A stretch of 64,000 bases of DNA from positions 372,001 through 436,000 of the forward strand of contig PLLO01000011.1 of NCBI GenBank assembly GCA_003142255.1. The letters run 5' to 3'. Each line of letters begins with the position of its first letter. Position 1 is the stretch's first letter. The translations under genes and the position numbers were made by a program. This DNA comes from Bacteroidales bacterium. GTDB taxonomy: Bacteria; Bacteroidota; Bacteroidia; Bacteroidales; VadinHA17. Below, in pieces: positions 1 to 64,000 of this stretch. The notes under the pieces were generated by a model, which did no database searches, was not told where the DNA came from, and saw nothing but the letters and a program-made list of their open reading frames with translations.

Positions 1-1
1 C

Positions 2-784
2 GATAAGGTTACTGCAGTTGAACACGACACCCTGCTGGTACTATCATCGGGTGGCAAAGAAGTTACATTCAGCAAAAAATCGGGATTGATAACAGGAATA
101 AAAAGCAACGATAAAATATTATCATTCAGCAATGGACCAAGGTTTACAGGCTTTACGGCACCATTCATTTCAATGAAGAACTACAGCAATGGCGATAATT
201 ACGTAATTGAGGAATTATTTGGAAACGGATGCCATGTAAACTGGACAATGATGCCTGGCGGATGGATAAAGCTTGATTATGACTACACCCTGACTGGTAC
301 ATTTGATTATGCCGGCATCACTTTCTCATATCCGGAAAACCTGGTAAAAGGAGCAAAGCTGATGGCAAACGGACCATACCATGTATGGAAGAACAGGCTG
401 AAGGGACCTGAGTTCGGTATCTTTGATAAGAAATACAATAATACCATTACCGGTGAAAGCTGGGATTATCCTGAGTTCAAGGGTTATTATTCAAACCTGT
501 ATGCCGTAGAACTCCAGACCAGTGAGGTGCCCTTGACGGTCGTTTCTGCAACAAAAGACCTCTTCCTGCATCTCTTTACTCCCGGAGAGGCTAAGTACTC
601 AAAAGTAGGGGTCAGGGGAGAACTGAACCCTCCATTCCCTGCAGGTAATATCTCATTCCTGCATGCAATCAGCCCGATAGGAACGAAGTTCACAAAAGCT
701 GATGCAGAAGGACCCCAGAGCCAGAAGAATGTTTTTAATTCGGAGACTTTAAAGGGTACCTTGTACTTCAGGTTTGGTGAGTGA
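2..784 (+). CDS. C-terminal part of a GH2 (beta-galactosidase-like) glycoside hydrolase, cut by the window edge
   Basis: The reading frame is open from the window edge to the TGA at 782-784, so about 260 C-terminal residues are visible. The segment begins with a beta-sandwich pattern typical of the last domains of GH2 beta-galactosidases: a 'fsKKSGLITGIKSND' strand-turn, then 'GPRF', and later 'SWDYPEFKGYYSN'. No catalytic domain is visible, because it would lie to the left. An apparent internal start (TTG, 86) is not a real start, since the frame continues upstream. The next gene is convergent (21 bp gap). Family placement is by resemblance only; another multidomain glycosidase with the same C-terminal fold is possible. 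Confidence 0.55.
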   Translation, partial: DKVTAVEHDTLLVLSSGGKEVTFSKKSGLITGIKSNDKILSFSNGPRFTGFTAPFISMKNYSNGDNYVIEELFGNGCHVNWTMMPGGWIKLDYDYTLTGTFDYAGITFSYPENLVKGAKLMANGPYHVWKNRLKGPEFGIFDKKYNNTITGESWDYPEFKGYYSNLYAVELQTSEVPLTVVSATKDLFLHLFTPGEAKYSKVGVRGELNPPFPAGNISFLHAISPIGTKFTKADAEGPQSQKNVFNSETLKGTLYFRFGE

Positions 785-805
785 TTTAGTTGATAAGTGT
801 ACTAT

Positions 806-1927
806 TTACACTTTTAGAAATATTTTCTTCTTATATAAGAAATAGAGGAACATCCATGCAATTGTAACAACACCAATGGCATCAACAAGTGAAGCCCAGT
901 TCTCAGGAAGAAATGACTCAATTCCTCCAAAGAAAAACTTGGTCGCCGACCTGAAGTTTATGATTCTTTCTGCCATGTAAATGGTAATGGGGTTCATGCC
1001 GATAACCACAAAGAAAAACGCCCATTTCCTGTAATTCCATATATCTATTACCAGGTAAAATACTGAGAATAGAAGCATGCTCAGTCCACCGACAAAGCAT
1101 ACAAATGAGCTGGTCCAGAGGTTTTTGTTGATAGGGAAGAAGATATTCCAGACCTTCCCTATTACCATCAGGAGGATGGCAGCAATGACCAAATAGAGCA
1201 CTCTCTTCAAGGGCTTGTCCTTCAGGTAGTCAGATAACAGGAATTCGCCGGTGAACATCCCAAGAAGAGCGGTTCCGATTGCGGGTATTGTGCTCAGCAA
1301 TCCTTCAGGATCGTGATTCCCCAGATATAGCTTGCCGGGCATCAGCAGTCTGTCGATATAGCTGGTGAGGTTCCCTTCCCTTGAGAAAACATCTGTCGAG
1401 CCAAGATCGTGTGCGGGAAATATCAAAAGCAGAAGCCAGTATCCGATGAGCAGAGCGCCAAACCATATAATCCTTGTATTCCGTTTTGTATTTATGAAAA
1501 TAAGGGCAGCAAACATCCAGGCAAGCCCGATCCTTCCGAGAACGCTTCCATAGCGCAGTTCACCAAGCCTGAAGTTCACGGCATTATTGTAAAGTATCCC
1601 TAAGAGAACAAGGATAAGGCCGCGGAAAATTATGTGCTTATAAATGGATGCCCTGCTATCATTCTTTTCAACTCTTTTTGCCATTGAAAATGGGAATGAA
1701 ATCCCGGCTATAAAAAGGAAGAGAGGGAAGATCATATCATAAAAATGGAATCCGTGCCACGGAACATGCTCAAGCTGTGCGGCCCACCACTGAAGAAAAG
1801 GCCATCCTGTTATTGTTGCCAGTGCAACAAAGATTCCTTCACCACCCATTATCCAGAACATATCGAATCCCCGGAGGGCATCGAGTGAGTAAAGTCGTTT
1901 GGATGGGGTCTTTGTTTCGGTTTCCAT
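806..1927 (-). CDS. DUF5009 / HGSNAT-like integral membrane acyltransferase
   Basis: This 373-residue protein has about ten hydrophobic segments. It carries the hallmark N-terminal motif 'SLDALRGFDMFW' (about residues 14-25), 'WHGFHFYDMIFPLFLFIAG' (about 57-75) with the candidate active-site His near 58, and 'DPEGLLSTIPAIGTALLG' (about 205-222). These are shared with heparan-alpha-glucosaminide N-acetyltransferase relatives, which move acetyl groups across a membrane onto amino sugars. In Bacteroidota such genes often sit among glycan-degradation genes, as here beside GH105 and GH2 genes. The exact acceptor cannot be read from the sequence. The start ATG at 1927 fits the family N-terminus. 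It is co-oriented with GH105 upstream (68 bp gap), so the two may be co-transcribed. Confidence 0.8.
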   Translation of the reverse strand: METETKTPSKRLYSLDALRGFDMFWIMGGEGIFVALATITGWPFLQWWAAQLEHVPWHGFHFYDMIFPLFLFIAGISFPFSMAKRVEKNDSRASIYKHIIFRGLILVLLGILYNNAVNFRLGELRYGSVLGRIGLAWMFAALIFINTKRNTRIIWFGALLIGYWLLLLIFPAHDLGSTDVFSREGNLTSYIDRLLMPGKLYLGNHDPEGLLSTIPAIGTALLGMFTGEFLLSDYLKDKPLKRVLYLVIAAILLMVIGKVWNIFFPINKNLWTSSFVCFVGGLSMLLFSVFYLVIDIWNYRKWAFFFVVIGMNPITIYMAERIINFRSATKFFFGGIESFLPENWASLVDAIGVVTIAWMFLYFLYKKKIFLKV

Positions 1928-1995
1928 AGGTAATTATTTTAAACTGAACTTAAATAAGTACTTTTTTAAAACTTTTGTCTTGTGACTTTTGTCTT

Positions 1996-3144
1996 TTATC
2001 TTAAAAGTGCAGTTGCACACCAGAGTATCGGAGCCTGTCCATGCAGATCACCTATATTTCTCTTCCTGTCGAAATAATACTGACGGTCGTTTTTCTTACT
2101 GGTGCCTTCGCATACCTCATGGGTATCATTGTTGGCATCTATGAACGGAAGAAGTCCAAGCCAGGCTTTCCTGGCGGCGGGAGCGTAAGTTTTTTTATCA
2201 AGCCATCCGTTCTTCACACCTGTTATCATTGCAAATGCAAACATGCCGGTTCCTGATGTCTCAGTCCATGCTTCCGGTTCGTCGATTAACTGACGCCAGG
2301 TTCCGTTCTCAGCCTGGTATTTCAGGAGTGATGCCATCATTTTCTTATATCCCTCCATTATCCTTGTTCTGTCAGGATTGTTCTTTGGAAGGGAAAGAAG
2401 AAGCTCACTCATTCCGGCAGCCATCCACCCGTTGCCCCGGCCCCAGAAGAAAGGCACATCAGGAGCATGATAAAAGAGTCCGTTCGGCCGCTGAAGAGTA
2501 TCGAGATACATGACCATTTCCCTTGCTGCCCTGTCAACGTATTTATGATCGCCGGTTGCCCGGTATGCCTCAATCTGAACAAGCGTTATCATGTACATGT
2601 CGTCGATCCAGATTCGTGTCTGAGGAGTGAAACCTTTATCATAGTAGCTTGTGGCGTCAGGACTGATCATGTTGCCTTCAGGAGCTGCCCACTGCTTGTC
2701 GGCAATACCGAGACCAACTTTCAGATAACGCTTATCTTTTGTTATAATGTAAAGCTCTAACGGCACTGCGCCGAAAACCGTATTGTCAACGTGATTAGGA
2801 TTGGGGATTAGTGTGGAATCGCTCCCAAAAAGAGGTTCAAACCTGTCAGCAAGCTTTTTGAAAAGATCTTCGTTCATTGTAAGTTTTGCAAAGGTCAGTG
2901 CACCGTACCATGTGCATGTCTCAGGATACACAATTGAAGTGGCAGGGGTGGGGCGGAAATAATTGAAATGAGGTGAAGCGATGAAATGCTCTGCTATCCG
3001 CACGCCTATCTCCTGTGGTGAGGAGCCTTGGGGCCAGTGTTTCAGATCGCCTTCATTAACCGGTTTCTGACCATGAACGGACAGGGAACCGGATAACAGA
3101 AGTGCAAGAGAGAGAGCCAGACTGTTTTTAATATTATTATTCAT
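1996..3144 (-). CDS. GH105 (GH88-like) unsaturated uronyl hydrolase, secreted
   Basis: The 382-residue protein has a signal peptide (hydrophobic core 'LALSLALLLSGSLSV', ending near 'VHGQ'). The rest is an alpha/alpha-toroid like YteR: 'RIWIDDMYMITL' (paired Asp), 'FFWGRGNGWMAAGMSELL' and a C-terminal 'GDLHGQAPILWCATALL'. GH105 enzymes remove the 4,5-unsaturated uronic acid from lyase-generated oligosaccharides, typically unsaturated galacturonyl-rhamnose or glucuronyl ends. This suggests that lyase products (compare the two lyase-type genes at 40-44 kb) are finished in the periplasm. TAACTTTG at 3188-3195 on the minus strand matches the Bacteroidota -7 element, with no convincing -33 partner. 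Substrate is inferred, not shown. Confidence 0.88.
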   Translation of the reverse strand: MNNNIKNSLALSLALLLSGSLSVHGQKPVNEGDLKHWPQGSSPQEIGVRIAEHFIASPHFNYFRPTPATSIVYPETCTWYGALTFAKLTMNEDLFKKLADRFEPLFGSDSTLIPNPNHVDNTVFGAVPLELYIITKDKRYLKVGLGIADKQWAAPEGNMISPDATSYYDKGFTPQTRIWIDDMYMITLVQIEAYRATGDHKYVDRAAREMVMYLDTLQRPNGLFYHAPDVPFFWGRGNGWMAAGMSELLLSLPKNNPDRTRIMEGYKKMMASLLKYQAENGTWRQLIDEPEAWTETSGTGMFAFAMITGVKNGWLDKKTYAPAARKAWLGLLPFIDANNDTHEVCEGTSKKNDRQYYFDRKRNIGDLHGQAPILWCATALLR

Positions 3145-3308
3145 TTCAGATAATATTTATTTTGTTTGAAAAGAGCTTTCCTATTAACAAAGTTAGCTGA
3201 ATTGCCCTCATTTCCTGTTAAAAAAAGTTAATAGACTTCAAAATGGGATAAAGCCAGCTTTTTGTATTTGAATGATTCCTAATTAAAAGTATTTTTACCT
3301 TTTGAACA

Positions 3309-3381
3309 GGCCCTCCTGCCCCCCTGAAGGGGGGTATTCAGTGCAGTCAATTAGCCCCCCTTTAGGGGGGTTGGGGGGTTA
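3309..3381. repeat. C-run/G-run hairpin repeat between divergent genes
   Basis: The divergent gap 3145-3417 contains two adjacent hairpins, each a run of six C, a short loop and a run of six G (about 3318-3335 and 3354-3370), followed by TTGGGGGGTT. The same module recurs at 13979, 14340, 15082, 15255, 19493, 29272, 42715 and 62002, so this is a dispersed intergenic repeat family. The rest of the gap is A+T-rich and must hold promoters for both flanking genes; I see no confident full promoter. Confidence 0.75.
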
Positions 3382-3417
3382 AACATATTAATAATTAGTA
3401 CATTAACTTATAAAATT

Positions 3418-4776
3418 ATGGCAACCCGCAGAGAATTTGTTCAAAAAACAGCTCTTGGTGCAGCAGGACTAACGATTGGCGCAAAGGGCCTTTCAAGCGT
3501 CCTCAATGCAAAGAGTTATTCCCGCATACCTGGTGCAAACGACAGGGTACGCGTTGGGATCGTTGGTTATTCTGACCGTTTCAGGGGAGCTTTATCTCCG
3601 GCTTTCCTCAGTCTGGCCAAGGAAATGAATTTTGAATTTACAGCCGTTTCCGACTTATGGAGTCTGAGACGTGAAGCAGCTGCGAAGTTTTACAAAGATA
3701 AAGGTATAAACCTGAGGCTGGCACGCAATAATGATGAACTCTGGGAGGGTAAGGATACCGATGCAGTATTTGTAAGCACTCCTGATTTTTCACATGCTCT
3801 CGTTACTGCTGATGCTGTAAAGGCAGGACGTGATGTTTATTGTGAAAAACCTTTTGCAGAGACAATGGCTGATGCACGTTATACACGGAAGGCAGTTGAA
3901 GAATCCGGAAAAATTGTTCAGATTGGTTCACAGCGCCGCAGTGCTCCAAACTATATTGCAGCCAATGAATACCTGAGATCCGGGAAATTCGGTAAGATAG
4001 TCATGGTTGAAATGTCATGGAATGTAAACCAGCCTGGCAGGTGGAGAAGACCCGATGTTGTTCCCCTTTTAAAAGAAGCTGATACCGATTGGAAGAGATA
4101 TCAGCAGAACCGTCCAATAGCTGCATTTGATCCAAGGAAATACCTTGAATTCAGACTATTCTGGCCATATTCATCAGGTATACCCGGACAATGGATGGCT
4201 CACCAGATTGATACAGTTCATTGGTTTACAGGTCTCTCTCATCCAAACAGCGTTGCAGCCAACGGAGGCATTTATCTCTGGAAGGATGGAAGATCGAATT
4301 ATGACACTATGACGGCAGTTATGGATTATGGTGATCCAAAAAATCCCGATCTGAACTTCCAGGTCGTTTACACCTCAAGATTCACAAACTCTGCGGGTGG
4401 TACCAAGGAGCTCTACTATTCAAACGGCGGTATGCTCAACCTCGACACCAACAAGATCACATCTGAAGGCGGACTCCAGGAAGGTGATGCAAAACCGATG
4501 AACATGAAAGCAAATCTCCTTGAGCCCTATGAACTTCCGTCGATGAGAATTGAAACGAGTGCCAATACCGGAGGCGACCCGATGACTACTGCCCATGTGA
4601 GAAACTGGATGGAATGCGTCCGTAACCGCACTAAACCTCATGCTGATGTAGTGGCAGGCTATAATCACTCAATTGCTACTATTATGTGTACTGCAGCATT
4701 GAGAACAGGTGAAAAGGCCTCGTTTGATGAAAAAAACCAGGAGGTTCTGGCAGGAGGTAAAGTATTCCAGTATTAA
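3418..4776 (+). CDS. Gfo/Idh/MocA family oxidoreductase, Tat-exported
   Basis: A 452-residue NAD(P)-dependent sugar or inositol dehydrogenase-like protein. The N-terminus 'MATRREFVQKTALGAAGLTIGA' is a twin-arginine signal, so the folded, cofactor-loaded enzyme probably acts in the periplasm. A Rossmann domain follows (beta strand 'RVRVGIVGYSDRFRG', a divergent glycine loop), with the family motif 'CEKPFAETMADA' (about residue 142) and the substrate-domain part 'GQWMAHQIDTVHWFTG' (about 259) containing the usual His/Asp residues. It is first in a plus-strand operon with the DUF6807 gene (20 bp gap) and the NIPSNAP gene (77 bp gap). Periplasmic Gfo/Idh/MocA proteins commonly accompany glycan-processing clusters; the real substrate is unknown. 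Confidence 0.87.
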   Translation: MATRREFVQKTALGAAGLTIGAKGLSSVLNAKSYSRIPGANDRVRVGIVGYSDRFRGALSPAFLSLAKEMNFEFTAVSDLWSLRREAAAKFYKDKGINLRLARNNDELWEGKDTDAVFVSTPDFSHALVTADAVKAGRDVYCEKPFAETMADARYTRKAVEESGKIVQIGSQRRSAPNYIAANEYLRSGKFGKIVMVEMSWNVNQPGRWRRPDVVPLLKEADTDWKRYQQNRPIAAFDPRKYLEFRLFWPYSSGIPGQWMAHQIDTVHWFTGLSHPNSVAANGGIYLWKDGRSNYDTMTAVMDYGDPKNPDLNFQVVYTSRFTNSAGGTKELYYSNGGMLNLDTNKITSEGGLQEGDAKPMNMKANLLEPYELPSMRIETSANTGGDPMTTAHVRNWMECVRNRTKPHADVVAGYNHSIATIMCTAALRTGEKASFDEKNQEVLAGGKVFQY

Positions 4777-4796
4777 AATTAATTCAACTTAATAAT

Positions 4797-5843
4797 ATGA
4801 AAAAAGCATTATTGTCATTCGCAATTTCAGCATTGATCCTTTTGGTTGGCTCAACCATGAACGCACAGTCGTCAAAAATCCAGCTTGTCAGAGATGATGC
4901 AAAGCATAAGGTCGATGTGATTGTTGATGGGAAATTATTTACATCATACCAGTATCCGGGGAATATCGAAAAACCTTTTCTCTACCCTGTATATGCTCCA
5001 AACGGCTCGGTGATAACCAGAGGGTTTCCTATTGAACCGAGAAAAGGAGAAAGGATTGACCATCCTCATCATATAGGCATTTGGTTCAATCATGGGAATG
5101 TCAACGGACTCGATTTCTGGAACAATTCATCAGCCATTCCTGCAAACAGGAAAGATGAGTATGGCCATATTGTTGTAAAGAGCATTAAACAGGCAAAAAG
5201 CGGCATGAAAGCTATTCTGGAGGTTGTTTCGAACTGGGACGATAACAAGGGGAACACCCTTCTTGTGGAAAATACAAAGTACATTTTTACGGCAAGTAAA
5301 GATTCCCGTACTATAGACCATATCTCAACGCTGACTGCAATAAATGGTCCTGTTACCTTTAATGACAACAAAGAAGGGATGTTTGCAATCAGGGTCGACC
5401 GGGCTTTTGAAATGCCATCCAATGAATCCCTTATTTTTACGGACGACAAGGGTAACCCCACAACAGTAAAGGCAACGGATAATACCGGAGTTACCGGCAT
5501 GTATACCTCCAGTAACGGGCTTAAGGGCGATAAGGTCTGGGGAACAAGGAACGAGTGGGTAATCCTTTCAGGAACGAAAGATAATGTTCCTATCTCTTTT
5601 GCAATATTCGACAATCCGAAGAACCCCGGTTTCCCTGCATATTCTCATGCCAGGGGCTATGGATTATTCTCGGTGAATAATCTTGGGCAGAATGCGTACG
5701 ACCCGAAACAGGAAAAGGTTACATACCCCCTTCAGAAAGGCCAGTCAATGACACTCAGGCACAGATTTTATGTCCAGTCCGGATCTGAACTGACACCTGA
5801 AGGAGCTGCGAAGATATTCCAGGAGTTCTCGAAATTGTATTAA
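4797..5843 (+). CDS. DUF6807 (PmoA-like) secreted protein
   Basis: The 348-residue protein has a signal peptide (MKKALLSF..., cleavage near 'MNAQS') followed by a beta-rich domain with 'RIDHPHHIGIWFNHGNVNG' (about residues 83-101), 'TLTAINGPVTF' and 'FSVNNLGQNAYDPKQ'. This matches the family annotated DUF6807 or 'methane oxygenase PmoA', which in Bacteroidota is not a methane monooxygenase. The His-rich stretch may bind a metal or substrate, but no enzymatic function is established that I can state. Its position directly after a Gfo/Idh/MocA gene is a recurring arrangement and suggests a role in processing a sugar derivative. Confidence 0.8.
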   Translation: MKKALLSFAISALILLVGSTMNAQSSKIQLVRDDAKHKVDVIVDGKLFTSYQYPGNIEKPFLYPVYAPNGSVITRGFPIEPRKGERIDHPHHIGIWFNHGNVNGLDFWNNSSAIPANRKDEYGHIVVKSIKQAKSGMKAILEVVSNWDDNKGNTLLVENTKYIFTASKDSRTIDHISTLTAINGPVTFNDNKEGMFAIRVDRAFEMPSNESLIFTDDKGNPTTVKATDNTGVTGMYTSSNGLKGDKVWGTRNEWVILSGTKDNVPISFAIFDNPKNPGFPAYSHARGYGLFSVNNLGQNAYDPKQEKVTYPLQKGQSMTLRHRFYVQSGSELTPEGAAKIFQEFSKLY

Positions 5844-5920
5844 ACATATACTCACCCCAAACCTCCTTTCTCCGCCAGCCGGCGGAAAGAGGGGGAAATA
5901 ATTCATTAATATTCAGCAGC

Positions 5921-6706
5921 ATGAAAAAAACATTAATTGCAACACTGACGCTCTTATTGCTTTCAGTCCCGGTTTTCGTTTCCGGAAAAGAACCCTCTAA
6001 ACAGATGTTCTATGAGATAAGGATATACAAGGTAAACCTGTCCTCGCAGGCTGAAACTACCGAAAAGTACCTTAAAGAATCATATATTCCTGCAATGCAC
6101 AGGGCAGGCATCAACACCATTGGTGTTTTCAAACCGGTTGAAGCTGATACTGCATATGGTAAGCTCATTTACGTTTTTGTGCCTTATAAAACTATTGATC
6201 AGTATCTTAAACTGACAGAGACTCTTGGCAATGACAAGGTTTACCAGGAATCGGGCAAGGAGTTTCTTGATGCACAGTACAACAATCCTCCCTTTGCAAG
6301 ATACGAGAGCATTCTTCTTAAAGCATTCGCTTTCATGCCGCAGTTCCGGATCCCTTCATACTCGACCAAACCATCTGAAAGAATATATGAGCTGCGCAGT
6401 TATGAGAGTGCTACGGAAACAAAGGCTGCAAAAAAAATCAAGATGTTCAACGAAGGAGGAGAGATTGGCATATTTGAGAAAGTCGGATCCAATGCTGTCT
6501 TTTATGGACAGGTATTATTTGGTAGCCTTAAGCCAAGGCTGATTTACATGACCACCTATGCTGATATGAAATCGCATGATGAGCATTGGAATATTTTCAG
6601 AAACCATCCTGACTGGGTGACTCTGAAAGCGCAGAAAGAGTATCAGAATGTAACATCAATGACAAATCCGTACCTGCTTCACCCAACTGATTATTCAGAT
6701 TTCTAA
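5921..6706 (+). CDS. NIPSNAP family protein, secreted, two NIPSNAP repeats
   Basis: The 261-residue protein starts with a clear signal peptide (hydrophobic core 'LIATLTLLLLSVPVFVSG'). Two ferredoxin-like NIPSNAP repeats follow, starting at 'MFYEIRIYKVN' (about residue 30) and 'RIYELRSYESA' (about 153). The second ends with the typical 'HDEHWNIFRNHPDWVTLK'. NIPSNAP domains are dimeric alpha/beta barrels; their bacterial role is largely unknown. It is the last gene of the Gfo/Idh/MocA-DUF6807 operon. A short GC-rich repeat (hairpin CCGCC-AGC-CGGCGG near 5875) lies in the 77-bp gap before it. Confidence 0.85.
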   Translation: MKKTLIATLTLLLLSVPVFVSGKEPSKQMFYEIRIYKVNLSSQAETTEKYLKESYIPAMHRAGINTIGVFKPVEADTAYGKLIYVFVPYKTIDQYLKLTETLGNDKVYQESGKEFLDAQYNNPPFARYESILLKAFAFMPQFRIPSYSTKPSERIYELRSYESATETKAAKKIKMFNEGGEIGIFEKVGSNAVFYGQVLFGSLKPRLIYMTTYADMKSHDEHWNIFRNHPDWVTLKAQKEYQNVTSMTNPYLLHPTDYSDF

Positions 6707-6728
6707 AATTAATTCAACCCATCCACGG

Positions 6729-6753
6729 CCCTTCCCTTTATTATAGGGAAGGG
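6729..6753. terminator. Hairpin between convergent genes, possible bidirectional terminator
   Basis: A perfect 9-bp stem CCCTTCCCT / AGGGAAGGG with a 7-nt loop lies in the 64-bp gap between the NIPSNAP stop and the trpB2 stop. No long T tract follows on either strand, so termination by this hairpin alone is uncertain. It resembles the C-run repeat family. Confidence 0.4.
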
Positions 6754-6770
6754 GGTGAAGGGTTATGGAA

Positions 6771-8132
6771 TTAATCAGGGAAATCTATTTTTGAAAGTGA
6801 TTCACTGAGTTCAGATTCGGTGAGCTCATGATCAGGTAGATTGTTCTCGAAATACTTCTGGTAAGCAGAAATGTCGAAATGACCATGACCACTAAGGTTA
6901 AAGAGTATTGTCCTTGAGACTCCTTCAATGTCTGCTTTTCTTGCCTCGTCAAGAGCACCGGCAATGGCATAATTTGATTCGGGAGCAGGGAGGATTCCTT
7001 CACTTCTTGCGAAAAGCACTCCCGCTTCAAAACATTCCCTCTGCATTTTTGCCTTAGCCTCAACGAACCCGTCTTTGAGAAGCTGGCTTACAAGCACTCC
7101 TGCGCCATGATAGCGAAGTCCTCCTGCGTGTATCTTATCGGGCATAAAATTATGGCCCAGTGTGTACATAGGAAGGAGAGGGGTCATTCCTGCAGAATCG
7201 CCGAAATCATACATGAATTTGCCTCTTGTAAGTTTCGGGCATGAGGAAGGTTCGACAGCCAGGAACCTTGTTTTTTTGCCTTTTGTGATGTTTTCGCGGA
7301 TGAAGGGAAAAGCAATTCCGGAGAAGTTTGAACCGCCACCGAAACAGCCGATCACAACATCAGGGTAATCACCGGCTTTTTCCATCTGAAGCAGTGCTTC
7401 CTGTCCTATGATGGTCTGGTGGAGGATTACATGGTTCAGAACACTGCCGAGGGAATATTTGGTATACGGATCCTGAGAAGCTATTTCCATAGCCTCAGAG
7501 ATTGCTATTCCCAGGCTTCCGGGTGAATTGGGATCCTGTTCGAGAACTTTTCTGCCGGCAGCTGTCATGTTGCTGGGTGAAGGGATTACTTTGGCATTAT
7601 AGGTGTTCATTAAAAGCTTGCGTCCCGGCTTCTGGTCATAGCTGACCTTCACCATAAAGACAAGGAGCTCTAGTCCGAAATGATGGCAGGCGTAGCTCAT
7701 TGCGCTTCCCCACTGGCCGGCACCGGTTTCAGTGGTGATCCTCTTGATGCCCTCCTGTTTATTATAATAAGCCTGGGCAATAGCGGTATTCGCTTTATGT
7801 GAGCCAGAATAGTTTCCTCCTTCATACTTATAGTAAATCTTGCTTTTTGTGCCAATCGCTTTTTCTAGATTATAAGCCCTGAAGATAGGAGAGGGACGAT
7901 AGGTCAGGTAAAGGTCAACGACCTCTTCCGGAATATCAATGAACCGCTCGGCAGATACTTCCTGTTTGATAAGCTCCATCGGAAATACTGCTGCAAGTGC
8001 TTCGGGACCAATAGGCTGCCTTGTCAGAGGATGAAGAGGAGGCAGCGGTTTATTTGGCATATCGGCCACAATATTATACCATTGCCTTGGCATCTCTTTT
8101 TCGCTTAAAGTAATTTTGCTTGACTTTTTCAT
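6771..8132 (-). CDS. trpB: TrpB2-type tryptophan synthase beta chain (PLP enzyme)
   Basis: The 453-residue length and the sequence match the TrpB2 branch rather than the shorter TrpA-partnered TrpB1: an N-terminal 'RQWYNIVADMP', the PLP lysine in 'GGNYSGSHKANTA' (K113), 'ETGAGQWGSA', the phosphate-binding 'GCFGGGSNFSG', and 'YAIAGALDEA' near the C-terminus. It condenses indole (or released indole) with serine to make tryptophan. No trpA or other trp gene is near, as is usual for TrpB2. The gene is the only member of its transcription unit and is preceded by a leader ORF with two Trp codons and an intrinsic terminator (see 8176-8291), which supports a function in tryptophan supply. Confidence 0.9.
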   Translation of the reverse strand: MKKSSKITLSEKEMPRQWYNIVADMPNKPLPPLHPLTRQPIGPEALAAVFPMELIKQEVSAERFIDIPEEVVDLYLTYRPSPIFRAYNLEKAIGTKSKIYYKYEGGNYSGSHKANTAIAQAYYNKQEGIKRITTETGAGQWGSAMSYACHHFGLELLVFMVKVSYDQKPGRKLLMNTYNAKVIPSPSNMTAAGRKVLEQDPNSPGSLGIAISEAMEIASQDPYTKYSLGSVLNHVILHQTIIGQEALLQMEKAGDYPDVVIGCFGGGSNFSGIAFPFIRENITKGKKTRFLAVEPSSCPKLTRGKFMYDFGDSAGMTPLLPMYTLGHNFMPDKIHAGGLRYHGAGVLVSQLLKDGFVEAKAKMQRECFEAGVLFARSEGILPAPESNYAIAGALDEARKADIEGVSRTILFNLSGHGHFDISAYQKYFENNLPDHELTESELSESLSKIDFPD

Positions 8133-8175
8133 AATTTTAATTATTAAATGTTTGGTTGAATTTTTTAAAACAAAA

Positions 8176-8201
8176 AAGGCACGCTGTGAACAGCGTGCCT
8201 T
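8176..8201 (-). terminator. Attenuator terminator upstream of trpB2
   Basis: Read on the minus strand this is a perfect 11-bp stem (AAGGCACGCTG / CAGCGTGCCTT) with a TTCA loop and a run of six T. It lies between the trp leader ORF and the trpB2 start, 39 nt after the leader stop, so it would end transcription before the gene. AACAG overlapping the leader stop codon can pair with CUGUU of the 5' arm and loop, a weak candidate antiterminator. Confidence 0.85.
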
Positions 8202-8240
8202 AAAATTATTGGTATCCTTTATAGGGTATAAAACGGCCTG

Positions 8241-8291
8241 TTACACAGCATTAATTGAAGAGCTGCGCCAAGACCAATCATATATCCTCAT
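8241..8291 (-). CDS. Trp leader peptide (attenuation)
   Basis: A 16-codon ORF, M-R-I-Y-D-W-S-W-R-S-S-S-I-N-A-V, with two Trp codons separated by one Ser codon. An in-frame ATG at 8300 would add three residues but lies only 5 nt from the -7 element, so 8291 is preferred; its distance from the promoter is closer to that of the other three leaders. The ORF sits between a promoter and the terminator just before trpB2. Stalling at Trp codons under Trp shortage would favour read-through. This is inferred from the layout and from known attenuators. Confidence 0.7.
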   Translation of the reverse strand: MRIYDWSWRSSSINAV

Positions 8292-8305
8292 TGTTATCAT
8301 GTATG

Positions 8306-8338
8306 CAAAACTATATTAAAAATTCATTTAAGAGCAAA
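8306..8338 (-). promoter_or_regulatory. Bacteroidota-type promoter for the trp leader/trpB2 transcript
   Basis: On the minus strand TTTG (8335-8338), 21 nt, then TAGTTTTG (8306-8313), matching the -33/-7 consensus (TTTG, TAnnTTTG). It lies directly upstream of the leader ORF. Confidence 0.65.
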
Positions 8339-8407
8339 AAAATATAAAATATTTACTATTTAAAATGATTTTAAATAAAATTATTAACTGATCGACTCGT
8401 TTTTATG

Positions 8408-9658
8408 TCATTCATAAACCGATGCTCCGATTTTCCTCAGATCATCAAAGAATCCGGGGTACGATTTTGAAATACACTGTGAGTCCTTGATATACACTTT
8501 ACCCGTTGCTCCCAGTCCTGCCACAGCTGCAGCCATGGCAATGCGATGATCATCATGGGAAGAGAGATGCGCGCCTTTTACCTCACCACCGGTAACAAGC
8601 ATATAATCACCGCTGATCTCAATCTTTATATTTAGCTTACCGAACTCTTCGACAAGCGTGGCAGCACGATTGCTTTCCTTATGAATAAGTCTTGAAACTC
8701 CCTTTATCCCCGAGGTACCCTTGCAATATGCTGCAAGTGCTGCAAGAGGAGGGAAGAGATCGGGTGCTTCGGTCGCATCAAATTCGAAAGATTTCAGCGA
8801 CGATTTCCCTATTTCAATAATATTCTTCTCGATACTCATTCTGGCACCTGCCTTGTCGAGCGCTGAAAGGATAGCCTTATCGCTTTGCCTGCTGTCGGGG
8901 TGCAATCCAAGAACTGTAATGTTACCATTAATAGCCCCGGCGACAAGAAGGAATGCACCGCCGCTCCAGTCGCTTTCAACTTCGAAGCTGCAGGGCTTGA
9001 ATTTTTGCTTCCCCGGAATATCGAATTGATTGTAGTTATCATTCTTAACCTTTATTCCAAACCTTTCCAGCACCTGCAGAGTCATGTCAATGTATGGTTT
9101 GCTTTTAAGGTTATTGACTTTTACAACCGAATCTTTCATTGCGACAGGGAGAGCTATCAGCAGTCCTGTCAGAAGCTGCGAGCCCGAGGAGCCGTCAATT
9201 TCACATATACCCCCTTTAAGCGGACCTTTTATAGTAAGAGGAAGGAATCCGTTTTCTGTTTCACATTTGATACCGAATTGTTTCAGGGCCTCCTCGATCA
9301 TTGACATAGGCCTCTTCTTAAGCGACCCGGTTCCCGTTATCGTCAGTTCAGTTTTATAGAGGGCTGCCACTGGAGAGAACATGCGTATTGCAAGGCCAGA
9401 TTCGCCACAGTTGAGTTTTTTCTCCTTCAGCTCTGATGAACCGGTGATCTTCATCTTGTCGGTGTCAGGCTCCACTTTCGCGCCAAGCCCGACTGCGATA
9501 CTCATTGCAGCCAGGGAGTCATCGCAATATGAGGGGTTGATAATAGTACTTTCGCCATCGGCCAGCAGTGCGGCAGCAATAGCCCGCTGAGTCATACTTT
9601 TTGATGCCGGAGCCTTAACTTCGCCTTTTACCTTCGAAGGCACTATTATTCTTTCCAT
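8408..9658 (-). CDS. aroA: 3-phosphoshikimate 1-carboxyvinyltransferase (EPSP synthase)
   Basis: The 416-residue enzyme joins phosphoenolpyruvate to shikimate-3-phosphate, the sixth step of the shikimate pathway. Motifs seen: 'KAPASKSMTQRAIAAALL' (about 15-32, substrate Lys/Ser), 'LNCGESGLAIRMF' (about 81-93, the usual 'NxGTA' loop changed to NCGESG), 'GSSGSQLLTGLL', 'VESDWSGGAF', 'EAPDLFPPLAALAA' with the catalytic Asp, and 'DDHRIAMAAAVAGL' near the C-terminus. The NCGESG loop is unlike the NAGTA loop of the enterobacterial enzyme and could affect PEP-site inhibitor binding. It is the last gene of the aromatic operon, 11 bp after the DAHP synthase gene. Confidence 0.95.
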   Translation of the reverse strand: MERIIVPSKVKGEVKAPASKSMTQRAIAAALLADGESTIINPSYCDDSLAAMSIAVGLGAKVEPDTDKMKITGSSELKEKKLNCGESGLAIRMFSPVAALYKTELTITGTGSLKKRPMSMIEEALKQFGIKCETENGFLPLTIKGPLKGGICEIDGSSGSQLLTGLLIALPVAMKDSVVKVNNLKSKPYIDMTLQVLERFGIKVKNDNYNQFDIPGKQKFKPCSFEVESDWSGGAFLLVAGAINGNITVLGLHPDSRQSDKAILSALDKAGARMSIEKNIIEIGKSSLKSFEFDATEAPDLFPPLAALAAYCKGTSGIKGVSRLIHKESNRAATLVEEFGKLNIKIEISGDYMLVTGGEVKGAHLSSHDDHRIAMAAAVAGLGATGKVYIKDSQCISKSYPGFFDDLRKIGASVYE

Positions 9659-9669
9659 TGGCTGATGCT

Positions 9670-10791
9670 TTATTTGTTTTCAGTATGGTTATGATTCTCA
9701 ATTCCCTTATTCATAACTTTCATCTGGCAGTTAATAGATTCCTGGTGTATAGCCTTGAAAACATTATCAATAAGCTCGGCACTCAGACCTTTTGCCAGCC
9801 CTTTTTTCATCGCTTTCTTCACTACCTCGTCCCAGCGAACGGTCTGTAAGATAGTAATATTATTTTCTTTTTTATAGAGCCCGATGGTTTCCGATACTTT
9901 CATCCGCTGTTCCATCAGGTCAATCAGATGATCATCATAAATGTCGATCTGCTGACGTAATTCGCCAAGAACATCAAGCAATTTAGGGTCGGTGGTCGAG
10001 GCATTACGGAGAATAAGCCTGCTCAAGAGCTCTTTCAGGTCGTTGGGTGTAAGCTGCTGTGAAGCATCACTCAGGGCTTTATCGGGATTAATATGTGACT
10101 CGATCATCAACCCGTCAAAATTCAGGTCCATTGCCTTCTGAGATATCTCGTACAAATATTCCCTTGAACCGGATATATGGCTCGGGTCGCAGATAATTGG
10201 AAGATCAGGGATCCTGCGACGCAGCTCAATAGGTATCTGCCAGTTCGGCTGATTCCTGTATGTTGTCTTCTCATAGGATGAGAAACCGCGGTGAATGGCA
10301 CCCAGTCTCTTAATACCTGCTTTTGCAACTCTTTCAATTGCACCGATCCATAATTCGATATCCGGATTAATGGGATTCTTGACAAATACCATTACATCTA
10401 CACCTTTAAGAGCATCGGCGATCTCCTGCACTGTGAAAGGATTAACAGAAGTCCTGGCACCGATCCACAGCATATCGATCCCGTATTTCAAAGCTTCATA
10501 AACATGCTTTTCGTTTGCTACTTCGGTTGCTACCGGAAGGCCGGTCTCTTTTTTCACGGTCCTGAGCCATTTCAGTCCCGGAATGCCAACACCTTCGAAT
10601 GTATTTGGCCGTGTTCTTGGCTTCCAGATTCCAGCGCGGAAGATGCTGACCCGGTTCAGTGATGCAAGCTCCCTTGCTGTTTCAAGTACCTGCTCCTCAG
10701 TCTCTGCACTGCAGGGTCCTGAAATCAGGAAAGGCCTCGCTTTGTATCCGTCCCACTCCCTGATAAGGGAAGTATCAAGATTTAAAACCAT
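9670..10791 (-). CDS. Bifunctional DAHP synthase / chorismate mutase
   Basis: A 373-residue fusion. Residues about 1-265 form the DAHP synthase barrel of the AroF/KDO8P-synthase-like type ('LISGPCSAETEEQ', 'FRAGIWKPRTRPNTFEG', 'GARTSVNPF', 'AIHRGFSSYE', 'ICDPSHISGSREY'). Residues about 272-360 form an AroQ chorismate mutase helix bundle ('LGELRQQIDIYDDHLIDLMEQRM', with the Arg/Lys/Glu pattern of the active site). It catalyses the first shikimate step and the branch from chorismate to prephenate. In related fusions the mutase domain gives feedback control by chorismate or prephenate. It lies between tyrA (15 bp) and aroA (11 bp). Confidence 0.93.
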   Translation of the reverse strand: MVLNLDTSLIREWDGYKARPFLISGPCSAETEEQVLETARELASLNRVSIFRAGIWKPRTRPNTFEGVGIPGLKWLRTVKKETGLPVATEVANEKHVYEALKYGIDMLWIGARTSVNPFTVQEIADALKGVDVMVFVKNPINPDIELWIGAIERVAKAGIKRLGAIHRGFSSYEKTTYRNQPNWQIPIELRRRIPDLPIICDPSHISGSREYLYEISQKAMDLNFDGLMIESHINPDKALSDASQQLTPNDLKELLSRLILRNASTTDPKLLDVLGELRQQIDIYDDHLIDLMEQRMKVSETIGLYKKENNITILQTVRWDEVVKKAMKKGLAKGLSAELIDNVFKAIHQESINCQMKVMNKGIENHNHTENK

Positions 10792-10806
10792 CTGTATTTA
10801 AGATAT

Positions 10807-11652
10807 TTAATTTAATATTTTCCTGATCTTATTTGCTTCTTCCATCAATGATTTCAACCCCTCCGCATCCCTCTCTGAAATCAATTTTCTAAAAGTATTC
10901 ATCTTTTCAATATAAGTATCGATCACTTCGATAATATATTCAGAGTTTTCTGTAAAAATTGGCGCCCATGTTTCCCCATTGCTCTTTGCGAGCCTCACGG
11001 TACTTTCGAAGCCGCCTCCCGCAAGTGCCAGGATGTTCCCTTCCTCCTTTTCCTTTTCCAGCACGCTCAGCGCCAGCGAGAAGGATGTAATATGAGAAAT
11101 GTGGGATATATAAGCGACATGCACGTCATGAACATCAGAATTCATGTAAACCAGGTGCATGTTAAGGATTTTGAACATGTTTTCCACGAGATCCTTTGCA
11201 TCAGTATCGCTGAGCTCAGGATCGCAGATTATGGCTGTTTTGTAATCGAAAAGCTTGCCTATGGCGGCCATGGGACCTGAGTACTCAGTTCCTGCCATGG
11301 GGTGGGCAGCAACGTACCTGCCCCGGCCGGGGTGATCTTTAGAGACCCTTGCAATTCCTGACTTTGTTGATCCCATATCTGCCACTACTTTCGAAGTGCC
11401 ATTTATCATGTCAAGGATGGCTGGAAGCATAGATATATTTGCATCGACAGGAGTGCAAAGCAATATAAGATCACTTTTCCCGATTGCATTTTCAAGAGTG
11501 TCAGTTTCATCTATAATACCGCAGAGCTGTGCAATATTACGATGCTGTGGATTGGTATCCACCCCGATTATCTTATCGGCAAAATGCCGCTTGCGGATGT
11601 CCAGCGCAAGTGAGCCGCCTATTAAACCTATTCCGATTACTGCTGTTGTCAT
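10807..11652 (-). CDS. tyrA: Prephenate dehydrogenase
   Basis: A 281-residue NAD(P)-dependent enzyme that oxidatively decarboxylates prephenate to 4-hydroxyphenylpyruvate on the way to tyrosine. The N-terminal Rossmann motif 'AVIGIGLIGGSLAL' (about 4-17) is followed by 'VVADMGSTKSGI' and 'AAHPMAGTEYSGP' (catalytic His), then the helical dimerisation domain ('HVAYISHISHITSFSLAL', 'ALAGGGFESTVRLA'). No ACT domain is present, so allosteric control by tyrosine may be absent. It lies 21 bp after the aminotransferase gene. Confidence 0.93.
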   Translation of the reverse strand: MTTAVIGIGLIGGSLALDIRKRHFADKIIGVDTNPQHRNIAQLCGIIDETDTLENAIGKSDLILLCTPVDANISMLPAILDMINGTSKVVADMGSTKSGIARVSKDHPGRGRYVAAHPMAGTEYSGPMAAIGKLFDYKTAIICDPELSDTDAKDLVENMFKILNMHLVYMNSDVHDVHVAYISHISHITSFSLALSVLEKEKEEGNILALAGGGFESTVRLAKSNGETWAPIFTENSEYIIEVIDTYIEKMNTFRKLISERDAEGLKSLMEEANKIRKILN

Positions 11653-11673
11653 ATTACTAGTTGTTTCTTTCGG

Positions 11674-12861
11674 TTACCGGTTACCGGTCACCGTTTTTTC
11701 TTTAAGATACTTTTCAATCCTGATCTTTGCTTCAGTAAGTGTTGCTTCATTGGCACAGAGCGATATCCGGATGTACCTTTCTCCATTGGATCCAAAAATA
11801 AATCCTGGTGTGATGAAGACGTTTACCTTTGTCAGAACATCCTCGACAAAATCTTCGCAGTTTTTTATAGTGTCAGGGATACGGCCCCAGACAAAGAGGC
11901 CTACCTGGTTTTTATCGTACCTGCAATTCAGCACATCCATTATATCCTCAACAATTCTGCGTCTTGACATGTAATGGCTGTTAACCTTGTCGTACCATGA
12001 AGGAGGGTTGCCGAGAGCCTCGGCAGCTGCCTCCTGCATAGCCCGGAACATGCCCGAATCCATATTGCTTTTTACTTTGAGTACAGAGCTGATATATTCC
12101 TTATGGCCTGCTGCCATTCCTACTCTCCATCCTGCCATATTATGCGATTTGCTCAGGGAATTAAGCTCAAGGGCAATCTCCCTGGAGCCGTCAATTGCGA
12201 GGAGGCTTATGTACTCCTTATTGAGGATGAAGCTGTATGGATTATCGTTGCATAAAAGTATACCATGCTTTAAGGCGAATGCCGTAAGCTGTTCAAACAG
12301 CCTGTACGACCCCTTTGTTCCTGATGGCATGTGGGGATAGTTTATCCACATCATTTTTACATTTTCCAGGTTGCTCTCTTCAAGCTTCTGAATATCGGGA
12401 TACCATCCGTTTTTTTCATCCAGGTCATAATATCTTATGTTCCCGCCGACCAGCTTAGTGATGGATGAATATGTAGGATATCCGGGATTTGGAACAAGTA
12501 CGTCATCGCCAGGATTTACAAATGCCATGCTGATATGCATTATTCCCTCCTTGCTTCCCATAAGAGGAAGTATCTCGCTTTCCGGGTCAAGGATTACGTT
12601 GAAATAAGTTTTGTACCATTTTGCAAAGGCATTACGAAGGGCTGGTATCCCGGTATAGCTCTGGTACCCATGCGAAGTTGGCTTCAAAGCTTCCCTGTAC
12701 AGACTTTCAATAGTGCTCTGCGACGGCGGCTGGTCCGGACTGCCAATGCCGAGGTTTATGACATCAGCTCCGGATTTGCGCATCTGGTCTATCTGCTTCA
12801 GCTTTTGCGAAAAATAGTATTCCTGGACACTATTTGTCCTCTCTGCCGGTTTAACTTTCAT
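11674..12861 (-). CDS. Class I/II aminotransferase, probably aromatic or prephenate-pathway
   Basis: A fold-type I PLP aminotransferase of 395 residues, starting at ATG 12861 ('MKVKPAERTNSVQEYYFS'). A longer frame to 12966 exists but would overlap pheA by over 100 bp and gives a non-family N-terminus, so it is rejected; the chosen start overlaps the pheA stop by 11 bp, consistent with coupling. The PLP lysine is in 'SLSKSHNMAGWRVG' (about K238). Sitting between pheA and tyrA, it most likely makes Phe/Tyr from the keto acids or arogenate from prephenate, but the family also includes LL-diaminopimelate and aspartate aminotransferases. The last residues (TVTGNR) and the stop fall inside a GGTTACCGG-type simple repeat (11671-11692), so the C-terminus may have been altered by repeat growth. 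Confidence 0.88.
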   Translation of the reverse strand: MKVKPAERTNSVQEYYFSQKLKQIDQMRKSGADVINLGIGSPDQPPSQSTIESLYREALKPTSHGYQSYTGIPALRNAFAKWYKTYFNVILDPESEILPLMGSKEGIMHISMAFVNPGDDVLVPNPGYPTYSSITKLVGGNIRYYDLDEKNGWYPDIQKLEESNLENVKMMWINYPHMPSGTKGSYRLFEQLTAFALKHGILLCNDNPYSFILNKEYISLLAIDGSREIALELNSLSKSHNMAGWRVGMAAGHKEYISSVLKVKSNMDSGMFRAMQEAAAEALGNPPSWYDKVNSHYMSRRRIVEDIMDVLNCRYDKNQVGLFVWGRIPDTIKNCEDFVEDVLTKVNVFITPGFIFGSNGERYIRISLCANEATLTEAKIRIEKYLKEKTVTGNR

Positions 12862-13681
12862 ACAATTCCTCTCCTTTATTATATATTCCGAGGACCTCAA
12901 GATCCCTCGTATAATTTTCAAGCGTGTTCTTAACCAGTCCCATGTCATGATCAGGCTTAAGCTCAATGTCCAGATAGAACATATATTCCCAGTCGCCGTT
13001 CAGCTTTGGCACTGACTGTATCTTCGAAAGATTAATCTCAAGCTCAGCAAGCCTTACGAGAACCGCAGCGAGCGATCCCGGCTGATGGCCGGTTGAAAAA
13101 CAAATTGAGACTTTATTCCCGTCGCTGTTTACATGCTTCTCATCGCCGAGTACAAGAAACCTGGTGTAGTTTTTCTTGTATGTTTCTATCCCGGGGGCCA
13201 GTATCTCAAGACCATATAATTCAGCAGCAATGGCGGGCGCAATTGCGCCGACATTCTTAAGGTTATTTTCTTTGATGAATTTAGCACTTCCGGCGGTATC
13301 GTCACTTTCGATCAGAGTAACTCCACGCAGATGATTCAGGTAAGTCATGCACTGTGAAAGTGCAATCGGGTGCGATCTTATTTCCCTGATTGATGCTATT
13401 TGCTGACCAGGGAGAGCCATAAGGTTTTGAACTACCCGGAGGTTATGTTCACCAAGGATCTTCATTCCTGATTCCCTGATAAGGGTGTAGTTATAAAGGA
13501 TGCTTCCCGACCTGGCATTTTCAATAGCCATTATCGCAAAATCAGCCTGGTTTTCCTTCACGGCCATCAGTGTCATGTCAAAAGTAGTGCATGGGACCAT
13601 GGTAATGTCCTCGTCTTTGAAGTACTGTCTTGCAGCTACTTCATGAAAACAACCGTGCTCACCCTGAATTGATATTCTCAT
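12851..13681 (-). CDS. pheA: Prephenate dehydratase
   Basis: A 276-residue enzyme converting prephenate to phenylpyruvate. ATG at 13681 begins 'MRISIQGEHGCFHEVAA'; a TTG nine bases upstream is possible but less likely. The catalytic part includes 'FAIMAIENARSGSILYNY' and the 'NYTRFLVL' (TRF) motif (about 170). The C-terminal ACT domain starts near 'KVSICFSTGHQPGSLAAVL' (about 185) with 'KIQSVPK' in place of the usual ESRP, so phenylalanine feedback is probable but its strength is uncertain. It is the first structural gene of the aromatic operon and lies just downstream of a Phe/Tyr leader and an intrinsic terminator. Confidence 0.94.
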   Translation of the reverse strand: MRISIQGEHGCFHEVAARQYFKDEDITMVPCTTFDMTLMAVKENQADFAIMAIENARSGSILYNYTLIRESGMKILGEHNLRVVQNLMALPGQQIASIREIRSHPIALSQCMTYLNHLRGVTLIESDDTAGSAKFIKENNLKNVGAIAPAIAAELYGLEILAPGIETYKKNYTRFLVLGDEKHVNSDGNKVSICFSTGHQPGSLAAVLVRLAELEINLSKIQSVPKLNGDWEYMFYLDIELKPDHDMGLVKNTLENYTRDLEVLGIYNKGEELYES

Positions 13682-13703
13682 ATTATTCAATATTAAAAAA
13701 AAA

Positions 13704-13721
13704 GTCCCCTTTTCCGGGGAC
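13704..13721 (-). terminator. Attenuator terminator upstream of pheA
   Basis: On the minus strand GTCCCC, loop GGAAAA, GGGGAC, then nine T (13695-13703). The stem extends by three more pairs if one G is bulged. It stands 22 bp before the pheA ATG, so it would block the whole aromatic operon. UCCCC of its 5' arm (13716-13720) can pair with GGGGA at 13758-13762, which starts 2 nt after the leader stop codon. This forms a simple antiterminator that a ribosome at the stop codon would mask. Confidence 0.88.
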
Positions 13722-13764
13722 CTTGCATCTTATAATTCATTTAAGCGTATACAATAATCCCCTC

Positions 13765-13827
13765 TTACTTCTTAAAATAAAAATAGAAGTAAAAATAAGC
13801 GGCGATCCAGTTGTATGCTTTATTCAT
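13765..13827 (-). CDS. Phe/Tyr leader peptide (attenuation)
   Basis: A 20-codon ORF encoding MNKAYNWIAA-YFYFYFYF-KK, ending TAA. Eight consecutive alternating Tyr and Phe codons make a regulatory role very likely. It lies between a Bacteroidota-type promoter and the terminator before pheA. Stalling in the Tyr/Phe run would leave the GGGGA antiterminator free. The two amino acids match the end products of the operon. Confidence 0.9.
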   Translation of the reverse strand: MNKAYNWIAAYFYFYFYFKK

Positions 13828-13845
13828 TCTTGTCTTGTTGGTTTA

Positions 13846-13874
13846 CAAAAGTAATGCAATTTTCAAAATAACAA
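13846..13874 (-). promoter_or_regulatory. Promoter of the aromatic operon leader
   Basis: On the minus strand TTG (13872-13874), 18 nt, then TACTTTTG (13846-13853), matching TAnnTTTG at -7. It is 18 nt upstream of the leader ATG. The same element and spacing occur before the ilv leader. Confidence 0.6.
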
Positions 13875-13978
13875 CTATTAAGGCAAAAAATCTATATAAT
13901 ATATAGGTAAAAGGGTCTGTCTATTAATATTAACAACGGCAATCAATAGTAAAATATTTAATTCCTGGAAAGTAATGA

Positions 13979-14037
13979 CCCCCTTTCCCGTTTCCCCCAA
14001 GGGGGAAAAGCTTATGTGGTACTCCTTCCCCCCTGGG
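13979..14037. repeat. C-run repeat, left half, interrupted by an insertion
   Basis: Resembles the intact copy at 62002-62077 (a CCCCCTTTC start, a TTTCCCCC/GGGGGAAA hairpin, then CTCCTTCCCC). Here the second hairpin is split: the left part ends at CCCCCCTGGG (14028-14037) and the right part resumes with the same ten bases at 14340. The stretch 13875-13978 upstream is A+T-rich and shows nothing else. Confidence 0.75.
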
Positions 14038-14339
14038 CTACCCTTTATACACATTTATTTTGAAATCCTTTAACCACAGAATAACACGGAGTTACATGGG
14101 GTAAATCACGGAGTAATTTACGGATTAAATGTTTAAATAAATAAGGAGATTCCTCGCTAACGCTCGGAATGACAGGGTTGTTTTGAGTAATAGGGTAAGC
14201 ATAGGCGATTCGCTCAAGCGAATCGCCTATGCTTACCCCCCTTATAACAAATGAACTGTCATTCCGAATGAAGCGTAGCGGAATGAGGAATCTCCCCTGA
14301 CATAAACGAAATGATTAAAAAGATGTGTATAAAGGGTAG
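14038..14339. mobile_element. 302-bp MITE-like element with 17-bp terminal inverted repeats
   Basis: The element starts CTACCCTTTATACACAT and ends with its exact reverse complement. It is flanked on both sides by CCCCCCTGGG (14028-14037 and 14340-14349), which reads as a 10-bp target duplication; removing one copy plus the element restores an intact C-run hairpin repeat. Inside are an 'ACCACAGAATAACACGGAG'-type segment, two inverted copies of a 'TGTCATTCCGA...GAGGAATCT' module (14145-14174 and 14257-14294), and a central perfect hairpin (14193-14238). There is no ORF, so any movement would need a transposase from elsewhere. Confidence 0.7.
14193..14238. repeat. Perfect 21-bp hairpin at the centre of the MITE-like element
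   Basis: Arms 14193-14213 and 14218-14238 are exact reverse complements with a TCAA loop. A related hairpin at 46021-46060 has 18-bp arms. The shared stem differs by a compensated pair: GCATAGGCG/CGCCTATGC here and GCAAAGGCG/CGCCTTTGC there. Confidence 0.85.
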
Positions 14340-14395
14340 CCCCCCTGGGGGAAAGCCTGCCCCGCTTCGGCGGGGGTTGGGATAGGGGTAATGTA
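14340..14395. repeat. C-run repeat, right half
   Basis: Continues the interrupted repeat (CCCCCCTGGGGGAAAG, then the hairpin CCCCGCTTCGGCGGGG and GGTTGGGATAGGGG). It ends 25 bp before the hisIE stop. No separate terminator for the his operon is evident, so these hairpins may serve as its 3' end. Confidence 0.7.
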
Positions 14396-14420
14396 TTTTG
14401 GAATTTATATAACATTCGGT

Positions 14421-15014
14421 CTATTGCTTATGGCGATCCTTCAAGACGGTCTCAATATCTGAAAGAGTCACACCTTTGGCTTTAAGAAGTATCAGTAAGT
14501 GGTATAGCAGGTCGGCAGCCTCATTTTTAAAAAGGGTAAGGTTGTTGTCTTTTGCTTCGATAACAAGTTCAACGGCCTCTTCTCCTACTTTCTGTGCTGC
14601 CCTATTGATGCCCTGTTTATATATTTTATTTGTATAAGAGTCTTCAATGTTTTCATCAATTCGCTGACTGACGATCTGTTCTAGCCTGTAGAGAAAGCCC
14701 TTTGATTGAACTTCATTAAAACATGAGATTGACCCTGTGTGGCATACCGGTCCTGCAGGCTCTGCTTTTATAAGGAGAGTATCGTTATCGCAATCGGTTA
14801 TTATATCTTTAACAAACAGATAGTTGCCTGATGTTTCACCTTTAGTCCAGAGTCTCTTTTTGCTGCGGCTGAAAAAGGTCACTTTCCCTTCCCTGAGCGT
14901 CTTTTCAAGAGCCTCCTCATTCATGAAGCCCAGCATTAGTACCTGCATTGTTGCAAAATCCTGTATTATGGCTGGTACAAGTCCGTTTCCTTTAGTAAAA
15001 TCGGGTTTATTCAT
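14421..15014 (-). CDS. hisIE: Bifunctional phosphoribosyl-AMP cyclohydrolase / phosphoribosyl-ATP pyrophosphatase
   Basis: A 197-residue fusion catalysing steps 2 and 3 of histidine synthesis. The HisI part (about 1-110) has 'MLGFMNEEALEKTL', 'FFSRSKKRLWTKGETSGN' and metal-binding residues in 'ITDCDNDTLL' and 'GPVCHTG'. The HisE helical part (about 115-197) has 'QKVGEEAVELVIEA' and 'EAADLLYHLLILL'. It is the last gene of the histidine operon but is separated from hisF by a 311-bp insert containing a decayed DUF559 gene and inverted repeats, so its expression may differ from the rest. Confidence 0.94.
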   Translation of the reverse strand: MNKPDFTKGNGLVPAIIQDFATMQVLMLGFMNEEALEKTLREGKVTFFSRSKKRLWTKGETSGNYLFVKDIITDCDNDTLLIKAEPAGPVCHTGSISCFNEVQSKGFLYRLEQIVSQRIDENIEDSYTNKIYKQGINRAAQKVGEEAVELVIEAKDNNLTLFKNEAADLLYHLLILLKAKGVTLSDIETVLKDRHKQ

Positions 15015-15038
15015 AATGTTTTTGTTTGCATTTGTTTT

Positions 15039-15230
15039 CTACTTGCACGTACTCACACCCTTCTTTTCCCCCTCTCCATTCACCCCCCAACCCCCCTGAA
15101 GGGGGGCTAAGAATGACATAACTTCTAAGATTTTGTTGATCACCGCATTTATATCATTAAATACCTGATCATTTTTAAACCGTAATATTTTGATTTTAAT
15201 CTTTTCGATATCATTTGTTCGTCCATTGTG
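15039..15230 (-). pseudogene. C-terminal remnant of a DUF559-type endonuclease gene
   Basis: In the hisF-hisIE gap the minus strand encodes, after an in-frame TAA, 'GRTNDIEKIKIKILRFKND' and then 'NDINAVINKILEVMSF', which fits the C-terminal end of DUF559 (VSR-like fold) proteins: the 'ILRFxND' strand followed by a final helix. The frame then runs through the C-run repeat (LAPLQGGWGVNG) to TAG at 15039-15041. The catalytic N-terminal part and a start are missing. The fragment is bracketed by 27-bp inverted repeats, which suggests that it entered or moved as a repeat-flanked unit. Too short for full certainty. Confidence 0.6.
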
Positions 15231-15281
15231 TTAAATAATTAACAAAACATAAGAAGCCCCCCTTCAGGGGGGTTGGGGGGT
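15082..15281. repeat. 27-bp perfect inverted repeats (C-run type) bracketing the DUF559 remnant
   Basis: Positions 15082-15108 and 15255-15281 are exact reverse complements of each other, each itself containing a CCCCCC-TGAA-GGGGGG hairpin. They enclose about 146 bp carrying the DUF559 remnant. They belong to the dispersed C-run family. Confidence 0.85.
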
Positions 15282-15325
15282 AAAAAAAGAGAGAGGGGGA
15301 TTGGGGTGAGTTCATGCTTCAATAT

Positions 15326-16081
15326 TCATAATCTGACTGCGGTTTGTTCATTAAATAAATACTCCTTCAGCTCTTTTATATCTACTTCACCGAAATGAAA
15401 TATGCTTGCTGCCAGTGCAGCGCTGCACGATGTATTGAAGAATACATCCCTGAAGTGTTCCTTCTTTCCTGCTCCGCCTGAAGCGATAACCGGGATATTT
15501 ACATGACGGCTCACCTCGGCAGTTATTTCGAGCGAAAACCCCTTTTTTGTGCCGTCATGCTTCATTGATGTAAGCAGTATCTCTCCTGCACCGAGCTTTT
15601 CGACCTTAATGGCCCAGTCGATAGTCCTGAGCTTTACCGGTGTCCTGCCTCCATCTACAACTACTACCCAGTCATTATTAATTACATCAGTATCGATAGC
15701 CACCACGACGCACTGGCTGCCAAACTCTCCGGCAATTTCTGTTATGAGCTCAGGTCTTCTTACTGCAGCAGAGTTTATTGTTATCTTGTCGGCTCCGGCC
15801 TTGAGCAGATGACCTACATCTTCCAGGCTGTTTATGCCTCCGCCGACGGTGAATGGTATATTTATTTCAGCAGCAATTCTTTCAACCAGACTGATAAGGG
15901 TATGTCGGTTTTCAATTGTTGCGGTTATATCCAGAAAAACAAGTTCATCCGCACCTCTTGATGCATACAATTTAGCCAGCTCCACCGGATCTCCGGCATC
16001 TTTTAACCCAACAAAGTTGACGCCTTTGACAGTGCGTCCGTTCCTTATATCGAGACATGGAATAATTCTTCTTTTCAGCAT
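15326..16081 (-). CDS. hisF: Imidazole glycerol phosphate synthase, cyclase subunit
   Basis: A 251-residue TIM barrel that uses ammonia from HisH to close the imidazole ring, giving IGP and AICAR. The catalytic Asp is in '[18 protein letters not shown]' (about residue 11) and a second in '[12 protein letters not shown]' (about 130). Phosphate loops are '[13 protein letters not shown]' and '[15 protein letters not shown]'. The start overlaps the hisA stop by 7 bp, so the two are probably translationally coupled. Confidence 0.96.
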
Positions 16082-16788
16082 AGATCCCTGAGCTCCTTTA
16101 GTTTAATTTTACCTTCATAAATTGCTTTTCCAATTATAGCTCCCTCGCAGCCCGCTTCTTTTATTTCAACAATGTCGGCCATAGATGAAATGCCTCCGCT
16201 TGCTATAAGGTCGACCTTCACAGACTTTAATATTTCCCTGTAAAGATCAGTTGCAGGACCTTTTAATAAACCATCCTTTTCGACATCAGTGCAGATTGCA
16301 TACTTTATTCCTTTTGAGCAATACTCTGAGATAAAAGAAATTACATCTGAGTCAGATTTCTGCTGCCAGCCATTGATTACGATCTTCCGGTCTTTTGAAT
16401 CGGCGCCAAGGATAATTTTTTCATTCCCGTATTTTAAGAGCCAGTCAAGAACCAGGAAAGGGGAGGAGTGAACAATACTTCCGGCAGTTACCTGCTTAGC
16501 TCCTGAACTGAAGGCTATATTCAAGTCATTATCCGACCTGATTCCGCCGCCAAAGTCAATTTCAAGGCTGGTCTGCGATGCGATCTTCTCAAGTATTCTG
16601 AAATGAATTATCATTTTGCTCTTTGCCCCATCGAGGTCGACAAGATGAAGATATTTTATTCCACTGTTTTCCATCTCCTTTGCCACTTCCAGAGGATCTT
16701 CGTTATAGATCGTCTTCTTCGAGTAATCTCCACGCGTAAGCCTGACACACTTTCCGCCAAGAATATCGATTGCGGCAATTATCCTCAT
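16075..16788 (-). CDS. hisA: ProFAR isomerase (HisA)
   Basis: A 237-residue TIM barrel catalysing the Amadori rearrangement of ProFAR to PRFAR. Catalytic Asp residues are in '[15 protein letters not shown]' (about 8) and '[15 protein letters not shown]' (about 129). The phosphate loop is '[12 protein letters not shown]'. It overlaps hisH by 4 bp (ATGA type) and hisF by 7 bp. Confidence 0.96.
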
Positions 16789-17363
16789 AGTTCCAGGAAG
16801 TTTTTAAGTATCTGTTCACCGACCAATGCTGATTTTTCAGGGTGAAACTGAGTTGCATAAAAATTATCCTTTTTCATACCGGCACTGAAGGGCAGGATGT
16901 AATCGCATACTGCCGTTGTACAGGAAGATATCTCGGGATAATAACTGTGAACATAGTACACGTTGTCCCTGGCTGAAACTCCTTTGAAGAGTTCTCCTTT
17001 CAGTGAAAAAAAATTGTTCCAGCCCATGTGGGGCACCTTATCAACCCTTGGGAACAGCCTTACATCAGTATCAAATATCTTCATGCATTGTGTATCGCCC
17101 TCCTCTGAATACCTGCACATCAGCTGAAGTCCGAGACAGATGCCCAGGACCGGTTGCGTAAGTGAAACGATCAGCTTATCAAGTTCTTTCTCCCTGAGGT
17201 ATTTCATTGCTGAGCCGGCTTCTCCCACACCTGGTAAAATCACCTTTTCGGCATTAAGCATCTCTTCCCTGTCATCAGTGATGACTGATTCGTAACCCAG
17301 CCTGGTGATGGCATTCTGAACAGACCTGATATTGCCTGCATTATATTTTATAATTGCTATCAT
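16785..17363 (-). CDS. hisH: Imidazole glycerol phosphate synthase, glutamine amidotransferase subunit
   Basis: A 192-residue class I glutaminase that supplies ammonia to HisF. The catalytic Cys is in '[11 protein letters not shown]' (about 77), with the His-Glu pair in '[11 protein letters not shown]' (about 173-175). The oxyanion segment '[14 protein letters not shown]' is present. It overlaps hisB by 4 bp. Confidence 0.96.
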
Positions 17364-18448
17364 AGTTTTCCTTTTGTTGACGGAAGTGAAAAATTATCCG
17401 TCTGTTTCAGGGCATTTTTCAATGCCCTGGCAAATGCCTTGAAAATGGCTTCGATCTTGTGATGCTCATTGCTGCCTTCAGCAGAAATGTTCAGATTGCA
17501 TTTTGCACTGTCGCTGAACGATTTGAAAAAGTGGTAAAACATCTCAGTCGGCATTTCACCGATTTTCTGATACGAAAAGTCTGCCTTCCAGACAAGCCAA
17601 GGTCTTCCTCCCATATCGACCGCAACCTGTGCCAGGCAGTCATCCATCGGCAGTACAAAGCTGTAGCGTTCTATTCCCTTCTTGCTTCCGGCAGCTTTCA
17701 GAAATGCTTCGCCCAGGCATATTGCCAGGTCCTCTATGAGGTGGTGGCCATCGATGCCTTTGTCGCCCGTTGCGTTTATTATAAGGTCAAAGCTCCCATG
17801 ACGGGCCATCTGGTCGAGCATATGATCGAAGAATTCAATTCCTGTGCTGATATTGCTCTTCCCTGTACCGTCAATATTGAGTTCGAGCCTGATGTCAGTC
17901 TCTTTTGTCTTTCTCTCAATTGACGCGACTCTCGGCTTTAATTTCAGAAACCTGTATATGTCGTGCCAGTCGCAGGATGATAAAACCGCTTCTGTTGATT
18001 TTTGAGAATTGAAATAAATGGCATTGCAGCCCAGATTTTTTGCAAATTCTACATCTGTAACCCTGTCTCCGATTACATAGGAGTTTTCAAGATCGATGCC
18101 TTTTGCAAGATACCTGACCAGCATAGCTGTGCCCGGCTTCCTTGTCGGAGCATTATCTTCAGGTACGCTCCTATCGATGAATATTTCAGAAAAACGAACT
18201 CCTTCTCCTTCAAGTATGCTTATCATTTTATTATGAGAAGGCCAGAAGGTTTCTTCGGGAAATGATGGAGTTCCGAGACCATCCTGATTGGTAACCATTA
18301 CAAGTTCGAAATCAGTTTCAGCCGCAATCCTCGCCAGTCCGGTTATGGCCCCGGGAATAAATCTGAATTTCTCAAGCGAGTCTACCTGCTCGTCTTCCGG
18401 TTCTTCCAGCATGGTCCCGTCTCTGTCTATAAAAAGCACTTTTTTCAT
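17360..18448 (-). CDS. hisB: Bifunctional histidinol-phosphatase / imidazoleglycerol-phosphate dehydratase
   Basis: A 362-residue fusion like the enterobacterial HisB. The N-terminal HAD phosphatase (about 1-165) has '[13 protein letters not shown]' (nucleophile Asp) and '[14 protein letters not shown]'. The dehydratase part (about 170-362) has Mn-binding His clusters in '[13 protein letters not shown]', '[14 protein letters not shown]' and '[17 protein letters not shown]'. It catalyses steps 6 and 8. It overlaps the hisC stop by 4 bp. Confidence 0.96.
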
Positions 18449-19476
18449 ATTCTGATACTCTTTAAGGCATTAAGCATTCTGTTATTTTCACTTCTTGTTC
18501 CAACAGTAATCCTGAGACAATCTTTAATTACACTGTTACGGTTTCTGACAATTATTTCACAGCTAACAAGATAGTTATAAATATCATCGGCATTGACTGT
18601 CCTTACAAGAATGAAATTTGCATCTGACTTGTAAACGTTCATTACCACTGGAATCTTTTTCAGTTCTGCAGAGATTCTCTCCCTTTCAGCCACAATTGTA
18701 TTTATCCTCTTCCTGACTGCAATCTGGCTGGTCAGTTTCTTCAGGACGCACTTTTGGTTTATAGTGCTTATGTTGTATGGAGGCTTCATTTTATTGAAGT
18801 ACTGGATGATGGAAGGTGAAGCAAAAGCCATTCCCACTCTTAAGGATGCCATAGCCCATGCTTTGCTGAAGGTCTGCATTACGATCAGGTTGGGATATTT
18901 ATCTATATTTTCTGAAAATGAAGGTTCCCCGGTGAAATCATTATAAGCTTCATCGAGCAGGACGATTCCTCTGAAGCCGGTTATAAGCTTATCGAGAACC
19001 GACCTGTTCTGCATGTTGCCTGTAGGATTATTTGGCGAGCAGACAATTATTAATTTGAGGTTCCTATCGTCGGACCAGGGCTGGAAATCGCTGTATCTTA
19101 TATTGAATTCCTCATCCAGCGCCACTTTGATCAGGTCGATATCATTAGCTGCAGCCGAAACCTGGTACATACCGTAGGTGGGAATGAAGGTCAGAGCCTT
19201 GTCAACACCCGGAGTGCAGAATATCCTGAAACACAGGTCTATTATCTCATCGCTGCCATTACCGAGAAATATTTTGTCGACCGGGATCCCCTTCATTTTG
19301 CTTATTGCCGATTTAAGTTCACACTGGTAAGGGTCGGGATACCTGTTGAGATTGCCGTAGGGATTTTCGTTGGCGTCGAGGAATACACCCTCTTTGCCTT
19401 TATAATCATCCCTGGCGCAGGAATATGGAGTCATAGAACTTACATTCGGTCGTACTAGTTGATCCAGTTTTATCAT
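18445..19476 (-). CDS. hisC: Histidinol-phosphate aminotransferase
   Basis: A 343-residue fold-type I PLP enzyme that makes histidinol phosphate from imidazole acetol phosphate and glutamate. Seen: '[17 protein letters not shown]' (about 33-49), '[12 protein letters not shown]', '[11 protein letters not shown]', and the PLP lysine in '[16 protein letters not shown]'. The 126-bp gap to hisD upstream holds a C-run repeat. Confidence 0.95.
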
Positions 19477-19492
19477 ATTAAGTTTTTTTCAG

Positions 19493-19567
19493 ACCCCCAT
19501 CCAGACCTTCCCCCACAGGGGAAGGTTCAGTTGCTTTTCCCACTTGGGGGAAACGGGAAAAGGGGTA
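19493..19567. repeat. C-run hairpin repeat between hisD and hisC
   Basis: Two hairpins of the dispersed family (CCTTCCCC-ACA-GGGGAAGG and TTTCCC.../GGGGGAAA) fill the gap between hisD and hisC. A stable intra-operon hairpin could attenuate or stabilise the downstream mRNA; no T run follows on the coding strand, so it is probably not a strong terminator. Confidence 0.7.
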
Positions 19568-19602
19568 AGTGATGCACAAATATTTCATTTCTATTTTTAT
19601 CC

Positions 19603-20883
19603 TCAATCTTCCTTCAGTCTTAATGTGACTGCTTTGGCATGTCCTTTAAGGTTCTCAGCTTCAGCCATCAGCTCTATTGAAGGGCCAATATTTTCAAGGC
19701 CTTTACGATTCAGCTCCTGAAAGGAAATTCTCTTTATAAAGCTTTCAACAGAGATTCCGCTGAACGTTTTTGCATAACCGTTTGTAGGCAGGGTATGGTT
19801 TGTTCCGGAGGCATAATCACCGGCGCTTTCGCAGCTGTATTTGCCAATGAACACTGAACCTGCATTCACAACCTTTTCGGCAAGGCTCTTTGCATTAACA
19901 GTATTGATAATAAGATGCTCAGGGGCATATAAGTTGCTGAATTCCATGCATTCATCAAGATCTGTGAAGAGAACGGAAATGCTGTTCAGCAGAGCGTGTC
20001 CCGCAATGCTTTTTCTGGGCAGCTTCTGGAGCTGATCATCAAGCTCACGCTTTACAGCAGCCATTAATTCCCTGCTGTCTGTCAGCAGAACCACCTGGCT
20101 GTCAGGGCCATGCTCAGCCTGCGACAGAAGATCGGCAGCGACATATGAAGGATCTGCATTACTATCGGCTATGATCAGCATTTCGCTTGGTCCGGCAGGC
20201 ATATCAATTGCTATACCCTCCGCCTGTACAAGCTCCTTGGCTTTCATAACGTACTGATTACCGGGACCGAATATTTTGCTGACCACCGGAACCGTTTCAG
20301 TGCCGTACGCCATGGCTGCAATAGCCTGGGCGCCTCCTGTTTTATAGATCTCAGTTATACCGGTAAGTCTTGCAGCATAAAGGATCAGAGGATTTACTTT
20401 TCCGTCTGCTCCGGGAGGAGTGCATAGTATCACCCTGTCGCATCCTGCAATTTTTGCCGGAATGGCAAGCATAAGGACTGTCGAGAAAAGAGGAGCACTC
20501 CCGCCAGGGATGTAAAGTCCTACAGTATCGAAGGGAACAGATTTACGCCAGCACTTTACTCCGGGCACCGTCTCAACCGGATCTTCAGTGATCACCTGAT
20601 TCTGATGAAACTTTTCAATGTTTTTACGTGCAAGTCCGATAGCTTTTTTGAGTTCAGCCGGGATTAATGAATTTGATTCTTTTATCTCAGCAGCTGGAAC
20701 TTTTATTTCAGAAAGGGTAACATTATCAAAAAGTGCTTCATATTCCACTAGTGCCTTATCACCTCCGGATTTCACTCCTTTAAGAATGTTCCTTACAGGC
20801 TTATCGAGATTTGCATTATTAAGGATAGGTCTCTTGCAGAGTCCTTCCCAACTCTCACTTTTCGGAAATAATATTGTGTCCAT
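19603..20883 (-). CDS. hisD: Histidinol dehydrogenase
   Basis: A 426-residue zinc enzyme that oxidises histidinol to histidine in two NAD-dependent steps. Motifs: 'VGLYIPGGSAPLFSTVLML' (about 116-134), 'IFGPGNQYVMKAKELVQ', 'PAGPSEMLIIAD', 'LSQAEHGPDSQVVLL' (catalytic Glu-His) and 'SAGDYASGTNHTLPTNG'. ATG at 20883 is preferred to a GTG three bases upstream because it overlaps the hisG stop as TGATG, typical of coupled translation. Confidence 0.96.
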   Translation of the reverse strand: MDTILFPKSESWEGLCKRPILNNANLDKPVRNILKGVKSGGDKALVEYEALFDNVTLSEIKVPAAEIKESNSLIPAELKKAIGLARKNIEKFHQNQVITEDPVETVPGVKCWRKSVPFDTVGLYIPGGSAPLFSTVLMLAIPAKIAGCDRVILCTPPGADGKVNPLILYAARLTGITEIYKTGGAQAIAAMAYGTETVPVVSKIFGPGNQYVMKAKELVQAEGIAIDMPAGPSEMLIIADSNADPSYVAADLLSQAEHGPDSQVVLLTDSRELMAAVKRELDDQLQKLPRKSIAGHALLNSISVLFTDLDECMEFSNLYAPEHLIINTVNAKSLAEKVVNAGSVFIGKYSCESAGDYASGTNHTLPTNGYAKTFSGISVESFIKRISFQELNRKGLENIGPSIELMAEAENLKGHAKAVTLRLKED

Positions 20884-21740
20884 CACTTTATCATTTTTTC
20901 AATCGGTATTACAAGTATTCCTTCGGCACCTGCTGATTTAAGCTGATCGATCCGTTCCCAGAACTCATCTTCCTTTACAACTGAATGAAGCGAGCACCAG
21001 CCTTTTTCAGCAAGTGGCAGTATTGTCGGACTCTTCATCCCGGGGAGAATCCTGCATATCTCCTGTATGGATGCTTCGGGGGCATTGAGGAGTATATATT
21101 TGTTTTCACGGGCATTCTTGACTGCCCTGATCCTGAAGAGAAGCCGGTCGAGTATTGCCTTTTTTTCTTCCGAAAGTTTCTTATTGCCTATTATCACTGC
21201 TTCGCTCCGAAGTATCGTGGTGACTTCACGCAGTCCATTTGTCATAAGCGTGCTTCCTGAGCTTACTATATCGCAGACAGCATCTGCAAGGCCTATCCCG
21301 GGAGCGATTTCGACGCTGCCGCTTATCTCCTCGATTTCTGCTTTGATATTGTTTTCAGTAAAATAATCGGAAAGGAGTCTCGGATAGCTCGTGGCAACTC
21401 TCTTATTATTGAAATACTGAAGTCCGGGATAACTCTCTTCCTTCCGGATTGCCAGGCTCAGTCTGCATTGAGCAAAGCCCAACTGCTCGAGGACTGCGAC
21501 ATTCTTGTTCTTCTCCAGAACCATGTTTTCGCCAAGTATTCCGATATCAGCCACCTGCTGCTCAACATACTGGGGAATATCGTCATCTCTGAGGAAAAGT
21601 ATTTCAACAGGGAAATTGGCAGCTCTTGTTTTAAGCACGCTGGTTCCGTTGGAGAATTTTATTCCGCACTCTTCCAGGAGCCTGTGGGAATTATCGCTCA
21701 GCCTGCCGCTCTTTTGTATTGCAATTTTTAGTTCACTCAT
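20883..21740 (-). CDS. hisG: ATP phosphoribosyltransferase, long form
   Basis: A 285-residue enzyme for the first, regulated step of histidine synthesis. The two-lobe catalytic part includes 'AIQKSGRLSDNSHRLLEECG' (about 6-25) and 'SGSTLMTNGLREV' (about 160). The C-terminal region (about 210-285, 'MKSPTILPLAEKGWCSLHSVVKEDEFWERIDQ') is the ACT-like regulatory domain of the long form, so histidine feedback is expected. It is the first structural gene after the His leader and terminator. Confidence 0.95.
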   Translation of the reverse strand: MSELKIAIQKSGRLSDNSHRLLEECGIKFSNGTSVLKTRAANFPVEILFLRDDDIPQYVEQQVADIGILGENMVLEKNKNVAVLEQLGFAQCRLSLAIRKEESYPGLQYFNNKRVATSYPRLLSDYFTENNIKAEIEEISGSVEIAPGIGLADAVCDIVSSGSTLMTNGLREVTTILRSEAVIIGNKKLSEEKKAILDRLLFRIRAVKNARENKYILLNAPEASIQEICRILPGMKSPTILPLAEKGWCSLHSVVKEDEFWERIDQLKSAGAEGILVIPIEKMIK

Positions 21741-21781
21741 TTTTTTCTTTTTATGTCCTTGCGCTGCAGGCTTTTAATAAA

Positions 21782-21813
21782 AAACCCGCCTGTGACTACG
21801 CTCAGACGGGTTT
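21782..21813 (-). terminator. Attenuator terminator upstream of hisG
   Basis: On the minus strand AAACCCGTCTG / CAGGCGGGTTT forms an 11-bp stem (one G-T pair) with a 10-nt loop, followed by six T. It is 24 nt after the leader stop and about 40 nt before the hisG ATG. CCCGUCUG of its 5' arm (21803-21810) can pair with CAGGCG(A)GG at 21847-21855 inside leader codons 16-18, giving an antiterminator with one bulge and one wobble. Confidence 0.9.
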
Positions 21814-21837
21814 ATGATATTTTTATTTATGCACATA

Positions 21838-21900
21838 TCAGTATCTCCTCGCCTGGGGGCAAGTATGAGAATGATGCTGCTGTGATGAAAGCCTGTACAT
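21838..21900 (-). CDS. His leader peptide (attenuation)
   Basis: A 20-codon ORF, MYRLSSQQ-HHSH-TCPQARRY, with three His codons at positions 9, 10 and 12, ending TGA. It lies between a good promoter and a strong terminator just before hisG. A ribosome stalled at the His codons would leave codons 16-18 free for antiterminator pairing; one reaching the stop codon would cover them. Confidence 0.85.
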   Translation of the reverse strand: MYRLSSQQHHSHTCPQARRY

Positions 21901-21918
21901 TTCTTTAAAATATGAACG

Positions 21919-21949
21919 CAAAGATAATGTTTATTTAATAAAAATCAAT
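21919..21949 (-). promoter_or_regulatory. Promoter of the his operon leader
   Basis: On the minus strand ATTG (21946-21949), 19 nt, then TATCTTTG (21919-21926), a match to the Bacteroidota -33/-7 consensus. It lies directly after the leuB stop (21983), so the his operon has its own start although leuB is only 34 bp upstream. Confidence 0.75.
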
Positions 21950-21982
21950 AATCATTGATAAAAAACGATATTTTTAAACTTT

Positions 21983-23044
21983 TCAGACCCTTTCAGCTAC
22001 CAGGTCCCCAACCTGGGTAGTTGAATATCCCATTTTCCCGGCTCCCATATCTTTTAGCTTATTGGCAGTAACATCCATAATAGCTTTTTCGATAGCCAGG
22101 GCAGCTTTCTCCTCACCCAGATGTTCAAGCATCATTGCGCCGCATGATATTGAAGCGAGCGGATTTATGATATTTTTGCCTGTATATTTAGGAGCAGATC
22201 CGCCAATAGGTTCAAACATCGAAACACCCTCAGGGTTTATATTTCCGCCTGCAGCAATACCCATTCCTCCCTGGGTAATGGCTCCAAGATCAGTTATAAT
22301 ATCACCGAACATGTTGGTTGTAACAATTACGTCGAACCATTCAGGGTTTTTAACCATCCACATGCATGTCGCATCTACATGGTAGTATTCACGTTTAATG
22401 TCAGGATAATCAGCTTTCCCGATTTCATGGAATGCTCTTTCCCAGAGATCAAAAACATAAGTTAATACATTGGTTTTTCCGCACAGAGCCAGGGTCTTTT
22501 TCTTGTTTCTCTTCCTTGTATAATCAAAAGCATACCTCAGGCAACGGTCGACCTGCATACGGCTATATACCATATTCTGGACTGCAACTTCATGCGGAGT
22601 GCCTTTCATTGTAACACCGCCAATACCTGTATATACATCGCCGGTATTTTCCCTGATAACCACATAATCAATATCTTCAGGTCCCTTATCCTTAAGCGGG
22701 GTTGAAACTCCCGGGTATAGTTTAATCGGCCGGAGATTAATATACTGATCAAGTTCAAAACGGAGTCTGAGCAGGATCCCTTTTTCAAGTATCCCCGGTT
22801 TGACATCGGGATGTCCGATGGCTCCAAGAAATATTGAATCAAATTTTTTAAGCTGGTCAGTAGCAGAATCAGGAAGTATTTCACCGGTTCTCAGATACCG
22901 TTCTCCTCCGAAATCAAACTCTTCGAAATTTAGCTTAAAACCAAATTTCAAGGCTGCGGCACTAAGCACTTTTCTGCCTTCCCTGACAACCTCTGGTCCG
23001 GTACCATCCCCGGCAATAACGGCAATGTTATAAGTTTTACTCAT
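21983..23044 (-). CDS. leuB: 3-isopropylmalate dehydrogenase
   Basis: A 353-residue NAD-dependent beta-decarboxylating dehydrogenase, third leucine step. Motifs: '[17 protein letters not shown]' (about 7-23), '[19 protein letters not shown]' (about 92-110), '[15 protein letters not shown]', and the metal/NAD part '[19 protein letters not shown]' (about 240) with '[18 protein letters not shown]'. If the neighbouring synthase makes citramalate, this enzyme could also act on methylmalate for isoleucine. It is the last gene of the ilv-leu operon, 10 bp after the cimA-like gene. Confidence 0.94.
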
Positions 23045-23054
23045 AAATGTTTAA

Positions 23055-24620
23055 TTAATGTAGTTCATTTGATTGGTTTATTAACAGGTTGTTACCTAGT
23101 TTGAACTCGTTATTGTAAACAATATTCATCATTTTCTCCGTGGCTTTTATTGCCGATTCAGTCTGGTCAGCATCCAGCCCCTTTGTTTTGAATTCCTTAC
23201 CCTTAATGCTCCAGGTTATGACAGTCTCAACCAATGCATCGGTCTTTCCGCCAGGGGGTATTGCGACCTGGTAGTCGATTAGCAGCGGAAGCTCTTTCCC
23301 CAGCCCTTCATAAATTACCCTTATCGCCTTCATAAATGCATCGTACTGGCCATCGCCGGAGGATGTCTCCTGGTAAATCTTTCCATCGATTTCAACCTGG
23401 ACGCTGGCATGCGGTTTCAGGCCGAATGACAGCGAGAGTGAGTAATTTTTAATGAAGATCCTGTATTCTGTTCTGTCATTTCCAAGGACATCAGATATAA
23501 TGAAAGGCAGGTCTTCGGTTGTTACATTCTCTTTTTTATCGCCCAGCTCAATGACTCGCTGGGTCACTTTATTAATTGAATCAGGGCTCAGGAACAATCC
23601 GAACTCTTCAAGATTCTTACGGACCGTCGCCTTCCCCGATTGTTTTCCCAGGGCGTACTTCCTCTTCCTGCCGAATCGCTCCGGCATCAGATTATTGTAA
23701 TAGAGGTTGTCCTTGGTGTCGCCGTCGGCATGCACGCCGGAGGTCTGGGTAAAAACGTTCTCTCCGATGACCGGTTTGTTGACAGGGATCCGTATGCCGC
23801 TGAACGTCTCGACAATCCTGCTCACCTTGGTTATCTCGAATTCGTTGATGCCTGTCTCAGCATTCAGCTGGTCGTGAAGAAGACCAATGACGCTTGAGAG
23901 AGGAGCATTTCCGGCTCTTTCTCCGAGACCGTTAATAGTGGTATGGATGCCTTTGATCCCTGCCCTGACTGCCGAAAATACATTTGCAACAGCAAGATCA
24001 TAATCGTTATGTGCATGAAAATCAAAATGGAGCGACGGGTACCTTTTAACGATTTTTTTGCAGAAATCGTAAGTCTGTTCGGGGTTCAGTATCCCCAGGG
24101 TATCGGGGAGCATGAATCTTTCGATATTCTCATCTTTCAGGGAATCGAGCATATAATAAACATACTTTTCTGAATTTATCATCCCGTTCGACCAGTCCTC
24201 GAGGTAGATATTTACCTGCATATCAACCGATTCAGCTTTTCTGAGGATTCTCCTGATATCATTTACATGCTGTTCAGGAGTCTTCCGAAGCTGTTTTTCA
24301 AGATGCCTCAAAGATCCTTTGCTGAGGAGATTAATGACTTTTCCGCCTGCATCATTTATCCAGTTAAGTGACAGATCGCCATCGATAAAGCCGAGTACCT
24401 CGACCTTCCTCTGGAAATTATTATGACGGGCCCACTCAGTTATCTGCTTAACAGCCTCGAACTCACCGGACGAAATACGTGCGGAGGAAACCTCTATACG
24501 GTCGACCTTAAGATCTTTCAGTAGCAGCTTTGCAATATGGAGCTTCTCGAGAGGCGAATACGAAACCCCTTGAGTCTGCTCTCCATCCCTGAGGGTGGTA
24601 TCCATTATCTCAATTCTCAT
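23055..24620 (-). CDS. Second LeuA-family synthase, candidate (R)-citramalate synthase
   Basis: A 521-residue DRE-TIM metallolyase homologue with '[18 protein letters not shown]' (about 6-23), the metal ligands in '[15 protein letters not shown]' (about 198-212), '[18 protein letters not shown]', and a C-terminal LeuA regulatory-type domain ('[12 protein letters not shown]', about 425). It is clearly distinct from the LeuA at 26650-28143. With no threonine dehydratase gene (ilvA) in the operon but leuB, leuC and leuD present, the simplest idea is pyruvate + acetyl-CoA to citramalate, giving isoleucine without threonine. Homocitrate or a second isopropylmalate synthase remain possible. It overlaps the leuD stop by 4 bp. 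Confidence 0.75.
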
Positions 24621-25219
24621 TGCCGAAGGGTGTTTCTGAATTCATAAGCTGTTATCATTTCCCTGATATTCAGCAGGTAATCAATATCATCGAGCCCTTT
24701 CAGAAGGCACTCCTTCTTATACGGGTTGATCTCAAATTTCAGAGACTCACCAGTTGGCAGCAGAGTAAGATCCTGTTTTTCAAGGTCTATCCTGACTTTT
24801 GTACCCGGATCCTCCAGGATCATTGCCAGCAATCTTTTAAGGAATTCTTCGGGAACAACAACAGGCAGAAGACCGTTATTCAGCGAGTTGTTCCTGAAAA
24901 TGTCGGCAAAGAAACTCGATACAACCGCTCTGAAACCATAATCGGCAATTGCCCAAACGGCATGCTCACGGCTCGATCCGCATCCGAAATTTTTACCGGC
25001 AACAAGGATCTCGCCTCTGAACTTCGGGTCATTGAGAACAAATTCCTCGTTTTTATTTCCTGCCTTGTCATATCGCCAGTCGCGGAAAAGATTTTCTCCG
25101 AAACCTTCACGCGAAATGGCACTTAGGAACCTTGCCGGAATGATCTGGTCAGTGTCTGTATTTTCCAGCGGCAGAGGAACGCAGGTTGACTCAAGTATAT
25201 TGAATTTTAGTTTTGACAT
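24617..25219 (-). CDS. leuD: 3-isopropylmalate dehydratase, small subunit
   Basis: A 200-residue aconitase swivel-domain subunit. Motifs: '[15 protein letters not shown]' (about 19-33), '[17 protein letters not shown]' (about 74-90) and '[20 protein letters not shown]' (about 101-120). It pairs with LeuC to isomerise 2- and 3-isopropylmalate, or citramalate if that route is used. It lies 21 bp after leuC and overlaps the cimA-like start. Confidence 0.96.
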
Positions 25220-25240
25220 TTCCCTTGTAATAAAGTATTG

Positions 25241-26644
25241 TTAATTTTTTAACAGATCGGCCGGGTTGGTTATTTTCCCGGTTATGGCTGCAGCTGCAGC
25301 TGTAAGAGGGCTTGCAAGGAGTGTTCTTGAACCAGGGCCCTGTCGGCCTTCGAAGTTTCTGTTGGATGTGGAAACAGCATATTTTCCTGCAGGTATTTTA
25401 TCCTCATTCATTGCCAGGCATGAAGAGCATCCTGGTTGTCTTAGCTCAAAGCCTGCATCCTTCAGTATCTTGTCAAGGCCTTCCCTGATAGCCTGCTGCT
25501 CGACTCTCTTTGAGCCCGGAACGATCAGGGCGGTTACTCCGGGAGCTTTCTTCCTCCCTTTCACGAACTGGGCAAATGCCCTGAGGTCTTCAATTCTGCC
25601 GTTGGTGCAGCTGCCCAGGAAAACATAATCAATAGGGTAGCCAAGGATTTTTTCTCCCGGCTTAAATCCCATGTAGTCAAGAGATTTCAGGAATGAAGCT
25701 TTTCCTTCACCCTGGCTTTCAGCATCAGGAATCGTATCATCTATTGCCATACCCATCCCGGGATTTGTCCCGAATGTTATCATCGGCCTTATTTTTGAAG
25801 CGTCAAACTCGAGTTCACGGTCAAACACGGCACCTTCATCACTCTTTAAAGATCTCCACCTGAGAAGCAGCGATTTGAAATCGGGACGGCTCTCGACAGA
25901 GGGTATCCTGTTAAGATACTCATAGGTGGTGAAGTCCGGGGCAATGAGTCCGCCCCGGGCACCCATTTCAATGCTCATATTGCATACCGTCATTCGCCCT
26001 TCCATGCTGAGAGCTTCAATGGCAGCGCCGCAATATTCCACAAAAAAGCCTGTCGCGCCTCCTGCTGAAATTTTTGAAATGATGTAGAGTATTATATCCT
26101 TGGCCGTTACGCCTTTCTGAAGCGATCCGTTCACAGTGATCTTCATCTTCTTTGGTTTCGGCTGAAGAACGCATTGTGAAGCAAGCACCATTTCGACTTC
26201 ACTGGTTCCTATTCCGAAGGCTATAGTCCCGAAAGCGCCGTGGGTCGACGTATGGCTGTCGCCGCAGACAATTGTAGTCCCCGGAAGCGTATATCCAAGC
26301 TCCGGACCGACAACGTGCACAATTCCGTTTTTAGGATGGTTGAGACCGAAGTATTCAATCCCGAATTCACTGCAATTATGATTCAGCGTTTCCACCTGTT
26401 TACGCGACAGTTCATCCTTAATAGGCAGCTCCTGTTCCCTGGTTGGAATATTGTGGTCAGCGGTAGCTGTTGTCTTGCCTGGACGAAAAACAGTTATACC
26501 CCTGGCTCTCAGTCCGTCGAAAGCCTGGGGGCTGGTAACTTCGTGGATGAAATGGCGATCGATGTAGAGGACGTCAGGGCCGCCTTCAATCGAGCGCACA
26601 ACATGGATGTCCCATATTTTATCAAAAAGTGTTGCTGGTCCCAT
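25241..26644 (-). CDS. leuC: 3-isopropylmalate dehydratase, large subunit
   Basis: A 467-residue aconitase-family subunit with a [4Fe-4S] cluster: the first Cys in '[17 protein letters not shown]' (about 348) and the pair in '[13 protein letters not shown]' (about 408-411). Also '[16 protein letters not shown]' (about 130) and '[18 protein letters not shown]' near the C-terminus. Of the bacterial LeuC type. It follows leuA by 5 bp. Confidence 0.96.
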
Positions 26645-26649
26645 AATAT

Positions 26650-28143
26650 TTATTTGATCTTCGATATTGCATCAATAAAGGCTTCGACCGAAGCGGTTAT
26701 AATATCAGTATTTGTCCCGAATCCGTAGTAGATCTTATCCTCGTGTCCAACCTGAACATGGACTTTTCCGAGGTCGTCGCTTCCCCTGGTAATTGCCTGG
26801 ATCAGGAACTCTTCAAGATGTACTGTCTTGCTGATGAGATGTTTGACAGCAGTAAATGCAGCGTCCACCGGTCCATTCCCTGAGGCGGTTGAAGTATGCA
26901 CTTCGCCGTTGATCTTTAATCCAACCGTAGCTATGGGAATTGCAGATTTTCCGCAGGTAACCTGGAGCAGTTCCAGTTTGAGTGATTTCTCGCCCTGGAA
27001 AACTTCTCCCGTGAGGATCCTGATATCTTCATCGTTTATCTCCTTCTTTTTGTCGGCAAGCAGCAGAAAGCGATGATACACATCGTCGAGCTCCTCCTTG
27101 CCCAGATTGAATCCAAGAAGCTCAAGACGGTGATTAAGTGCCGCTCTTCCGCTCCGGGCAGTGAGAATTATCGATGACTCCCTTATCCCGACCTCAACCG
27201 GATCTATTATCTCATAATTCTCCCTGTTCTTAAGAACGCCATCCTGATGGATGCCAGAGGAGTGCGCAAATGCATTTCGTCCGACGATGGCTTTGTTTGC
27301 CTGTACAGGCATGCTCATAAGCGTGGAAACAAGCCTGCTCGTGCTGAATATAAGCTTGGAATTAATGTCGGTACGAAGCTTAAGCTCGTGATGGCTTTTG
27401 ATAATCATTGCTATCTCCTCGAGCGATGTATTCCCGGCCCTTTCTCCGATTCCGTTTACAGTGACCTCCACCTGCCTGGCTCCGTTTATGATACCCATCA
27501 TGGTGTTTGCAGTGGCCATGCCAAGGTCGTTATGGCAATGTGTCGAGATCATTGCTTTGTCGATATTCGGAACATGTTCTACCAGGTATTTTATTTTTGC
27601 ACCATACTCTTCAGGCAGGCAGTAACCGGTAGTGTCAGGAATATTTACGACTGTAGCGCCTGCATTTATCACGGCTTCAATCACCTGGGCGAGATATTCA
27701 TTATCGCTCCGGCCTGCATCTTCGGCATAGAACTCTACATCATCGACAAATTTCCTGGCATACTTTACTGCATCGCATGCTCTCCTGATGATCTCATCGG
27801 GAGTAGTCTTTATCTTGTATTTGATATGAAAAGGCGAAGTGCCTATCCCGGTATGTATTCTTTTTCTTTTTGCATACTGAAGAGCTTCGGCAGCAACCTC
27901 GATATCCTTTTTAACTGCACGGGTCAGTGCGCAGATTACCGGATTTGTTATAACTTTTGAAATTTCAACCACGGAGTTGAAATCGCCCGGGCTTGATATC
28001 GGAAAGCCTGCCTCAATGACATCCACACCGAGAGCTTCCAGCACCTCCGCGACCTCTATTTTCTCGATAGTGTTAAGCTGGCATCCGGGCACCTGTTCAC
28101 CATCTCTCAGGGTGGTGTCAAAAATAATTACCTTATCATCCAT
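26650..28143 (-). CDS. leuA: 2-isopropylmalate synthase
   Basis: A 497-residue enzyme that condenses acetyl-CoA with 2-oxoisovalerate, the committed leucine step. The catalytic barrel has '[16 protein letters not shown]' (about 8-23), '[19 protein letters not shown]' (metal His pair, about 200) and '[16 protein letters not shown]'. The C-terminal leucine-sensing domain (about 390-497) has '[12 protein letters not shown]' and '[19 protein letters not shown]'. It is followed by leuC after 5 bp; ilvC lies 22 bp upstream. Confidence 0.95.
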
Positions 28144-28165
28144 TTTTATAAGTTTTTATGATGAG

Positions 28166-29215
28166 TTACTTTTTAGCTGGTCTCAGCTTCCTGACAGCAA
28201 TACCGGTCCTCCATAATTCAGAATTGCCCATCTCCTTAAGTTCTGCATCGAGCATTTCCTTATAGTTTGGCGCCCCTGTCGACTTAAGCACCCTCACACA
28301 CTCTTTGCCCGATTTTACTTTCTTATACAGATCTTTAAATACAGGAAGAGTAGCCTTCATGAATTTCGGACGCCAGTCAAGTGCTCCCCGCTGAGCCGTT
28401 GCACTGCAGTTGCTGTACATCCAGTCCATGCCATTCTCGTCAACAAGTCTTATCAGGCTCTGGGTAAGCTCCTCAACAGTTTCATTGAAAGCTTCGGAAG
28501 GAGAGTGCCCGTTAGTGCGGAGCACCTGGTACTGTGCATCCATGATACCGGCCAGTGCACCCATAAGAACACCCCGCTCCCCGGTGAGATCGCTGTAAAC
28601 CTCTTTCTCGAATGTCGTGGGAAAAAGATATCCTGAGCCTATTGCAATTCCAAGAGCTATAGTCCTCGCTTCGGCTTTCCCGGTAAAATCCTGGAATACC
28701 GAATAGCTTGAGTTGATCCCTGCACCTGCAAGAAAATTCCTGCGGACACTCGTGCCTGATCCTTTGGGAGCGCAGAGAATAACATCGATATCGGCAGGAG
28801 GGATGACGCCTGTATGTTTCTTATAAGTAATTGAAAAACCGTGTGAGAAATAAAGGGCTTTGCCTTTTGTAAGATGCGGCTTAAGCTTCGGCCATAATAT
28901 ACGCTGTGCTGCATCGGAGACCAGGTACTGGATTATAGTGCCTTTTTCGGCAGCTTCTTCAACCGGGAAGAGGCTTACTCCGGGAACAAATCCATCCTTT
29001 ACTGCCTTGTCCCAGTCGGCTTTGAATTCGGGAGCCTGTCCGACAATTACATTGATCCCGTTATCTTTCATGTTCATTCCCTGTGCAGGTCCCTGAACAC
29101 CATATCCGATAACTGCAACAATTTCATCTTTAAGCACTTCACGTGCCTTTGCAAGTGAGAATTCTTCTCTTGTTACTACATCTTCAATTACACCGCCAAA
29201 ATCGATTTTTGCCAT
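28166..29215 (-). CDS. ilvC: Ketol-acid reductoisomerase
   Basis: A 349-residue class I NADPH-type enzyme catalysing isomerisation and reduction of acetolactate or acetohydroxybutyrate. The Rossmann loop is 'VAVIGYGVQGPAQGMNM' (about 33-49); 'CAPKGSGTSVRRNF', 'SDLTGERGVLMGALAG' (metal Asp/Glu) and 'YSNCSATAQRGALDW' form the knotted helical domain. It is separated from ilvN by 153 bp holding a C-run repeat. Confidence 0.95.
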   Translation of the reverse strand: MAKIDFGGVIEDVVTREEFSLAKAREVLKDEIVAVIGYGVQGPAQGMNMKDNGINVIVGQAPEFKADWDKAVKDGFVPGVSLFPVEEAAEKGTIIQYLVSDAAQRILWPKLKPHLTKGKALYFSHGFSITYKKHTGVIPPADIDVILCAPKGSGTSVRRNFLAGAGINSSYSVFQDFTGKAEARTIALGIAIGSGYLFPTTFEKEVYSDLTGERGVLMGALAGIMDAQYQVLRTNGHSPSEAFNETVEELTQSLIRLVDENGMDWMYSNCSATAQRGALDWRPKFMKATLPVFKDLYKKVKSGKECVRVLKSTGAPNYKEMLDAELKEMGNSELWRTGIAVRKLRPAKK

Positions 29216-29271
29216 GATTAAAATTTTAATTTGTATTATGATACTTTCTTTTATTTTTTCTTCTATTCAAT

Positions 29272-29360
29272 TACCCCCTTCCCTCCCGAGTACTCGGGAT
29301 TCCCCCATGGGGGAAGGAGTCGGCTTTACGTTTCCCCCCTGGGGGAAAATGAAAGGGGGT
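29272..29360. repeat. C-run hairpin repeat between ilvN and ilvC
   Basis: Two hairpins (TTCCCCCATGGGGGAA and TTTCCCCCCTGGGGGAAA) plus a small CCCGAGTACTCGGG palindrome, all of the dispersed family, fill the ilvN-ilvC gap inside the branched-chain operon. It may act as an mRNA-stability element; no T tract marks a terminator. Confidence 0.75.
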
Positions 29361-29368
29361 TTTTATAA

Positions 29369-29935
29369 TTAGTTTTTATTATAGTTTTCAACCTTTTCAG
29401 GTGCAAACCTGTTTGCTTCGTCCATCTCCTTGAGATATGAATTGAGTTCTTTGACCTGTTTTGTGATTGCGACCCTTCCCGAGCGGACAAACTGCAAAAC
29501 GCCGTATGGCTCGAGCTGGTTAAGAAGCTCGGCTATTTCAGTTTTATGACCTGTCTTTTCAATTATGATGTATTCGGGTGAGACCTCAAGAATTCTTGCA
29601 TGCTGGGTCCTCACGAGATGATCGATCACGTTTCCCGACATCAGGCCTTTTGTTGTTACCTTGTAAAGGGCAATCTCCTGGTAAATGATCTCATCCGAAG
29701 TGTGAACAAATACTTTAAGGACATCGACCAGCTTTTCCATCTGCTTCGCGACCTTCCTGACCATATCGGGAGTGGTCTTTACAACAAGCGTGAGCAGCTG
29801 AACACCTTTTACTGCAGATTCCGAGGCAGTAATGCTTTCGATATTTATCTGCCTGCGGGTCAGTATTATCGTTATCTGGTTCAGGATCCCTATGTGGTCC
29901 TCGCTGAACAATGAAATTGTAAATTCCTGTTTCAT
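29369..29935 (-). CDS. ilvN: Acetolactate synthase, small (regulatory) subunit
   Basis: A 188-residue protein with an N-terminal ACT domain ('FTISLFSEDHIGILNQITIILTRR', about 4-27; then 'IESITASESAVKG') and the C-terminal subunit domain. It binds the large subunit and usually gives valine feedback. It overlaps the ilvB stop by 4 bp (ATGA). Confidence 0.93.
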   Translation of the reverse strand: MKQEFTISLFSEDHIGILNQITIILTRRQINIESITASESAVKGVQLLTLVVKTTPDMVRKVAKQMEKLVDVLKVFVHTSDEIIYQEIALYKVTTKGLMSGNVIDHLVRTQHARILEVSPEYIIIEKTGHKTEIAELLNQLEPYGVLQFVRSGRVAITKQVKELNSYLKEMDEANRFAPEKVENYNKN

Positions 29936-31698
29936 GATTTATAATTAAGCGTTACTTCTGAAACTGATGCTCCGGGTTCAACCATCGGAAGGACATTTCC
30001 CTCCTTATCAATTTTTATATCGAGCAGATACGGTCCTTCTGATTTAAGCAGATCGATGAGCGATTTTTTCAGTTCTGATCTTTCGTTTACTTTCTGTCCT
30101 GGTATGCTGTATCCTGCAGCTATTGCGACGAAGTCAGGATTCTCCAGCTTCGTTGAGGCGTACCTTTTATTGAAGAACATATCCTGCCACTGGCGTACCA
30201 TTCCAAGGTATCCGTTGTTAAGGATTATAATCTTGACAGGAACTTTATATTGCATGATAGTCCCGAGTTCCTGGATGGTCATCTGAAATCCACCATCGCC
30301 GATGAATGCAACTACCTGCCTGCCCGGGTTGCCGATCTTTGCGCCGATCGATGCAGGCAGTCCGAATCCCATTGTTCCCATTCCGCCCGATGTTACCAGG
30401 CTGTTTGGGGTCGTGAATCTGAAATACCTTGCAGCTGCCATCTGGTTCTGTCCGACATCAGTTACAATTACTGCATCGCCTCCGGTCAGCTCCGATACAA
30501 GATTTATGACTTCACCCATCCTTATATCACCGGAGTCTGGTTTCGTCTCCGATTTAATAACCTTTTCAAATTCTATCTTGTCGCATATCCTGAATTCCCT
30601 GATCCATGATTCATATGTTTTCTTTTCGACAAGAGGGATAAGATGGCTGAGCACCTCTTTTACATCGTTATGAATTTCGAGATCAACCTGGACATTCTTA
30701 TTGATCTCGGCTTCGTCGATTTCAATATGTATTATACGTGCCTGAATTGCATATTTCTTAAGGTTGCCGGTAACCCGGTCGTCAAAACGCATTCCTATGG
30801 CAATTATCAGATCAGCCTCGTTGGTAAGCATGTTTGGCCCATAATTTCCATGCATTCCCAGAAACCCTGCATAGAGTCTGTGACCGGAAGAAAAAGAGGA
30901 TATTCCCAGAAGGGTGACGGCGACGGGTATTCCGGTTTTTTCGGCGAATTCCCTGAGTTCCTTCTCTGCTCCGGAGATAAGAACGCCATGTCCTGCAAGA
31001 ATCAAAGGCCTCTCAGCGTGATTTATCATTATCGCAGCTGACTCGATAGCCCTGGTATGAAGCGGTATATGAGGATTATAGCTTCTCAGGTAAGTGCACT
31101 TTTTGTATTTATAGCTTAGTTTTTCATTCTGAGCATCCTTTGTGATGTCAACCAGAACAGGGCCCGGTCTGCCCGTGGTTGCTATATAAAATGCCTTTGC
31201 AATTGTGTCAGGAATATCCTGTGCTTTCTTTACCTGGCAATTCCATTTGGTGACAGGCATCGAGACTCCAAGGATATCTGTCTCCTGGAAGGCATCAGTT
31301 CCGATCAGAGTCGAGACCACCTGCGCAGTAATGAATACCACCGGTACCGAATCGAGGTAAGCATTGGCGATCCCTGTTATGAGGTTTGTCGCCCCGGGAC
31401 CGGAAGTAGCAAAACATATTCCAGGTTTGCCTGATACCATTGCATAGGCCTGGGCAGCATGGGCAGCCCCTTGCTCATGACGGGTCAGGATATGCTTCAG
31501 CTTATCCTCGTAATCGAGGAGCTTGTCATATACCGGCATTATGGCTCCGCCCGGATAACCGAAAATAGTGTCGACACCCTCTTCGATTAGGCACCTGAGG
31601 AGCGCATCAGCACCTGTTATCTGCTCAACGCCATTAAAACTGGTTTCTTCGGCAGTTGCTTTCTCTTTTTTCATATCTGTTTCTAAATCTGTATTCAT
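29932..31698 (-). CDS. ilvB: Acetolactate synthase, large (catalytic) subunit
   Basis: A 588-residue TPP/FAD enzyme that makes acetolactate or acetohydroxybutyrate. Motifs: '[15 protein letters not shown]' (about 43-57), '[18 protein letters not shown]' with the catalytic Glu (about 74), '[18 protein letters not shown]', '[12 protein letters not shown]', and the TPP site '[16 protein letters not shown]' through '[15 protein letters not shown]' (about 468-505). It starts within the ilvD stop (4-bp overlap). Confidence 0.95.
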
Positions 31699-33521
31699 AT
31701 ATTTCTGACCGCTCCTTTGTCGGCTGAGCTTACGAATGCGGCATAGGCCCTGAGTGAAGCAGGAATTTCACGGTTTCTCTTTCCTGGTTTGAATGCTTTC
31801 AATCCTTTTTCTTCCTCTTTCTTCATTCTTTTAATCAGCTCATCTGCAGAAAGCTTAACATTTAATTTTCTGCCCGGAATATTGATCTCGATAATATCGC
31901 CATCCTTTATCAGAGCCAATGCTCCGGCTGCAGCAGCCTCCGGCGACACATGACCCACTGACAAACCGGATGTACCTCCCGAGAATCTGCCATCAGTGAT
32001 CAGTGCACATTTTTTACCAAGACCTTTTGACTTAAGGTAGGAGGTAGGGTAGAGCATCTCCTGCATTCCCGGACCTCCCTTTGGACCTTCATAGCGGATT
32101 ATCACAGCATCGCCTTCCCTGATTTTACCGGCAAGGATGCCATCGGATGCTTCCTCCTGTGATTCGAAAACCACTGCCGGGCCGGTGAACAAAAACAGGT
32201 TCTCATCAACTCCTGCAGTTTTCACAATAGACCCGTCTTTCGCCAGGTTCCCGTAAAGAACAGCAAGTCCGCCATCTCTGTTATATGGGTGTTGCGTGCT
32301 GCGGATGCATCCATTCTCCCTGTCAGTATCGAGAGTATCGTACATTGTATCATGCGAACCCATCTCAATACTTCTTTTCATTGCCGGGGCGCTCCTGTAA
32401 AATTCATTTGCTTCAGGCTTGGCCTTGCCACCAAGGATATCCCAGTCATCGATGGCTTCTTCCAGCGACTGATAATCCACTCTCTTTACTGAAGTGTCTA
32501 TCAGCCCGGCACGGTTCAGCTCACCCATAATTGCCATGATCCCCCCGGCGCGGTTGACATCCTGAACATGGAAGTGCGAGCTTGGCGCTACTTTGCATAT
32601 ATTCGGAATCCTGCGCGAAAGGGCATCTATATCTTTCATTGTAAAATCAACCTCTGCCTCGTGTGCCAGGGCAAGGAGGTGAAGAACGGTATTTGTAGAT
32701 CCGCCCATTGCTATATCGAGCGACATGGAGTTCATGAAAGCTTCTTTGGTTGCAATTGAACGCGGAAGCACGCTTGCATCGCCGTCAGAATAATATCTTT
32801 CAGTTATTTCTACAATCAGCCTGGCTGCTTTCTTGAAAAGTTTTGTACGGTTAGCATGTGTGGCAACTATTGTTCCGTTCCCGGGAAGGGCAAGCCCCAG
32901 AGCTTCATTGAGGCAGTTCATTGAGTTTGCCGTAAACATGCCTGAGCAAGAGCCGCAGGTTGGACAGGCAGTTCTTTCCATCTCATCGAGCTCATTGTCA
33001 CTTACCTTATCGTCAGCACCATCGACCATTACGTCGACCAGGTCGAGAGGACGGTTTCCGCGCAGGCCTGCTTCCATTGGTCCGCCAGAGACAAATACCG
33101 CAGGAATATTAAGGCGGAGAGCCGCCATCAGCATTCCCGGGGTTATCTTGTCGCAGTTGCTGATACAAATCATTGCATCAGCACAATGGGCATTGCAGAC
33201 ATATTCAACGCTGTCGGCTATGAGTTCACGCGAGGGCAGGGAATAGAGCATCCCGGTATGTCCCATCGCAATTCCGTCATCAATTGCAATCGTGTTGAAT
33301 TCCGCGGCAAAGCATCCGCTCTTTTCTATTTCTTTCTTAATGGTCTGACCGATCGAGTGAAGATGAACATGCCCGGGCACGAACTGTGAAAAGGAATTTA
33401 CGATAGCAATCACAGGTTTGCCAAAGCTCTCCTCTTTCATCCCGTTGGCGCGCCACAGGCTCCTGGCTCCTGCCATTTTCCTGCCGGTCATTGTTTTCAG
33501 ACTCCTGAGCTGGTTCTTCAT
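31695..33521 (-). CDS. ilvD: Dihydroxy-acid dehydratase
   Basis: A 608-residue Fe-S enzyme making the 2-oxo acids of valine and isoleucine. Cluster-type Cys motifs are '[13 protein letters not shown]' (about 122-134) and '[19 protein letters not shown]' (about 191-209). Near the C-terminus '[24 protein letters not shown]' holds the catalytic Ser region. It is the first structural gene of the branched-chain operon, immediately after the Ile/Leu/Val leader and terminator; only 21 bp separate the terminator stem from its ATG. Confidence 0.96.
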
Positions 33522-33542
33522 TTTAAAATCAGTATTGAAAAA

Positions 33543-33570
33543 AAGGCTCCCCGGTTACCCGGAAAGCCTT
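33543..33570 (-). terminator. Attenuator terminator upstream of ilvD
   Basis: On the minus strand a 12-bp stem (AAGGCTTTCCGG / CCGGGGAGCCTT, two G-T pairs) with a GTAA tetraloop, followed by seven T. It lies 31 nt after the leader stop. UUUCCGG of the 5' arm (33559-33565) can pair over 7 bp (one wobble) with CCGGGAA at 33594-33600, which starts 1 nt after the leader stop codon: a clear antiterminator candidate. Confidence 0.9.
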
Positions 33571-33601
33571 TGTATATTTATAGCTACATATTATTCCCGG
33601 T

Positions 33602-33664
33602 TCACTTGTTTTTCACAAGAAGGATAAGAATGAGGGCAATAATATGTATTAAAAAAAATCGCAT
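33602..33664 (-). CDS. Ile/Leu/Val leader peptide (attenuation)
   Basis: A 20-codon ORF, MRFFLIHIIA-LILILLVKNK, ending TGA. Five Ile, five Leu and one Val codons, concentrated in codons 5-17, match the three products of the operon. It lies between a Bacteroidota promoter and the terminator before ilvD. The hydrophobic run could also suggest a tiny membrane peptide, but the flanking promoter, terminator and antiterminator pairing favour attenuation. Confidence 0.88.
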   Translation of the reverse strand: MRFFLIHIIALILILLVKNK

Positions 33665-33685
33665 TGTTTATTTCAAATAGCTTGA

Positions 33686-33715
33686 CAAAAGTATAGATAT
33701 TTTTAATATATCAAA
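33686..33715 (-). promoter_or_regulatory. Promoter of the ilv-leu operon leader
   Basis: On the minus strand TTTG (33712-33715), 18 nt, then TACTTTTG (33686-33693). The -7 octamer is identical to that of the aromatic operon promoter. Confidence 0.7.
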
Positions 33716-33748
33716 GAAAAAGTGACTTTTTTATGGAAAAAATTAAAA

Positions 33749-34477
33749 TCAGTTAAGATAAACCCAGTTTTCCAGGGGGTCGCTGGAGGTGAAAGTGTCT
33801 CCGCTACAGGTCAGAGGATTTGCATCGCGTTCTGATTTTGAAATAATCACTTCTGCGCGAGAATTTATGCCGCGTGCGGAATATTCATTGAAAACAGATT
33901 CAGTAATTATGTCAAACCACGAGACCATCCGTCCCTGCTTTGTCGGATCATTAACGATCACTGAAATATCGGAATATGTCTGCGACCCTATGTGAGTGCC
34001 AAGCTGTTCACCGGCACTTATCTTATCGTTAACGGTACGTGTTCCCTGCAGATTTATGTGGAAAATGGAAATCCGGAATGCAGGGTAGTCATCAGAAGCG
34101 ATCTCTATTTTTGTACCGCCGACTGATTCCTGCTCGACTCTTGTGATAGTCCCGGAAACAGGTGAATAGATCTTTACTGTTGTCCAGTCGACATTGTCCT
34201 TTGGCTGAAAATAGTGTTTCAGGCTCCTGCATTGTTCGAATGAGTCTGAATAATCGTGACCTATAGATGAACGGTATTTTGAAATCCTGTATATTTTGGA
34301 AAGCTCTATATAATTTGTATTTACGAATTTCGGGATGCCGTCTTTATCGATATCCCAGATGTCATTCGTAGTATTATTATTGGCATCATGCTTTTTCGAG
34401 CAGCCAGGGATTATGAGGAAAAGAAGAAAGAGGAAGACAATCTGGCTCTTTCTTATGATCTTAAGAAAGGTATCCAT
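33749..34477 (-). CDS. Lipoprotein with a degenerate M23/LytM-like domain
   Basis: A 242-residue protein with a lipoprotein signal (hydrophobic run, then 'IIPGCSKKHD', lipidated Cys near 26). Residues about 72-180 resemble a LytM/M23 barrel: 'SIGHDYSDS', 'VKIYSPVSGTITRVEQESVGGTKIEI', 'ISIFHINLQG' and 'KISAGEQLGTHIG'. The zinc-ligand motif HxH of active M23 peptidases is changed to HIN, so it may be a non-catalytic binding or regulatory protein. There is no clear link to its neighbours. It ends 34 bp before the -33 element of the ilv promoter. Family call is tentative. Confidence 0.55.
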   Translation of the reverse strand: MDTFLKIIRKSQIVFLFLLFLIIPGCSKKHDANNNTTNDIWDIDKDGIPKFVNTNYIELSKIYRISKYRSSIGHDYSDSFEQCRSLKHYFQPKDNVDWTTVKIYSPVSGTITRVEQESVGGTKIEIASDDYPAFRISIFHINLQGTRTVNDKISAGEQLGTHIGSQTYSDISVIVNDPTKQGRMVSWFDIITESVFNEYSARGINSRAEVIISKSERDANPLTCSGDTFTSSDPLENWVYLN

Positions 34478-34593
34478 CTGTACATCTATTAATATAGATG
34501 CAATTTAAAACTTTTACTGGAGATAATTTTTTTTTGACCGCATAATTACTTACCGTATTATCCTACAGAATTATTAATAACACTTCTAACTCC

Positions 34594-34776
34594 GGCTCTG
34601 AAAGAGCCATCTGTGAATAACCCCCGGTGCAACCGGGGGTTAAGCGACAACGAATAGTTATCAGCTCTGAAGGAGCTGAATATAAGGTTATTAAGCCCCT
34701 TCAGGGCTTGAGATCAGAGGGTTAGTTTGCCCCCGGTTGCACCGGGGGTTATTCATATAATGCCACATTCGTGGCA
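34594..34776. repeat. Cluster of small perfect hairpins with an inverted CCCCCGG pair
   Basis: The 359-bp gap 34478-34836 has no gene. It holds GGCTCT-GAA-AGAGCC (34594-34608), an 11-bp-stem hairpin TAACCCCCGGT/ACCGGGGGTTA (34618-34642), CAGCTC...GAGCTG (about 34662-34678), AGCCC...GGGCT (about 34694-34708), an inverted copy of the CCCCCGGT hairpin (34729-34756), and AATGCCAC-ATTC-GTGGCATT (34759-34778). The first and the inverted CCCCCGG hairpins face each other. A related GGCTCT...AGAGCC hairpin lies at 58612-58628. Confidence 0.75.
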
Positions 34777-34836
34777 TTGATTGTTCTATTAAGAGCCTTG
34801 GTCAATTGATTTCGTCTTTTAAGATCCCTGTAATTA

Positions 34837-36738
34837 TCATTCTTTAATAAACCTCGTCATATATCCGCCCCCGGCGCCTAGTATAATTATGATTTTATCA
34901 CCAGATGCTGAGTTACCTTCCGATACGTTTGCAGATGCAGGATCAGCAGGGTTATCTCCCAGAATGAGCGTTGTATAACTTCTTTTTCCAAGAAATGAGA
35001 GTGGTATCTCAACGCTTTTTGGCTTCAGACCATTAATTACCGAAAGAAACCAGGTGGTTCCCTTTCGCTGTGCATAAACCGCAAGCTCACCGATCTCCGA
35101 TGGCGGCAGGACAATTGTCTCATCCCATACCGACGGTATGCTTTTAATCATTTCTGCACATGGATTTTCGAGAATATGGGCGGGTGTTGACGCATATGTG
35201 ATTAACGGTGCGCAAAAAATTGCTGCTGTAGCTGCCTGGTGTACCCACGTCGTATTCTGCCGTCTTGTTCCGAAATGGCAAACAGAGTAATCTGCCGGTC
35301 CTGCAAGCATCCTTGTAAACGGCAGCGTTGTCTCGTGGGTGCCCCTGTCGAGAAGCTTGCTTGCCTCCATGCCCTTGACACCTTCATAGATCAGGATATT
35401 CGGATATGTACGCGACAATCCTGTCGGCTTATTGGCGCCGTGGAAGATCAGCACCAGCTTTTGCGCTGCAGCCTCTTTGGCAATGGATTCATAAAGGTCA
35501 ATTACCTCTTTTGCCTCATGGTCAAAGAAATCGATCTTTATCCCGGCGACGCCCATATCGTGAAGGCGACTGAAAAAATCGAGCCTTGTCTGCTTGTCGT
35601 GGAGTTCTTTTGAATGCTTCCAGACAATAATACCGACTCCAAGTTTACCGGAATAATCGACAAGGGATTTCAGGGAGTCATCAGGCCATTTGCTCCAAAA
35701 ATTCTCAAGTATGTTATATTCGAATCCAAGCTCTCCGGCAAGCTTTGAGAACTGCTTGGCAACTGTAAGGGTGCCATCGCCTCCTCCGTCAAGGTATTTC
35801 CATACAGCCCTCCCGGGCTTTACCCAGCCGGTATTTATTCCTTCCGGGAACAGAGTCTTATCGGGAGGAGGGTTAAGAGCCTGGATTGCATCGCAATTAA
35901 CCAGCGTATTAAGATCTTTCCCTGCCATTATCACCCTCCATGGAGTTGTTATTGTTCCATCTATGCCAGCGATCTTTGAAAGCCTTGCGACATCTTCTTT
36001 TGAATAGCGAAGGACATATGGGTAGGAGGCAGGCTGACTGTGACCAAGGCGGATTGCAAATCCATTATTACCGGTGCTCTGAAGCGCCATGCCTGCATAA
36101 TTGACAAGGTCAGCCTCTGTTATTGAGGCATAACCCGAACCATCGGCAAGCTTAAAGGTGAGGGGAGGTGCAACCCATCGTCCTGCAGGAACAGTGTCTG
36201 CAAGCTTCTTCGCATGAACTCCTTCATAATGCATATAAAGATCATGAAACCATACCATGCTTTTCTGAGGCAGGGTGAAGACGGTTGATTCGTCAGGATA
36301 TCTGACCGATCCTTCCTCTCCCGGGACGATAAATCTGAATGCGACGGCATCGTTGAAGACCCTTATCTCAAGATTGTAATTCACCTTGCTCTTCATTCCT
36401 TTAAAACTGAAAATAATGCCGTTGCACTTGTTAACAGCTTCAGAATGGAGCCCGTACCATTGAAATGTCTCGTCAATGCTGAATTGTTTTACCGGGCCGG
36501 ATTTCACAGTTCCGGTTATTCCCACGCCATCGACCGACATGTAAAGCGGGGATTTTTCAATTACCCCTCTTCCATTAAGTGAGACAGACATGGAAAGCTG
36601 ATTTTTTTCATGTATCAGAGTGCACTGAAGATGTCCGTCAGGGCTTTTTACTGATGTGTTTTCTATGGCTGAGGCACAGGCCATCAGCATAAAAGCCGAT
36701 CCTGCGGTTAAAAGGCTCTTTCTAATCTCACTTTTCAT
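34837..36738 (-). CDS. GH97 glycoside hydrolase, probably retaining (alpha-galactosidase-like)
   Basis: A 633-residue secreted enzyme with a lipoprotein-like signal ('AFMLMACASA'). The N-terminal beta-sandwich (about 25-280) has 'VSLNGRGVIEKSP'. The barrel (about 290-550) has 'KYLDGGGDGTLTVAKQF', 'WSKWPDDSLKSLVDYSGKLGVGIIVW' and 'VAGIKIDFFDHEAKEVIDLY'. The Asp in KIDFF matches the nucleophile position of retaining GH97 members; inverting SusB-type enzymes lack it. The exact sugar is not shown. It follows GH3 by 17 bp, so the two form an operon. Confidence 0.87.
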   Translation of the reverse strand: MKSEIRKSLLTAGSAFMLMACASAIENTSVKSPDGHLQCTLIHEKNQLSMSVSLNGRGVIEKSPLYMSVDGVGITGTVKSGPVKQFSIDETFQWYGLHSEAVNKCNGIIFSFKGMKSKVNYNLEIRVFNDAVAFRFIVPGEEGSVRYPDESTVFTLPQKSMVWFHDLYMHYEGVHAKKLADTVPAGRWVAPPLTFKLADGSGYASITEADLVNYAGMALQSTGNNGFAIRLGHSQPASYPYVLRYSKEDVARLSKIAGIDGTITTPWRVIMAGKDLNTLVNCDAIQALNPPPDKTLFPEGINTGWVKPGRAVWKYLDGGGDGTLTVAKQFSKLAGELGFEYNILENFWSKWPDDSLKSLVDYSGKLGVGIIVWKHSKELHDKQTRLDFFSRLHDMGVAGIKIDFFDHEAKEVIDLYESIAKEAAAQKLVLIFHGANKPTGLSRTYPNILIYEGVKGMEASKLLDRGTHETTLPFTRMLAGPADYSVCHFGTRRQNTTWVHQAATAAIFCAPLITYASTPAHILENPCAEMIKSIPSVWDETIVLPPSEIGELAVYAQRKGTTWFLSVINGLKPKSVEIPLSFLGKRSYTTLILGDNPADPASANVSEGNSASGDKIIIILGAGGGYMTRFIKE

Positions 36739-36755
36739 TTTTATTCATTTTCTGA

Positions 36756-39215
36756 TTATTGCATCATTCTTGCGTTCTGCTGCTGAAATTCATAGGGTTT
36801 ATTGAGCTGCGTTTTTGGCAATATCTCAAATCTTCCCTCCTGGCGGATATCAGCCGATGAGCTTCCAACCATCACCTTGAACCATCCCGGCTCAACAATC
36901 CAGTTCATATTTATATCAAGCATCTGCAGGTCCTCAGAAGTAAGTGTAAAATGTACACTTTTTGTCTCACCGGATGTCAGTGTAACTCTCTCGAATCCCC
37001 TTAGTTCCTTATCGTATCTTATGACAGAGCTTACTTCATCGTTGATATAAAGCTGTACGATCTCGTCTCCCGCCATCTGACCCGTATTTTTCACATCGAC
37101 CGTTATATCTAAGTTGCCTGCTGCTATCTGTTTGTCAGGAGTAATTTTTATGTTAGAATACTCAAATGTCGTGAAGCTCAGGCCATATCCGAAAGGATAA
37201 ATTACGCCGTTGACAGTTGTCCTGGCATTTGCCTGTGCCATTGGTTTTGAAGGGAAGCACATTGGGAGCTGCCCTACTGATTTCGGGAATGTAACCGTAA
37301 GCTTGCCTCCGGGATTGTAATCGCCGAAAACTATATCTGCAACAGCTTCACTTCCATATTTCCCGGGTATCCAGGTTTCAATTATTGAATTACAGTATTT
37401 GTTGGCCCAGTTGATGGTGATCGCTCTTCCATTCATCAGCACCAGCACGATAGGTTTTCCGGTTTCGTGAATCTTTGTCAGAAGCAGCTGCTGATTGCCT
37501 GAAAGATTAAGGTCCGTCCTTGATTTTGATTCTCCGATCACGTTATCATCTTCACCCATGACCATCACCACAACATCAGCATTTTTTGCCATTGTTACCG
37601 CTTCGTTGATCCCATCTATATCTTTCTGATCGGGATCGTAAGGAATGATCTCACTTTCCGGCCAGTGCGAATCGGTGGTGTTGCATCCTTTAGCATACAT
37701 TACGTTGACATCGCTGCCGAGTTTTGCCTTGAAAGCTTCGATCACGGATTTATAGCTGATTTTTTTAGGGCCATATCTTGAAAGTGAGAACTGCTTGTTA
37801 TCTGCATCGGGACCGGCGATCAGGATATTCTTTATGTTTTCTTTTTTAAGCGGAAGGAAATGATCCTGGTTTTTAAGAAGAATCATCGATTCATAGGAGG
37901 CTTGCCTGGAAACCTTGTCATTTTCAGGGTCTGCATAAATCTTATCAGACTCTTCGGGGTTTTCAATATATGGCTTATCGAACAGGCCGAGCCAGAATTT
38001 AACCCAGAGCACATCCTTTACCCTGTTGTCGAGCAGATCCATGGACACTGACCCTTCCTTTATAAGCTCGCGGAGGGGAATGAGGTAGGTATCAGGGGTC
38101 TTGAAGGTTGTCCTTACATTAAGACCTGCTTCAAGTGCCTGTCTTACAGCATCCTTATAGTCCGGTGCGACATGGTGCTTCGACCATAGAAATTCAAGTG
38201 CTTCGCTGTCAGATACTACGTATCCTTTAAATCCCCATGTCTGCCTGAGCAAATTAATCAAAAACTGCGATGAACCGCTTACCGGGACACCGTCGTAATC
38301 GTTGTATGAGCTCATCGTTCCGTGTGCCTGACCTTTGCTGAAAGCAACGCGGAAGGGCTCCAGCAGAAGAGTATGCATCTCGCGGGGACTGATCTGAGGA
38401 TCGGTGCGCACGCTGCCGTCACGTCCGCCGATCGGGATGCTGTATGCTGCAAAATGTTTTGTGGTTGAGACTACGTTATGATTTTTCTGGATGGCAAGAA
38501 CCTGCTGCAACCCAAGCTGCGATACCAGGTAAGGATCTTCGCCATAGCAATCCATAACCCGACCCCAGCGGGGATCGCGGGCTACATCCAGAATAGGCGA
38601 ATATACGTTTGTGAATCCTGCTGCCTTTGTCTGGGCGGAAGTGATAGCACCGATACGGGAAATGAGCGCTCTGTCCCATGTCGAACCAAGGCCGATCTGT
38701 GCCGGGAAAAGCGTTGCCCCGGTGAAAGCAGCTCCATAGATTCCCTCATTGGAGAAGTCGACAGGTATGCCGAGCCTAGTCTCTTCAATAAACCAGCGCT
38801 GTACTTCATTGATGGCTTTAGCATGCATGCCGGCAGACCGTGAGAGAGTCTGACCCCTGGTACCGTTGCAATGCTCATCTATATTAGCCAGTCCATCCTT
38901 CCAAATCTTCGTTTTCCACTCCGGAGTAGGGAGTGAATCCTTCAGAACGTTTGGAAAACCATACAAAGTAACCAGCTGGCCGGTTTTTTCATCTGCATTC
39001 ATCTGGCTCAGAAGGTCATTGATACGAAGATCGATATCAAGGGAGGGGTCTTCGTAGGGATCCATCTTCCCGTTCTTGTTAAAATCGATCCATCCTTTTT
39101 TGTACATATCTTTTTTCACATAGGGATTGTATTTTGTTTTCCCCTGTGAAAAGCCTGCCTGCATTATAATCAGCAACGCAGGAATTAGAAAAAGTGATTT
39201 AATTGAGGTTTTCAT
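36756..39215 (-). CDS. GH3 glycoside hydrolase (beta-glucosidase/xylosidase type)
   Basis: An 819-residue secreted enzyme (signal 'LFLIPALLIIMQAGFSQG'). The GH3 N-terminal barrel has 'VYSPILDVARDPRWGRVMDCYGEDP', 'VVSTTKHFAAYS' and the nucleophile Asp in 'GYVVSDSEALEFLW' (about 333). The C-terminal alpha/beta domain has 'ILIAGPDADNKQ' and 'VVMVMGEDDNVIGESKSRTDL', and a Fn3-like domain closes the protein ('IYPFGYGLSFTTFEYSN...', 'GDEIVQLYINDE'). It releases terminal beta-linked sugars. A four-helix-bundle cassette separates it from the lyase gene upstream. Confidence 0.93.
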   Translation of the reverse strand: MKTSIKSLFLIPALLIIMQAGFSQGKTKYNPYVKKDMYKKGWIDFNKNGKMDPYEDPSLDIDLRINDLLSQMNADEKTGQLVTLYGFPNVLKDSLPTPEWKTKIWKDGLANIDEHCNGTRGQTLSRSAGMHAKAINEVQRWFIEETRLGIPVDFSNEGIYGAAFTGATLFPAQIGLGSTWDRALISRIGAITSAQTKAAGFTNVYSPILDVARDPRWGRVMDCYGEDPYLVSQLGLQQVLAIQKNHNVVSTTKHFAAYSIPIGGRDGSVRTDPQISPREMHTLLLEPFRVAFSKGQAHGTMSSYNDYDGVPVSGSSQFLINLLRQTWGFKGYVVSDSEALEFLWSKHHVAPDYKDAVRQALEAGLNVRTTFKTPDTYLIPLRELIKEGSVSMDLLDNRVKDVLWVKFWLGLFDKPYIENPEESDKIYADPENDKVSRQASYESMILLKNQDHFLPLKKENIKNILIAGPDADNKQFSLSRYGPKKISYKSVIEAFKAKLGSDVNVMYAKGCNTTDSHWPESEIIPYDPDQKDIDGINEAVTMAKNADVVVMVMGEDDNVIGESKSRTDLNLSGNQQLLLTKIHETGKPIVLVLMNGRAITINWANKYCNSIIETWIPGKYGSEAVADIVFGDYNPGGKLTVTFPKSVGQLPMCFPSKPMAQANARTTVNGVIYPFGYGLSFTTFEYSNIKITPDKQIAAGNLDITVDVKNTGQMAGDEIVQLYINDEVSSVIRYDKELRGFERVTLTSGETKSVHFTLTSEDLQMLDINMNWIVEPGWFKVMVGSSSADIRQEGRFEILPKTQLNKPYEFQQQNARMMQ

Positions 39216-39241
39216 GTGATAATAAGATTTATATGATTATT

Positions 39242-39356
39242 AATATTTTTTGAAGTAAGAACATTTGAACAAACGAATTTTGAAGTAAGAAGTTTTTTAT
39301 TATTTGAAGTAAGAACATTTGAACAAACGAAGTTAGAACAAACGAATAAAGTTTAA
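39242..39356. repeat. Inverted-repeat flank, left of the four-helix-bundle gene
   Basis: Contains 'GAAGTAAGAACATTTGAACA' followed by AACGAA, nearly twice (39252-39277 and about 39306-39331), plus extra GAACAAACGAA units. The same words occur in reverse complement on the other side of the gene (39757-39835). Confidence 0.75.
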
Positions 39357-39734
39357 TCAAGGATTTTGAGTTTTTGCCTTCTTTGAAGCTGTAAGAATGC
39401 TTTTAACAAAAATTGAAATTAATTCGTTACACTCAGTAATAATTACCAGAATTTGTTTCTCAGACACGTAGATTTTACCACGATGTATAATTCTCAAGCA
39501 ATTATGTGTTTCTCTTAATTCTTTCAGGCAAACTTTCATTTTGTGAAGGAAGTCACTTTTTGATTCAGCGCTTTTAGCCTCGCCATAATTTAAAGATGGA
39601 GAAGTACCTGATCTTAATAATTGACCTCCAAGATGATTCCCTGATTTAGTATTTGGTAAGCTCTCTACCAGATTAATTATTGCAACAGCAAAGTCTATTA
39701 ATCGTTCTTCAAGATCATATTTCTTTTCAGTCAT
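39357..39734 (-). CDS. Four-helix-bundle protein (23S rRNA intervening-sequence protein family)
   Basis: A 125-residue all-helical protein with the family pattern 'LGGQLLRSGTSPSLNYGEAKSAESKSDFLHKM' (given in part; about 35-66) and 'LKELRETHNCLRII'. Relatives are found inside 23S rRNA insertions and as stray genes in many Bacteroidota; some related bundles bind nucleic acid in diversity-generating retroelements (Avd), but no reverse transcriptase is present here. The gene is flanked by inverted repeats and sits between PL6 and GH3 genes with no functional link, so it reads as an inserted cassette. Confidence 0.85.
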   Translation of the reverse strand: MTEKKYDLEERLIDFAVAIINLVESLPNTKSGNHLGGQLLRSGTSPSLNYGEAKSAESKSDFLHKMKVCLKELRETHNCLRIIHRGKIYVSEKQILVIITECNELISIFVKSILTASKKAKTQNP

Positions 39735-39756
39735 AGCAATCCATTTTAATTTGACC

Positions 39757-39835
39757 CATTTCTTAATTCTTACTTCGTTTGTTCTTCATTCGTTTGTTCT
39801 ATACCAGTTTGTTCTTCATTCTTACTTCTTCTTCA
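39757..39835. repeat. Inverted-repeat flank, right of the four-helix-bundle gene
   Basis: CTTACTTCGTTTGTTC, TTCGTTTGTTC and TTCTTACTTC units here are reverse complements of the GAACAAACGAA and GAAGTAAGAA words left of the gene. The terminal part runs up to the stop of the PL6 gene. Confidence 0.75.
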
Positions 39836-41128
39836 AGGTGCCAATGGACCTACATCCGATACAGTCAGCGGCCTGTTTCCCTTTGGTATTTCCGGGTAGT
39901 TTGCTGATTCCCCGACTGGTATTTTACTAAATAGACTTTCATCAATTTCTGCTGTCTTATAACTTGATGGAGGCATGTCTCCACCCGTAGTGTTCCAGAT
40001 TACATTTCCTTCCCAGACTGCCCCAGGGTAGAGACCCATGATTGAAACCGGTGTCCCCCCTCGGATAAAGTTGCCTGCGAAAGTAATGCATGTTGCTCCG
40101 AGGCCATCTTTTCTGCCAGGCATCTGGTAGCTCGATTCACAATCAATTATAGTATTGCCGATTACCTTTACCCTGTCGGAGCGATCGTGACAGGTGAGTT
40201 TGGACCCTTCCTTCACCTCACCATCTCCATTGGTACAGACAATTGCTTTTTTGCAGTTTTTGAAATAATTGCCATATATAAGATGGTCGTCACCGCTGAA
40301 CCTGAGACCGGTAGTGTTTATAAAGAAATTGCCGTAAGCTTTGCTTCTGTTTCCATGTCTCAGGGATAGTTCCTCGCTTCTCTCTCCGAAAGTATTGAAT
40401 CTGATCGTATCATTGCACGATTTATGGCAGATGGCACCCTCATTTTCTCCTTCGGTCTTAACGAACAGATTGTACTCGACAACGCAGAATGCGGAATCCA
40501 TGCTTCTTCCGCTGAGGCCTATCTGTATTGCTGAGCAGTTGTTGGCAGTGGGAGGGAAGTTGTAAAAATAATTGTGATGGATCCATGTCCTTTTTGCCAT
40601 CCTGTCGCTCCCTGGTCCCTGTACAGAGATCATCTGCCCTTCATCTTTCTTATTCTGAAACGTATTGTAGCTGACCTCATTATCGTCTCCTGAAATGTTA
40701 AGGTATGGTTTTGCCCCGGAAGAGCCGGCCGGCACACATTCAAAAACATTGCGTGTCACCAGGCAATGCGTGGCGCCGCTTTCGATACGGCAAGTGCCAG
40801 TCTTATGGGTGAACCGGAAGCCTTTAATAATTATGTAGGATGAAGGCTGGTCGATTACAAATCCGCTTGTTCCGTTAATTTCAACACCACCAATTGTCTC
40901 AGCTTCAATTGTTATTGGAAGATCGGCTTTTCCCTGATTCGAAACAATGATGCTTTCAGAAGTTGTATATGCACCGTTTGCGACAATTATCCGGTCACCT
41001 GGTCTTGCTCTGTTTATTGCCTGCTGAAGAGCAACAACTGACTTAACTTTTATTTCAGGTTGAGAATTATATTCCGAATTCATTCCTGAAGCAAGTAGGA
41101 CTAATGCTGAAATTATGGCACTTATCAT
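39833..41128 (-). CDS. PL6 polysaccharide lyase (chondroitinase-B/alginate-lyase family), secreted
   Basis: A 431-residue right-handed beta-helix with a signal peptide (MISAIISALVLLASG). It starts with 'VVALQQAINRARPGDRIIVANGAYT' (about 32-56), a common N-cap of PL6. The catalytic pair is visible: Lys in 'GENEGAICHKSCNDTIRFNTF' (part; about 232) and Arg in 'LSLRHGNRSKAYGNFF' (about 256). PL6 enzymes cleave uronate-linked polymers (alginate, dermatan) by beta-elimination with calcium. Products would be unsaturated uronides, which GH105-type enzymes can process. The exact substrate is open. Its last bases overlap the repeat flank of the inserted cassette. Confidence 0.9.
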   Translation of the reverse strand: MISAIISALVLLASGMNSEYNSQPEIKVKSVVALQQAINRARPGDRIIVANGAYTTSESIIVSNQGKADLPITIEAETIGGVEINGTSGFVIDQPSSYIIIKGFRFTHKTGTCRIESGATHCLVTRNVFECVPAGSSGAKPYLNISGDDNEVSYNTFQNKKDEGQMISVQGPGSDRMAKRTWIHHNYFYNFPPTANNCSAIQIGLSGRSMDSAFCVVEYNLFVKTEGENEGAICHKSCNDTIRFNTFGERSEELSLRHGNRSKAYGNFFINTTGLRFSGDDHLIYGNYFKNCKKAIVCTNGDGEVKEGSKLTCHDRSDRVKVIGNTIIDCESSYQMPGRKDGLGATCITFAGNFIRGGTPVSIMGLYPGAVWEGNVIWNTTGGDMPPSSYKTAEIDESLFSKIPVGESANYPEIPKGNRPLTVSDVGPLAP

Positions 41129-41152
41129 TTAAAGTTGGAGTATTTAAACTAA

Positions 41153-41236
41153 TCCTTTGTGTGCCTTAATGCGCACTTTGTGCTCTTTGTGGTTTAAAAA
41201 ACTTAACCACACAAGACACTAAGGATAACACAAAGG
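41153..41236. repeat. Imperfect palindrome of the 'CTTTGTGGTTAA' family
   Basis: CCTTTGTGTGCC... TTTGTGGTTTAA and its near reverse complement TTAACCACACAAGACACTAAGGATAACACAAAGG form a long imperfect inverted repeat between the PL6 and GH29 genes. A sister copy is at 44142-44220, and related words occur in the MITE-like element near 14073 and at 62149-62172. Confidence 0.7.
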
Positions 41237-41249
41237 GAAAATCCAATAT

Positions 41250-42659
41250 CTATTTTTTCTGTTCGGATAAAGACTTGTTTTCTATCTTTCCTTTAACATC
41301 AACCCTGATTACCGAAGCGATCGGGTCTGGAGCGGCTGAAGGAAGAGTAAGAGTAAGTGCTCCGTCTTTTGACACAGAGGCTCTCACTCTTGATCCGTTT
41401 GCAATAAGCCTGGCTGAGATGACGCTGTTCTTAAATGCCGGGATCACGATCTTGCCATCGGCGGGCCACTGGAAGACAGAAAAGTAAATAGAGGTGCCAT
41501 TTTTTGTTGCCTTCTTTGTGCAGCGTCCCCAGTCGAATAATCCCCATGGGCTGGCCGTCGTTCCGTAAACTGCTTCCCCGTTTACTTTCATCCATGCTCC
41601 GATTTTGGAAAGAAGATCGACGCTTTCGGAAGGGAATTCACCTTCGGAAGTAGGTCCTACATTAAGGAGAAAATTTCCACCCTTTGATGCTATATCAAGA
41701 AGATTGTGAATAAGAGTTTCTGCTGACTTATAGTTATGGTCGTAGCTTTTATATCCCCATGTTCCGTTCATTGTCATGCATGTTTCCCAATCGGAGCCAT
41801 CAAGATCAGCCAGGTTTGGGATCTTCTGCTCAGGTGTTTTATGATCGCCCGGGAAATTTGGCCTTTTAAGGCGGTCGTTGGTAATAATTGCAGGCTGAAG
41901 AGCCAGCAGTGACTGCAGCTTAGTAGCAGCTTCATCCGTCATATTGGTGGGTGTGTCCCACCAGAGCACTGCAACATCGCCATAGTTGGTCAATAATTCC
42001 CTGACCTCAGGAACAGCAACATCGTTGATATACTGATCGAATGTCTTTTTCTCCTGTGCAGGATCCCAGTGGCCTTTATGCTCTTTGGTATAGGCATCGA
42101 TAATCACTGAATCGGGATTTGCCCATCCCTCTTTTGTTATTTTACGGGCAGCTGATCCGCCGGGATTATTCCAGTCCTGAGCCTGTGAATAGTAGAATCC
42201 AAGTTTTATCCCGTATTTCCTGCATGCTTCGGCAAGAGGCTTAAGCAGATCTTTACCGTAAACAGTGGCATCAACAACATTCCATTTGCTGGCTTTCGTT
42301 TCAAAGAGGGCAAACCCGTCGTGATGCTTTGAGGTAATGACGATATATTTCATACCTGCATCCCTTGCCATCCGTACCCATGCATCCGGGTCATACTTTA
42401 CGGGGTTGAAATCTTTTGCCATCCGCTGGTAGTCGGCAACGGGTATCTTGGCGCGGTTCATTATCCATTCGCCTATACCGCCTATCTGGCGGCCATCCCA
42501 TGTGCCGGCGGGAAGTGAGTAGACACCCCAGTGGATGAACATTCCAAATCTGGCTTCGCGCCACCAGTCCATTCGTTCGTCTTTGGTAAGAATCTTCTGG
42601 GCGATCAGGCTCTGACCAAGCAGAAGAGATATAATAAGTATAGATACTGTTTTTTTCAT
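41250..42659 (-). CDS. GH29 alpha-L-fucosidase
   Basis: A 469-residue secreted enzyme (signal 'ILIISLLLGQSLIAQ'). Family features: 'WWREARFGMFIHWGVYSLPAG' (part; about 29-49), 'KYIVITSKHHDGFALFETK' (about 108-126), and 'GDVAVLWWDTPTNMT', where the Asp after WW is the expected nucleophile (about 235). Also 'GGNFLLNVGPTSEGEFP'. It removes alpha-linked L-fucose from side chains. It is co-oriented with the neighbouring enzyme genes of the locus, and its presence implies fucose in the target glycan. Confidence 0.94.
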   Translation of the reverse strand: MKKTVSILIISLLLGQSLIAQKILTKDERMDWWREARFGMFIHWGVYSLPAGTWDGRQIGGIGEWIMNRAKIPVADYQRMAKDFNPVKYDPDAWVRMARDAGMKYIVITSKHHDGFALFETKASKWNVVDATVYGKDLLKPLAEACRKYGIKLGFYYSQAQDWNNPGGSAARKITKEGWANPDSVIIDAYTKEHKGHWDPAQEKKTFDQYINDVAVPEVRELLTNYGDVAVLWWDTPTNMTDEAATKLQSLLALQPAIITNDRLKRPNFPGDHKTPEQKIPNLADLDGSDWETCMTMNGTWGYKSYDHNYKSAETLIHNLLDIASKGGNFLLNVGPTSEGEFPSESVDLLSKIGAWMKVNGEAVYGTTASPWGLFDWGRCTKKATKNGTSIYFSVFQWPADGKIVIPAFKNSVISARLIANGSRVRASVSKDGALTLTLPSAAPDPIASVIRVDVKGKIENKSLSEQKK

Positions 42660-42714
42660 TAGAGTTATAAGTTATTGATTTTATTCAATTTCTATTATTT
42701 ATCTTAAATCATCG

Positions 42715-42793
42715 ACCCCCTTCCCAACCTTCCCCCACGGGGGAAGGAGCAGGATGAAAACATTTCCCCCCTGGGGGAAATAAGAAAGGGGGT
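42715..42793. repeat. C-run hairpin repeat
   Basis: CCCCCTTCCCAACCTTCCCC-ACG-GGGGAAGG and TTTCCCCCCTGGGGGAAA hairpins of the dispersed family, in the 215-bp gap between the lyase-fold gene and the GH29 gene. Confidence 0.8.
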
Positions 42794-42874
42794 AATTTCT
42801 TCAGGAAAATAAGTACTAATATTTATTAAAGACAATACATTTTATTCTTTAATTCCTTTTTTATACCTGTTTTT

Positions 42875-44050
42875 TCAATTAAGCCATAAAAGCGGGTTAC
42901 GCACCGGCAGGTTCCTTATTACCTCGCTCCCGGTGGGGAAATGCTCCAGACGCTTCCAGGTCTCAAACCACTCTTTGTTTCCAAATTCATATGCACCGAT
43001 CAGCAGAAACGGCTGGGCTACGGGCCATTCATCCCAGTGCATGACATCATGATTATAGGTCCATTTACTCTTGTCAGCTACATAGGGATAGAGAAATTCT
43101 ATTCCCTTTTTAAGGGTTTTGCCATCGCCAGTCCTGAAACTAAACAGATCATTTTTGCTGTCGGAAAGAATCAGACAGGCCATTGACATTGCATCGAGAT
43201 TGAATATAGAATAACCGTAGGGTTTTGTCCGGCTGAGTTCCAACGGGAAGCTGCCATCAACGGCCATCTGGCCGGGAAGCAGTATCTCTTCAAATCTCTT
43301 CCGGCACATATCAAGGACCTTTTCATTGCCTGTAAGCCTGGCAAATGAAGCAACCTGCATTACCCAGCAGGTGGAATGGTTGTTTTTTGTATTCATCTCA
43401 TCGTTTCCATACTTATGAGTCAGAAGCCAGTTAATATAATCGCTGAACCACGATTTAATTGCCTCCAGGAGTTTCCTGTCGATGCATTTTGCATTCTCCA
43501 TCACAAGGATTCCCTGGGCGACTTCCATCAGGTGAATAGTATCAATTATCCCTATTCCGCGACCTGTATTCCTTCCTATAATTGCCTGCCCGTATAAAAG
43601 TGACGGGTTCATCATCGTCGCCGTATCGACGAACCATGCTTTAAGGTGATTGAAAGCAGCCTCAACGTATTTTTCATCGCCCGTGATCTTGTATGCTGAA
43701 GCAAGAGAGCCGATAATCTGACTAAGTCTTATCATTGCATAGCGATGTGCAGTGAATATGCCGGGATAAGTCATTCCATCGCGATTGATGTAGGGTCCCC
43801 CGGGATTGGCAGGGTCAGGCCAGGAGTAGTCAGCCTCTGAATAGAAATCGTGTTTCCCGCCAGCACTCCGGCTGCATACCGAGTCGGTAACCGTAACCGG
43901 TTTTTCTTTCAGGGCCAGATCAGCTCTTTTTATTGTCTCTTCCTTCAGATATTTAATTGCTTTTTGTTCAATTCTTTTATCGGGTTTAATACCTGCTGCA
44001 GGTAGCAAAAAGCTTAAAAACAAAATGATAGTCAAAGCTGATGATCTCAT
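42875..44050 (-). CDS. Alginate-lyase-domain protein (PL5/PL38-like fold), secreted
   Basis: A 391-residue protein with a signal peptide ('LTIILFLSFLLPAAG') and an alpha/alpha toroid like the Alginate_lyase family. Conserved-looking parts: 'SWPDPANPGGPYINRDG' (about 76-92), 'NPSLLYGQAIIGRNTGRG' (about 149), 'NEMNTKNNHSTCWVMQ'-type segment 'NTKNNHSTCW' (about 220; Asn-His pair expected in catalysis) and 'TKPYGYSIFNLDAM' (Tyr). Members cut alginate or beta-1,4-glucuronan. With PL6 and GH105 in the window this points to a uronate-containing substrate. Which PL family it belongs to cannot be settled by eye. Confidence 0.8.
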   Translation of the reverse strand: MRSSALTIILFLSFLLPAAGIKPDKRIEQKAIKYLKEETIKRADLALKEKPVTVTDSVCSRSAGGKHDFYSEADYSWPDPANPGGPYINRDGMTYPGIFTAHRYAMIRLSQIIGSLASAYKITGDEKYVEAAFNHLKAWFVDTATMMNPSLLYGQAIIGRNTGRGIGIIDTIHLMEVAQGILVMENAKCIDRKLLEAIKSWFSDYINWLLTHKYGNDEMNTKNNHSTCWVMQVASFARLTGNEKVLDMCRKRFEEILLPGQMAVDGSFPLELSRTKPYGYSIFNLDAMSMACLILSDSKNDLFSFRTGDGKTLKKGIEFLYPYVADKSKWTYNHDVMHWDEWPVAQPFLLIGAYEFGNKEWFETWKRLEHFPTGSEVIRNLPVRNPLLWLN

Positions 44051-44141
44051 ATCTGTTTGTTATATAGAGTTAATTTTACCTGAAAATTATGAACCTTACA
44101 ACTTTTGGGCTGCCTAAAAAGTGTATTAAAGAATATTTCTT

Positions 44142-44220
44142 CCCTTTGTGTCCTTAGTGCCTGCCTTTGTGATCCTTTGTGGTTAAATGAATTAAAGTCT
44201 AACCACGAAGAACACTAAGG
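44142..44220. repeat. Second copy of the 'CTTTGTGGTTAA' imperfect palindrome
   Basis: CCCTTTGTGTCCTTAGTG... CCTTTGTGGTTAA is mirrored by CTAACCACGAAGAACACTAAGG. The layout matches the copy at 41153-41236, also between CAZyme genes on the same strand. Confidence 0.7.
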
Positions 44221-44251
44221 TCTACTAAACAGCCCTGATTGGTCATGGGTT

Positions 44252-45841
44252 TTATAGCTTATCATTTTCAGCCTTGTCGATTTTCCGGTCAATGATGTCA
44301 AGCGAACGGAAGAAGCTCAGGTTTGTGACATTTTTCACCGACATATATGGCACCCCTGCTGATTTCTGCGCCTTCACGAACATAAATTCAGCATTTTTCA
44401 CATCGTCGAGGAAGAATGCAGGACGAAGATCATTCTCCTTAAAACTTACCTCTATATTATTAAGCTGTATACCGTCAACATGTCTTATAAAGAAACCGTA
44501 CGATGGGAGAATTCCAAACCGGGCAGGCTCAGGATATTCCTTTTCAAAGCCCGGAACTTCCCTGGCAGCCTGTTCGGCTGTCCCTCCTCCTTTATAATAT
44601 ATCCTGATATTGGAAAGACGGATATCTTTAATATCATGACCCGGGTCTCCGCAGATAATAACGCCGCTTTTCGGATCGGCATTATAAATGGTTATGTTTG
44701 AGATCATTACCCTGCGTATTTCGCCAACGGCTGCATCCTTAGGGCCGCGCATGCGTTCTCCAAGCCTGAGGAAGATCGGTGCATTGACAATATCGCGCAT
44801 GGTGATGTTGGTTATTGTGACATCTTCAAGAAGAGCGCCGTCGACAGATTCAAGTGCAAGCCCACGGCAGTAATCAAAGACACAGTTCGAGATTGTTATA
44901 TTCTTAAATCCTCCGTTCGATTCAGTCCCGAATTTTATTCGTCCTGTCGGACCACCGCCTGCAGCCCTTTTTTCGTCGCGCTTGTAAGTGCCATCGAGAA
45001 GCGAGCCGGCTTCATAACCCGAAACCTGGCAGTTGGTTATTGTTACATTTTCAGTAGCACGGGCAACGCCAAGGCCATAGCAGCTCTTGAGGCAAATGCC
45101 ATCGTCCTGCGGGGAATTTACGAAGCAATTCGAGACTCTGACATTTACACAGCAGTCGATATCCATACCATCACGGTTTGTGTCGATTTTAAGGTTGTCG
45201 ATGGTAAGATTATCCACACCGGTGGCGAGGATCGCGAACCATCCTCCCATAAGTATCGATACATCGCGGATAATGACATTTCGGCACCATTTGAGCGATA
45301 TTGATTTATTCCCGCTGCCATCCTGTGCACTATTGCCACCCCTGACAAGTCCCTTGCCCCAGATTATACCTGGCCCGAGGATTGAAATGTTCTGAAGGTT
45401 CTCGCCCCAGATAAGGCTGTTATGCCAGTGGCTGTGGCCGAAGTCCTGGTACTGAAGTGAATCTCCCCAGACATTTGGTTCGGCAGGGTCGTACTTATAG
45501 CCATCCGAAGTTGAGGCGGCAAGAATGGTCGCCCCCTGGCTGACATAGAGTGAAATATTGCTTTTCAACCTGATGGATGCTGAAAGATAGGTTCCGGCAG
45601 GGAAATATATCGTTCCTCCGCCTTTTGAGGCAGCCTCGTCAATTGCTTTATTTATTGATGGTGAATCGAGGGTTTTGCCGTCGCCCTTTGCTCCGTATTC
45701 AAGGACATTATACATCTCTTTCACGGAAGGAGGGAGAGGAGCCGGAGGCTGAGTCTTTTTCTTGTCGGATGCTGTTAATGAATTAACAGTAAGAAATAAA
45801 AATGCTCCGGTGAGCATAAGAATGAGATTTTGTTTTTTCAT
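44252..45841 (-). CDS. GH28 glycoside hydrolase (polygalacturonase-like), secreted
   Basis: A 529-residue right-handed beta-helix enzyme with a signal peptide ('LILMLTGAFLFLTVNSLTAS'). The N-cap is 'YNVLEYGAKGDGKTLDSPSINKAIDEA' (part; about 44-70). The GH28 acidic motifs appear as 'NRDGMDIDCC' (for NTDG) and 'SPQDDGICLKS' (catalytic Asp pair, about 245), with 'GRIKFGTES' for the RIK motif. It hydrolyses galacturonic-acid or related linkages in pectin-like chains, often as an exo-enzyme in Bacteroidota. It is the first gene of the minus-strand enzyme arm, facing away from the susC gene across 1.3 kb. Confidence 0.9.
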   Translation of the reverse strand: MKKQNLILMLTGAFLFLTVNSLTASDKKKTQPPAPLPPSVKEMYNVLEYGAKGDGKTLDSPSINKAIDEAASKGGGTIYFPAGTYLSASIRLKSNISLYVSQGATILAASTSDGYKYDPAEPNVWGDSLQYQDFGHSHWHNSLIWGENLQNISILGPGIIWGKGLVRGGNSAQDGSGNKSISLKWCRNVIIRDVSILMGGWFAILATGVDNLTIDNLKIDTNRDGMDIDCCVNVRVSNCFVNSPQDDGICLKSCYGLGVARATENVTITNCQVSGYEAGSLLDGTYKRDEKRAAGGGPTGRIKFGTESNGGFKNITISNCVFDYCRGLALESVDGALLEDVTITNITMRDIVNAPIFLRLGERMRGPKDAAVGEIRRVMISNITIYNADPKSGVIICGDPGHDIKDIRLSNIRIYYKGGGTAEQAAREVPGFEKEYPEPARFGILPSYGFFIRHVDGIQLNNIEVSFKENDLRPAFFLDDVKNAEFMFVKAQKSAGVPYMSVKNVTNLSFFRSLDIIDRKIDKAENDKL

Positions 45842-45952
45842 ATGATTTATTATTTTATATAGGTATCAGGAATCATAAATAAACTAGTTCAAATTATTTA
45901 ATTGTCAAATTTGTTACGCATCTTCTCTTTAATCATTTTGTATATGCCAGAT

Positions 45953-46060
45953 GAGATTCCTCATTCATCCGCCTGACGGCGGATTCATTCGGAATGACAG
46001 CTCATTTGTTGTAAGGGATAGAAGCAAAGGCGATTCGCGCAGGCGAATCGCCTTTGCTTC
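45953..46060. repeat. Inverted module plus perfect 18-bp hairpin
   Basis: 'GAGATTCCTCATTC ... GGAATGACAG' (45953-46000) is an inverted copy of the unit repeated downstream. Then comes the hairpin 46021-46060, with exact 18-bp arms and a GCAG loop. The order (inverted module, hairpin, direct module) is the same as inside the MITE-like element at 14038-14339. Confidence 0.8.
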
Positions 46061-46080
46061 CCCTATAACCCAAACAGTTC

Positions 46081-46497
46081 TGTCATTCCGAGCGCCAGCG
46101 AGGAATCTTCTTCACCCATCCATTCATCCTTTTTAAACCAGCCCTGTCATTCCGAGCATCAGCGAGGAATCTTCTTCACCCATCCTTCCATTAATTCCAA
46201 AACAGCCCTGTCATTCCGAGCGTCAGCGAGGAATCTTCTTCACCCACCCATCCATCCTTTTTAAAACAGCCCTGTCATTCCGAGCGCTAGTGAGGAATCT
46301 TCTTCACCCATTCATTCATCCTTTTTAAACCAGTTCTGTCATTCCGAGCGCCAGTGAGGAATCTTCTTCACCCATTCATTCATCCTTTTTAAACCAGTTC
46401 TGTCATTCCGAGCGCCAGCGAGGAATCTTCTTCACCCATCCATTCATCCTTTTTAATCCAGCCCTGTCATTCCGAGCGCTAGTGAGGAATCTTCCCC
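46081..46497. repeat. 64-bp tandem repeat array, about 6.5 copies
   Basis: Units begin with TGTCATTCCGAGC at 46081, 46145, 46209, 46273, 46337, 46401 and 46465, exactly 64 bp apart. Each continues with 'GAGGAATCTTCTTCACCCA' and a less conserved CATTCATCCTTTTTAAACCAG part. The last copy is cut short. Units differ by a few substitutions only. Confidence 0.95.
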
Positions 46498-47143
46498 TTT
46501 CAAATTTCGATATTATTATGGACGGTATGCAATCTATTTTGAATAATTTAATTTCAACCCGAATATTATCCATTTATATTCTTTCATCAGATACTTTAAC
46601 ACCTTTGTACCGTTGAACCGTTATGCCGTTATACCTTATTTTATATAACTATATTTTTTAATCAGATTACATTAATTCAAACGGTTGCTGAATGTTCCAT
46701 TTTGGAATGATTCTATATTATTTTTTTTAAAATTAAAATTCCTTAAGAGTATTGGAATTTAATTTAATTATTTTTAACATTGTAAGCGATAAAATGCTAA
46801 CCTAACCTCAAATACTCTTAACCTGGTATTTAAGAAGCATTTATAGGATTTAAATTTGCCCTGATCAGCTCAGTTAAATTGAGTGTGCTCATCAGGGAGT
46901 TTATTGTTTTTGAATGTTTAACCTGGAAGAATGGATATAAATTTTACCCAATTTCTGCGGTACAATCAATTAAAGCAAGGCGTTTCCCTGTTAATGGAAT
47001 CAGATTATTTATCTGTTATAGATAACTCTTAATATAGACTAACCAACCTGAACCTTATGAAAAGCAAACGAAAGCAAAGGAAACCGGGATAATATGATTC
47101 CCGTTAACCTACACGATTTACCACTAACCTGGCTTAATTATTA
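46498..47143 (+). promoter_or_regulatory. Long non-coding region upstream of susC, with a leader hairpin
   Basis: 646 bp of A+T-rich DNA without a gene. TAAATTTG at 46851-46858 matches the -7 consensus but lacks a clear -33 TTG. Directly after it, 46859-46897 forms a hairpin with outer arms CCCTGAT/ATCAGGG and a weaker inner stem, followed by a T-rich stretch (about 46899-46912). If that octamer is the promoter, the transcript would start with this hairpin and have a leader of about 280 nt. The region between the tandem array and about 46800 shows nothing else. Confidence 0.4.
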
Positions 47144-50100
47144 ATGTCTAATTTTTTTAAATGCATGAAAAAAAATAACGAAAAGCGATTGAATTTTGTC
47201 AGGAGTCTATGGCAAAAGCCATTGATTTTGACAAAATTGTGCATTTTATTCCTAATATGCTCAATGGCGACTTATTCGGTGGGTGCAACTACCCCCGATG
47301 GTTCAGCTGCCCCTCAGCAGACAACTCTTACCGGAAAGGTAACCGATGCTGCTACAGGTGAAGCGCTCATTGGTGTTACCGTCCTGGTTAAAGGTACCAC
47401 GGTCGGTGCCCTTACCGATATTAACGGTAATTTTTCAATTCCTGTCTCCAGCAGACAGCAGGTAACCCTTCAGATCTCCTTTATCGGTTATACAGCACAG
47501 GAAGTGCTGGCAACACCGGGAACTCAGGTGACAGTTGCTCTGGCACTGGAAGTGACCCAGATACAGGAGGTAATAGTTGTGGGTTACGGTACTCAGAAAA
47601 AGGAATCTGTCGTTGGTGCCATCACTCAGGTAAACAGTCAGACCCTTATGGAGGCAGGTGCCACCACAATAACGAACGCAATCTCAGGTAAACTATCTGG
47701 CGTGCTCACAATCCAGACTCAGGCAGAACCCGGATCAGATAATGCATCGCTGTATGTCCGCGGTCTCTCCAGCTGGAACGGAAGCGCACCTCTGGTACTT
47801 GTCGATGGCGTTGAACGCGATTTCTCAAGTCTCGACCCTAATGAGATAAATACCATCTCGGTTCTTAAGGATGCTTCTGCAACAGCAGTGTTCGGAGCAA
47901 AAGGTGCCAACGGTGTTATTGTCGTTACCACAAAACGTGGTAACCTGAGTAAACCGAAAATGGACTTTACCTTTGCTTACGGCGAACAGAAAGCTACCCG
48001 TATACCTCCCTTTATAGATTCTTATACTACGATGACTGATTTGAATGTGGCTGAGATGAACGCACAGAATTTCACTTCACTCATTTCAGATCATGCTCTT
48101 GCAGAATATAAGAATCCTTCGACGCCCCTTAATGCCTTGCGTTATCCTAACGTCGACTGGTTTAAGATGTGCACAAACCCACTTGCTCCGGTAAGCAATG
48201 CCAACCTTAACATATCAGGAGGTACTGAATTTGCTAAGTACTTCATTTCGTTAGGATATCAGTACACCGGCGACTTTTTTGTCGGGCAGAAAGATGGCTA
48301 CTACGATATGAGATATTACAACCACAAGTTCAACTACAGGGTCAACCTCGATTTCAATATCACGAAATCTACAACATTGTCTATGAACGTTGGTGGTGTC
48401 CTTAACCTTAAAAATAACCCGAACAGCGGATCATGGAGAAACCTTTACTCCACGGGACCGGCAAGGTTCCCGGCTTATTTCCCGGCATGGCTGCTTGATC
48501 CTACTAATCCGTATTATGTCAAGGACCTCAATTATCCCGATGACACAGGATGGAGACGTTCTTCAATGTTCGGTGAATATACCGATAACCCTTACAGTTC
48601 ACTTACATCAGGTCAGTTCAATAAAGACCTTGGATCAACTCTGTTCCTCGACCTTATCCTGAAACAGGATCTTGATTTTGTTCTGAAGGGTTTATCCTTA
48701 AATGGAAAAGTTTCGGTAAGCAGCTATTACAGCAACAGGCAGGTTACTGCTTCCAACACATACCCTCAATACCTGTTAGATTATACCAAAATCGGTACTC
48801 TCAACGACCCATGGTACAGGAATTCGCCTACCGAGGGAAATGATGCATGGACCATGCCTCCGACAGATGTAAACGTAGGCGGCCTGAACGGCGGCTATTA
48901 CGACAACCTCTATTATGAACTATCGCTTAACTACGCCAGGTCATTCGGCAAACACAATGTTTCGGCCCTTGGTCTTTTTAACCGTACGCAGAAAAATGCC
49001 GATACTCAGTTCCCCTACTATAATGAAGGTCTTGTAGGAAGAGCAACCTATGATTATGATCACAGATATCTGCTTGAGTTGAACATTGGTTATACAGGAT
49101 CAGAAAGATTTGCTCCTGGTAACAGATTTGGAGTGTTCCCGTCAGCAGCTCTCGGATGGGTTGTTTCAGAAGAACCATTCTTCAAAAATGCTGTTCCATG
49201 GATGAACAGGCTCAAACTGAGATATTCAGATGGTATGGTAGGAAGCGACTACGCAAAAAGCCGCTGGCTCTATCAAAGCTCCTACTTTAAGGATAGTAAT
49301 GGCAATATCCGCGAGGACCTGATGGCCAACACGATGGCACAGTGGGAAAGAGCTCATAAAAGAGACGTTGGTATTGAAATGGGACTATTCAATAACGTGG
49401 TCACCCTTACTGTTGATGCTTTTGACGAGTATCGTGATAAGATGCTTCTTACGCCAAAGAGCGTAACCATGATGATCGGCCAGTCGCTTAAGGAACTTAA
49501 CCTTGGCAAGGTAAAGAAACATGGTATCGAATTTGAAGCAGAATTCAGGAAAAAACCGACACAGAACTTCGAATATTTTGTACGCGGTGTTTTTGGCTGG
49601 AACGAGAACAGGGTTATATTTAAAGATGACCCGGCTGCTTTTCCGGATTACATGAAGCTTGCAGGCAAACCTCTTACAGAAATTCTTAATGCTGAGTACG
49701 GCCTTGAAGGTCTTGAAATAAACGGAGTTCAGCTTACAGGTACAGGCTATTATACTTCAGTCGATGATATTCACAATAATGTATCACCGCTTGACCTTAC
49801 TAAATTATATATAGGTGATTATAAATTCCTTGATTATAATGCCGACGGTACTGTAAACTCATTTGATAAATATCCGATCAAGGGGTTAACTTATCCTCCG
49901 ATAACATATTCAATGTCGACGGGATTTACCTGGAAGGGATTTGACTTCAGCATCCTCTTTGAAGGAAACCAGGGAAAATATGTTCAGTATAACCAGGCAT
50001 TCGAAGTTGAGTTTATCAAAGGCGACTGGAGACTTCACTCCTCGCAGCTTGATTACTGGACTCCGACAAACCCCACTGCAAACCATTCGACTCTGCACTG

Positions 50101-50416
50101 GAGCGGAAGCTCGAGCGCTGATATCCTTGTATGGGGAGGTGGCGAAGCCGACAGAGGCTACCAGACGATTATCGAAAACCGTTTCTTCAGAAACGCCTCA
50201 TACATAAGGCTGAAGGACCTCTATGTGAGCTATAACTTCAAATCTGGTGCTCTGAATAAGGCTTTTGGTATTTCCAGCCTGCTTGTTTATCTGAGCGGAA
50301 GTGACCTCTGGACTTATACTCCTCTGATCGAGGGCGACCCTGAAGCAACAAACTTCTACCAGGGATATTATCCTCAGATGGCTACTGTCAGGGCAGGTGT
50401 TAAAGTATCATTTTAA
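47144..50416 (+). CDS. SusC/RagA-type TonB-dependent outer-membrane transporter 1
   Basis: A 1090-residue protein. Start at 47144, or at 47165 (MKKNNEKRL), which gives a more usual N-terminus. A signal/anchor segment ('LTKLCILFLICSMATYSVGA') is followed by a carboxypeptidase-regulatory-like domain ('LTGKVTDAATGEALIGVTVLVKG', part; about 60-125), the TonB-box-like 'EVIVVGYGTQKKESVVGAI' (about 142), a plug ('LYVRGLSSWNGSAPLVLVDG', 'SVLKDASATAVFGAKGANGVI') and a 22-strand barrel ending 'ATVRAGVKVSF'. With its SusD partner 17 bp downstream it imports oligosaccharides at the cell surface. Ligand unknown. Confidence 0.95.
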   Translation: MSNFFKCMKKNNEKRLNFVRSLWQKPLILTKLCILFLICSMATYSVGATTPDGSAAPQQTTLTGKVTDAATGEALIGVTVLVKGTTVGALTDINGNFSIPVSSRQQVTLQISFIGYTAQEVLATPGTQVTVALALEVTQIQEVIVVGYGTQKKESVVGAITQVNSQTLMEAGATTITNAISGKLSGVLTIQTQAEPGSDNASLYVRGLSSWNGSAPLVLVDGVERDFSSLDPNEINTISVLKDASATAVFGAKGANGVIVVTTKRGNLSKPKMDFTFAYGEQKATRIPPFIDSYTTMTDLNVAEMNAQNFTSLISDHALAEYKNPSTPLNALRYPNVDWFKMCTNPLAPVSNANLNISGGTEFAKYFISLGYQYTGDFFVGQKDGYYDMRYYNHKFNYRVNLDFNITKSTTLSMNVGGVLNLKNNPNSGSWRNLYSTGPARFPAYFPAWLLDPTNPYYVKDLNYPDDTGWRRSSMFGEYTDNPYSSLTSGQFNKDLGSTLFLDLILKQDLDFVLKGLSLNGKVSVSSYYSNRQVTASNTYPQYLLDYTKIGTLNDPWYRNSPTEGNDAWTMPPTDVNVGGLNGGYYDNLYYELSLNYARSFGKHNVSALGLFNRTQKNADTQFPYYNEGLVGRATYDYDHRYLLELNIGYTGSERFAPGNRFGVFPSAALGWVVSEEPFFKNAVPWMNRLKLRYSDGMVGSDYAKSRWLYQSSYFKDSNGNIREDLMANTMAQWERAHKRDVGIEMGLFNNVVTLTVDAFDEYRDKMLLTPKSVTMMIGQSLKELNLGKVKKHGIEFEAEFRKKPTQNFEYFVRGVFGWNENRVIFKDDPAAFPDYMKLAGKPLTEILNAEYGLEGLEINGVQLTGTGYYTSVDDIHNNVSPLDLTKLYIGDYKFLDYNADGTVNSFDKYPIKGLTYPPITYSMSTGFTWKGFDFSILFEGNQGKYVQYNQAFEVEFIKGDWRLHSSQLDYWTPTNPTANHSTLHWSGSSSADILVWGGGEADRGYQTIIENRFFRNASYIRLKDLYVSYNFKSGALNKAFGISSLLVYLSGSDLWTYTPLIEGDPEATNFYQGYYPQMATVRAGVKVSF

Positions 50417-50433
50417 TCTCAACGACAGCTGAT

Positions 50434-52353
50434 ATGAAAAAACGAATTACTATACTTTTGATATTATGCATGAGCTTGGTTTTAACAACCTCGTGCATTA
50501 AGAAGTTTCTTGATGATTATCTGAACAAGGCGCCTGAACAGGGTCTTACCGATGATATTGTCTTCACGAAGCTTACAAACTTCAAACTCTTCTTTGATGC
50601 CGTTTATAGTGGTACAAAGTATTGGAGCGGCAACAGCTCATGGCAGAATTACAACATCCGTTGCGCTTCCTTTATGTACTGGAACTGGTGGGATCAGAAA
50701 TATGTGGTTGAAACGGCAACCGATGCCAGCGACAATGGCCGTTACATGGAAGGACAGGCCTGGAAGAGCGGCAACATGTCGGAAACGATTGTTAACAAGC
50801 TTACTTATGATGGTGCACGACGTCCGATCCTCGAATCAATGTTTACTGATATCAGGATCGCCAACTTTGCCCTGAAAAATGTCAACAGGATTCAGGATGC
50901 CACAGACGTAGATAAGAACGACCTCAGGGGGCAGGCTTATTTTGTAAGGGCATACTGTCATTTCATGCTCTTTAAGCTATGGGGCCCCATGCCATATATC
51001 ACTACAGTAATCGGACCTACCGACCAGTGGGATATAGCTCGTCTTACTGCTCATGAAACATGCGTCAAAATTGCTCAGGACTTCGATACTGCTTACTTTT
51101 ACTTTAATCTTGCAGGTACGGTCCGCAGGGATCCTGCTTCCGGACCCGGCCACAACGACTATAATGCTTACCAGCTTTATCGTCCGAATGGTATGGCAGC
51201 ACTTGCCCAGGAATCAAAAGCATTGCTCTATGCCGCAAGTCCGCAGAATAGTGGTACTATAGCAGACTGGCAAAATGCCGCAAAGACATCATGGGATGCC
51301 TTGCAGGTTGCTCTTGCCAATGGAATTGTACTTTTACCTTTAAACAACCGTTCCCAGAACTTTTACGGAACAATGATCTGTGATGAAGCAATATGGACAT
51401 GGTGCCCGGGAACAAAATCGTGGAACGACGGCGGAGGTGCAAACAACTTTGCTTCATGGTTCAACGGTCTCTTCCTTGCTCACACAAGCTCACCCTCGGG
51501 TGTCGATCCGACACAAAACTTTATGGATAAGTATGAAACATCGTGGGGCGATCCTCTGAATACCCAGGCCGACAGGGATGCTGCCGTTGCATTGACCCAT
51601 TACAACGAACAGAACCCGTTCGCCAACAGGGATCCGCGTCTGGAGACTGACGCGATCCATAACCAGAGCACCAATGTTATTGGCTGGGGACAGGTCTTTG
51701 CCACCGATGCTATTTCGCATACTCTTAACAGGGCTGAAATATGGAGAAAGGGAGCAGTCAATTCCGAATTGCTTAACTCAACCTATGCCGGGATAACCCA
51801 GACGGGCTATTATATGAGAAAATGGTGGGCCAATAACAGCACCAACAACCAGATTGCTGCCACTTACTGGACCGACCCGCTGAACCGTCTTGCAGAATTG
51901 TACCTGAACTATGCCGAGGCATCAAATGAGGCCTACGGACCAACGACAATAGGTGTTGCCGGTGCAACCCTTACTGCAGTGGATGCAATAAACGTGATAA
52001 GGACAAGAGCCGGAATGCCAAATGTACAGGCTGCTTATATAGGGAGTCCGGATGCTTTCAGGCCAAGGATAAAGAACGAGCGCTGTGTCGAATTATCTTG
52101 GGAAGGCGGCAATTATTATTGCGACATCAGGCGCTGGAATGATCTCCAGGCTGCTATGTCAAGCACTCTGATAGGTATGATTGCTGAAAAACAAGCTGCC
52201 ATAACTCCTGCATACCCGACAGGCTATATGTATGTACGCAAGCCCCTTTCAGCTGACCGTCAGCCTATGTGGAAGTGGCAGATGTATTATCTGCCTTTCA
52301 ACAATGCTGATAAATTAAAGATGAAAAATTTTGTTGCAAACCCTGTCTGGTAA
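50434..52353 (+). CDS. SusD/RagB-type surface glycan-binding lipoprotein 1
   Basis: A 639-residue lipoprotein with signal 'ILLILCMSLVLTTSCIKKF' (lipobox LTTSC). The SusD helical repeat part is visible: 'DLRGQAYFVRAYCHFMLFKLWGPMPYI' (part; about 170), 'AELYLNYAEASNEAYGP' and 'ELSWEGGNYYCDIRRWNDL' (about 549). It forms the lid of the SusC transporter. Longer than the average SusD, with Trp- and Tyr-rich stretches that could contact sugar. Confidence 0.94.
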   Translation: MKKRITILLILCMSLVLTTSCIKKFLDDYLNKAPEQGLTDDIVFTKLTNFKLFFDAVYSGTKYWSGNSSWQNYNIRCASFMYWNWWDQKYVVETATDASDNGRYMEGQAWKSGNMSETIVNKLTYDGARRPILESMFTDIRIANFALKNVNRIQDATDVDKNDLRGQAYFVRAYCHFMLFKLWGPMPYITTVIGPTDQWDIARLTAHETCVKIAQDFDTAYFYFNLAGTVRRDPASGPGHNDYNAYQLYRPNGMAALAQESKALLYAASPQNSGTIADWQNAAKTSWDALQVALANGIVLLPLNNRSQNFYGTMICDEAIWTWCPGTKSWNDGGGANNFASWFNGLFLAHTSSPSGVDPTQNFMDKYETSWGDPLNTQADRDAAVALTHYNEQNPFANRDPRLETDAIHNQSTNVIGWGQVFATDAISHTLNRAEIWRKGAVNSELLNSTYAGITQTGYYMRKWWANNSTNNQIAATYWTDPLNRLAELYLNYAEASNEAYGPTTIGVAGATLTAVDAINVIRTRAGMPNVQAAYIGSPDAFRPRIKNERCVELSWEGGNYYCDIRRWNDLQAAMSSTLIGMIAEKQAAITPAYPTGYMYVRKPLSADRQPMWKWQMYYLPFNNADKLKMKNFVANPVW

Positions 52354-52377
52354 CATAAACCAATAAATCCAAAGTTT

Positions 52378-55300
52378 ATGAGATTAAATAATATAATATA
52401 CCAAAAAATCAGATTTGCCGGCCTTCTAATGCTTATTGTTTTTCTTTCATTGCCAGTTTCCGCACAGGTTCAGAAAGAGAAAAAGGCAAGGCAGCTGTTT
52501 GACGTCGTTCTGAAAGTTGTCGATGAAAACGGAACGCCGGTCACTAATGCAAATGTGGTAGTAGGCGAAGGAATAACCCATACCTCGACCGACAATGCCG
52601 GTTCCGTAACTTTCAAAGGTTATCCCGACGATGTTGTTACCATTTCTTCCCCTTTTCATGAAAAGGTTGTTTCACCGGTTGTCGATCTTGTTCAGAACCC
52701 GACGGTGACACTCACGCAATCAAAGATCCAGATGACTTCTGACGATGAAGTGCCTCTGCCCTTCACATCAGTCAAGAAGCGTTTTCTTACCGGACCTGAA
52801 GTTGTCATTCCCGGAGAATACTTTGCAAATTACCCTTCGACCGATATCAGGGCTGCTCTTACGGGACTCACTTCTCTCTGGGATATAAAAGAACTTGATG
52901 GTTCACCGGGCTTAAGCTCACTCGAAGGACTGCAGTCATATTCAAACCTTACCGTGAGCTCATTCGGTGCTACTAATAAATTCAGCAATATGCCTTATGT
53001 ATTGGTCGACAATGTACCCGTTGACATTCAGGAGCTGAACATTGATCCGGGTGAGATCGAATCAGCAACTCTCATTAAAGGCATCATGGGGACTGCAATG
53101 TTTGGTCCTGCCGCTACCGGCGGTGTTATTTACATAAAAACCAAACGCGGAGCGACAAACGAGCATATCCTTAATCTTAACGTTGAGTCCGGCGTAAGTG
53201 TTGTTGACCGGATGCCGGGATACGTTTCGGGTGCGGTTTATGCAAGGCTTAATGACGTGGCCCGCATAAACAGCGGTCTCCCAAAAAAATATTCTTCAGA
53301 TGCCATTGCAGCTTATGCAAACAATGACGGTTATAACCTCCAGTACCCGAATACTAATTACAAGGATCTGATGCTGAAGAATACCATGCCCTTTACACGA
53401 GTAAATATGTCAGCCTCGGGAGGGAACGACGTTGTACAGTATTATTCCTACCTTGGTTATGCATCGCAGGGTGACATGATTAAAATTGGCCCGGTTTCCG
53501 ATTATACCAGGCTTACTGCAAGGCAGACTGTCAATATTAAGATCAATGACAAATTTTCTGCGCTTATTAGCTTTGCAGGAGATTTAAGCTTCAGGAATGC
53601 ACCCAACTACGGGTACAACTCTAATTATACCACTGAAGGAACAGCCAACTCAACCGCGACACTCACCGAGGTTCCGTCAATTCTGAACGATATCCACACG
53701 ACCCCGCCGACTGAGTTCCCGATCTGGGCTTACTTTGATTCAACAAGTATGACCCCATGGTACGGTGTTTCAGCAACGTATAGCAATAACCCGATAGGTA
53801 ACCTGGTTGATAACGGATACTATACCGACAAAGGCCGCACGGGCGCTACAAACATTGCCCTTACCTACGATTTCGGTGACTTTATCAAGGGTCTTAAATC
53901 GACAACTTTCTTCGGATTCAACATACATAACCTTGTTCGTATTGGGAAAGAGAATGATTACATGTCCTATAACGTGGCAGTAAACCCCCTTACCGGTGTT
54001 GTTACACGGACCAGGAACACTGCCCACACATTGGCCAAAATGTCGGATATGTATAAACTGATGGACTATTATTTTCAGCGCTATTCTTTTTATGAAAACC
54101 TGAATTATGACAGGACATTCGGCAACAGCAAAGTTATGTCGTCACTGACTTTTAACGGGCTCATGACCTACATTAACGGCGTTGAAGAGCCTCAGAGGCA
54201 GCGTAACGTGATATGGTCTTCAATGTATTCCTTTAAAGATAAGTATACTTTAGAGGCAGTACTGGACTATTCCGGAACCGCAGAATTCGACAAGAATTAC
54301 AGGAACGGGCTTTTCCCGGTTGTAGGAGCAGGATGGGTAATTTCTGATGAAGGATTCATGCCCAAGTGGAAGTCCCTTGATTTTCTTAAACTGCGTGCAC
54401 AATATGGAGTTGTAGGGAATGAAACATATTTCCCCAACCTCTATTATGTAGACAGGTGGAGCACAACTTCATCGACAAGTACATCGACTCCCTATGGATT
54501 CGGCCCCTATACCACAGCTCAATGGTTCGGATCTACAACTGATGCTCAGGTAACCAGGACATATCTGTCAAGGTCCGGCAACCCGATACTGACATGGGAA
54601 AAGAGAAGAGAGCTTAATTTCGGATTTGATGCCCAGATGTTTAATAACAGATTCGATCTTGGCATGACCTATTACAATTGGCTCGTCGATGGTTCACTAT
54701 CCCAGGTTTCGAATATAATACCGCTTCTTGCAGGGTATAATGGTGCGAGGCCATATTACAACTATAATCAGACAAGATACCATGCTGTGGGAGCCGATTT
54801 TACTTTCACCGACAAGGTTGGCGAGTTTGAATATGCCATCGGAGGCAACATAACTGCACCATGGAGTGAAAGGATAAAATATGATCAGCCTAACTACAGG
54901 TTCGATTATCAGACCCGCATCGGCAAACCATCAGATGCTATCTTTGGACAGACGTACATCGGAAAATTCGCAACCGACGCTGAAGCACTTGTTGTTCCGC
55001 AGCTTTTTGATAACGTTCTTCATGCAGGCGACCTGAAGTATCAGGATATGAACAATGACAAGGTTATTGACGATAACGACCAGAGCATGATCGGTCATTC
55101 ATCGCCGCGTCTTCTATATGCAGTGAATATATCACTGAAGTATAAGAATTTTGATCTTTTCATTCTCGGGGCCGGAAGGGCATTCTTCGACATAGCTCTT
55201 AATAACCCGTATTACTGGAACGGCTGGGGCGACAATAACTACTCCAAGTTTGTACAGGAGAACGCTGGCGGAGCTTATCCAAGGCTGACATACTATAAAG

Positions 55301-55596
55301 TGAATAATAACTTTGTACTGTCAAATTTCTGGCTTACCAGGGGCGACTATTTCAAGATCCAGAATGTTGAGCTGGGATATACTATTCCGGCAAAAATGCT
55401 TCAGTTTATGGGCGGTCGTGCGATCCGTATCTATGTTAGCGGCGCTAATCTGTTGACCTTCACTAAGGTTAAAGATGTCGATCCTGAGACAATATACACC
55501 GGAGACGTTAATGGTACCTCGACAAACCTTTGCGGAGGCGTAAACGTATATCCGTTGTTCAGAACCTTCGCCGGTGGAGTCAAATTTAATTTCTAA
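52378..55596 (+). CDS. SusC/RagA-type TonB-dependent outer-membrane transporter 2
   Basis: A 1072-residue protein following SusD1 by 24 bp. Signal peptide 'FAGLLMLIVFLSLPVSAQ', an atypical N-terminal beta-sandwich ('VVLKVVDENGTPVTNANVVVGEG', part), a plug ('MPYVLVDNVPVDIQELNIDP', 'ATLIKGIMGTAMFGPAATGGVIYIKTKRG' in part) and a barrel ending 'LFRTFAGGVKFNF'. The 'VVGYGTQ' box of SusC1 is absent or changed, so TonB contact may differ. A second, different SusC in the same operon suggests uptake of two product types or sizes. Confidence 0.93.
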   Translation: MRLNNIIYQKIRFAGLLMLIVFLSLPVSAQVQKEKKARQLFDVVLKVVDENGTPVTNANVVVGEGITHTSTDNAGSVTFKGYPDDVVTISSPFHEKVVSPVVDLVQNPTVTLTQSKIQMTSDDEVPLPFTSVKKRFLTGPEVVIPGEYFANYPSTDIRAALTGLTSLWDIKELDGSPGLSSLEGLQSYSNLTVSSFGATNKFSNMPYVLVDNVPVDIQELNIDPGEIESATLIKGIMGTAMFGPAATGGVIYIKTKRGATNEHILNLNVESGVSVVDRMPGYVSGAVYARLNDVARINSGLPKKYSSDAIAAYANNDGYNLQYPNTNYKDLMLKNTMPFTRVNMSASGGNDVVQYYSYLGYASQGDMIKIGPVSDYTRLTARQTVNIKINDKFSALISFAGDLSFRNAPNYGYNSNYTTEGTANSTATLTEVPSILNDIHTTPPTEFPIWAYFDSTSMTPWYGVSATYSNNPIGNLVDNGYYTDKGRTGATNIALTYDFGDFIKGLKSTTFFGFNIHNLVRIGKENDYMSYNVAVNPLTGVVTRTRNTAHTLAKMSDMYKLMDYYFQRYSFYENLNYDRTFGNSKVMSSLTFNGLMTYINGVEEPQRQRNVIWSSMYSFKDKYTLEAVLDYSGTAEFDKNYRNGLFPVVGAGWVISDEGFMPKWKSLDFLKLRAQYGVVGNETYFPNLYYVDRWSTTSSTSTSTPYGFGPYTTAQWFGSTTDAQVTRTYLSRSGNPILTWEKRRELNFGFDAQMFNNRFDLGMTYYNWLVDGSLSQVSNIIPLLAGYNGARPYYNYNQTRYHAVGADFTFTDKVGEFEYAIGGNITAPWSERIKYDQPNYRFDYQTRIGKPSDAIFGQTYIGKFATDAEALVVPQLFDNVLHAGDLKYQDMNNDKVIDDNDQSMIGHSSPRLLYAVNISLKYKNFDLFILGAGRAFFDIALNNPYYWNGWGDNNYSKFVQENAGGAYPRLTYYKVNNNFVLSNFWLTRGDYFKIQNVELGYTIPAKMLQFMGGRAIRIYVSGANLLTFTKVKDVDPETIYTGDVNGTSTNLCGGVNVYPLFRTFAGGVKFNF

Positions 55597-55599
55597 ACT

Positions 55600-57465
55600 A
55601 TGGTAATTATGAAGACGAAGAAAATAATACTATTAATCGGAGCAATTTTTGTTATCGTCAGCTCTTGCAAGAATTACCTGGATCCCTGGCCAAACGGGAA
55701 CTATGATAGCGAGACTATCTGGAATTACCAGAACCTGGTTCAGGGATTAATCAACAGGTGCTACGATAACATTAATGCACCCGGGATTGCCAACGCAACC
55801 CGAAACTATAATGACAACGAAGGAGTGAAGCTTGATGGCACTACAGACGATGCTGTTCTCTCAAACACCACCGAGGTAATGAACAGGTATGCAACAAACT
55901 CTATGGTTACATCACAGGACCCCTTTGCTACATTCTGGGACCGCGATTACAGGTCGATTGCACAGTGCAATATGTTCTTGCAGGACAGGCGTGGCTATAA
56001 TACCAGGTATATGACGAACGTATATAATAATAATCTGGTCAGGAAACGCTTGCAAGGCGAGGCATTCGCACTGCGTGCATTTTTTGAATGGGACCTGCTC
56101 CAGAAATTCGGAGGCAAGGGAACCGACGGAAATATGCTCGGTTTCCCGATCATTACGAAAATCATCAATGTTACCGATGAGGTTAATTATGCACGCAATA
56201 CTTTTGATGAATGCGTTCAGCAGATTGTAAGCGATTGCGACTCAGCTATCAAATACCTGCCACCGGCATGGAGGGATTTCCTCACACCCCCTGCTGATAT
56301 TGTTTACGGAGGTGGCAAATACTGGAACAGGATGGATGGCATGACCTGCAGGGCAATCAAGGCTAATGTTTATCTTACCTGGGCCAGCCCGAGGTTTAAC
56401 AGCGGTAATGTTATTGCCCGCTGGGACAGTGCTGCTTCGAATGCAAAGAAGGTGATAGATTTTAAAATTAATGTTGATCAGGTCGCCAGTGTAAACAGCT
56501 TCAGGCTCACGGATCCTGTTACATGGACAAACCCCAACTCGCCTGAAATTGTATTCTCGACTACTTATAAAACCGGGAACAATGACATTGAGAGAATGTT
56601 TTACCCGGCCGGTTTCCAGGGTAACGGCGAGGTCGGTGCAACGCAGGAGCTGGTCAATTCATTCGGTATGGCTAATGGACGTCCGATCGGCGATCCGCTT
56701 AGCCTGTATGATCCCACCAAGCCTTATCTGAACCGCGAACCAAGATTCTATAGTGCCATATGGTACAACACTGCTATTGCCAAGAAATTGACTGGCGGCG
56801 CAACAATGTACACATTTGAAAACTGGAATGAGGCCCCGACTGGCTCCCTGGTTGGCAAGGATGCTGCAGGAACAAGAGTCGACAACAGCCGGACAAACTA
56901 TCACATTAAGAAGTTCTGCTATATGGATCTGAACTTTGCTGCCGCAACACAAACTCCATCACAGCATTCGAAATTTATTATCCGCTGGGCACATATGGTC
57001 CTTGACTTTGCTGAAGCAGCCAATCATGTAACAGGCGATCCCAATGCTGCACTTTATGGTCTTACACCTAAAGCTGCCATAAAATATCTGAGAGCTAGGA
57101 AAACATACGACGGAGCAACTGCTACCTTTAACGTAGCTGACCCGTACCTTGATGCACAGACTACCGAAGCCGCATTTGATGCATTGGTAAAAAACGAGCG
57201 CAGGATTGAAACATGCTTTGAAGGGATGAGGTTCTATGACCTGCGCCGATGGACTACTGATGCTGACTGGCAATCGGTAATAAACCAGCCGGTTCATGGA
57301 ATGTATATAAAGGAACTCACTGTAGGTCCTGCTACATTCTCATATAATCCGGCATGGCAGATCGAGGTGCGTGACTTCACATCGCCTTATAACCCCATAC
57401 CTTACAATGAGATGTTAAGGATGAGCAAACTAATTCAGAATGAGGGATGGCCTTCATGGAACTAA
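55600..57465 (+). CDS. SusD/RagB-type surface glycan-binding lipoprotein 2
   Basis: A 621-residue lipoprotein with lipobox 'VIVSSCKNYLDPW'; ATG at 55600 or, giving a cleaner signal, at 55609 (MKTKKIILL). SusD features: 'LQGEAFALRAFFEWDLLQKFGG' (part; about 150), 'WAHMVLDFAEAANHVTGDPN' and 'KNERRIETCFEGMRFYDLRRW' (part; about 530). It starts 3 bp after the SusC2 stop; the next gene begins shortly after its own stop. Confidence 0.94.
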   Translation: MVIMKTKKIILLIGAIFVIVSSCKNYLDPWPNGNYDSETIWNYQNLVQGLINRCYDNINAPGIANATRNYNDNEGVKLDGTTDDAVLSNTTEVMNRYATNSMVTSQDPFATFWDRDYRSIAQCNMFLQDRRGYNTRYMTNVYNNNLVRKRLQGEAFALRAFFEWDLLQKFGGKGTDGNMLGFPIITKIINVTDEVNYARNTFDECVQQIVSDCDSAIKYLPPAWRDFLTPPADIVYGGGKYWNRMDGMTCRAIKANVYLTWASPRFNSGNVIARWDSAASNAKKVIDFKINVDQVASVNSFRLTDPVTWTNPNSPEIVFSTTYKTGNNDIERMFYPAGFQGNGEVGATQELVNSFGMANGRPIGDPLSLYDPTKPYLNREPRFYSAIWYNTAIAKKLTGGATMYTFENWNEAPTGSLVGKDAAGTRVDNSRTNYHIKKFCYMDLNFAAATQTPSQHSKFIIRWAHMVLDFAEAANHVTGDPNAALYGLTPKAAIKYLRARKTYDGATATFNVADPYLDAQTTEAAFDALVKNERRIETCFEGMRFYDLRRWTTDADWQSVINQPVHGMYIKELTVGPATFSYNPAWQIEVRDFTSPYNPIPYNEMLRMSKLIQNEGWPSWN

Positions 57466-57485
57466 CCTATAAAAAGAAAAAAGTT

Positions 57486-58478
57486 ATGAAAAAAATACTA
57501 GCTTTTATTATCTTATCCATAGCGCTGGTATCCTGCTATGAAAATTACATATTAGATTACACTCACACCGGCGTATATTTTCCTTACCAGCAGGATGTTC
57601 GTTCCTTTATTGTAGGTGAAGGCATGAAGATTGAGGTAGGCCCGGCATTTGGTGGTGTCAGGAAGAATACCATTGACCGGACTGTCAATTACGTGTTTGA
57701 TAATACACTTATCACTCCGGCACGTCTGAATCTTTTGAAAATAGCCTCACAACCCTATATCAAGAATGCCGCATTACCTGTGGTTACCCTCAAAAGGCTT
57801 TCAGGCACCTACTATACAATAACCGACAGCACTAAATTCATTATCAAATCGGGGTGGCCTAATGGCACCGTCGTAATTAAGGCTGATTCGACGAAATTCC
57901 TTAACGACTCGGTAAATACATTAATTTCGACCTATGTGCTTCCTTTCAAGCTCACTTCAGCACCTGAGATTGATACGATTCTTGCAAGCATGAGCACTAA
58001 CATCGTAGGCGTGAAGTTTGAGAATAAACTGTTCGGATATTACTGGCACGGTGGAGCAGCCGTTGTTAACCGGCCTACCCTGGCTGATACGACGATTGTT
58101 TACAAAACCACAATTCCTACCGCATCAGAGAACCCTACATGGACGCTTACAACTGCAGGCCCGAGCACATTGAAGGCTAATGCCTATTATAATGTTAATA
58201 ACACGGGAGTGACGCAGCAGCTACTGCTTGTTCTGAAAGGCACGAAAGTGTATGTCAGCGCTGCAGCGGGATCGGCCTTTGCCTTTACACCCGACGGTGA
58301 ATCTTCATTCAATAACCCGAAACTTCTCCAGGACAGGCGTATATACATTAAATATAAGTATACCAATGCGGTGAGCGGGTATACCTATCATTGCACGGAT
58401 ACGCTGAGATTCAGGAACAGGCTCCATGATGGTACAAATGAATGGTTCGATACGGATGCTTCACACTACACGAAGTAA
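57486..58478 (+). CDS. DUF1735/BT_3987-like surface lipoprotein
   Basis: A 330-residue lipoprotein (signal 'ILAFIILSIALVSCYENY', lipobox LVSC). An earlier ATG at 57447 overlaps susD2 and lacks a signal, so 57486 is chosen. The N-terminal part has 'YTHTGVYFPYQQDVRSFIVGEGMKI' (part), a pattern of the DUF1735 domain, and the rest is beta-rich and may hold a lectin-like C-terminal domain. Such proteins are usually encoded after susCD and act as extra surface glycan-binding proteins (SGBP-like). Last gene of the transporter operon, followed by a strong terminator. Confidence 0.8.
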   Translation: MKKILAFIILSIALVSCYENYILDYTHTGVYFPYQQDVRSFIVGEGMKIEVGPAFGGVRKNTIDRTVNYVFDNTLITPARLNLLKIASQPYIKNAALPVVTLKRLSGTYYTITDSTKFIIKSGWPNGTVVIKADSTKFLNDSVNTLISTYVLPFKLTSAPEIDTILASMSTNIVGVKFENKLFGYYWHGGAAVVNRPTLADTTIVYKTTIPTASENPTWTLTTAGPSTLKANAYYNVNNTGVTQQLLLVLKGTKVYVSAAAGSAFAFTPDGESSFNNPKLLQDRRIYIKYKYTNAVSGYTYHCTDTLRFRNRLHDGTNEWFDTDASHYTK

Positions 58479-58538
58479 GTATCTTACACCAGATCCCGGT
58501 GACGGGAGATGGTGAATTAAAGAATAATAAACAGAAAT

Positions 58539-58572
58539 AAAGCACCGCTTCAAAATGGAGCGGTGCTTTTTT
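58539..58572 (+). terminator. Intrinsic terminator after the susCD operon
   Basis: Perfect 11-bp stem AAAGCACCGCT / AGCGGTGCTTT with a 9-nt loop and six T (58567-58572), 61 bp after the DUF1735 gene stop. It separates the transporter operon from the GH2 gene. The remaining gap to 58796 holds a GGCTCTTTCAGAGCC hairpin (58612-58628) and A+T-rich sequence in which I see no clear promoter. Confidence 0.92.
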
Positions 58573-58796
58573 ATGATTATTCCCCTGATGGGATATTGGG
58601 TTATTCATATCTGGCTCTTTCAGAGCCATTTTCCTTAATGCTGAGGATATAAGTTATATCATAGGTAGTCATTTAATAATTAACATTAACAGATCCGAAT
58701 TCTTTTGTTTAGTATTGTACGATACATTAAAATTCATATTTCACTATCATTTTCATCCCGATTTCTTGTAATTTTATAGTGTACAATTCCTTAGCT

Positions 58797-61700
58797 ATGA
58801 AAAAGCTTTTTATTGTTTTATTACTGGTTTCATTTATAGCAACCGTATATTCCCAGAAACCCGGAACAGGACCTTCTAAAAACCCAAGGCAGGAGAAGAT
58901 CATCAATTCAGGCTGGACATTCAATTATTTCGCTGACGAACATGCCGACGACGGTTACCAGTCGCCCGGATTTGATGATTCGAAGTGGCCTGTAATAAGC
59001 ATTCCACATACATGGAGCACTTTTGAGACCACCGGAGAGGTACATCCATTCATAAAGAATCCATCGGAAAGCGATGATCCTTACTGGTGGACCGGATGGG
59101 GATGGTACCGTAAGCATTTCACAGTAAGCCCGGACCATACCGGACAGAAGATCTTCATTGAATTTGAAGGGGTCCAGAAATATTGCAAAGTATGGATTAA
59201 CGGGAAGTACCTGGGCGACCACAAAGGCGGTTATGGCTCGTTTGATTTTGATATTACACCTTATATTACTGAAGGAAAAGACAACGTGATTGCATCTGCC
59301 GTAAATAACAGGCAAAAGGACCAGTACATGATCCCGCCCATGGCTGCAGGTAATTTTGACGTGTATGGAGGGATATACCGTGATGTTACGATAGTAAAAA
59401 AAGATAAGCTTTATATACCTATGCAGGGATCGGCATCCCATGAGGGCGGAACTTTTGTGACTACACCGGCGGTATCTGAAAAGGAGGGCACGGTGAGGGT
59501 TCAGACCTGGGTGAAGAACGATAATGCCCAGCCGAAAGAGTGTACCCTTAACACTTATATCTTTGACGCAACAGGCAAAACAGTACAGTCAATAAAATCA
59601 AAATATACTGTTCATTCAGGCCAGCTGTACAAATTTGATCAGACTTTCAAGCCGATCAAAAAACCTAATCTCTGGTCGAATGAATCTCCTTATCTGTACA
59701 AGGTCTATTCAGAGGTAACAGATGGCACAAGGGTTACGGATGCTTACTCAAGTCCTCTCGGCTTACGCCGGTTAAGATGGGATTATAAGGAAAACTTTCT
59801 CTATGTAAATGGTCAGAAAATGGTTATACACGGAGGGAACCGCCACCAGGAATACCCATGGCTCGGCGACGCAATCCCGAAGTGGATCACCTTGATGGAT
59901 TTCACGGATATTAAGGAGAACCTGAACTATAACTTCATGCGCACAGCCCATTACCCTAATGATAAATATGTATATGAACTGACAGACAAATATGGTATTG
60001 TCATAGATGAGGAGTCGCCCAGCATCAAGAACCAGGACTTTTCACCCGAAGTTCAGCAGCAGCAGATGAAAGAGATGATACGGCGCGACCGGAACCATCC
60101 GAGCATTATGTTCTGGAGCATGGGGAACGAGACAAACCATGCCGTGGACTCAAAGTATGCAGTATCTGAAGATACGACAAGGATTCTGACAGCACGGCGT
60201 GTACTGGAGGGATCTGCCGGCGCATATGTTCATCATACCGACGAGAACCTTTCAATAGAGAACCTTCTGAGGTGTACAATTCGCGGATGGTACAATAAGG
60301 ATGTAAAGGATTTTGAACCTTCTGATGCCCAGCATTGCGGTACAGAGGAGTATCAGCAGAATATGCTCATAGCCAGCGGCAGGTTCGGCACCGGCAACTT
60401 GTGTACATGGATCTACGAGGATCATGGAGCCGACAGGGAATATCTTAACTCACCGCTGCTTCATGTAAATCCAAAAGGATATGTCGATGTTTACAGGGTG
60501 CCCAAATACGCATATTATTTCTGGCAGGCAACATATTCGCTGAAGCCCATGGTCTTCATCCAGCCCCATTACTGGAGATCTCAGTATCTTGGGCAGAAGA
60601 AGGACATCGTTGTAAGCTCGAACTGCGATAAGGTTGAACTTAAGGTAAACGGGAAAAGCAAGGGTACTCTTGTTCCCGATCAGAGCAATTTTCATTGCGT
60701 TACTTTCAGGGATATACTTGTTGAGAATGGGACATTGACTGTAGTGGCGACCAAAGACGGGACAACTATATCAACCCAGGTGGTTATGGCAGGCGATCCT
60801 GCAAGGATCATCCTGAAAAGCCAGGTTCAGAAATTTAATGCCGATCGCGCTTCTGTTGCAATAATAACAGCAGATATTGTCGATTCAAAAGGAACCCATG
60901 TCTATGGGGCAAATAACCCGGTAAAATGGTCTGTTTCAGGACCGGCAACACTCGTCGGACCATCAGTATATGAGTCAGATATTGACAAGCATCATGAACT
61001 TGAAGGAGTCTGGTATATGGATATGCCGGTCTCTAACGTAATCAGGTCGACAGGCAAGCCGGGAAGGATACATGTCATGGTTTCAGCTTCAGGTCTGGCA
61101 TCAGGGTCCTGCGATATTGATGCTCTTGAAATAAAACCGGACAACTCTGTTATTATTGAACCCGTTCCTGTTGATGAAGGAAGAAAGCCGGTTGCCAGGC
61201 CCTCATTTGTAGAGGAGAGACTCGATGAAATACCGGCAGAGATCAAATTGACTTATGATGAGCTGAAGCTTTCAGCCTCTGATAAACCGGGGTATGCAAA
61301 AGCTGTAAAGGATTATATCCTGAAAAATAACCAGGCCATCGATACATCATCGGTGGAGTTCAGAACATTGGTCAGCCTGTTTGCATCCCAGCTATTGAAT
61401 AATAACGGCCGCCTCATTGCCGATGATTATAACTTCAATGTCAGCCATTACAATAACTGCAGGCTTATATCAGGTTATATTAACAGTCTTAAGCTTCCGC
61501 CGCTCTTTAAGGATGAATTAAAAAAATATTATGCGGAAGCTGTCATAACCAAAGGGATGGAGAAAAATGCCGGCGACGAAATGAACTGGATGAACTGGAT
61601 CCCTTCCGGAGGTACAGTGGTTATCTCCCAGAATGGAGCATTGCCTGCATGGCCCAAAGGGACAATAGTAACTAACAAAACCAGTCTTGCGGAGCTCATA

Positions 61701-61910
61701 ACACTGGTTTACCCGGTTTTTGTGAATTATGACGCAGATGCAAAAGAGCGGGCCCTGACTTTCACCAGCAAAATGAATCCTTATATCACAGTTGAAACAG
61801 TCAGCGAACAGAGCAGTGAAGGCGATAAGCCGAAGGTAACGACAGTCTCGTATACTGCTATAAGAGGGAAGCCGATACTTATACCGCTAATTAAATTTAT
61901 CTCTCAATAA
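58797..61910 (+). CDS. GH2 glycoside hydrolase (beta-galactosidase-like), secreted
   Basis: A 1037-residue enzyme; ATG at 58797 begins a normal signal peptide ('MKKLFIVLLLVSFIATVYSQ'), six codons after an upstream ATG. Order: sugar-binding domain ('PVISIPHTWSTFETTG', 'WYRKHFTVSPDHTGQKIFIEFEG' in part), immunoglobulin-like domain, TIM barrel with acid/base Glu in 'IMFWSMGNETNHAVDS' (about 445), candidate nucleophile Glu in 'LCTWIYEDHGADREY' (about 543), then DUF4982-like ('VVSSNCDKVELKVNGKSKG') and further beta domains up to residue 1037. The long C-terminal tail (about 800-1037) is mostly unfamiliar. It probably acts on a beta-galactoside or beta-glucuronide in the same glycan. Confidence 0.88.
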   Translation: MKKLFIVLLLVSFIATVYSQKPGTGPSKNPRQEKIINSGWTFNYFADEHADDGYQSPGFDDSKWPVISIPHTWSTFETTGEVHPFIKNPSESDDPYWWTGWGWYRKHFTVSPDHTGQKIFIEFEGVQKYCKVWINGKYLGDHKGGYGSFDFDITPYITEGKDNVIASAVNNRQKDQYMIPPMAAGNFDVYGGIYRDVTIVKKDKLYIPMQGSASHEGGTFVTTPAVSEKEGTVRVQTWVKNDNAQPKECTLNTYIFDATGKTVQSIKSKYTVHSGQLYKFDQTFKPIKKPNLWSNESPYLYKVYSEVTDGTRVTDAYSSPLGLRRLRWDYKENFLYVNGQKMVIHGGNRHQEYPWLGDAIPKWITLMDFTDIKENLNYNFMRTAHYPNDKYVYELTDKYGIVIDEESPSIKNQDFSPEVQQQQMKEMIRRDRNHPSIMFWSMGNETNHAVDSKYAVSEDTTRILTARRVLEGSAGAYVHHTDENLSIENLLRCTIRGWYNKDVKDFEPSDAQHCGTEEYQQNMLIASGRFGTGNLCTWIYEDHGADREYLNSPLLHVNPKGYVDVYRVPKYAYYFWQATYSLKPMVFIQPHYWRSQYLGQKKDIVVSSNCDKVELKVNGKSKGTLVPDQSNFHCVTFRDILVENGTLTVVATKDGTTISTQVVMAGDPARIILKSQVQKFNADRASVAIITADIVDSKGTHVYGANNPVKWSVSGPATLVGPSVYESDIDKHHELEGVWYMDMPVSNVIRSTGKPGRIHVMVSASGLASGSCDIDALEIKPDNSVIIEPVPVDEGRKPVARPSFVEERLDEIPAEIKLTYDELKLSASDKPGYAKAVKDYILKNNQAIDTSSVEFRTLVSLFASQLLNNNGRLIADDYNFNVSHYNNCRLISGYINSLKLPPLFKDELKKYYAEAVITKGMEKNAGDEMNWMNWIPSGGTVVISQNGALPAWPKGTIVTNKTSLAELITLVYPVFVNYDADAKERALTFTSKMNPYITVETVSEQSSEGDKPKVTTVSYTAIRGKPILIPLIKFISQ

Positions 61911-62001
61911 AACCTCTCTGTGAAACTCTGTGCTTTTCTGCCTGCCGTATAATACTTCATAATTTCGGTAATAAATTTTATACTGTTTTTTCTATATTTT
62001 T

Positions 62002-62077
62002 ACCCCCTTTCATTTTCCCCCAAGGGGGAAAGGTTATTGAACTCCTTCCCCCGTGGGGGAAGGTTGGGATGGGGGTT
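62002..62077. repeat. C-run hairpin repeat, complete copy
   Basis: Intact reference copy: CCCCCTTTC, hairpin TTTTCCCCCAAGGGGGAAA, spacer, hairpin CCTTCCCCCGTGGGGGAAGG, TTGGGATGGGGG. It shows what the interrupted copy at 13979-14395 looked like. The gap 61911-62184 also holds two CACAGAG/CTCTGTG words and no gene. Confidence 0.85.
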
Positions 62078-62184
62078 TTTAATGAAGTCAAAAAGAAAAA
62101 AACTTATATAGAATTGTTACCTTTATAGTGAAGAATTACTCTGCCGGAGAGCCACAGAGGGACATAGAGGTTTATCCTGAATTT

Positions 62185-64000
62185 ATGAAAAGAATATTTT
62201 TTCTCATTTCGTTTTTATTGCTTTCAATCTGCGGAGTTAAAGGACAGAATCCCACAGCTAATGGTTATAAAGGCATCTGGTTCACGCTTGGACAGTTTTC
62301 TGATTACGGCGATAAATATTCCGGCGGACTTGGAACATATACCGCTGACCATGTTCCGATTGCGATTTATTCTCCTCAGGCAAAGAAGACATTTTTTGTT
62401 TATGGCGGAACAACAGGAGCCGATAAAAGACATCTTCTCGATATGGTCTCCTATTATGATCATGTAACTCACATGGTTCCGCGACCGGTTATTGTATATG
62501 ACAAGGAGGGCGTGGATGACCCGCATGATAATTCCGCCATCTCAATTGATAACCAGGGGTATTTATGGGTTTTTGTCAGTGGAAGAATGAGGTTCCGTCC
62601 GGGATTTATATACAGGAGTGAAAAACCATACAGCATCGATGGTTTTGAAAAGATAAGGGAAGCTGAAATGACATATCCTCAGCCATGGTGGGTTAAAGGG
62701 AAAGGCTTTCTGTATCTGTTTACAAAGTACACAAACGGGAGAGAGCTTTACTGGTCGACGAGCGCTGATGGAAAAACATGGGCGCCTGATCAGAAGCTTG
62801 CCGGTCTTGGCGGCCATTACCAGGTTACAAACATGTACAAGGGGAAGCTCGTCTCGGTATTCAATTACCACCCGGGGGGAAATGTCGACAAGAGGACAAA
62901 TATCTATGCCGTTCAAACGACTGACATGGGAAAGACGTGGACAACCATTGATGGCAACAAGCTTCAGACACCCCTGACTGATATACATAATCCTGCGCTG
63001 ATAAAAGATTATGAGGCTGAACACAAGTTGGTCTATATAAACGATCTGAATTTTGATTCAAAAGGAAACCCTGTGATCCTGGCAATTATAAGCCGTGATT
63101 TTCGTCCCGGGCCCGGTGGTGACCCGCGTGAATGGATGATCATTCACTGGAAAGACAATAAATGGAATTTTCATAAAGTATGTGAGTCAACCCATAATTA
63201 CGATATGGGATCTCTTTACATCGAAAAGGACTGCTGGAAAATCATCGGGCCCACGGATCCGGGTCCCCAGTATTACGGAGCAGGAGGTGAGATTGCCATA
63301 TGGATAAGCAAAAATGAAGGGCAGACATGGGAAAAGACACATTCAGTTACTCAAAACAGCGTACGTAATAACTCATACGTCAGGAGGCCGCTGAATGCAA
63401 ATGACGAATTTTATGCATTCTGGGCCGATGGTGATGCCGATAAATTATCTGAATCTCATCTGTATTTCTCGGATAAGAATGGGAAAAACGTGCACGAATT
63501 GCCCTATAACATGACGAACGACTTTGCAGAGCCGTCAATAATAAAGGTTACCGGCGACCGGCGACTGGCGACCGGCATTTCCGCGCATGGTACGTTCAGT
63601 TACCCGGCTGAGCCCGGCAGTACAAAAAGCGAGCTCTTTTCACTTAACATAAACGGAAAGGAGATTTATACGGAACAGTATAAAACCTATCACTATGCAC
63701 ATCTTAAAGTGGCGACGGCAATGGAGGTGATTCTAACTTCAAAGGAACCGATAACTGACATAAGAATAAGTCCGGCAAAATATGACATTACTTTAAAAAC
63801 TACTGCATCCCCCTGCACTTTTGTATTGCCCAAACCGGGATACTATGTTGTAAGGATAAACCAGAAATATAAGCTCTTCATTTTTGCTGATACTCCTGAA
63901 AATGGACCCGTCTCTGATACAATAAATATCTCAGGGCTGGGTGTTGATAATACGGGTGCACAAGTTGAGACCGAGGCAATCCAGAAAGCAATCGATAATG
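62185..64000 (+). CDS. BNR_4-type sialidase-like domain fused to a GH28/pectate-lyase-3-like domain, partial
   Basis: The frame is open from ATG 62185 to the window end (605 residues seen). Signal peptide 'MKRIFFLISFLLLSICGVKG' is followed by a beta-propeller-like region (about 25-430) with Asp-box-type pieces 'YWSTSADGKTWAP', 'AVQTTDMGKTWTTI' and 'WISKNEGQTWEKT'. After a linker the sequence 'GLGVDNTGAQVETEAIQKAIDN' (part, about 590-605) matches the N-cap of GH28/pectate-lyase-3 beta-helices. So it looks like a two-domain glycan enzyme. A GGTTACCGGCGACCGG-type repeat (63546-63575) is translated in frame inside it as VTGDRRLATG. Confidence 0.75.
   Translation, partial: MKRIFFLISFLLLSICGVKGQNPTANGYKGIWFTLGQFSDYGDKYSGGLGTYTADHVPIAIYSPQAKKTFFVYGGTTGADKRHLLDMVSYYDHVTHMVPRPVIVYDKEGVDDPHDNSAISIDNQGYLWVFVSGRMRFRPGFIYRSEKPYSIDGFEKIREAEMTYPQPWWVKGKGFLYLFTKYTNGRELYWSTSADGKTWAPDQKLAGLGGHYQVTNMYKGKLVSVFNYHPGGNVDKRTNIYAVQTTDMGKTWTTIDGNKLQTPLTDIHNPALIKDYEAEHKLVYINDLNFDSKGNPVILAIISRDFRPGPGGDPREWMIIHWKDNKWNFHKVCESTHNYDMGSLYIEKDCWKIIGPTDPGPQYYGAGGEIAIWISKNEGQTWEKTHSVTQNSVRNNSYVRRPLNANDEFYAFWADGDADKLSESHLYFSDKNGKNVHELPYNMTNDFAEPSIIKVTGDRRLATGISAHGTFSYPAEPGSTKSELFSLNINGKEIYTEQYKTYHYAHLKVATAMEVILTSKEPITDIRISPAKYDITLKTTASPCTFVLPKPGYYVVRINQKYKLFIFADTPENGPVSDTINISGLGVDNTGAQVETEAIQKAIDN

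Follow-up and report, generated by a model that had tools for sequence, protein, structure and literature searches.

Four transcription units on the minus strand of the window, a 64,000-nucleotide stretch of DNA from a Bacteroidales bacterium, are best interpreted as ribosome-mediated transcription attenuators, a known kind of switch, and judging from the sequence each of them very probably works in this way. The original prediction had given the TrpB2, pheA-aro, his and ilv-leu units the same parts in the same order (Bacteroidota-type promoter, leader ORF, intrinsic terminator, first gene), and both this arrangement and the positions of the four leader ORFs, boxes and terminators on the minus strand were borne out. 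The ORFs, promoter-like boxes, putative terminators and competing pairings, whose conservation is described below, are located as follows.

8306..8313, minus, -7 box TAGTTTTG of the TrpB2 unit (exact motif; TTG 21 nt upstream)
8241..8300, minus, Trp leader ORF MITMRIYDWSWRSSSINAV (translation, 19 codons, the 9th and 11th for W)
8235..8249, minus, TrpB2 antiterminator upstream strand GCTGTGTAACAGGCC, spanning the leader stop codon
8176..8201, minus, TrpB2 terminator hairpin, then T-tract (-19.5 kcal/mol), preceding TrpB2
6771..8132, minus, TrpB2-type tryptophan synthase beta chain (NF009057 708.8 bits, TIGR01415 623.9 bits, both above cut-off)
13846..13853, minus, -7 box TACTTTTG of the aromatic operon (exact motif; TTG 18 nt upstream)
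13765..13827, minus, Phe/Tyr leader ORF MNKAYNWIAAYFYFYFYFKK (20 codons, 20 aa; nine F/Y and one W)
13756..13762, minus, aro antiterminator upstream strand GGGGATT, just 3' of the leader stop codon
13701..13724, minus, intrinsic terminator before pheA (-15.1 kcal/mol)
8408..13690, minus, aromatic operon (NCBIfam matches, some below curated cut-off)
21919..21926, minus, -7 box TATCTTTG of the his operon (exact motif; TTG 19 nt upstream)
21838..21900, minus, His leader ORF MYRLSSQQHHSHTCPQARRY (20 codons, 20 aa; HHSH at codons 9-12)
21847..21855, minus, his antiterminator upstream strand CAGGCGAGG (fold series), within the leader ORF, 3' of the His codons
21782..21813, minus, intrinsic terminator before hisG (-15.8 kcal/mol)
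14421..21740, minus, his operon hisG-D-C-B-H-A-F-IE (NCBIfam matches)
33686..33693, minus, -7 box TACTTTTG of the ilv-leu operon (exact motif; TTG 18 nt upstream)
33602..33664, minus, Ile/Leu/Val leader ORF MRFFLIHIIALILILLVKNK (20 codons, 20 aa; 11 cognate)
33594..33600, minus, ilv antiterminator upstream strand CCGGGAA, just 3' of the leader stop codon
33542..33571, minus, intrinsic terminator before ilvD (-22.0 kcal/mol; pair counts)
21983..33521, minus, ilvD-ilvB-ilvN-ilvC-leuA-leuC-leuD-cimA-leuB operon (NCBIfam matches; cimA below its cut-off)

The motif TAnnTTTG, which we take to be the Bacteroidota-type promoter, is matched exactly in all four units with TTG 18-21 nt upstream of the box, and by sequence match it lies upstream of the leader ORF in each. 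From box to ATG the gap is 18 nt for aro, 18 nt for his and 21 nt for ilv, in agreement with the predicted 17-21 nt, but 5 nt for TrpB2 (14 nt to a second ATG at 8291, which would give 16 aa instead of 19). Each short ORF has many codons for the amino acid that its operon produces, and the proposed fit between sensed amino acid and operon is confirmed by the products of the NCBIfam-identified downstream genes, which for the aromatic operon are prephenate dehydratase, aminotransferase, prephenate dehydrogenase, a DAHP synthase-chorismate mutase fusion and EPSP synthase. The three operon leaders here do have exactly 20 codons, as claimed, but script-picked leader ORFs vary in length among relatives (ilv 13-24, aro 17-21, TrpB2 9-28, his 8-45), so the shared length looks like coincidence and a conserved 20-codon design was rejected. 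The block itself, described as 27 kb, spans 25.5 kb by its own coordinates. Every unit carries a stable hairpin plus T-tract whose end lies 17-43 nt upstream of the first gene's start codon, so that, as far as sequence can tell, leader ORF and gene are separated by an intrinsic terminator.

For start sites, leader translation and the response to charged tRNA, we infer the following course. RNA polymerase would start just 5' of the short leader ORF with a ribosome trailing behind. With cognate charged tRNA in good supply, the ribosome would reach the leader stop codon and cover the antiterminator upstream strand, so that the terminator hairpin would form and transcription would end before the first gene. 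When cognate charged tRNA is scarce, the ribosome would stall on the cognate codons and leave that strand free to pair, in his, aro and ilv with the terminator 5' arm and in TrpB2 (and in trpE elsewhere) with that arm, the loop and the first nucleotides of the 3' arm, whereupon the terminator would fail and the operon would be transcribed. In all four units the upstream strand lies at the 3' end of the leader ORF or closely follows it, and in parked-ribosome folds a ribosome at the stop codon masks this strand while one on the cognate codons frees it. A mutually exclusive antiterminator was found in every unit, most weakly in TrpB2 unless the loop and the start of the 3' arm are counted.

To gauge cognate enrichment, the 201-nt leader region of every unit was dinucleotide-shuffled 20000 times. 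The observed cognate count was reached by 623 shuffles for TrpB2, 33 for aro, 607 for his and 226 for ilv, so that enrichment, although above most shuffles at all four loci as the original prediction required, is modest at each locus taken alone; at the Trp leader, with its 2 W, and the His leader, with its 3 H, roughly 3% of shuffles match. These rates, together with the cheapness of F, Y, I and L codons in AT-rich leaders, are what would speak for codon-rich ORFs being AT-rich by-products and the hairpins being constitutive partial terminators or 5' mRNA stabilisers. Against this, the cognate residues of the leaders follow the pathway across five gene families, His leaders score in 22 of 22 sampled genomes of the window's class at a mean shuffle rate of 0.0045, and competing pairings are seen, through ilv covariation and duplex tests; we consider the by-product explanation very improbable. 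More specific than the single-locus codon shuffles was an architecture scan blind to the amino acid, covering 809 kb (0.81 Mb) of the same contig on both strands: it returned 7 terminator matches, four of them these loci, and six block shuffles of the scanned sequence gave 1, 2, 3, 1, 0 and 2. A second, looser scan was run without shuffle control.

For the ilv-leu unit, leader and terminator occur at 28 of 30 ilvD loci (rows L092, without leader, and L098, with an assembly gap, were dropped, and L110 was left out of alignment A1). The leader holds TACATATTATT, complementary to AATAATATGTA at 33585-33595, which makes a protector hairpin. In the antiterminator 12 cells, which come from related genomes and are not independent, changed on both sides versus 4.2 in shuffles, and none of the 500 shuffles reached 12; 72 of the 500 equalled the observed count of double-change pairs and 435 matched the pair types. 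The ilv alignment is imperfect, since sliding the terminator by one column raises covariation to 0.371 from 0.269 in place. For the aromatic unit, the fold series pairs GGGGATT with GGTCCCC when a ribosome is parked on the F/Y codons; leaders are present in 24 of 30 pheA rows, window counted, and at all 6 leaderless loci pheA lies directly behind a leuB homologue (L075, with a leader and a terminator not called by the script, was dropped before counts). At his loci, CAGGCGA was found in 12 of 14 Bacteroidales (16 of 45 rows were dropped from the pairing test). When native upstream strands were compared with mononucleotide-shuffled upstream strands in a duplex test (z < -1.65), the terminator 5' arm alone gave 22/23 for aro, 17/29 for his and 16/28 for ilv, and a wide target of 5' arm, loop and 4 nt of the 3' arm gave 21/23, 22/29 and 19/28. 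A median of 17-32% of foreign same-family terminators bind the native strand equally well or better, which is expected of related loci and is not a sharp test.

The Trp antiterminators, in TrpB2 and in trpE, on another contig of the genome and also equipped with an attenuator, appear from sequence to reach across the terminator loop, a new detail. In the pairing test with the 5' arm only, both fail (4/42 for TrpB2, 1/19 for trpE), and with loop and 3' arm as target trpE reached 3/19. The duplex test likewise gave 2/35 and 0/19 with the 5' arm alone, and 34/35 and 15/19 with the wide target; the trpE set of 19 includes L164, a doubtful ORF left out of alignment A3. The TrpB2 duplex amounts to -18.6 kcal/mol with the wide target and only -6.6 in the simple fold series. 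Pair counts also back the TrpB2 antiterminator, and the trpE helix is 70-73% paired, but because hand-placed pairs in both partly crossed gap columns, the Trp case, trpE included, rests on the wide-target duplex test. A pure 3'-arm antiterminator for TrpB2, hinted at by the pairing test and one set of pair counts, was rejected, as the other set and the duplex test agree with a single long helix that is bulged and runs from the 5' arm through the loop into the first part of the 3' arm. Before counting, 8 of 50 TrpB2 rows and 4 of 23 trpE rows were dropped; 7 of 30 trpE loci, with weaker matches, lay outside the sample. Trp leaders are present upstream of TrpB2 in relatives, and by the set criteria were absent at 5 of 30 genome TrpB2 loci.

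At hisG, leaders were found at 29 of 30 loci in a first sample and 22 of 38 in a second; for other classes the figures were 25 of 26 in the first, composed of the best-scoring hisG matches, and 4 of 20 in the second. Some relatives in the phylum combine a His leader with a C-rich, G-poor spacer in which no intrinsic terminator was found, a new detail that would favor leaders acting on translation of the first gene or via Rho. In all four window units, though, hairpin and T-tract stand at the short distance given above and the antiterminator competes with that very hairpin, which leaves this mode of action scarcely credible here. Control by a tRNA-binding T-box or a metabolite riboswitch, for which nothing speaks beyond the presence of a terminator, is extremely unlikely and was rejected on the Rfam search of the window, sub-threshold matches included: no family, T-box among them, passed its gathering score, and the ten matches obtained for 8100-33800 at E up to 10 include neither a T-box nor a riboswitch.

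Ribosome-mediated attenuation as a general control of amino-acid genes, as originally proposed, gains from its recurrence at trpE, from a candidate leader unit at lysC-lysA outside the window and from the His leaders in every sampled genome of the class, but extends to the phylum only in part, and a leader ORF looked for at thrA of this genome was not found, so that a Thr leader there was discarded. To say that attenuation replaces DNA-binding repressors overstates the case: no TrpR turned up in the genome, but one ArgR-type and one Lrp/AsnC-type protein are present. The claim that no repressor is encoded nearby agrees with the lack of a transcription-regulator match among 37 distinct window proteins scanned, though these cover part of the window and at least 3 match no family in the libraries tried. 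A tentative joint reading is that leader-peptide attenuation might be the ancestral and default control of amino-acid operons in Bacteroidia, with a Trp antiterminator that captures the terminator loop, a lysC-lysA leader that senses lysine, and outside-class His leaders that swapped the intrinsic terminator for a Rho-type spacer.

Attenuation of this kind demands a ribosome that keeps pace with RNA polymerase, and default attenuation in Bacteroidia, if true, would imply close transcription-translation coupling there. Bacteroidia mostly start translation without Shine-Dalgarno sequences. As the parts occur in every class-mate sampled for hisG, coupling in that group is directly testable. The leaders would be ready-made amino-acid sensors, and they supply regulatory annotation missed here by public RNA models (Rfam, gathering score), for a classic switch that is supported here by sequence and conservation.

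A 2010 attenuation survey by Lopatovskaya, Seliverstov and Lyubetsky reportedly covers, by its title, bacterial amino-acid and aminoacyl-tRNA operons. It is cited in PMC4833913. Within the open-licence PubMed Central literature, as represented by excerpts, attenuation is little described in this group. Strong clues for leader-peptide attenuation 5' of amino-acid operons are given for Flavobacterium psychrophilum (PMC9723704), of the same phylum, where in the excerpted part attenuation takes one main-text sentence. For B. thetaiotaomicron the same literature mentions sORFs located in long 5' UTRs, and PMC8305728, on his genes of this superphylum, describes attenuation for enterobacteria in the part considered; PMC7366714 and PMC9247905 are further sources. 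Among Rfam leader families (His, Leu, Phe, Thr, Trp), none exceeds its gathering score in the window. Phe_leader (RF01859) overlaps the aro leader at 27.9 bits (gathering 55) and Trp_leader (RF00513) the TrpB2 leader at 22.9 bits (gathering 41); being below gathering, and with the best Phe_leader match (29.6 bits) falling on the ilv leader, these say little on identity. In E. coli, the attenuators of trp, his, pheA and ilv likewise join a cognate-rich leader ORF, alternative protector, antiterminator and terminator structures, an intrinsic terminator and a cognate operon. The units described here differ from them in lacking an Rfam match at gathering score, in a Bacteroidota-type box 5-21 nt before the ATG, and in Trp antiterminators that seem to span the terminator loop.

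Between 6771 and 33693, four amino-acid units are encoded in the window:
TrpB2 unit, minus strand: gene for a TrpB2-type tryptophan synthase
aro operon, minus strand: prephenate dehydratase (pheA), aminotransferase, prephenate dehydrogenase, DAHP synthase-chorismate mutase fusion, EPSP synthase
his operon, minus strand: hisG-D-C-B-H-A-F-IE
ilv operon, minus strand: ilvD-ilvB-ilvN-ilvC-leuA-leuC-leuD-cimA-leuB

Upstream of the first gene of each unit, a TAnnTTTG box (with TTG 18-21 nt 5' of it), a short ORF, a T-tract hairpin and the gene follow each other in identical order. The leader ORFs of TrpB2, aro, his and ilv are MITMRIYDWSWRSSSINAV, MNKAYNWIAAYFYFYFYFKK, MYRLSSQQHHSHTCPQARRY and MRFFLIHIIALILILLVKNK, respectively. 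A promoter-to-ATG distance of about 17-21 nt, as proposed in the original prediction, holds for aro, his and ilv (18, 18 and 21 nt from the box) and fails for TrpB2 (5 nt, or 14 nt to a second ATG). Palindromic repeats of C- and G-runs lie intergenically in or beside the operons (14200-14400, 15060-15300, 19510-19580, 29270-29360 and 34600-34760), and a sub-threshold match to a miRNA family at 15066-15301 is one such palindrome.

Dinucleotide shuffles of the leader regions matched the cognate codon count in 623 (TrpB2), 33 (aro), 607 (his) and 226 (ilv) of 20000 cases, and codon content per locus, taken alone, is a modest signal. The architecture is more telling against chance. When the 809-kb contig including the window (C7) was scanned on both strands and blind to amino acids for a box, followed after 3-40 nt by an ORF of 8-40 codons, and a terminator, 7 terminators were obtained, the four units among them, and six block shuffles gave 1, 2, 3, 1, 0 and 2. 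Making a downstream gene obligatory left 5 terminators, 4 of which belong to the four units.

Folding with the ribosome parked at successive leader codons yielded two mutually exclusive RNA states, with terminator energies of -19.5 (TrpB2), -15.1 (aro), -15.8 (his) and -22.0 kcal/mol (ilv). The antiterminator appears in the folds once the strand at the ORF end, or just 3' of it, is free. Its partner strands are GGGGATT and GGTCCCC for aro, CAGGCGAGG and CCCGTCTG for his, and CCGGGAA and TTTCCGG for ilv; these three pairings are lost with the ribosome at the ORF end. For TrpB2, the antiterminator of this fold series reaches only -6.6 kcal/mol. Within the ilv leader, TACATATTATT is complementary to AATAATATGTA 3' of the ORF (88.9% of cells paired, 27 relatives), and this pairing may form a protector hairpin, which would explain the conserved Leu-Ile-His-Ile-Ile stretch.

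In relatives, pairing was called strong at z below -1.65 relative to shuffled upstream strands. With the 5' arm as target, it was strong at 16/28 ilv, 22/23 aro and 17/29 his loci, at 2/35 TrpB2 and at 0/19 trpE loci. Adding the loop and four more bases gave 19/28, 21/23 and 22/29 for ilv, aro and his, and a separate run with slightly longer arms gave 22/28, 21/23 and 25/29. TrpB2 and trpE differ from these in that the loop and the start of the 3' arm are needed (34/35 and 15/19, respectively), and with this wider target the TrpB2 duplex of the window reaches -18.6 kcal/mol, near the terminator's own energy. Without the 5' arm, loop and 3' arm sufficed at 38/42 TrpB2 but only 3/19 trpE loci (longer-arm run). 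As a control, the native strand was bound at least equally well by a median of 17-32% of other loci's terminators. The ilv antiterminator is paired in 88.8% of cells, compared with 17.6-69.5% when slid, and shows changes on both sides in 12 cells versus 4.2 in shuffles; two coarser change measures did not exceed shuffles. For the ilv terminator (83.0% paired), 15 double-change cells compare with 4.4 in shuffles, and its covariation score is higher when slid one column than in place. The halves of the TrpB2 helix are 88.9% and 80.8% paired, with 8 versus 2.0 and 12 versus 6.9 double-change cells.

Leader and terminator accompany ilvD at 28/30 loci, the exceptions being L092 and L098 (assembly gap). 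A leader precedes pheA in 24/30 rows including the window, 23 of the 24 with a terminator detected by script; at the six leaderless loci (L068-L071, L073, L079), pheA lies directly behind a leuB homologue (34.9-36.3% identity) and lacks a separate attenuator. Of 14 Bacteroidales hisG genes fetched with pheA, 12 have a terminator and a His leader bearing CAGGCGA. Both elements occur in 42/50 TrpB2 rows; among the 8 dropped, three have a Trp leader with no terminator found by script, and in five a Trp leader was not found by the criteria used. For trpE, 19 of 23 rows (the best 23 of 30 loci returned) have both, L164 being doubtful. Five genus members (G204, G207, G209, G210, G216; 92-98% complete) possess TrpB2 and gave no trpE match; the Trp leader is kept in three (L151, L138, L146) and was not found by the criteria used in two (L137, L147). 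TrpB2 might serve there in tryptophan-controlled indole salvage.

Across the phylum, hisG is present in 171/198 genomes, and its upstream region was inspected in 68 for an ORF containing three or more His. Such an ORF was found at 29 of the 30 best-scoring matches and at 22 of 38 loci picked to spread over families. The window's class had it throughout (4/4 and 18/18, respectively), and the observed His score was matched in shuffles of these 22 regions with a mean frequency of 0.0045; other classes had it in 25/26 of the best-scoring but 4/20 of the family-spread set. In 18 of 64 pooled His leaders no intrinsic terminator was found by script, although an imperfect one is visible by eye in two of them (L036 and L040). 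Median spacer composition of the terminator-less leaders is C 0.255 and G 0.09, versus 0.145 and 0.18 with terminator, L295, L303 and L313 being exceptions to this C-rich, G-poor pattern. Loci showing the pattern are:
L023-L027, L033, L041-L044, L046, L308, L322: His-rich ORF before hisG, no intrinsic terminator found, more C than G in the spacer

Such a spacer composition resembles that of Rho-dependent termination, and these leaders could be a Rho-dependent version.

Elsewhere in the genome, trpE (contig C1) is preceded by the leader MKMEVKYTNWCWQLVIFHKKM and a terminator, and lysC by the ORF MFKQLKKILRLIMHPEFGSASSLPLGF and a terminator; the gene 3' of lysC is presumably diaminopimelate decarboxylase. 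By eye, about 11 of 20 lysC loci (L275-L294) retain an ORF of the same type that carries Lys (NKQIKK...IKH), together with a terminator and the CAGGTCTG/CAGACCTG kind of complementarity, making the lysC leader a candidate lysine attenuator only. The thrA gene departs from this design. At 15 of 23 genus thrA loci, including L266 of this genome (others among L251-L273), a leader ORF is absent by eye, and a small hairpin and T-rich stretch lie shortly 3' of the promoter region. Thr-rich leaders occur in two members of the genus (L245, L249). A looser scan of three contigs (C7, C1 and C11; 1.55 of 3.73 Mb, without shuffle control) returned 26 places, including all four units as well as the trpE and aspartokinase leaders; at the remaining places no cognate signal was seen by eye.

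The proposal that attenuation replaces DNA-binding repressors is too sweeping. None of 37 distinct window proteins scanned, a set excluding large ORFs beyond 47144 and others, matched a transcription regulator, and no TrpR match was found in the genome; against replacement, one ArgR-type and one Lrp/AsnC-type protein are encoded outside the window. Attenuation therefore looks like a main, not the sole, control of amino-acid genes.

Leader-peptide attenuation as a mechanism is textbook knowledge. In an Rfam search of the window, no family reached its gathering score; sub-threshold matches placed Trp_leader over the TrpB2 leader and Phe_leader over the aro leader, the best Phe_leader match falling on the ilv leader. 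In open-licence literature, such leaders were found mentioned only in a single main-text sentence, which places leader-peptide attenuation upstream of amino-acid operons in Flavobacterium psychrophilum (PMC9723704), and in a remark of general kind about B. thetaiotaomicron (PMC7366714); a 2010 survey, as cited in PMC4833913, could include Bacteroidetes. The leaders of the window are real, well-supported additions to this known mechanism, and some structural and phyletic detail is new here.
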